DNA of 32,740 bases from positions 55,311-88,050 of the forward strand of contig NW_022985574.1 of assembly GCF_010093815.1 (NCBI RefSeq), given 5' to 3'. This document shows positions 1-32,740 of this stretch, piece after piece; positions within the stretch are counted from its first letter, which is position 1; each line of letters starts with the position of its first letter. The notes under the pieces are model-generated. The model saw nothing but the letters and a program-made list of their open reading frames with translations. It did not search any database and was not told the DNA's origin. This DNA comes from Pseudovirgaria hyperparasitica. Lineage: Eukaryota; Ascomycota; Dothideomycetes; Acrospermales; Acrospermaceae. Both the position numbers and the translations under genes were made by a program.

Positions 1-869
1 CTATAAGTAGAGTAAGTTTAACTATTTCTATTCTAGTAAAGTATTATAAGACTAGTATCTATTAAACTACTATTCTTAGAAAGAAAAAGAAGTTAGAAAT
101 AATAACTACTTTTATAGAAACCGCGGAATATAATATACTAGTAGTAGTAGATAAGAGAACTACCCTAATAAGTACTAGATAATAAAAGAAAGTAAGAAAA
201 TAATCTAAGTTATATCTTCTTAGATAAATAAGTAAAGATCTAGTAAAGAGTATAGTTAAAACTAATATTAAGGAAGAGACTATTAACTATATAATATAAA
301 CTATTAACTATATAAAGGGAATAGTAAGTATTAGCTAAAGAGCTTTAAAAAGATAATAATAACTTCTATATAAGTTAAGAGATAACTATATATAAAGCCG
401 TAATATATCTATTATAATATAGTATCTATAGAATTTCTTAACTAAGAAGGTTTATAGAATAAGAAAGACTTACTAGATAAAGATATAGATAGATAAGCTT
501 AAGAGTAAGCTAAGAAAAGCTAGTTAGATAAGAAATCTTATAAGAAGTTAGCTAGAGTTTTCTTTATAAGAACTAAGGGAGTTAAGACTCTATTATTACT
601 ATTACTTAAGAAACTATAAAGAAGTAGAAGAATAGTAGTAAAAAACTATTATATCTATAGATAAAAGTATCCTTCTAATAATAAGCTATATTAGTATATT
701 ATAGAAAAGTATCTAAAGAAGCTAGTAGATTATATATATATATAGTAGACGAGTTTCTATTATCTCTACTAGTACTATAAATTATTAAGAGTACTATAAA
801 GTAGATAGAAACTAAAGACTATTACTTTTATTATTAGAACTATATTATAATAAATATAATACTAAATAG

Positions 870-1190
870 TACTATAGAGCTAGAATTAATTATTATAGAT
901 ACTAGAGTAAAGCTAAGTCTTATTAATAGAAACTAGCTAGCTATAGTACTACTAGATTATAAAAAGCATATTATAAAACTTATATATCTAACTATAGTTA
1001 TAGATATTAGTAATAAGGTTTATAATAGTAATAAGTCTATTAAAATAACTCTAATAGTATCTACTAACTTAGAAGAAACTAATATTATAGTTACTATTAA
1101 GTATAAAGTATATATTATTAAAAACCTAGTACTAAAACTACTAATAGATATAGATACTATTAGTCTAGAAGAAATAGATATTAAAGTTTA
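870..1190 (+). pseudogene. Retropepsin-like aspartic protease domain of the gypsy relic
   Basis: Frame 1 reads through a retropepsin-like module. It opens with IIIDTRVKLSLIN at about 886-924, matching the D-[ST]-G-A active-site loop followed by the conserved SLIN segment of fungal gypsy proteases. The active-site Gly has become Arg. It closes with LLIDIDTISLEEIDI around 1,138-1,185, resembling the family's C-terminal LLIG-D segment. The protease cleaves Gag-Pol in virus-like particles. It lies in a different frame from the downstream pol (frame 3), so either a programmed frameshift or an indel lies between 1,190 and 1,900. A dead remnant. Confidence 0.65.
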
Positions 1191-1899
1191 AAACTATATA
1201 ATTACCTTTCTATATAGCTAAAATATAGTAGCTTCTATTAGTATCTATCTAAGATATAAGAGATAGTTAAATATTATAGTAAGAGTATAATACTTAGTAT
1301 CTATTAAGTCTAATTTAAGAGGTATAGTTCTTATATATATATATATAACCTCTCTAATAATTATAATATACTTTTTAAACCTATAAAAGAGTATCTCTTA
1401 GCTACTAGAAAATAGTAAGCTATAATTTATATAGTAGTTATTAACTCTAGTAGTAGAGAAATTATAATTAAGAATAACGGAAATAAGACGCTTATAATTC
1501 TAAGGAATATAGTACTTAGTAAAATCTATAAACTAGATATTATAGAATACTACTAAATCTCTAATACTTATATAGACCTTACTACTCTTTCTCCCTTAGA
1601 AGCTATAAATATTAATTCTAAGCTTAAGACTTATCTTCTAAATAGAATAATACTCTATAGTAGAGAAGAGAAGACTATAAAATATAAAGAACTTATTAAA
1701 GAGTTTATAGAGTTATAGTAAGATAAAAAATCTATTATAAACTCTAGGGAAGTAAAGCTTATTCTTATAGAGGACTAATAAGAACTTAAGAAGTTATATA
1801 CTAGAGTATATAATATTAGCCCTTAGAACTATAAAGTAATTAATAAAACCTTTAATAGACTTTATAATAATAATAAAATAGATTAGAGTAAAAAGTCTA

Positions 1900-4375
1900 T
1901 ATAATTTAACTTTCTAGTTTTTATTATCTAGAGAGAGGTCTATAATCTAAAGATAAATAGACTAATATAGAAACTATATATAGTAATTAATATTAGAGGC
2001 CTTAATATAATTACCGTTAAAGATTTCTATCTATTAATAAGAATAGATAATATACTCTAGGCTAGCTAAGATTACTACTATATTATAATAATAGATACTA
2101 TAAGTATATTCTACTAATAGTTAGTAAGAGAAAAAGATTATAAGTATTTTATAGTAAATATCTATAGAGGTTAAGAATATCTAAAAGTTCTTACTATAGA
2201 CCATATTAATTTAGTCTAGTATATATAATAGAAACTAAATAATCTTCTATAAGAGTTTCTATAGATAAAAGTCTATATAGATAATATAGTAGTTTTCTCT
2301 AAGATATTTAAAGAGTATATTTATTATTTATAGTAGCTATAGAGTATACTATTAGACTTTAATATATCTCTTACTATAACTAAGATATTTATTAGATATC
2401 TAAGTACTATAATCCTTACAAAGAGAGTTAACGCCTTTAGACTATCTTTAAAGATAGAATAAATTATAGCTCTAAAAGATATATAGTTTCTAAAAGATAC
2501 TATAGTACTTAAAGAATATCTAGAAATAGCGGGATATCTATAAGACTAGTTACTATACTATATATAGTTAGTCTTACCGCTACTAAAAGCTAGTACTAAG
2601 CTCTTCTACTATATCTCTTATAAAAAGACTTAGTAAAAAGTATAGACCTTAAAAAGGCTAGTTCTATAAACTAAAGCGCTTATTAAATTATTTTAGATAA
2701 TATAAGAACTATAGAATAATCTAATCTTCTATTATTACTATAAGCTATTAAGATATATATTTCTAGATATTAATACTTTAAAAGAGTATAGCTTTAGAGT
2801 CTTTATATACTATATTTATAGAGACCTAGATCTAGTAATATTATTAGTTCCGGTTAATAATCTAGTAGACCTAGATAAAACTAATCTTAATCTACTTAAC
2901 TCTATAAGAATATTATAGCTATACTAGATAGAATTATTTCTAAGGGAGGTAATTTAACTAATATTATTTCTTAGTAAAGCTATTATAGTAATTAAACGAA
3001 ACTATTAGTCTATAGAACTTAAAATAGCTAGTCTAGTTTAGTTAGTAACTAAGCTTTAATATTTTATTAAGTTATTAGTATAGTTTATTATATTTATAGA
3101 CTATACTATAATAATAACTATTATATATTAGATAAAGCTCTCTAGTATAGCTACTAACTATAAGAATATCTATCTTATTTAAGTAGCTTAATATCTCTTA
3201 TAATATAAGCTTAACATCTAGTACTATTCTAGTAGAAACTATATTATACTAGACGTACTTAGTAGACTTATAAGTATAGTACTAGCTATCGAAGATAATA
3301 TACTAGATAAGATTAGCTAGACTTTTATAATTAGTAGTAATAAAGAGATAATTACTAAACTTATCTATATCTATTATATAGTCTTAATTAAGATAGTAGA
3401 TAAATTTAAGAATTATCTATAGAAAGCTTATAAAGAAGATAATACTTAGAATAAAGTATATAAAGTACTAATTAAAGAAGATACTCTATAGTAAGAGAAT
3501 AAGAATATACTAATATATATTAACTTTTCTAAAGGTAAATTATTATTAAAAGGGAAATTATAATCTCTAAATAGACTAAAATTCTTTATAAAAGATAAGA
3601 TAATTTATAATATTAATCGAGGTAATAATTAGAAAAGGCTATTTATTCTCTATACCCTTCTTATTAAGATCTTTAATATACTTTATAATTATAGTTTCTA
3701 TTAAGAAAAGAATAGACTCTATAAGAGAGTATCTATATCTTTCTATATATACTATCTTTTAAAAGAAGTTAAGGCCTATATTACATATTATAAGTAATAT
3801 AATAAGGTAAGAACGTCTTAGTAATAGCTATATAGAAGTTTTACTTCTATTATAACTTAGTATATACTATTTAGAACTATATACCTCGACCTTATTACTA
3901 CTCTATCTAAGATAGTAATAGATTATAATACTCTAGTATCTATTATCTATAAAGCTATAAAAAGAGTACTACTTATTCTAGAATATACTAACTAGAGCGC
4001 TAAAGAATAGACTAGTCTAATTTTACTAAACCTAGTTAAATATAATTAGAGAATCCCGGTAGAAATTATCTTAAATAGAGATACTAGATAGCTATTAGCC
4101 TTCTAGTAGAAAGTGTTTATAATATTAGAAGTTAAATTCCTAATATCTACTATATATCGCCTATAAATAGACGGCTAGATAGAGAGAATAAACTAATCCG
4201 TAGAGATTAGAATATAATTTATAGTTACTAAGAATTCTAATAAAGATTAGAATACCTATCTACTATTTCTATAAGACTTTATAAATAATACTATAAATAA
4301 AACTACTAGTATATCTCTTAATAAGTAACTATATAGTTTTAAAGTTAAAGATAGTATTAATTCCTACGGAATCTT
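1900..4375 (+). pseudogene. Gypsy pol relic: reverse transcriptase, RNase H, integrase
   Basis: One frame (frame 3) carries pol homology for about 820 codons with no indel needed, interrupted only by TAA/TAG. The reverse transcriptase region has RGLNIITVKDFYLL near 1,995 and the catalytic box YIDN at 2,274-2,285, where the family has Y-x-D-D (second Asp changed to Asn). RNase H follows: LFLSKAIIVIKRNYQSIELK near 2,965-3,020, ending in DVLSRL near 3,252. The integrase core has Asp in YLDLIT at 3,888, the second catalytic position as Asn at 4,074, and Glu in the IERINQ segment at 4,182. The last two have exactly the D-35-E spacing. Homology fades at about 4,375 before any chromodomain or LTR. 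The lesions are all of the transition type expected from RIP. Confidence 0.85.
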
Positions 4376-4380
4376 ATAAA

Positions 4381-7019
4381 AAGATATAAGTTCCCGCTAG
4401 CGCCCTTACTAAAACCACGACTAAAAAACTACCTTTTCCCTTATAATAAATTAACCACGACCTTAATCGAAACTCTATTCTAATAAATCGTGCTCCTAGC
4501 TACCCTAAGTAATTCTATATACTTTTTATAACTTATAGGCGCGGCGTTATAGACGAGTTCTAGTTATAAGCCTCTAGTATCGCGTTTAGTAGTAGGTAAA
4601 AAATCTATAGCCCTTAGCGGCGCGGACTATTAATTTTCTAGCACGCCTAAGGCTTCTTATTATTATCTTTTTCTCTTCTATTCCCTCTTCTATTCTCTCT
4701 CGATAATATATTATTATACTACTATAAATAAAGAAAAAGAGTCTAAAGATTTAAAATATATAATAGTAGTAGTAACGTATATTACTCTCCCTACTAGTCT
4801 CTCTTAGTAGTACTAGCTCTATAATAGATTAGGATACTCTATACTAATTCCTACTTATATCCTTCTAAGTAGCCTCTTTATAGCTAGATATACGCTAACT
4901 CCTTCCCTCTAGTCCTCTATAATATTAAACTATTATCCCCTTTATACTCTATTCTCTATAATAGTTATATCTTAAGAGCTAGAGCCGCTAACGTCGTCGC
5001 TAACTCTATAATACCTTCTAATTATTATTCTACCACGTTATAAGTAATCTAAATACCCTCTAAATAACCCTATACCACGCTAATAGCCTTCTATATATAC
5101 TACGGCGCACTCTCTTTAGTATATAGCTAGCTAGACCTTAATCTATTTAAAAGCTAATTTAATTCGATCTACGATAGTCTTAGATAATAGATAGTTCTAT
5201 AGATAGATTAGTAAGTATTATAATAGATAAATATCTACTAGATAACGTATTTAGAACTCCTTCTATACTATAGTTAGGACTAACGCTTACTCTATAATAG
5301 CTACCTTTAGTTATAGAGGAAGACTCTTCTCTAGACTCTCTATAGTAGATACCACGAAGGCATTTATATAGAGAGAGTCGAATTATTATAATATAGGAAT
5401 CGCCGTCTTAATAATAGATACTATCTATCCCTTACTAGTAGTCGCGTTATAACTAGGACTCTTTCTTAGATACTCTCTAGTAAATACTATAAAGTCGTCC
5501 TTAGATAGAGTATATTATAAGGCTAGAGTCGCTGTCTTAGTAATATATACTCTATACTCTATACTAATAGTTATATTATAATTAGAAGTCTTTCTTAGAC
5601 CCTCTCTAGTAGATACTATAATATTAATTCTAGGTATACTAAATATCTATATATTAGCGTCGCAAAGTAGTAAAGGATTAAGTACTATACTATATAATAG
5701 GTATCTACTATAATAAATATAGGCTAGCTACCCTATGCGCCTATATTACCTACTCTATTATAAGTAACTTTTAGTATATTCTCCGCCGTCTAAGTATAAT
5801 ATATAGATTCTATAATACTCTCTTTTAGTATAAAGAGATTCTAGTAATAAGAGTAAATAGAGAGATTTAGATACCTTACTACGGTAATAGTAAAGTATAG
5901 ATTCTAGTACTATCTAAATATCCTCTAGTCTTATGCTAGCTTCTCTTATAGATATAATAGATCTAGAATAGTACTACTATTTAGAACTATATAATAGAGA
6001 AGTTCCGATAGAGTATATAATACTATAACTAGTTAGTATTATTTATTTCTATAAAGATTAATATTAAGAATAGTATACTATAGAATACTCTTCTAAGGAA
6101 TAGCTATTAAGGCGTATATACTCTAGTTATAAAGGGTAAGCTTCTCTATTTTATAAGTAATCTATAACTAAACTATAACGACCTAAAGTATATATAGCTA
6201 TATATCTATAATAACTAGACTAAGTAGAGTAGGCTACGTTATGCTACGTTCTATAATCTCTATAATAATATTCTATGGCGTATTAAGGAGGTTCTCTACC
6301 ATATAAACCCATTTATCTAGATATTTCATATAAACGCGTAAATACTACACGACTAGCCTACCCTTAGTCTTAGTATTAGTATTATTAAAGACTACGACCA
6401 CGACCTAAGGAGATAGAATATACTAAACTACGATAAGATTACTAGACTTCTTCTAGTTAGACCGTAGAGTAAGCTAGTTATAGAGTAGTATAATATTATA
6501 CTCTAATATATAGATAGTACTCTACGCTAGATAAGTAACCTCTATATAATATATCTTCTAATATACTTTCTACTACTCTTTCTATATAGGTTACTAGGGT
6601 AGAACTAGAACTATTCTATATACTAGAATCTCTATTATCCTCGAGGCGTAGGCCGCCGTAAGTAGATTATAGCTATTCTAGAGAGAGGTTGTAGTCGTGG
6701 TCGTAGTAGTTATAATTATAGTAATTATAGTTATAGTAGTTATAGTCGTGGTAGTCATACTATTAAAGATAAGTAGACTCTAGTCTAAAATATTACTACT
6801 AGGTATAGATCTCGGCTTAGCTATTATAGGTATAAGTAGAAGTATATTAGCTAGTAGATATAGTAGAATTACTTTCTATAGCGCCGATCTAATTCTCTTA
6901 ACCTAGTACTCTACGCTAGATATCTATTCTAGAAGGTTATAATAGACGTATAGGTATTAATCTAGGGAAATCGCCTTACCTAGTAGTAGTAAAACTAGAG
7001 TAAGGTCCGTTATATATAC
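4381..7019. other. Heavily RIPed repeat DNA, no gene resolved
   Basis: Composition shifts at about 4,380: CG and occasional CACG/CGTG reappear, so this is a different repeat from the gypsy relic. The plus strand is pyrimidine-rich between about 4,600 and 6,300 (runs such as ctcttctattctctctcg). Short coherent stretches can be read but I recognise no domain. By position, part of it may be the N-terminal portion and 5' flank of the Helitron that follows. I could not identify Helitron ends (5' TC, 3' CTRR with hairpin). Confidence 0.4.
6688..6760. repeat. Imperfect trinucleotide/hexanucleotide tract
   Basis: A run of GTA, GTC and GTG triplets interleaved with TTATAG units has strict 3-base periodicity for about 73 bases. 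It looks like a decayed codon repeat, Val-rich on the plus strand or His/Asp/Tyr-rich on the minus strand, just upstream of the Helitron relic. No function is assignable. Confidence 0.6.
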
Positions 7020-9440
7020 TTTACTAGACTTCTAGAGACGCTTAGAAACTCTAATATAACTAGTTATAAGCTAGAAAGTACTATTATACTTAGAAAGACT
7101 TTCTATAGCGGGCCTCGGTTTATATAAGAGCTATATTTTAATATAATAGCTATGGCGGCGTATAGTGGGCCGCTAGAGTTCTTTATTACTATAATATATA
7201 ACCTAGTCTAGTATAAGGTAATAGATAAGCTAGCGCTAGAAGAATTAGTAATAGATTAAATTAACCTCTACTATCGTGTTTTCTATATAAAGCTAGTATA
7301 GCTTCTATATAACCTAATAAAGAGCTATGTCCTTAGAAAGTATATCGCGTACTACTACTCTATTAAGCTTTAGAAGTATAGACTACTATATATCTATATT
7401 CTTATTATTATAATACTAGATAATTACGCTACTTCTATTAAAAAGATTAACGCCGCTATATATATAGAGCTCCTAGATCTAAGCTCTAATCTAGTACTAT
7501 TTAGAATTATCTATTATACTATACTATATAGGCCTTATAGTAATATAAATCTATTAAGTCTATATATAATAATAAGTAAGAGATATTCTAGTCGCCGTAA
7601 GTATTACTATTAGTTCCCCTTTCTATATATAAATAAGACGTTACTACTAGTTAGGAAAGAGCCATTCTACTAGCGTCGTGCTAGCGTATATATCTACTAG
7701 AAGAATAATAATTAGTATATCTACTTAAGTCGTAATATTATACTATATAATCCTTATCTTTTAAAACGGTATAATGCGTATATTAATATTAAGTTATACT
7801 ATAGTATAGATATATTTAAGTACGTATTTAAGTATATATATAAGGGCCTAGATATAGTAAATATCCTTATATAGCGTGATAATCTAAATCCTTCTAGGTC
7901 GCACCTAGACCTAGGGTAGTAGATATATATAGGTGGTATACGGTATCGCGGCTATAGTAATAGTTATACTTAAGCTAGTTATTAGTAGTAATAGAGTTAT
8001 TATAGTACTAGCGTAGAGTATCCTCCCTAGAATTAGATTCTTAATAAGATAAAGGTCTTTATTAACGTACGCTATCTCTCTAGCTATAAGACTATCTACG
8101 GTATTATAAATCTACTATTCTATAGCTAGTTCCCCCCTATATAGATACTTACTATATATAAGAAGAATTAGTAAATGGTTATCTTCTAATATAGAGACAA
8201 TAACTTACTAGGGAATATATCTATTCTAGCGCGGGCTAGGAATATAATACTAACTAAGTTCTTTATTATAAACTAGTAGCGTACTATTATAGGGCTACTA
8301 TAACTCTATTATATAGAGTTTCCCTAGTATTATATCTAGATCTAGAATAAGGTATAGTGTAAGCGACGTGGTAAGTTCTTAATTAGTCGTCTACTCTAGA
8401 TACTATAGATAGCTAGGGAGGTATTCTATCTACGAACTCTACTTCTCTATATCCCTAGGTAGATATTATTTAATAATATAAGAATATATAATAGTATAGT
8501 ATATTCTATATACCGCGACGTATATACTATATAAGGACTACTTTATAATAATAGTAAATACTAGCTAGCGCTTATAGAGATTATAGGTACTTAGCCTATA
8601 GTAGACCTATAATAGATATTTACTATTATAGTATAAGCTAATAACTAAGGTAGTAATCGAGATCTCTAGAACTAGTTTAAGAATACCCTTAGTAATAACT
8701 ATATCTACTAGCTCTATAAGTACTTCTAGGTCCCTAAGCTAATAGTTATATAGTAATATAAGCTAGTACTCTACTATATTCACGACTATCTCTAGTATAT
8801 AGAAACGGATATAAACCGTATCGTACTCTCTATACTAGCCTTTAATTAGCTCTATATAACTATACTAGGTAGAAATCGTATTCTTTATAAGTAGATAAAC
8901 TAGCGTTATAATAACCTAGCGTAGTTTATTATATAGTATCTCCCTAGTCTAAACTAGAAATAGTAACGTGTATACGATACTCTATTAGATACTATAGAGG
9001 CTAGTTATAGGGAGGTCTTCTTTCTTAATAGATCTAGTAGAATAGGGAAGATACTAGTATAGAATCTAGTACTAGATATACTATGACTTTCTAGGAAAGT
9101 TATACTAGTAACTACCTCCTCTAGTATTACTATAATTCTTTTATATAGTAGTATAATAGTATATTCCCGTTTTAAGATTCCCCTCTAGGTAGAGCGCGAT
9201 ACTAGCTATAATATTAGCGCTAGTATCTATCTTAGCCGTATACTCTACGCTATAGATATATATTTCTAGAATAAGTATATAATATTATATTAATATTCTA
9301 TTAAGGTAGTAGTGTAAGAATAGGGTTATTAGATAGTAGTATAGTTAGATAGAACAATAGGGTGTATTCTATTATAGAACGAATTACTACCAAACCCTTT
9401 CGGTAGGAATCTAAGAGTATATATATAAAGAGACGCCGAT
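7020..9440 (+). pseudogene. Helitron Rep/PIF1-helicase relic
   Basis: Frame 3 remains readable for about 800 codons. The N-terminal part matches the Helitron-like domain: SGPRFIQELYFN near 7,107, then PLEFFITITYNL near 7,170 (family FITFTCNP), then FKYVFKYIYKGLDIVNI near 7,812-7,862. RYLSSYKTIYGIINL near 8,070-8,112 and LLQLYYIEFPQYYIQ near 8,290 follow in family order. The C-terminal part begins a PIF1 helicase: VFFLNRSSRIGKILVQNL at about 9,015-9,066 is a damaged Walker A in which Lys survives (9,048) and Gly/Thr positions are mutated. YSRFKIPL follows near 9,165-9,190. Homology stops shortly after, so motifs II-VI are missing and the gene is truncated as well as RIPed. Helitrons move by rolling-circle replication using this Rep plus helicase protein. 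Confidence 0.8.
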
Positions 9441-10097
9441 CTATCTAGTATATAACTATTTACCGCCCTTCACGTCACCTCCTAACCCTATTAGCTAAGG
9501 TATATATAGGTCGGGTTCTATCTAAGGCTAAGTCCTAATAATTATCCCTTCCCTCTAGAAAGCTACCCTTAGTAACCTAGATTATTACCTATCTCTATAT
9601 CTCTATTCTAAGTCTTATAAGACCTTAGTCGTTCTCTACGCTTTATCTTAGATACTTACTAATATTTGCCGATCTAAGATTTATATAAGTGTTTTCCTAA
9701 TAAACTAGATTTTATCTATCTTAACTTCTTATATAGGTAAGATTACCTAATTAGGCCTAGCGTATCACGTAATGTAATTAGATAAGCCCGTGTACTACCT
9801 ATATTAAAATCTTTTCTTAGAAATATTCCTTTCTTTAAAAAACTTCTTAACTCTTTATAGAGTTTTTTAGATTATTAGGTATATTACCCGATTCTTATAG
9901 ATATAGATTTATATAGATTTACTATAATTTAGTATGATTTACGTAATTTACTAATTTTTATACCGTCCTTAGCTAGTAATAATATAGTTCGTAATAATCT
10001 GTATAAATTAGTAATAATTATAATATAGTTTCCTAAAATCTTAACGCTCTAAAGTAATCGGCGCGGAAATAGATATCTTTAAATAATCCCTATCTTA
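9441..10097. other. AT-rich RIPed flank, no gene
   Basis: Nothing coding is recognisable after the Helitron helicase homology ends. The last 200 bases are strongly AT-rich and end in the sequence that immediately precedes the left terminal inverted repeat. I interpret this as the insertion-site flank of the 22.1-kb element. Confidence 0.5.
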
Positions 10098-10141
10098 CAT
10101 TAGGAAAGATACAGCGCTCCCAAGTACTCCTAAGTACTCCC
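10097..10141 (+). repeat. Left terminal inverted repeat
   Basis: It begins ACATTAGGAAAGATAC and continues into GCGCTCCCAA. It pairs with 32,168-32,210 on the other strand: 26 of 27 at the outer end, then a looser 18 bases differing by transitions and one extra base. The single outer mismatch (A here, G in the partner's complement) fits RIP. Confidence 0.85.
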
Positions 10142-10214
10142 TAAGTATTCTTTCATCCCATTATATCTATCGGGCGGACCTACTTACTATCTATCCTAAC
10201 GGGACGGCTTTATA

Positions 10215-10376
10215 TAATTTATACTAAGTATTCCGTTTATACCAAACGTCCCGTTTATACCGAACGTCCCGTTTATACCGAACATACTAGTTATACTAAA
10301 CGTCCCGTTTATACTAAACGCACTAGTTATACCGAACGTCCCGTTTATACCGAACGTACCGTTTATACCAACGGGA
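10215..10376 (+). repeat. Left subterminal 18-bp tandem array (about 9 units)
   Basis: The consensus unit is CCGTTTATACCGAACGTC. Eight clear units run from 10,233 to 10,376 in strict 18-bp register, with a decayed ninth at 10,215. Variants are mostly transitions (CCG to CTA, CGA to TAA). The reverse complement contains GGACGTT and CGGTATAAACGG, words that recur in the array near the right end. Its position 118-280 bp from the left terminus suggests transposase-binding subterminal repeats, although the unit length is also compatible with a 6-codon repeat. Confidence 0.85.
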
Positions 10377-10482
10377 TAATTAGTACTAGTTGTTCTCTTA
10401 ATACTAATTAGCTTACTAGTACTACTTATTTACTATATACTAATCACTCTCATAGAATAAATAGTATATAGTATTTTAGCTT

Positions 10483-10527
10483 CTCTATCTACTCTACCTA
10501 CTCTATCTACTCTATATACTCTATCTA
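10483..10527. repeat. 9-bp tandem repeat, five units
   Basis: Five consecutive units close to CTCTATCTA cover 45 bases in perfect 9-bp register (variants CTCTACCTA and CTCTATATA). It lies between the left subterminal array and the end of the minus-strand gene. Possibly a low-complexity remnant. Confidence 0.7.
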
Positions 10528-10689
10528 TTTTAATAGAAGTCTCTTTTCTAAAGTAATATCTTTATCTAAAGTATCTCTATAACTCTATATATCTTATTAT
10601 TCTAAATTATATCTTTAGTATATTTAATTATAGTCTTTAAATTTAATACTAGAAAGATAGTATATAATAGAGAGTAGAGGTTAAAAATT

Positions 10690-13000
10690 AATTAGACTAG
10701 GAACTTAAATTAAATGGTACTATTCTAAGCTCTCTCCGACTATATAGCTATAATAAAATATAGTAGACCTTCCTTTCTTCTGCCTTTAGGCGGTGTCCTT
10801 TATCTATTAAAAGGTGTCCTTATCTAGAACTACCTTTGATGACCTTTTCTCCCACTAGACACTTCCCTCTATATTTCTAGTTACTATTTTTATTCTCTCT
10901 TATATTATCTATTCGGCCTCGTGGTAGTCTATATAGTTCCCTAGCTATATACTAATATCCGACTTCTCTTAAAAGTGTATACTCTTTATATATAGGTTAA
11001 AGACCCGACTTAAACGTCCGCTACCATCTAACTTTATTTTAATTTAAGTATTAGTCGGGGTAGATAGACTACTAGTTAAGGTAGCTATAAGTAGGGATAA
11101 TAAGTTAGTAATAGACTCATTTATACTACACGTATATATACTATTATTTACCGTTCCCGCGGTTACTTAGAGCGGGTCTATACTTAATACCTAAGATGGT
11201 ATAATCTTATCCGTAGCCACTACTAGTGGTATAGAACTCTCACCTATATCTAATGGCGCATGAGATGATTCGAGGTACTTATCTAACTAGTTTAGAGTAT
11301 CCGACTTATCCTTTTCATAGTAGTTAGTATCTATATAGCCTCTATAACTTTAGTATATACTTATATTACCCGATAGCTTAGACTCCTCGCTCTTATCTAA
11401 GTTATCTATATCTACTTTAGAGAAGTTATCTAGGTTATCTTTATATGGGTTTATATATATAGTATCCGGGTCGATTAGTATTAGTACTATAAATACTAAT
11501 ACTATTAGCGATTTTTAAATATAGTCGATGCGGTAGGGCGCCTAGTTCGACTAAATTAGGCTTAGCGCTCGTTATTCCTCTATATAATTTAGCACGCGAT
11601 TAGATAAAGGTATATATATATACCTAGTATTAGTAGAGAGCGTGTAAATCTATAGCGACTAAAGGACGAGTTCGGCGCCCGCCCGCTACTATATTCGTTA
11701 AGGGCATGCCTTATTATAATATATATAATAGTAATCGTAGATGGTGGGATCGGTCGGAATATACTACTATAGTACTCCTTTAATCTAAGGAATCTTAGGG
11801 ACTATAGTAGAACTAACTTTAGAGCCTTAATTACTACTAGCCCTACGAACATTTTCTAAGTTACGCTAGTATTATACTAATAATTAGTAACACGTCTAAC
11901 ATGACGTAAGTAATATATCTTTACTCCTATATATGCGTTATTACGTATTAGATTACTTATACTAGCTTTTCTCTTCTCGGCTATCTCCTAGTCCTAGTAT
12001 TCGGATACTATCTATCTAACTCTAGAGAGGAGTTAGTAACGGAAGTCTATTATATCTTCCTTTACTAGCGCAATAACATGGGCGGGAGGTGTGTTTTATG
12101 AATTATAATTAAGGTAGTAGCTACTAAGATTAATATCTCCGGCGGCTATCTAGGCTAATTATACTAGTATCCTAAAACTATCTAGGCTACTATCTAGCCA
12201 TATATTAAGGCGATCGAATACCGGTAGTAACCGGCCTAAAAACGTTATAGCGATTAAAATCTCTATTATCGTAAGGTACCGGTCTCATTTATAAGGCTAG
12301 AGACTATCTCTATAGGACCGCCTCTTTTTATAGATAGTTAGTTCCCTCTCTACTACTATTTCTCTACCTTCTTCTATTAAGCTAGATGGCTAATATAGTA
12401 GAGGAGAGGACGTAAGGCCGTTATATCCCTAGTTACTATTATAGTAGGATATTACCGTAACGTCTAAGCTATATAGGGTGTTACTACTATATTCGCTACC
12501 GGTATACCTAGACTACTAGGTTATTAGTAGATAAATGAACGCGTCGAGATAAGCTAGATATATATATATACGTTTTTTATGTCGATGGCTGTCGTGTAAG
12601 TCTCTATTATTAATGCTAATACGTGTCTACGTTGTATCGTATCTTCGTTTACCTATCCCGTTTAGTTTACTATGGTTACTAGATTGTCTTCTATTAGTAT
12701 TACCGCTACGGTAGCTAGATAGTCCCTTAACCGTCTTCCGTGTTAGAGGTCCTATAGAGAAGATATATAAGAGATTAGTAGATATTTTCATTAGTAATGG
12801 GTCGGTAACCTACTAGGCGATAATATTAGATAGCGGGATAATAACTAGCTAGTAGACACGATAAAGGTTTAGGTGTAGACTAATATAGTGTTTTTATAGA
12901 CGCGTGATGCTTACGCGTTATTATTAATAATTTTAAGCGAGCGTATATAGGAATCAAGGGGCTAAGAGCCGGGTAGAAGTCGGGGGTTAGTGGGTATATA
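10690..13000 (-). pseudogene. Unrecognised minus-strand gene relic with hydrophobic segment and acidic stretch
   Basis: The reverse complement can be read for about 770 codons with few interruptions beyond TAG/TAA. One apparent slip falls near a (TA)n tract at about 11,600. From the N-terminal side the visible landmarks are: VAVILIEDNLVTIVN (about 12,710-12,660), HVLALIIETYTTAIDIKNVY (about 12,620-12,560), FLGRLLPVFDRLNIWLDSS (about 12,240-12,180), a strongly hydrophobic SLIVLVFIVLILI (about 11,510-11,475) that could be a membrane segment, and an acidic DNLDNFSKVDIDNLDKSEE (about 11,445-11,385). I do not recognise the family. It is the only gene in the element on this strand and is divergent from the transposase, with about 260 bp between them. 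Start and end are approximate. A TGA near 13,010 suggests that the N-terminus is close by. Confidence 0.55.
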
Positions 13001-13034
13001 TCGGGCTTTCAACGGGCTTACACCTAACTTCTTC

Positions 13035-13066
13035 CGGTATACGCCTAGAATATCCGCCGTATACCG
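13035..13066. promoter_or_regulatory. Inverted repeat CGGTATACG in the divergent intergenic region
   Basis: CGGTATACG at 13,035-13,043 is matched by its exact reverse complement CGTATACCG at 13,058-13,066, with 14 bases between. It sits in the gap between the minus-strand gene and the transposase, the expected place for a shared promoter or operator. The CGGTATA core also occurs in the arrays at both ends of the element. A regulatory role is inference. Confidence 0.45.
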
Positions 13067-13259
13067 TATTATTACTATCTACTAATAATTATACTATGGT
13101 ATTTTTTCTTTATAGTAACTATACCTCGAGATGCTACGGGCCGTAGTCTTCTACTAATACTATATTAGAAAGATTAGTAGTATATACTATATAATCCGTA
13201 GGCACTATAACTCGGAACCGTATAGACGAGCACGGCTTGCTATATTACTATTATTATTA

Positions 13260-16200
13260 TAACCATTAGGCCCGTAGCTACTACTATCGACCGGGTTACG
13301 GCGCGGCTTTAGTACTCGTAGTTATATTAGTCGATAGAACTCTTTAGTTCGCTCTATTAGTATTTAGCCGTCGAGTATTAATCAGAAGTCTAAGCCTATA
13401 GAATTAGGTACTTCTACTACTAATATTACCCTATGTAAAGATACTACTATTTTCCCTAATCCTGTTTCGGACCTGGAATCTATGGACGGCGTTACTAGTA
13501 GCTATGGTACCGATTTAGTATATTAGTCTAATATATATAGTAGAAATACTATGTCTATGGCGACGAGGGCGTCTAGTACTATATATTTAACGAAAACGTT
13601 CGAAGAGGAGAGCGGTATATATATTATAGTAGACTAGAGTAGACGTGATAATCCGTCCGACGTAAGTATATATAGTCTAGGTTTATAGTAGTAACTAATT
13701 TAGTAGGCCTAATTCGGTTAATTCGATAGTAAGTTTATAGAGCGCCTTATAATATAGACGAATCGGTTTAGTATTTCGAATATAGTATACGATAAATTAA
13801 CTACTATCCTTAAATAGACTTCCGCTATACCCCCCGACCTTTTTATACTAAAATCTAATGTCGTGCGTAAGTAGTTATTATACTACCCTAAAGGGATACT
13901 GCACGAAAGTTAGTAGCGTAGCTGTGATATATTTAGCACTACTATAGTCGAATACTAGTATAGGGATCCGCTTACGTTAGTGGAATTCCTCCTTAGATAC
14001 TAACTATTCGCTAGTAAGCTCGTGTTTAAGCCGGTACGATAATTTACTAGTTTAGGCGACCGGGTATATAGTAAAGCCTATATAGTAGATGGTTAGTAGG
14101 ATATATACGCTACTATTCCGGATGGTACCGTCGTCGTCCCTATTATTTTATCTTCGGATAAGATAAACCTTACTAACCATGGTAGTAATAGAGTAGTATA
14201 GCTAGTCTATCTATCTATTTATAATCTACCACTAAACGTCCGCTTATCTAGGAGTCTACTATTATTTCTACTACTTACTCTATTACTAGTAGTTAAGCTA
14301 GAAACGGTAGCGAATCGCTTTATGTTCCATTAGGTTATAAGTAAAGTTCTAGCCCGTATATCCGCCCATGATAGAGTCGTTAACTATACTAATTATTATA
14401 TAGCGTTATAGGCTATATAGAGTACTAGAGTATTAGTATTATGTGCCGATGGCGGCTTATGTAAGTGCTATCCGCGTTTAGCTTTATATATTATAGATTT
14501 TCCGGAGTAGGTGCTTATCACGGGTGTATCCCATTAGTATATATATCTAATATATATAGTCCCTAGTAACAGACGATAGTATCTACGAGAAGCTATTACT
14601 AGTATATAGGAGTTCCGTATATACTCGTCGTTATAGAAATAGGTTTACCGTGTACGTCGCGAGTTAATAACTAATGGCTATAGTAGCGAGTATACTAGTA
14701 GTAAGATAGATAATAGGACGAGTGTACCTAGTATCTTATCGTTTTCGTCGATATCTTTCGCGCTAGTAGTATAGGGCTATTATATTCGCTAATCGGTTAA
14801 GAGTCGGTATTCTAGTAGGTGGATAGAGCCATTAGATAATTTTGCCTAGTTACTTACTAGAGTTAATATATACCGCGCGGTCGCTCCGGATATTCTACAT
14901 TAACTATATAAGGGTATATTATAACACACGTTCAATTGGATAGTCTTATATATTATTAATTAAGAGTGTACGGGACATAAGTTAAAGGGTATATTTACCG
15001 GTATACCCCCTATAGAACGAGTAAAGAAGGCGATCGATAAGCGATTCGCGTCTATTAGGGTATTCGGTCGTTATAACCTACTTAAGTATATAACTTTAGT
15101 AATATAATAGACGGGGGCGATGTTTAAGCGTATACTAGTAGTGTTTATAGTCGCGTTTAAACCGCTCCTATATCATGATTAACACTTCCTAAGCGTAGTG
15201 CGGGCGGTTATTAATATATGTATATTAGCGGCGTACTATACGCATAATATATAGATACTAGCATACTTAGAAGAGGCTATATTACGCTTAGATAACCTAA
15301 AATACTAGTTTATACTATATCGTGGAGATAAATCGGAGGATAATTATTTTAACTTTCCGAAGTTCTATACATTATCGCACCTAGTTAATACTATTAAACA
15401 CCATAGTTCGTTATATCTAATATCGGTAGAGCTACTAGAGCGATCTTATATCGTAGTAAAGGAATTATATTAAGGTTTAAATAAGAGGGAGACGTTTCTA
15501 TAGTAGATGCTAGTAGTAGACACACGCACGATAAATACTAAAATCTCTAGTAGTATAGAGGTAGCGGCTAGTACTAGTATATTAGTAGCCCCTGGCCTAG
15601 AGTAGCTCGATAATATACGTAAGCTAGTCGGCTAGCGGCGTATTCTAAAGGAGCCACGCTAGAGTAAATATACACTCTACGTCTTATAGAGCCATAGACT
15701 ATCTACGTCCTACTAGACTACCATTAGCGACCTCTACGACGTGTATAGTAGTAGTTTTATATTACTTGATACGGTTATACCCTTTATATATAACTATCGT
15801 AATCGGCTTATTAGGGATAATATATTAAAAGGTGCGAATGTTAAACATATTAAAAAGGACCCTTCGTAGGCACGGGTCCTTTCTATCTATATATATAAGA
15901 CCATGTACGTGCTAATACGACTAGATAGAGATATATCTATAGAGGCCTTCGACCCGATTTAGGTAAGGTATGCCCGTAACTAGTAAAAGAGTAGTAAGGC
16001 TAGGGAGGATTATATAATAGTATAGGAGTTTAACGAGGGTAGTAACTATCTTAACGGGAAGCGGGTTAGTAAAGTCCGTATATTTCTAGAGGTATACGAT
16101 ATGGAGAGCATTAACGTAACTAGTAGTATGGCGGCGCGATTCCTAGGTACGTTAGTTAAACTACTTAATAACTCGGGTAGAGGCAATATTAATACTATTA

Positions 16201-16650
16201 GTGGCCTTATACTATTACGTATAGCGGGTTAAAGGTCTAGTAATAAGACTTATATAATGGATAGGTTCCGTGTCTACGAGCTAGAGCATGTCCTACGCCC
16301 TATATAGATTATATTATATTAGTTAGTTACGGATAGTTTATTCTAGTTAAATACGTATAGTAATTAGGGGATCTATAATAAGGTATATAACCTAGACTTC
16401 TAGGCTATGAATAGACGAAACGTGACCGTAGCGTTAAAACACGGGCGCGTGTCGTAAGTCTATCGCTATCTACTACCGCCTACCGTAGTATACCGGCATA
16501 TACCGGTATATAGCGGAAGTTATAGTTTATATATAGTAGTACTTAATAGTCGTATCCTATACTAGGATATCTCTAAGGAATAATCGTGGTTTATTACGAT
16601 CGGTTCTATAAAAGGCTTATATTTAATAACTATCTATAATTTTAGCTAAG
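13260..16650 (+). pseudogene. Plavaka-type (KDZ/CACTA-related) transposase relic
   Basis: Frame 3 is followable for about 1,130 codons without an indel. An N-terminal GFSTRSYISRQ near 13,300 resembles the second half of a C2H2 finger, a common N-terminal feature of these transposases. Core landmarks, in family order: VYSKAYIVDGW at about 14,070-14,095; VVPIILSSDKINLTNHG at 14,136-14,185 (family VIPLILSSDKTHLT); IDFPE-VLITG at 14,493-14,525 with one stop inside; PDILH-LYKGIL at 14,886-14,921 (family PDVLHQLYQG); NFPKFYTLSHLVNTIKHHSS at 15,351-15,410. A C-terminal stretch ending WFITIGSIKGLYLITIYN (about 16,590-16,640) fits the usual length of about 1,000 residues. Most stops are TAG/TAA from Gln or Trp codons. 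The protein would recognise the terminal and subterminal repeats and catalyse excision and insertion. The family call rests on motif memory, not a search. Confidence 0.75.
16491..16515. repeat. Palindromic CCGGCATATACCGG cluster
   Basis: The sequence ATACCGGCATATACCGGTAT holds two overlapping CCGG-centred half-sites (CCGGCATA and ACCGGTAT), similar to the GCCGGTATATAACGG units near the right end. It falls inside the 3' part of the transposase frame, so it may simply be coding sequence. Confidence 0.4.
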
Positions 16651-17689
16651 GAGTATCTAGGGATGCACCTCCTTATTACCTAATAATTACTAGCTAGTAT
16701 AAAAACTCTACGCCTCTAAAAGGGGTATATAGAACTTAAAGGATCCTTATTCACGGGTAGAACTAGACGCGGATAGTATTAACCTAACATAGATAGATTA
16801 TATATATTAATACCCTGAAATCCGAACTATGTCTCTAGGTCTACTAGACCTAGCTCACACCCGATTCTAATGTTTTCGTTATTCGCGTTTATGCCTCGTT
16901 GGATACCGGGCATATAACGAGTCTATAGTTAAGTAAGTATTAGGTACGTAACGAGTCTATTAATAAATGAGTACCGGGTATGTAACGAGTCTATGTAAAT
17001 AAGTGTAAATAAGTATATACTAGGTATATAACGCTCTTACCAGGGAAACGTCTTCCTTAAGTATCTCCCCCTTCTAATATTTCTCCTTCTCTTTCTTTAT
17101 TCTTTCTCTAGCCTTATAAGTATAGTTAGACTTATATCGCTATATTATTAATGTGTACGTTCTTATATAGACCGTTAGAAACTACGGTAACTAGATATAT
17201 ATTCTCGTGATAGATAAATATACCGCACTAATACGTCGTATTATTCGTGTTTAATATAAGGGTTTACTACTACGATCATTCGTCGTTACGCTCGTCTATC
17301 TCTTCTTAACGATAGTACTAATTAATAACGACCTATTATAGAGATAATAGTTAGCATTACGTACTTCTCTTAAATATTTATATATTAATATTATATAAGT
17401 ACATGCTTCGCGGAGGTCCTCTATCCTTCCCTTAAGCTATCTAGACTATCCCCTAATCGCTAAAAACTCTTATATCTAACTATTTCTACTATTTATTCCT
17501 CGGTTCTACTCGTTAGGCTTCGAACGATAGCGAACTATAACGGGTTAGCGGTTATCTATATTTCGCGTACGCCGAGTTAGCATGCCTGAATATAATAGAT
17601 GATAGTGTATTTATAATAGTATATACTAGATCTTATAGTATTTCTCTTTGGCGGTAGATCCACGTAGTCGTAAAGACGGCCTACTATCC
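16651..17689. other. Intergenic stretch between transposase and next gene relic
   Basis: Besides the 34-bp repeats at 16,905-17,040, I see no convincing reading frame or RNA gene. Pyrimidine-rich DNA at about 17,050-17,110 follows the repeats. Confidence 0.4.
16905..17040 (+). repeat. 34-bp direct repeats, four units
   Basis: Units begin at about 16,905, 16,939, 16,973 and 17,019 and share the core GTATATAACGAGTCTAT (variants GCATATAACG, GTACGTAACG, GTATGTAACG). The spacing is 34, 34 and 46 bp, the last unit being offset by an internal GTAAATAAGT duplication. They lie immediately downstream of the transposase, where a terminator or 3' regulatory array could sit. The function is unknown. Confidence 0.7.
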
Positions 17690-19620
17690 TATTATACCTA
17701 TATACTACGCTACTCTTTTATTATATATAGACGGTATTACCGGAGTAGGGCTATCGCCCGGTAAACTTAACGTTATATATAGAGTATTGTGTATTTAACG
17801 TCGTTATTTCACGTGCCCTATGTTAGTGCGGGATCGGATGCCGGCCGTATATTTCCCCGCCTCTATTAAATTAACGAGTTATTACCGAAAACTATACGGA
17901 CTACTCGCGTTAATGTAGCCGTAACGTACGTGTTATACCTACGCCTATTATATAGTATATATATCTCGTCTCTCTATTACCCTAGTAATATATACTATTC
18001 CCTATTCCGTCTACCTATAGCTACGTCCGGCTAGCCGCGAATAAATAGCCGAGTAGAAGCGAGTCTCGACCTACTTTATATATTTAGAGCGTCCGATAGG
18101 TAGAAACTTCGGGTATATATAGAAGAGTTAATTTAGAAGGAATTTACTAGCCTATTACTAAACCTACGTAGTAAGGAAGTAAAGGACCACTATATAAAAC
18201 AAGAGCGTTGCCTATAGACGGTCGTAGATAAATATATATTTATTAACGGTAGTTATACTATTTCACGGGTAGATACCATATATTAACTTAATACTATATT
18301 CTTGGTATTTACACGTAACTAGCGGCGGTTGGCTAAATACCATTATATACGTTAAAACGATACCCCGGGCTAGACAAGCCGTTATAATGTTATATATACC
18401 CTACGAACCCGCCTAATATATCTAGCTAACCTAGTTATTTAACCGTCGGACCACTAGTATCTATATCTCCTAAGGTAGCCGTGCCGCCGTGTTATATATG
18501 TATACCTATAGTCCTTATCCGCGATTATACTCGGGTCACCCTAGTACTAATAACGGCCATATAGAATGGCACGACGCCGTTAAATATTAAGGGTATAAAA
18601 ATACGCGATATAGTAGGTCTTAGTATAAATAAACTATTAGAATTTATTAGCTCGTCTATAGATATACTAGGGGATGTAGGCGGTTATAGGTATGGTCGTG
18701 TCTACCTAGAGTACCCGATCCTACCGAGCGAGTCGAGTAATATAATTCTTTATAAGGATAGTTTAGACTAGGTATTATAGTAGACTATTAAATAGGCACT
18801 AGGCTTAGGACTAGATCGGGTGGTTTTCCGCGTGGGCGATATAAATAGTATATTTAGAAGCCTACTATAACGTATTAACTATAATCTAACCATATAGAAA
18901 CGTCGCGCTATAAGTATAGTAGCGGGATTCATCCGTCTAGCGCGCGTAGGTAAGCTCGAGATATATATACGCCGATAGATATCGGCATATATTAACATAT
19001 TACGACTACTAAGTGGTATATACCGATATATACCGGCATATCCGGTATATACTAGTATAATACCGTCGCTCTTCCGTGGACATAACACTATTTATATATC
19101 TTAGGTTTTCGGTTATCGGTTACGTATAGTATTATATACACGGCGGATACCTTACTAGATTTAGGTCTTTCGTCGATAGTATATAGGTACGCCCTAGTCT
19201 ACTTAATATAGGTATAGTCGACGCTTTACCTACTTAAACGATAGACGTTAATAATGACGCGACTAGTATATTTACCTATTATATTATTAGCTAGCTAACG
19301 TTATATTAGGAGAGTCGAGCGCCGCCGTCCCGCCTACTCTACCCGTCGATGTTAACATACTAGCGATTATAACCTAATCGCCTTATAAATTAATATATAA
19401 TACCGGTATACTCGAGAGTTTGAGCGAACGTATAAAAGTCTAATATTATATACTATTTAGGGCCGGGGAGGAAGCGCCTACCGGCGTAGTAGTTATTAAG
19501 GCGATAGTAGAAGTCTATATATAACTAGACATACTAAGTCCGCCTCCTTCTTATGTGGTCCTATCGCTAGATAATATTACCGGTTTTAATATTATGGGAG
19601 AGGAGTTTATAGATACGAAC
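17690..19620 (+). pseudogene. Unrecognised plus-strand gene relic
   Basis: Coding potential runs in frame 2 from about 17,690 to 18,290, then in frame 1 to at least 19,620 (perhaps 19,850), implying one indel near 18,290-18,320. Landmarks include EASLDLLYIFRASDR near 18,056, KEVKDHYIKQERCL near 18,173, GPLVSISPKVAVPPCYICIP near 18,448-18,507, DILGDVGGYRYGRVYLEYPI near 18,661-18,720, LGLGLDRVVFRVGDINSIF near 18,802-18,860, and GVVVIKAIVEVYI and YVVLSLDNITGFNIMGEEF around 19,480-19,610. Interruptions are mostly TAG/TAA. The predicted protein is about 640-720 residues. I recognise no domain. It might be an accessory or structural protein of the element. No DUF3435 tyrosine-recombinase motif was seen. 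Confidence 0.5.
19015..19055. repeat. CCGGTATA/TATACCGG motif cluster
   Basis: Four closely spaced copies of the same word occur in both orientations (TATACCGATATATACCGG, CATATCCGGTATATAC). It lies within the frame of the preceding gene relic, so coding origin is possible. It matches the motif found in the right subterminal array. Confidence 0.45.
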
Positions 19621-20130
19621 CTATGAATATTAGTATAATATCGGCTCGATAGTACGTATTATAGTATAAGGTAAGTTATATTTAAGCGGTAGTTAGACAC
19701 GTGCGCTAGTATACTAATAGATATATAGTATCTCTACCATGAATAGAATAGGCAAGGCATGGCTAGTAATATCTTACTACCTAGAAGAGATAGTTACCAT
19801 AGAATTTAGAAGATAGGCTCGGCGTCTATGGCGTTAGTGTGTCGGACGGTTGAACTTTCATATAATACTATTTACTTATACCTATATTCACCTAAGCCCC
19901 GATTCGATAGCCTTCTATAATATACTATATACTTGGTTAGCGAGCTACTAGACTCATATAATAGTAGTATACTACCCTACTTTATATACTACTTAAGCTA
20001 CTATTACTTTAGCCTACGTTAATCTTAGCTTCCTTTAGTCGTCCCTATATTATAAAAGAAAACTTCTATAAACCTTTCCTCTACTTATCTTGGTTTTTAA
20101 ACCTAAATCTTACCTTCTATACTTTATTCC
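19621..20130. other. Gap between gene relics; possible extension of the upstream frame
   Basis: Frame 1 stays partly readable to about 19,850 (for example MASNILLPRRDSYHR near 19,765), which may be the C-terminal end of the preceding gene after a TGA at 19,622. Beyond that I see only AT-rich DNA leading into the helicase gene. Confidence 0.35.
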
Positions 20131-20295
20131 GTGTTAATTACGACTATATATAAACGCTACATCGAACTCGACTCTATTAACCCTTAAGGTCCATTCTATA
20201 TAATAGTTAACAAGGTTATATTTATAGTTCATAATATGGATTAAGAACTCGTTATATTCGGCGATGTTTAGGACTAGTCTACGCTCGACGTAATT

Positions 20296-20619
20296 AAGCC
20301 TTACGTTTAAGCCGAGTCTCACGTTTAAGTCGAGCCTTATATTTAAGTCGAGCCTTATACTTAAGTCGAGCCTTACGTTTAAGCTAAGCCTTATATTTAA
20401 GTTAAGCCTTACGCTTAAGCCGATCCTTACATTTAAGCCGAGCCTCACGCTTAAGCCGATCCTTACGTTTAAGCCGAGCCTTACGTTTAAGCCGATCCTT
20501 ACGTTTAAGTCGAGCCTTACGTTTAAGCTGATCCTTACGTTTAAGCCAATCCTTACGTTTAAGCTAAGCCTTACGTTTAAGCCGAGCCTTACGTTTAAGC
20601 TAAGCCTTACGCTTAAGTC
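20296..20619 (+). repeat. 18 x 18-bp in-frame array encoding [E/D/K]-P-Y-V-x-[A/V]
   Basis: Exactly eighteen 18-bp units, consensus GAGCCTTACGTTTAAGCC, run without a break in frame with the downstream helicase. The fifth codon is TAA in all eighteen units, most simply a Gln CAA converted by RIP. The inferred protein unit is E-P-Y-V-Q-A with D, K or N at the first position and I or A at the fourth. The minus-strand reading (RLGLNV-like) is only a shadow of this array. Confidence 0.9.
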
Positions 20620-23600
20620 GAAGCTTATAATATAACTACCGTCTTAACCGATAATAAACCACTCGTCTTTAGTATACTTACTAGTAACTACTATTCTAAC
20701 GACGAGTATAAACTCAAGAAGGTCCAAAGTAGTAAGGCTCCCGTTCCTACTTATACTACCTATTAGATCTCTCTTATATAGAGCGATCTATAGTTAACCT
20801 TTGGGAATATCTATGGTATTAGTAGAGAAATAGATGGACTTAAGTAGGAATAAGCAAAAACTTAAGCCGAGCTTAAGCTAGTAGTATTTAAGACTCGTGG
20901 TAAAGGTCACGGCTTCGAAGAGTCGATTAGTTATATATATAGATTCCTTGAATTCCCTAAGTACCGCTCTTAGATTAAGTTACGTACTCGCTTCTAATGG
21001 ATTAACAAAGGGAAATTAGTATCCTTAATAAGCTTACTCCGCTTTAATCGTACTAATATCCTTCTATTATCCGACTACCCTACGGTATAGATCTTTAAGG
21101 TTAAGTAAGTAGGCGACTTCATCGAGTATTTTTCTAAACTTCCTAATCTTATTATAAGTGAAGCGGATAAAGCTAATATACTATATATTAACACCGGCCT
21201 CTACGAAGACCCTCGCGACTTTTAGATTATCGAACTTATAGCTAGCGAGCTTCTTAGTATAGGTTTTACTATTCTATTATATATCGGACCCGATATAATA
21301 TATAAACGAGTAAAGTAATTCTTCGAAGATCTAGTTGCTTATACTATAGTTCGTATCTTGCTACCGCTACGTAACCCTATGGATCTTACCAGCTTTAATA
21401 ATAAGCTTAAACTAGAGAGCGATCTAATTAATTCATGGTATATAGGAGTTACTACTCTCTATATATAATACGGCATAATAAGTAGGCCGGATAGTTGGCC
21501 CTAGATCTCTATTCTCCACCGCGAGTCATTCGATAAGAAATTTAACTACCTAATATATATTACTATAAGTACCTTGTAAGACGAATAGGCGGATCTCCCA
21601 TTATTCTAATTCTAAGACGTTACTATTAGGTATATCTAGCTCTTAGGTGTTACTCGGGCGCTCTTAGCTATCGTCTATCCTATTAATGCGAAAGGATTCT
21701 ATCGCATAGAACTAGGTAGTCGTAGGTACCTTAAAGTGGATTTAAAGGATTATAATAACGATACGTACCGCTTTAAAGTCCTTTAATTTCGCCTAGGCGT
21801 TCTTCTATTCGAATACCTCGCTCTAAAAGTCTTTAATAAGGTTAGGCGTCCTCCTAAAGTACCTAAGGTACCGATTATATTAATGGATGCGGTTACTAAT
21901 ATAACTCGAGCTCGTCCTAAATATTTTATTCGGACTAGCGACACTAGTTTAAGTACGATTAGGTCGTCTCTTACTACGCTTATAGGGTTTATAGACGTTC
22001 CGGCTTTAGTTAGCGTATAAACCTACGATAAGCTTACTAAGTAATATATTAATACGTGCTAGAAACTAACCTACCACGCCGTATAAGCTTCTAGAGACGG
22101 CGGCGTAGACGACTACGCCGCTTAGGATACGTTTAATACGATGGTCCTTAATATTATCGTAGACTTAGTGTCTATGTCTCTAATATATAGGTCCCCTAAC
22201 CCTAACGACGAGATTCTAGATTATAGTATAGAGCCTTAGAATACTCTCGTTACTCTTTCTAAATTATCTATATCCCTAGATAATAATAAGGACACGAATA
22301 TAGAATATAGTCACGATGTTATTAGCGACGAAGGTTCTATTACTAGCCCCGTCGCCGATATACATACACTTCTAATATCGTCCAAAGTCCACTCTAGTAT
22401 TCTATCCCCTTTGCCACCCTCTATATAGGATCTAATACTCGGTAATAACTATCTAAATCTTTAACCCGTCGACTACAACCGCTACGTTAAAGATTATGAA
22501 AGATTCCACGATCTCTAGGATATTATACGTTCGGAACTATCTCCCTAATAATAGTATATCTATATATAGGCGACGGACGTACTTAGGGCTTAGTTCCTAC
22601 TTCACGGCTATAGAGGAGCTAGGAAGAGCTATTTATAGCTTCGTCTACTACTAGCTATACTTCTAATTAATAAAATAAACGGTGCTTCTATTATCGCTTA
22701 TACTACTAAGGTAGTTATCCTATCTAGCGATGTAATAGCGCACCTCCCTACGCCAGGTTCCACCTAAACATATAGAATATATATATATGTTATTATCGGC
22801 CTAACTAACGAAACCTACGACGACGCTATAAGAAAAGCATATAAATATATAAGTAATATATTTACTTACTATAAGTCTCTAAAGATACCGGTTATTCTTC
22901 GAAGATACCCCGAAGCCGTTAATTAAGAGGTTTTCTTTACTATAGCTAGACTATCTCGTCGCGGCGACCCTCTTATTAGGCCAACCTAGAACGATGTAAT
23001 AGGCGGTACTATCCTCGCGTAAGCCTAGGCCGACTATAGTAAACGACTATCAGAATATAGCACGGATCCCCGTGCTCGTCTATGGGAACTATATACCGGT
23101 TACGTTACGCTCGAGGTCGTTAGACTCGTTAAATCTCGATACTAATATAAATAGATCTCTAAGAATTTCGAGAAAGAAACGGCTCGGCTATTACGCGCTA
23201 TCTATAAACGTTACGCTTATAATAAGGACATGCCTAAGAAGGAGTATAATAGGATGAACGAGCTATACCTCGCTACCTAGGACCTAGTTACTATCTACGC
23301 CTAGATTTATATAGGGACCCTATATGTTATGAATATCGCTAAGGTAGTCTATAATATATATCCGATTTTAGTCGTGATGGAAGAGGCTACGTGTATCCTT
23401 AAAAGTAATACACTCGGGATTATCGTTAATTATACTACTATAGAATAGTAACTAACATTTATTTACGTCGGCGACCTACGCTAGCTCGATACCTACTAGC
23501 GTAATAGTACTAATATATAGGCCGCGAACTAGAGGATCTCCTTTATAAAGCGCTAGATATAATATAGTTTCCTAACTACTCGCCTTACTAAGTTAGAACG

Positions 23601-24618
23601 CTTAGTTCCTAGGATAATAAACGTTATATCGCTAATTACTTACTCGGGCGAGCTAACGACCTCGCCCCGCATAATGAATAATATTAATATACTACTCGTA
23701 GAGACCGTTTAATAAATATTTAGAATCCGCGGCTATTAATACGTCGTATACGCTAACATTAACGGGGATCACGCGCACATAGTAAATAACTTAATATATA
23801 ATATAGACTTATTACGTTTCACTTAGTAGATTATTACTAAGCTCTTCTATTATAGCGTTATACTCGATCACGTACTCTATATTTCTATATACGCCGCCTA
23901 ACGTAATCTGTTTAAAGGGATGGTTAGGAACTCGCTTCTAACTACACTTACCGCAGTAGATAAAGCTCGATTTAATGCCCTACCTAAGCCGGTATAGAAG
24001 CTTGTCTAATGGCGTTCATGGGACGGTTCTTAGAGTTATAATAACGATATAGTCCTTATTAACCCGGTCTAAACTAATCGCTTTGGCTTCCTCTCGGAAG
24101 TAAACTATAACGTTATTACTATTACGCGCGCTAAATAGATAATAGTTATTATTACTAACTTCGTATCTCTTAAGAGGTAGAAAGTCCTAGACGGCGTACT
24201 TGGCGAGATATAGAATAAGTACTCTAAGATTCATGCAATATACACGTGCACGACCCCCGACCTAGATAGCCTCCCTCTACTCTCTAACATACCTAATCTC
24301 TAATATAGTCGCCCTATACTTAGTGTTAGAGAGAGGGGAGAATAAAGTAATTAATAAACTACCGATAGTACTAAGCCCTATAAGCCGCTGGTCTACCGTA
24401 AATATAACGTCGAAGGATATAAGTCTATTAAGTATCTAAGAGGGTCGACGCTTACATGTAATAACTATTAGGACATCGGCCATAAAGCTAATGTTTACTC
24501 TAAACCCAAGACGCTTACGGGTACGTTTTACTATAATTATAGGACTACCGGTTATACTTAGTGTTATTATCCTAGCCGCACTAAATTACTAGCACGTATA
24601 AATAGTAATAATCCAGTT

Positions 24619-24702
24619 AATACTACTAGAGCTAATACTACTAGAGCTAATACCACTAGAACTAATACTACTAGAACTAATACTACTAGAGCTAATACTA
24701 CT
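24619..24702 (+). repeat. 15-bp in-frame repeat encoding N-T-T-R-A
   Basis: Five full units of AATACTACTAGAGCT (two with ACT in the fifth codon) and a partial sixth follow the zinc knuckles in the helicase frame. They would give a basic, Asn/Thr-rich C-terminal linker. Confidence 0.85.
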
Positions 24703-25200
24703 AACGAAGTAACTACTAGTAGCTAGGACGATAGAGACTACGAGGATGCCGGCCGAGACGGTAGTATTATAATATATAAAGATATAGAAGTTAATTAGTA
24801 ATAGTATACAATTAGACTTACGTGTTAGGGCTACTTAGTTACGGCTTCTTAGTAAGTATACCTCTATATCCATTTTAGATATAGTCATGACATCCTACTA
24901 GGTAGATAGTTTAGCTCTATTAAAGACCTATTAAGGGTATTTCTATTACGTCTACTCTAGTATAGACGCGCTATTAGATAATACGGCGCTACTAGGCATG
25001 TTAACTAGTACCTACTAATTAAGAAATAAACACGATTCTATATCTACCGCGAGCCCCGGCCTAATAACGTAGGCTTCCTTTAGTTATCCCCTTTATACTT
25101 TTAAAACTACTTCTAGTCTTTATATCGGGAGATATTACCACCTAAAGAGAAAATATAAAAAAACATACGCCCTAATTAAAGCCTCTACCTTTAGACTTTA

Positions 25201-25789
25201 ACCATGATATATACGGGATATAGTAAACCTAAATATCGCGTACTTTAAAAGTATGGAAGGATACGATACTTAAATACGACGAAATATAGGCTTATAATAC
25301 TCGGAGAGTACCTAGGGATAAGCACATGAATATAAAATAGGATAAGACCAATGTGGCACCTTATACATGTATGGCCATATACCGTTCTAGATGTAGTTAC
25401 CTACGATATAATATTACGAGATAAGAATCATGGCTATCTAATTCTATTAAGGGTATTAGACGACATGAAGTAAATAACTACACGCCCGACCACGCCACGC
25501 TAAGTTACATACGTGTTATAAACGCGTGTTCGAGGAATAATAAGGATATAAATAAGGTTCACCTAGTAGGTGCCTCGTTATTCCGGCTTCTACCTCTATT
25601 ATCCGATCTATACCTCCGTCTTCCTCGCGTCTATGATATACTACGTATATACTATATAATTAGTCTATAAATTATAAATACTATATTAACTATATACGTT
25701 AACTACATACGATTAATATATTAAATCCGATTCTATAACAAAGTAACCGTCCGAATATAGTAATTACTATAGTACTACTTCGCATCTTA
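25201..25789. other. Gap between helicase and next gene relic
   Basis: The helicase frame remains patchily readable for another 100 bp. After that I see no convincing coding frame, and no repeat stands out. Promoter sequence for the next gene may lie at its 3' end. Confidence 0.35.
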
Positions 25790-27010
25790 AGCCTAGATAT
25801 ATAAGTAAAGCGTGAAGCTATGGAGGCGCGTGTAAGGTAGCTATATATAGAAGTATATACGGCTACTCTACTCGTAGACCATAGACGTTAAACTAAGAAC
25901 GAGCTTAGCGTAAAAAGAGCACGTGAGATTATTAATAAGGTAGCGGGCGAATTCCTAGTAGTATAGGAAAGAGTAGTAGAGTATATAGAGATGAAGGCGC
26001 TATACTATATCTACGACTAGGTACGCACTATAGTATAGAAAACCGTATATTATAGAAAAACTATCTCTAAGTGTAAGAAGAGGCGTGTAATTATAGCTCT
26101 ATATCCTATGACCTTATAATCCCCGCCTATCACGACCTTATAACCTCTATCTATCGCGACCTTATAACCCCCGTCTATCACGACCTTATAGCTCTCGTAT
26201 ACCACGACCTTATAGTCTATACTCGTAGCGGTCCCATAGCCTACTAACGTATATACTATAAGAAAAATTAAATTCATGATTAGATTCGACGATAACGCAT
26301 TCCTTAAAATACTAGTACCTACGTCTAACTAGTGGAAAGACTATAGCGACGCTTCGTGTATTAATTTAGTAGTATTTATACGGCGAATTAGGGTCTAATA
26401 CATAACGAAGACTAGGAGGGTACTTAACTAGAGCCGTACTACCATGCATTCTATCGTGCTAGTAGTTAAGTATATAATAAGTAAAACGGAACTAGAGGTA
26501 GATATTAGATGGCTCCTATAGTTAGTAATTAAATATATCCTAGAATATAGTAATAGTATAATACTCCTCGGCCTTAGATAGAATATAGATAGTATACCTA
26601 AAGTAAAACGAAATATAAACCAGCGACTAACACATGATAGTATAGACGGCTATATATAGATTACGCTTGAATAAATCCGCCCCTCCGTCCCTAATACTAC
26701 ACTTGCTACGATTAGTATAATAATAGTAATAGAAAGCTACCGTCTACGATGGTAGAGATACCTACGGAGATGGTATTATAGGTAGTAGATAGCATTACCT
26801 AAACGACTTAACCCTTCCTCTAGCGATACTATATATACTACTATCGGCACCCGGGAAGTCGCGAGACTAATCTATAAGCTCTAAAGATAGTAACTTCGAA
26901 AGCCTTAAAAGTACCTTAGATATAGAGGATATGGATATCGCTTTTAAAGACTAATAGGATAATGAAAAGGGTGCTAGAGGTAGTGAGAGTGGCGTGCGTA
27001 CTTGGCTAAG
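25790..27010 (+). pseudogene. Unrecognised gene relic with 8-residue T-x-L-x-P-x-S-I repeats
   Basis: Frame 2 is readable from about 25,790 to 26,885, then frame 3 to 27,009, giving about 405 codons with one indel near 26,885. The N-terminal part is charged (SVKRAREIINKVAGEF near 25,906-25,955) and leads to a basic stretch ISKCKKRRVII near 26,063-26,095. Four and a half 24-bp repeats follow. A globular-looking region comes next: KIKFMIRFDDNAFLK near 26,264-26,310, TMHSIVLVVKYI near 26,440-26,475, LLGLR near 26,570. The C-terminal tail is acidic (LDIEDMDIAFKD near 26,915-26,950). I recognise no family. It lies tightly between the two helicase-type genes on the same strand, so it may be a partner of one of them. 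Confidence 0.5.
26108..26225 (+). repeat. 24-bp in-frame repeat, about 4.5 units
   Basis: Units starting at 26,108, 26,132, 26,156, 26,180 and 26,204 share the core ACGACCTTATAACC plus CTATC. On the plus strand each encodes T-L-x-P-P-S-I-T, where x is TAA/TAG (probably Gln). The minus-strand reading (GYKVVIDG-like) is an open shadow because RIP stops fall on the plus strand. Confidence 0.8.
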
Positions 27011-27050
27011 GTAATGCGATCCGACGTAAGACGGCTTCTATCTACTATAT

Positions 27051-27180
27051 ATCGGTATATGCCCGATTCTACTAGCTATATAACTATGGCGTATATATTC
27101 GGTTAAGACGTTATAATACTAGTATAAGCCGGCGTCTACCTAGTTCACGTCGGGATACGCCCGGTTCTACTAGCTATATT
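27051..27180. repeat. Two 30-bp direct repeats 98 bp apart
   Basis: GCCCGATTCTACTAGCTATA at 27,061 recurs as GCCCGGTTCTACTAGCTATA at 27,159, each preceded by a CGGTATA- or CGGGATA-like word. The pair sits in the short gap between two gene relics and may be part of the promoter of the downstream gene. Confidence 0.6.
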
Positions 27181-27239
27181 ATTACTACGACTATAATCGT
27201 ATAAGATCTACTCTAATAATTAAATATTTACTTATATAC

Positions 27240-30200
27240 TTTACTTCCTCCGTACTTATTAAAATTACGTTATAATTACTAAACGCGGTAACTTAACTTC
27301 TACCGCCTAAATCTAGTTTTTATATCTTATTACCATTAACGCCGTCTTACTATCTATGGCCTAAGTCGTATATAGGAATAGATAGGTATAATAAGAGTTA
27401 CGACTATTCTAGTTTAACTACCGGCTATAGAATAGCTAACTATAATACGCATATACGACGTACGGAGGCCTTAAGCGTTAGCGCCCTTCTACCTTATATC
27501 TAGTACCTCTAAGGCCTATACCTAATACCCGAAATAAGTTATAATATATATAGGGCTACCATTATTAAGATAGTAAGTAAAGAAGTAGTAATAGAGCTTG
27601 AAACTAGTGGCATAGACACTACTATACTCTATAGGATAGTTAAGGAAACCGTTACTAGAGAATTTAATTGGCATATCGCGGCTATAAATAGTAAGTTAGT
27701 ACCGACGGTTACGACCATAGATATAATAGAGACTAAACTAGATATAGATACTATAGGCATAGGTACGTAGATATAGTTACCGCTAGAACATAAGGAGAAA
27801 GATAATATAGAAGATACTGAAATGGAAGACGACGTAGCTAGTATGCTTAGACACATATATATACACACGGTCCTAGATACTAACATTAGAGTAGTATCGA
27901 ATACAGGCGCGGTTATGACTACCGACATAGATAATCTACCTATAAATATCGTCGTGCCTAGCGAAGCTTATCTACGCGTAAACATACTAGCTATAGAGAT
28001 ATAGTTATAGTTACCGCTAGAATATACGGAGAAAGAGAACGTGGAAGATACTAAAATGGAAGACGACGCAGCTAGTATACTTAGACACATATATATATAT
28101 ATATATGGTCCTAGATACTAATATTAGAGTAGTATCGAAGATAGGTACGGCTATAACTACCGACATAGATAATCTATCTATGAATGTCGTCGTGTCTAGC
28201 GAAGCTCATCTACGCGTAAACACACTAGCTATAGAGATATAGTTATAGTTACCGTCGGAATATACGGAGAAAGAGAACGTGGAAGATACTAAAATAGAAG
28301 ACGACGTAGCTAGTATACTTAGATATATATATATATATATGGTTCTAGATACTAACATTAGAGTAGTATCGAAGATAGGTGCGCCTATAATTACTAATAT
28401 AGATAATCTACCTACGAATATCGTCGTGTCTAGCGAAGCTCATCTACGCGTAAATACACTAGCTATAGAGATATAGTTATAGTTACCGTCGGAACATACA
28501 GAGAAAGAGAACGTAGAAGATACTAAAATAGAAGACGACGTAGCTAGTATACTTAGATATATATATATATATATATAGTCCTAGATACTAATATTAGAGT
28601 AGTGTCGAAGATAGATGCGCCTATGATTACCGATATAGACAATTCCCCTACGAATGCCGTTGTGCCTCTAGATACCGGCGAGACTTATCTATAGCTGCTA
28701 GAAATAAAGAGGACACTCTCGGATAATATAGTAAACCTAGTCGATTCTCCGAAACGCCTAAAACTAGAATATATTATACTACTAGATATCGACTAGTAGA
28801 CACGTAAAAACCAGGAACTATTCGGGTTAGTAGATAATTTATATAGTAGATATATATCGGATAGTATATTAGCGAATAGCCTTAACTTTAAAATCCTTTC
28901 TATAGACGATAACTCTAACGGAGATGAAGTAAAGCTAGATATAGAGGACTTAATTCCGGTAGATAACGATGTTAGTACGAAACTATAGGAAGCGTAAGTT
29001 ATACTAAGAAGTAAGTAGGAATATATACTACCATACTAATGTACCTATAGAATATTCGCCGTTAATAACTCTAATAAAGTAGTCTAAGCTATCTCTTATT
29101 ATACGGAAGAGATGCGGTTACTTACTATAAGTATATTTAGGCTTGCGCTAGACGACCTAATAAAGGAGTTCGGCCATATACCTACTCTATATCTAGCCTT
29201 TAGTATAAGTGGGTTATATAGGCTATAGGCCGGCTAGTTACTCACGGTAGTTACTATGTTTAAGTAGCGGGCGGGTCTATGGAAGTACTAGATCTTAGTA
29301 GATAGCCTAGGGCTAGAGAAGATAATCGTGCTTATAACGTTCATCCGCCTCGCGTTTTATTAGGACTTTCTACGCGATAACATAGAACTTAATCTAGGAA
29401 ATTACCTATAACCGACTTAAGACTCGGGCATGGATAGGAAGTGCCTAATATAATCTCTGTATCCGATTAAATATCCGTGTAGCTAGACCAATGATTTTGT
29501 CTATGTGCCCCGCCTTTAAGGACTATTTATACTATACTACCTAAGGTCCCTTCTAATAGCGCATTAGCCGTAGCGCTTTAAATAGATATATAACGATATA
29601 GATAGCATGTTTACCGATTAAATTAATAAACGGAACCCGATAAAGATAATAGTGCGGCTAGCGTACTCGAAAACCCTTACTAACGCCTCTAGTATCCGAT
29701 AATTCTCGTATATAGACCGATAATACTTAGCTAAGAGATGCCTACACCCCGAATGGGAACATAGCGTCGATATTAGTAATACTACTAAATTCAAGACCGA
29801 CGAGGAGTATATTATTAGAGCATGGTCGATTCCCGTTAATAGAACCGCTACTACTAAATTTCCGTCGCGATACGCGAAGAACCATATAATCTATAGTACC
29901 GTCTAGAGTATGGAACCCTAATATCTTAAATCTTTTAAGGGACGCGTGGTTATAAGAGTAAAGAGAGCGAAATAATTTAGTACTAAAAATACTTAAACTC
30001 GCGAAGTAGTATTCCTTAGTATATTAATAGTAGACGAGTTCTATTCCGTAAAGAACCCCGATATAAAACAGTATAAATATACGATATATAATGCCCTTAT
30101 ATTTAGTATATAGGTTAGTATAACGCCCCTCTCGAATAGTCTAGTAGATATTCTAGCGGCTATCGAGGTAGGTGCTCCGGATAAGTTACCTAACTATATT

Positions 30201-31527
30201 AACGATAATACTACTAAAAGGGTATTCGAGAGCCTATAGAATAAAACTATAAGGAAGATTATTATAACGTGGTCGAATAAACTCCTTAGTTTAATAAAAG
30301 GTAAGCTGGTAGATACGATGGCCGCGATAGTCCGTAGGGCATTAGAAACCATAGAAGGTAAGCGTATACTACGTATGGTAGCCGATTAGTATTTACTATT
30401 CGTTCTATAACGGGAACTACTAACTAAATGGTTTAACGGAGAGGCATGTCTATCTACGATATCAAAGCTAGTAGTAGAGTTTATATCCGTCCCGGCTATA
30501 GAACTAGAGAAGATAATTATACGGTTATACGAGAATAGAGGTAGATAGTTTAATAATCTATAGTCTAACGGAACGCCGCGGGACTCGTAGGTATAATCTA
30601 CCGCCTAGAGTAAATCGAAAGGGGGTACCGGGTCCGGGCTTAACGTATACTACTATTAGGCTAGGCTAGCTACTATATATATACTACTTATATACCTTAC
30701 TAATAAAAAGATAGAAGACGAGTAAATTAATATCACGCTTACGCGTCGGAGGGATAGTAATAATAGTATACCGAGTAAGATAATTACTAATCCCGTACGC
30801 GAAGCGCTTCTATAGCTAGATAAGGCTATGCGAAAGGAGATAGTATTACTAGCTAATAAACACGCTTCGAAGGTAAACTAGATCCGTAACTTTATTAATA
30901 ATAACGTTTATAATGAAAGTACTAGACGCGCGCGACGAACATCCGCCGACCGCCTAGAGAAAATCGTACTTATATGTGCCGTACCGGCAAGCTTAATATT
31001 CCTATACTTAGTAAGTGTTTATACTATCTACTAGTAACGTAATTTACTAATATATATAGGTACTATATCCATATACACAAGCGAAAATGTTAGTATATTT
31101 ACTAGCCGGCCTAAGTACGTCCGAATTAAATAAGATATATAGATTATTTAGGTCGACTAAGTCGGATTCTCTATATATTCTACTAGTATTAGCTTCGTAG
31201 GTCTGCGAAGGACAAGACCTAATAGTCGCCGGTTTTATAGTATTAGTAGACTAATACTTACGTAAGGAGACGTGGCCGTAGGCAAGTATAAGATATTATC
31301 GCCATGGATAATATCGGCCTATAGTATATATATATACTTTGATTTTAGACTATTTAGAGGTCGAGGCTAGACTCGCCGCGTTAGGTAAGGTAATCGAAAG
31401 CACGAGGACATAAGCCTTAGACCTAGAAAAAGGAGATATAGCTACGGTAGAGATAGCTATACCTAATATACTAGTAATAGGCGTATACTTTAATCCTATA
31501 GAGATATAGTAGCATAGAAGTAAGTAA
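27240..31527 (+). pseudogene. SNF2-type ATPase relic with four 78-residue N-terminal tandem repeats
   Basis: About 1,430 codons, mainly frame 3. An N-terminal region (SYIGIDRYNKSYDYSSLTTG near 27,366) leads into four tandem 78-codon repeats (27,777-28,700). The ATPase follows: motif I VDSLGLEKIIVLITF at 29,298-29,342 (family ADxMGLGKT; Gly and Thr mutated, Lys kept at 29,319); motif II VDEFY at 30,030-30,044 (family DExH, His now Tyr); motif III SITPLSNSLVDIL near 30,118-30,156 (family SGTPLxNxLxEL). The C-terminal motif VI ASIRYYRHG-YRP at 31,282-31,320 (family QAxxRxHRIGQxRPV) and the downstream EVEARLAALGK lie in frame 1, so one indel lies between about 30,900 and 31,190. SNF2 proteins translocate on duplex DNA and remodel chromatin or strip proteins. 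The stop is near 31,510-31,527. It is the last gene before the right subterminal arrays. Confidence 0.75.
27777..28700 (+). repeat. Four 234-238-bp tandem coding repeats, each with an internal (TA)n tract
   Basis: Copies start at 27,777, 28,011, 28,249 and 28,483 (lengths 234, 238, 234, then a diverged end). Each encodes a unit with KEN-EDT-x-EDDVAS, VLDTNIRVVS, TDIDNLP and LRVN-LAIEI. The tract between CTTAGA and the following TCCTAGATAC/TTCTAGATAC is 19, 23, 19 and 21 bases in copies 1-4, giving shifts of +4 and +2 that cancel downstream. The two short open frames at 27,822-28,004 and 28,279-28,476 are pieces of copies 1 and 3. Confidence 0.9.
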
Positions 31528-31660
31528 GGTAGTCGGTTAATTAGCTTCTAAGAGACTAGATAGCATGGTAGTATAAATACGAACCGCTGTTTACTCGTGA
31601 TTACATGTCTATATATATCTATACGTGAAGAGAAATAAGATATTTATTCTATACCGTTAT
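31528..31660. other. Short gap between last gene and right subterminal arrays
   Basis: No feature seen apart from short TA tracts. The 3' untranslated region and terminator of the SNF2-type gene would lie here. Confidence 0.3.
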
Positions 31661-31975
31661 ATAGTAGGACGTTACTATATATACCGGCATATAACGGAAT
31701 GTTCCGACATGCGCCGGTATATTATAGGATATTCCTAGATACTCAAAGTATAGTCATAGTATAAAGTAGTATTACTATTATATGCCGGCATATAGTAGGA
31801 CGTTACTATATATGCCGGTATATAACGGGATCATGTTCTAATATACTATACGCCGCCGGTATATTATAGAATATTCCTAGATACTTAAAGTATAGTCGTA
31901 ATATAAAGTAGTATCGCTATACTATGCCGGTATTTAGTAGGACGTTACTATATATGCCGGTATATAACGGGATTA
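31661..31975 (+). repeat. Right subterminal direct repeats (about 131-142 bp, 2.3 copies)
   Basis: Copies begin at 31,661, 31,792 and 31,934 (the last partial), each opening with TAGTAGGACGTTACTATATA and then GCCGGTATATAACGG. The full copies share a second half containing GATATTCCTAGATAC and AAAGTATAGTC. The words GGACGTT and CGGTATA-AACGGGA are those of the left array read on the opposite strand. Position 235-550 bp from the right terminus suggests transposase-binding subterminal repeats. Confidence 0.8.
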
Positions 31976-31985
31976 AACGTTTTCT

Positions 31986-32172
31986 TAACGTTCGATAGAA
32001 CGATTCTAAAAGAACCGGGACGGCTCTAGGAGAACTAGAACGACTCCGGGAGGACTAGGACGACTCTAGGAGGATTAGAATAACTCTAGAAGTACCGGGA
32101 CGACTCTAGGAGGATTAGGACAACTCTAGAAGTACCGGGACCCATTTAGGATAACTTTAGAAGTACCGGGAG
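31986..32172 (+). repeat. Right-end 20-bp minisatellite, about nine units
   Basis: 20-bp units such as CTAGGAGAACTAGAACGACT run in register from 32,006 to about 32,125, with a decayed unit at 31,986 and offset units out to 32,172. Two variants partly alternate (CTAGGAGGATTAGAAYAACT and CTAGAAGTACCGGGACGACT). The array abuts the right terminal inverted repeat. The left end has only a short counterpart (AAGTACTCCTAAGTACTCCC at 10,122-10,141). Confidence 0.8.
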
Positions 32173-32210
32173 ACCTAGAAGCATTGGGAGCGCCGTATCT
32201 TTCCTAATGT
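32168..32210 (-). repeat. Right terminal inverted repeat
   Basis: It ends GTATCTTTCCTAATGT. Read on the minus strand it begins ACATTAGGAAAGATAC, as does the left repeat at 10,097. The outer 27 bases (32,184-32,210) match the left at 26 of 27. Confidence 0.85.
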
Positions 32211-32740
32211 ATATACGTTACTAATATATTAAAAGCCATTAATCTACCCCGACCTAGGCCGGACTCTAATAATCTAGCTATATATTATTATAGTTATTAC
32301 TTTCCGTCGTATATTACTTACGGTAGTACTAAATCTATAATATATAGTACTTATATAACTAAGAAGCGTTATTACTTATAGATATTTAAGTAAGTTTAAA
32401 GAACTTTACGCCGATTTACTTATATTAGTATAGATTACTACTAGGCCTCTAGTAACCTCTACTAATAAGGAGTATAGTACTACTAATCGCAACGCGTTAG
32501 AGAAGGCTTTCTATAAGCTATATATCTAAGGTAAGGGTTACGCCTAGAAGTATAATTCTAATAAGATCTATAAGGATTTATTAGAATCTACTATAGCTAT
32601 TATTACCGCGATTACTAGGTAATATTATTTTTCTTAAATTATTATAGATTCTTACTAATATATATTAATCTCTATAATAGTACTAAAATCTCTACCACTT
32701 CGGACTTCTTTCTATATACTAGCGATATTAAAATTCCTAG
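32211..32740. other. Heavily RIPed right flank with a short coding-like remnant
   Basis: Base composition returns to the AT- and TA-rich, CA/TG-poor state seen left of 10,097. On the plus strand, frame 1 from 32,392 to about 32,640 gives a coherent stretch (EKAFYKLYI, then KYNSNKIYKDLLESTIAII) broken by TAA/TAG, probably part of an older transposable-element protein that I cannot name. It is presumably the continuation of the repeat into which the 22.1-kb element inserted. Confidence 0.4.

Follow-up and report, generated by a model that had tools for sequence, protein, structure and literature searches.

A 22.1-kb Plavaka transposon with genes for an SF1 helicase, a probable SNF2-type ATPase and a DUF6532 protein in the RIP-mutated genome of Pseudovirgaria hyperparasitica

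Can a single cut-and-paste transposon reach 22.1 kb and carry, beside its transposase, genes for two motor proteins? The question is raised by a locus of the ascomycete Pseudovirgaria hyperparasitica (assembly of 35.0 Mb in 59 contigs), which we studied within a window of 32,740 nt (C26:55311-88050; positions without a contig are those of the window). Cut-and-paste elements are generally thought to rely on host functions to open chromatin and to carry out repair. A sequence-only reading of the window had proposed a long DNA transposon with a Plavaka-like transposase and with SF1 and SNF2 helicase genes. We found that 10098-32209 is a single 22.1-kb copy of a DNA transposon that occurs many times in a genome marked by RIP, and that this Plavaka transposon, with genes for an SF1 helicase, a probable SNF2-type ATPase and a DUF6532 protein, is a real family. 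According to excerpts of PMC6431247, the efficacy of DNA transposition falls above about 6 kb of cargo.

The element is bounded by 27-bp terminal inverted repeats (TIR) at 10098..10124 (plus strand) and 32183..32209 (minus strand), which agree at 26 of 27 positions (27/28 with the flanking TA included), exactly as the sequence-only reading had counted; the 45-bp terminal repeat that it also gave shrinks to these 27 bp. When 9501-32740 was scanned, they formed the sole inverse pair of 27-mers more than 3 kb apart with one mismatch or fewer, and no equivalent pair appeared in 20 first-order shuffles; chance termini are ruled out by these shuffles and by the empty sites described below. The TIR are flanked by the two copies of a 2-bp target site duplication (TSD), TA, at 10096..10097 and 32210..32211. 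Subterminal arrays lie at both ends, on the left 18-bp units (10218..10388) and on the right units of 142 bp and of 20/40 bp, with inverted repeats inside (31712..32141). They had been described as inverted arrays, but they are unlike in sequence and are not inverted copies of one another: their longest exact match in common is 12 bp, and in the genome search the left-end query gave no cross-matches to right ends, nor the right-end query to left ends.

Across the genome, the left-end query matched at 20 places, 19 of them including the terminus, and the right-end query at 21 places (36 rows, 15 of which are inverted self-matches within those places). The terminus pattern of the element is CAT[CT]AGGAAAGATAC[AG]GCGCTCCCAA. 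Among 40 end readings, 21 are CATTAGG and two are CATCAGG (the left end of the C9 copy and the right end of the C14 copy), the rest being further altered forms; since a change from CATCA to CATTA runs in the RIP direction, the ancestral terminus was probably CATCA, as judged from these two ends. Ten pairs of a left and a right end could be assembled, and the two adjoining bases are identical in all ten (TA in six, AA in two, TT and CG in one each), with a 3-bp duplication in 0/10; in a control with mismatched left and right ends the two bases agree in 32/90. The boundaries of the C20, C30 and C8 pairs were set by assuming that the first base had changed from C to T. The C34, C7 and C8 pairs span 63, 62 and 41 kb and therefore hold other DNA inside as well.

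Joining the flanks of the window with one TA gave at least 40 paralogous matches that run through the joint (40 scored out of 126 candidates), up to 93% identical and gapless in the best case, which places the element in a repeat that has 40 or more further copies; these are paralogous empty sites, which the sequence-only reading had named as a check. CpA and TpG, whose scarcity is the mark of RIP, are nearly missing from the flanks, which suggests a filamentous ascomycete as host. The density of CA+TG is 29.9 per kb inside the element, against 5.9 over the 10.1 kb of left flank and 5.6 over the 0.5 kb of right flank, and the abrupt step in mutation load that had been noticed at the two ends is thus borne out, in a milder form at the left end, where 1 kb on either side gives 13.0 outside vs 23.0 inside.

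The copy on C14 (22,108 bp, with 710 N) is collinear with the window, lacks about 0.5 kb that the window has and is, in its main pieces, 92-94% identical. The two differ at 1,474 of 21,051 aligned bases, by 1,189 changes of RIP type (under a lenient definition), 269 other transitions and 16 transversions. The marker order left end, transposase, SF1, SNF2-like gene, right end is complete, with orientation kept, in seven copies (C26, which is the window, C14, C20, C9:352k, C11, C30 and C34), so that copies of like order, and in C14 of like length, do occur in this one genome. The C9 and C11 copies are longer (27.8 and 30.0 kb), the C7 copy has all five markers with the transposase piece inverted, and other copies miss at least one marker, C6 having no transposase match. 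Helicase genes as separate loci outside the termini, a pattern that would have spoken against the proposal of a single element, were not seen: RIPed relics of the SF1 and SNF2-like genes recur inside elements, with the exception of a few RIPed SF1 relatives (C4:1060362, C15:836941, C24 and C40) that stand without other markers. The arrangement of the copies shows that the DUF6532, SF1 and probable SNF2-type genes moved with the element as one unit in several insertions.

The transposase relic occupies 13350..16300 on the plus strand (one frame, limits by eye), with its Pfam core at 13938-14534 and 14835-14942. It matches PF18759 with an E value of 4e-32 (112 bits, cut-off 26.3), in agreement with the Plavaka-like transposase proposed beforehand, and the C14 copy does so with 1.5e-34. 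Candidates for the D/D/E residues, picked out by eye in the translations, are SSDK, DGG and ELLE, with H-ALS-H in C14; the expected Cys pair reads Tyr, which by eye matches the outcome of RIP, and the many in-frame TAG and TAA codons are presumably RIP products of Gln and Trp codons. A genome search with PF18759 gave 25 rows with stops in all 25, and stops also occur in all 25 SNF2-like and all nine DUF6532 matches scored. Among the matches scored there is thus no stop-free copy of these three genes, and no un-RIPed copy of the element such as the sequence-only reading had hoped for was found in the genome. With stops in every scored copy no activity is demonstrable, and the role of the helicases can only be inferred.

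According to excerpts of PMC12730594, PlavakaB elements have the termini CATCA..TGATG and a TSD of 2 or 3 bp, and Plavaka is moved there from KDZ to the CACTA/EnSpm clade (CMCT), which overturns the grouping of Plavaka with KDZ in the sequence-only reading. In our element CATCA..TGATG is read directly in 2/40 ends, and the TSD is 2 bp in 10/10 pairs. By domain, termini and TSD, the element is assigned to the Plavaka lineage and is PlavakaB-like. The KDZ (Kyakuja-Dileera-Zisupton) elements are likewise fungal DNA transposons and were once placed near Plavaka, but they have a different transposase and a longer TSD (8 bp in Zisupton and 7 bp in Kyakuja in excerpts of PMC12730594, vs 2 bp here); with no PF18758 match in the window frames scanned and a TSD of 2 bp, not 7-8 bp, KDZ was ruled out. 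Size and cargo genes in an ascomycete, probably a filamentous one, could also call to mind a Starship or another cargo element that is not a DDE transposon. The DUF3435 captain domain was found in the genome only at C28:181920-183279 and in no window frame scanned, and TIR, a 2-bp TSD and a Plavaka transposase are present instead; Starship was ruled out, and we regard this whole class of explanation as extremely improbable.

To the left of the transposase lies a gene that adds to the set recognised earlier: on the minus strand, 11649..12092 encodes a DUF6532 domain (PF20149; E value 1.2e-7), the product of which has no known function. All nine DUF6532 matches of the genome lie 2.27-2.29 kb from the Plavaka domain of these elements, and therefore there is no host copy at that sensitivity. 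The stretches at 16.4-20.2 and 24.7-27.4 kb, in the window and in their C14 counterparts, gave only matches of E 0.08 or worse against Pfam. The six gene relics announced by the sequence-only reading thus become four that are assigned (DUF6532, Plavaka transposase, SF1 and SNF2-like), while the other stretches belong to no convincing family. An excerpt of PMC8955403 names PF18759 and PF20149 among the additional domains of two Ganoderma species, a co-occurrence that is compatible with a shared element and no demonstration of it.

The SF1 (DNA2/NAM7/UPF1-like) helicase relic extends over 20101..24700 on the plus strand (limits by eye). It contains an AAA_12 domain at about 23596-24159, a CCHC-like knuckle read by eye near 24450-24570 and, in the N-terminal part of the frame, an 18-bp repeat (20297..20621) that amounts to a hexapeptide array. 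The AAA_12 match of the window (E 6e-6, 26.3 bits) falls just below the cut-off of 27, and that of C14 reaches 27.9 bits and, when stops are read as Gln/Trp, an E value of 5.7e-10. In the genome search for AAA_12, from which the place in the window is absent, ten of 24 rows are RIPed copies of the element type, all over the cut-off (one only together with its neighbours), and the other 14 include 13 that are stop-free. The distance from AAA_12 to the transposase domain is 9.6-9.9 kb in six of these ten copies, 15.1 kb in two and 33 kb in one; the tenth copy, on C6, shows no transposase. Using the SF1 protein as query, we obtained 43 rows, with two diverged relics (49 and 45%) and two host-like matches, C2:597279 and C10:989826; the remaining rows stem from the gene of the element, as copies or as pieces. 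The match at C10:989826 lies outside the end at C10:986440, for which reason the two were rejected as parts of one element and the match was taken for a host gene. On C9 the SF1 gene is interrupted by about 5.3 kb and on C11 by about 8.1 kb, close to the extra length of these two copies. With AAA_12 in ten other copies, the identity of the predicted SF1 helicase gene is solid and the UPF1-like helicase of the sequence-only reading stands, its zinc knuckle being read by eye only.

The SNF2-like gene, also on the plus strand, is composed of a first lobe (28800..31010, the start being set by the query) and a second lobe (31060..31494, with motifs V/VI by eye only), between which a candidate intron of 49 nt (31011..31059; GTAAGT ... 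CTAAC-type branch ... AG) brings both frames together; the upstream part of the frame holds a 234-bp (78-codon) tandem repeat in 3.7 copies (27768..28643). A genome search gave 25 rows, in which three groups can be told apart by protein identity: a main subfamily at 82-89%, a diverged one at 55-62% and fragments at 70-88%. Sixteen copies were aligned as translations and show in order motif I (near 29292; LVDGLGLGK in some copies), motif II (near 30030; VDEFH..KNP) and motif III (near 30123; TPLSNSL). PF00176 is matched weakly in six of the 16 (best E 0.0016); the SNF2-like frames of the window had no match in Pfam, and no element copy is in the list of the genome-wide PF00176 search. A comparison of lobe 1 with four host SNF2 ORFs by hhalign gave E 0.0088 but a probability of 4.6. 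An HMM of host SNF2 gave weak matches, with a full E of 0.019 at best, to the expected frame of nine other copies, and none to the window or to reversed controls. The second lobe had no match in Pfam, PDB or profiles, and with the host HMM a reversed control even outscored it. Searches of PDB with single frames found no match and those with profiles nothing meaningful; CHD1L was reached at E 0.23 across SNF2 motifs II-III. A structure prediction of lobe 1 from the 16 copies had a mean pLDDT of 31.8, too low for use. The right-hand gene is probably an SNF2-type ATPase, as assigned earlier: the first lobe has its motifs in order and weak PF00176 matches, and the second lobe is seen by eye only.

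Transitions make up almost all differences between the window and C30 at 19.8-26.6 kb, while 26.6-31.1 kb has many transversions, and the five copies with a diverged SNF2-like gene also have a diverged right end (matching query positions 1-434 only, at 75-78%); gene and right end were therefore probably exchanged together. That the right-hand 5-6 kb acts as such a module might suggest a helicase-bearing element nested within a Plavaka element and amplified with it. The inverted pairs inside are, however, weaker or A+T-rich, none being a second near-perfect one of 27 bp, the SNF2-like region keeps a near-constant distance of 1.15-1.31 kb from the outer terminus at 19 of the 21 right ends (C8 and C52 are the exceptions), and the seven complete copies show a single marker order; recombination between related elements accounts better for the module, and nesting appears improbable.

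The SF1 and SNF2-like genes could be passengers, captured once from a host and without a role in transposition. Gene capture by transposons is known (PMC6431247, in excerpts), and the 102 fixed transversions between the SNF2 subfamilies (12 vs 4 copies) show no codon-position constraint (33/32/37), only 8/102 being synonymous vs 17 (16.7%) expected; purifying selection is therefore not seen in this gene. Indels between the window and C30 measure 1, 19 and 6 bases in the upstream portion of the right-hand module (27.0-28.2 kb), and 36, 2, 1, 15 and 2 bases in the SF1 region, so that reading frames are not preserved everywhere. Against a passenger origin, both diverged subfamilies have the SNF2-like gene, this gene diverges jointly with the right end as a functional pair might, and the indels of its main part (28790-31130) measure 9, 36, 9 and 3 bases, all multiples of three, once a gap of 96 bases that closes the alignment is set aside as an end effect. 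This is suggestive of frame keeping in the SNF2 core only. We consider passengers a real possibility, though a minority one. In a tentative reading, to which we give not far short of an even chance, the transposon brings its own motors for remodelling and unwinding: SNF2-like ATPase and SF1 helicase would both take an active part in transposition or in escape from silencing, and the SNF2-like gene would form an exchangeable module that co-evolves with the sequences of the right end.

As a whole, the observations are likely to be explained by a 22.1-kb PlavakaB-like cut-and-paste transposon in which the DUF6532, SF1 and SNF2-like genes travelled as a unit, the motors aiding the element, and which was later struck by RIP. 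The DDE transposase, if it behaves as its family does, would bind the 27-bp TIR and the subterminal arrays, make its cuts at the CA/TG ends and insert through a stagger of 2 bp, of which the duplication is observed. The SNF2-like ATPase might open silenced chromatin or load the transposase on ends that lie far apart, and the SF1 helicase might serve strand processing, replication or transcript handling, the motor proteins most likely being used to help the element itself; RIP has since disrupted the copies present in the assembly.

The element shares with PlavakaB its transposase, the CATCA..TGATG termini and the 2-bp TSD. In excerpts of the literature, PlavakaB elements are described from Agaricomycotina, some of them with a TET/JBP gene, whereas ours has DUF6532, SF1 and SNF2-like genes, a length of 22 kb and a RIP-mutated genome as its home. 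Enlarged EnSpm/CACTA elements of the red alga Chondrus crispus (16-20 kb, 4-5 ORFs; PMC6431247, in excerpts) are CACTA-related and belong to another kingdom, and the likeness lies in size and ORF number. In the light of these TET/JBP genes and long EnSpm elements, the remark that related transposons usually carry a transposase and little else was too narrow. AcademH, KolobokH and Helitron also encode a helicase, but with Helicase_C, DEAD or PIF1 domains (PMC10799480, in excerpts), not AAA_12 and SNF2 together with a Plavaka transposase; no Plavaka element with helicase genes was found in the excerpts of PMC12730594, PMC8955403, PMC8290104 and PMC11075540.

A Plavaka family whose 22-kb unit spread to about 20 places, with two motor-protein genes among at least four, would make it possible to test whether an element can itself encode help in transporting long DNA or evading silencing, and would extend PlavakaB, termini included, to a RIP-active ascomycete genome. 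Intact relatives can now be sought, since the definition of termini, TSD and gene order suffices for that. One empty site also bears on the C6 copy. The part of an older host repeat that lies at the insertion point of the window (9646..10043) also represents the empty site for the copy on C6 (375/398 identical, no gaps), and one of the empty-site matches of the window, C6:106724-106949, is found just beyond the right end of that copy, so that the window and C6 elements struck the same repeat.

The element is flanked at window positions 9646-10097 and 32210-32320 by a host repeat that has at least 40 other copies, and its copy on contig C6 of the host assembly was inserted into this same repeat, a coincidence that hints at a preference of the element for silenced repeats.

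Outside the element, SNF2 relics carrying several stops lie close to contig ends at C10:16947-17501, C3:2316127-2316672, C2:20396-20956 and C1:3413454-3413618; three of the four cover profile positions of about 50 to 180, and the relics perhaps belong to a distinct subtelomeric repeat that carries an SNF2 gene. Diverged and stop-rich relatives of the SF1 helicase gene were found at C4:1060362-1062578 (49%) and C15:836941-839280 (45%), with none of the other element markers (transposase, SNF2-like gene, element ends) nearby, and these are perhaps related element families. The only matches to DUF3435, the Starship captain domain, in the assembly are at C28:181920-183279, where the domain is split into three pieces and just one stop lies between these.

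Whole-codon tandem repeats are common to the upstream parts of both motor-protein frames of the element, with 18 copies of 18 bp in the SF1 frame (window 20297-20621) and 3.7 copies of 234 bp in the SNF2-like frame (window 27768-28643).
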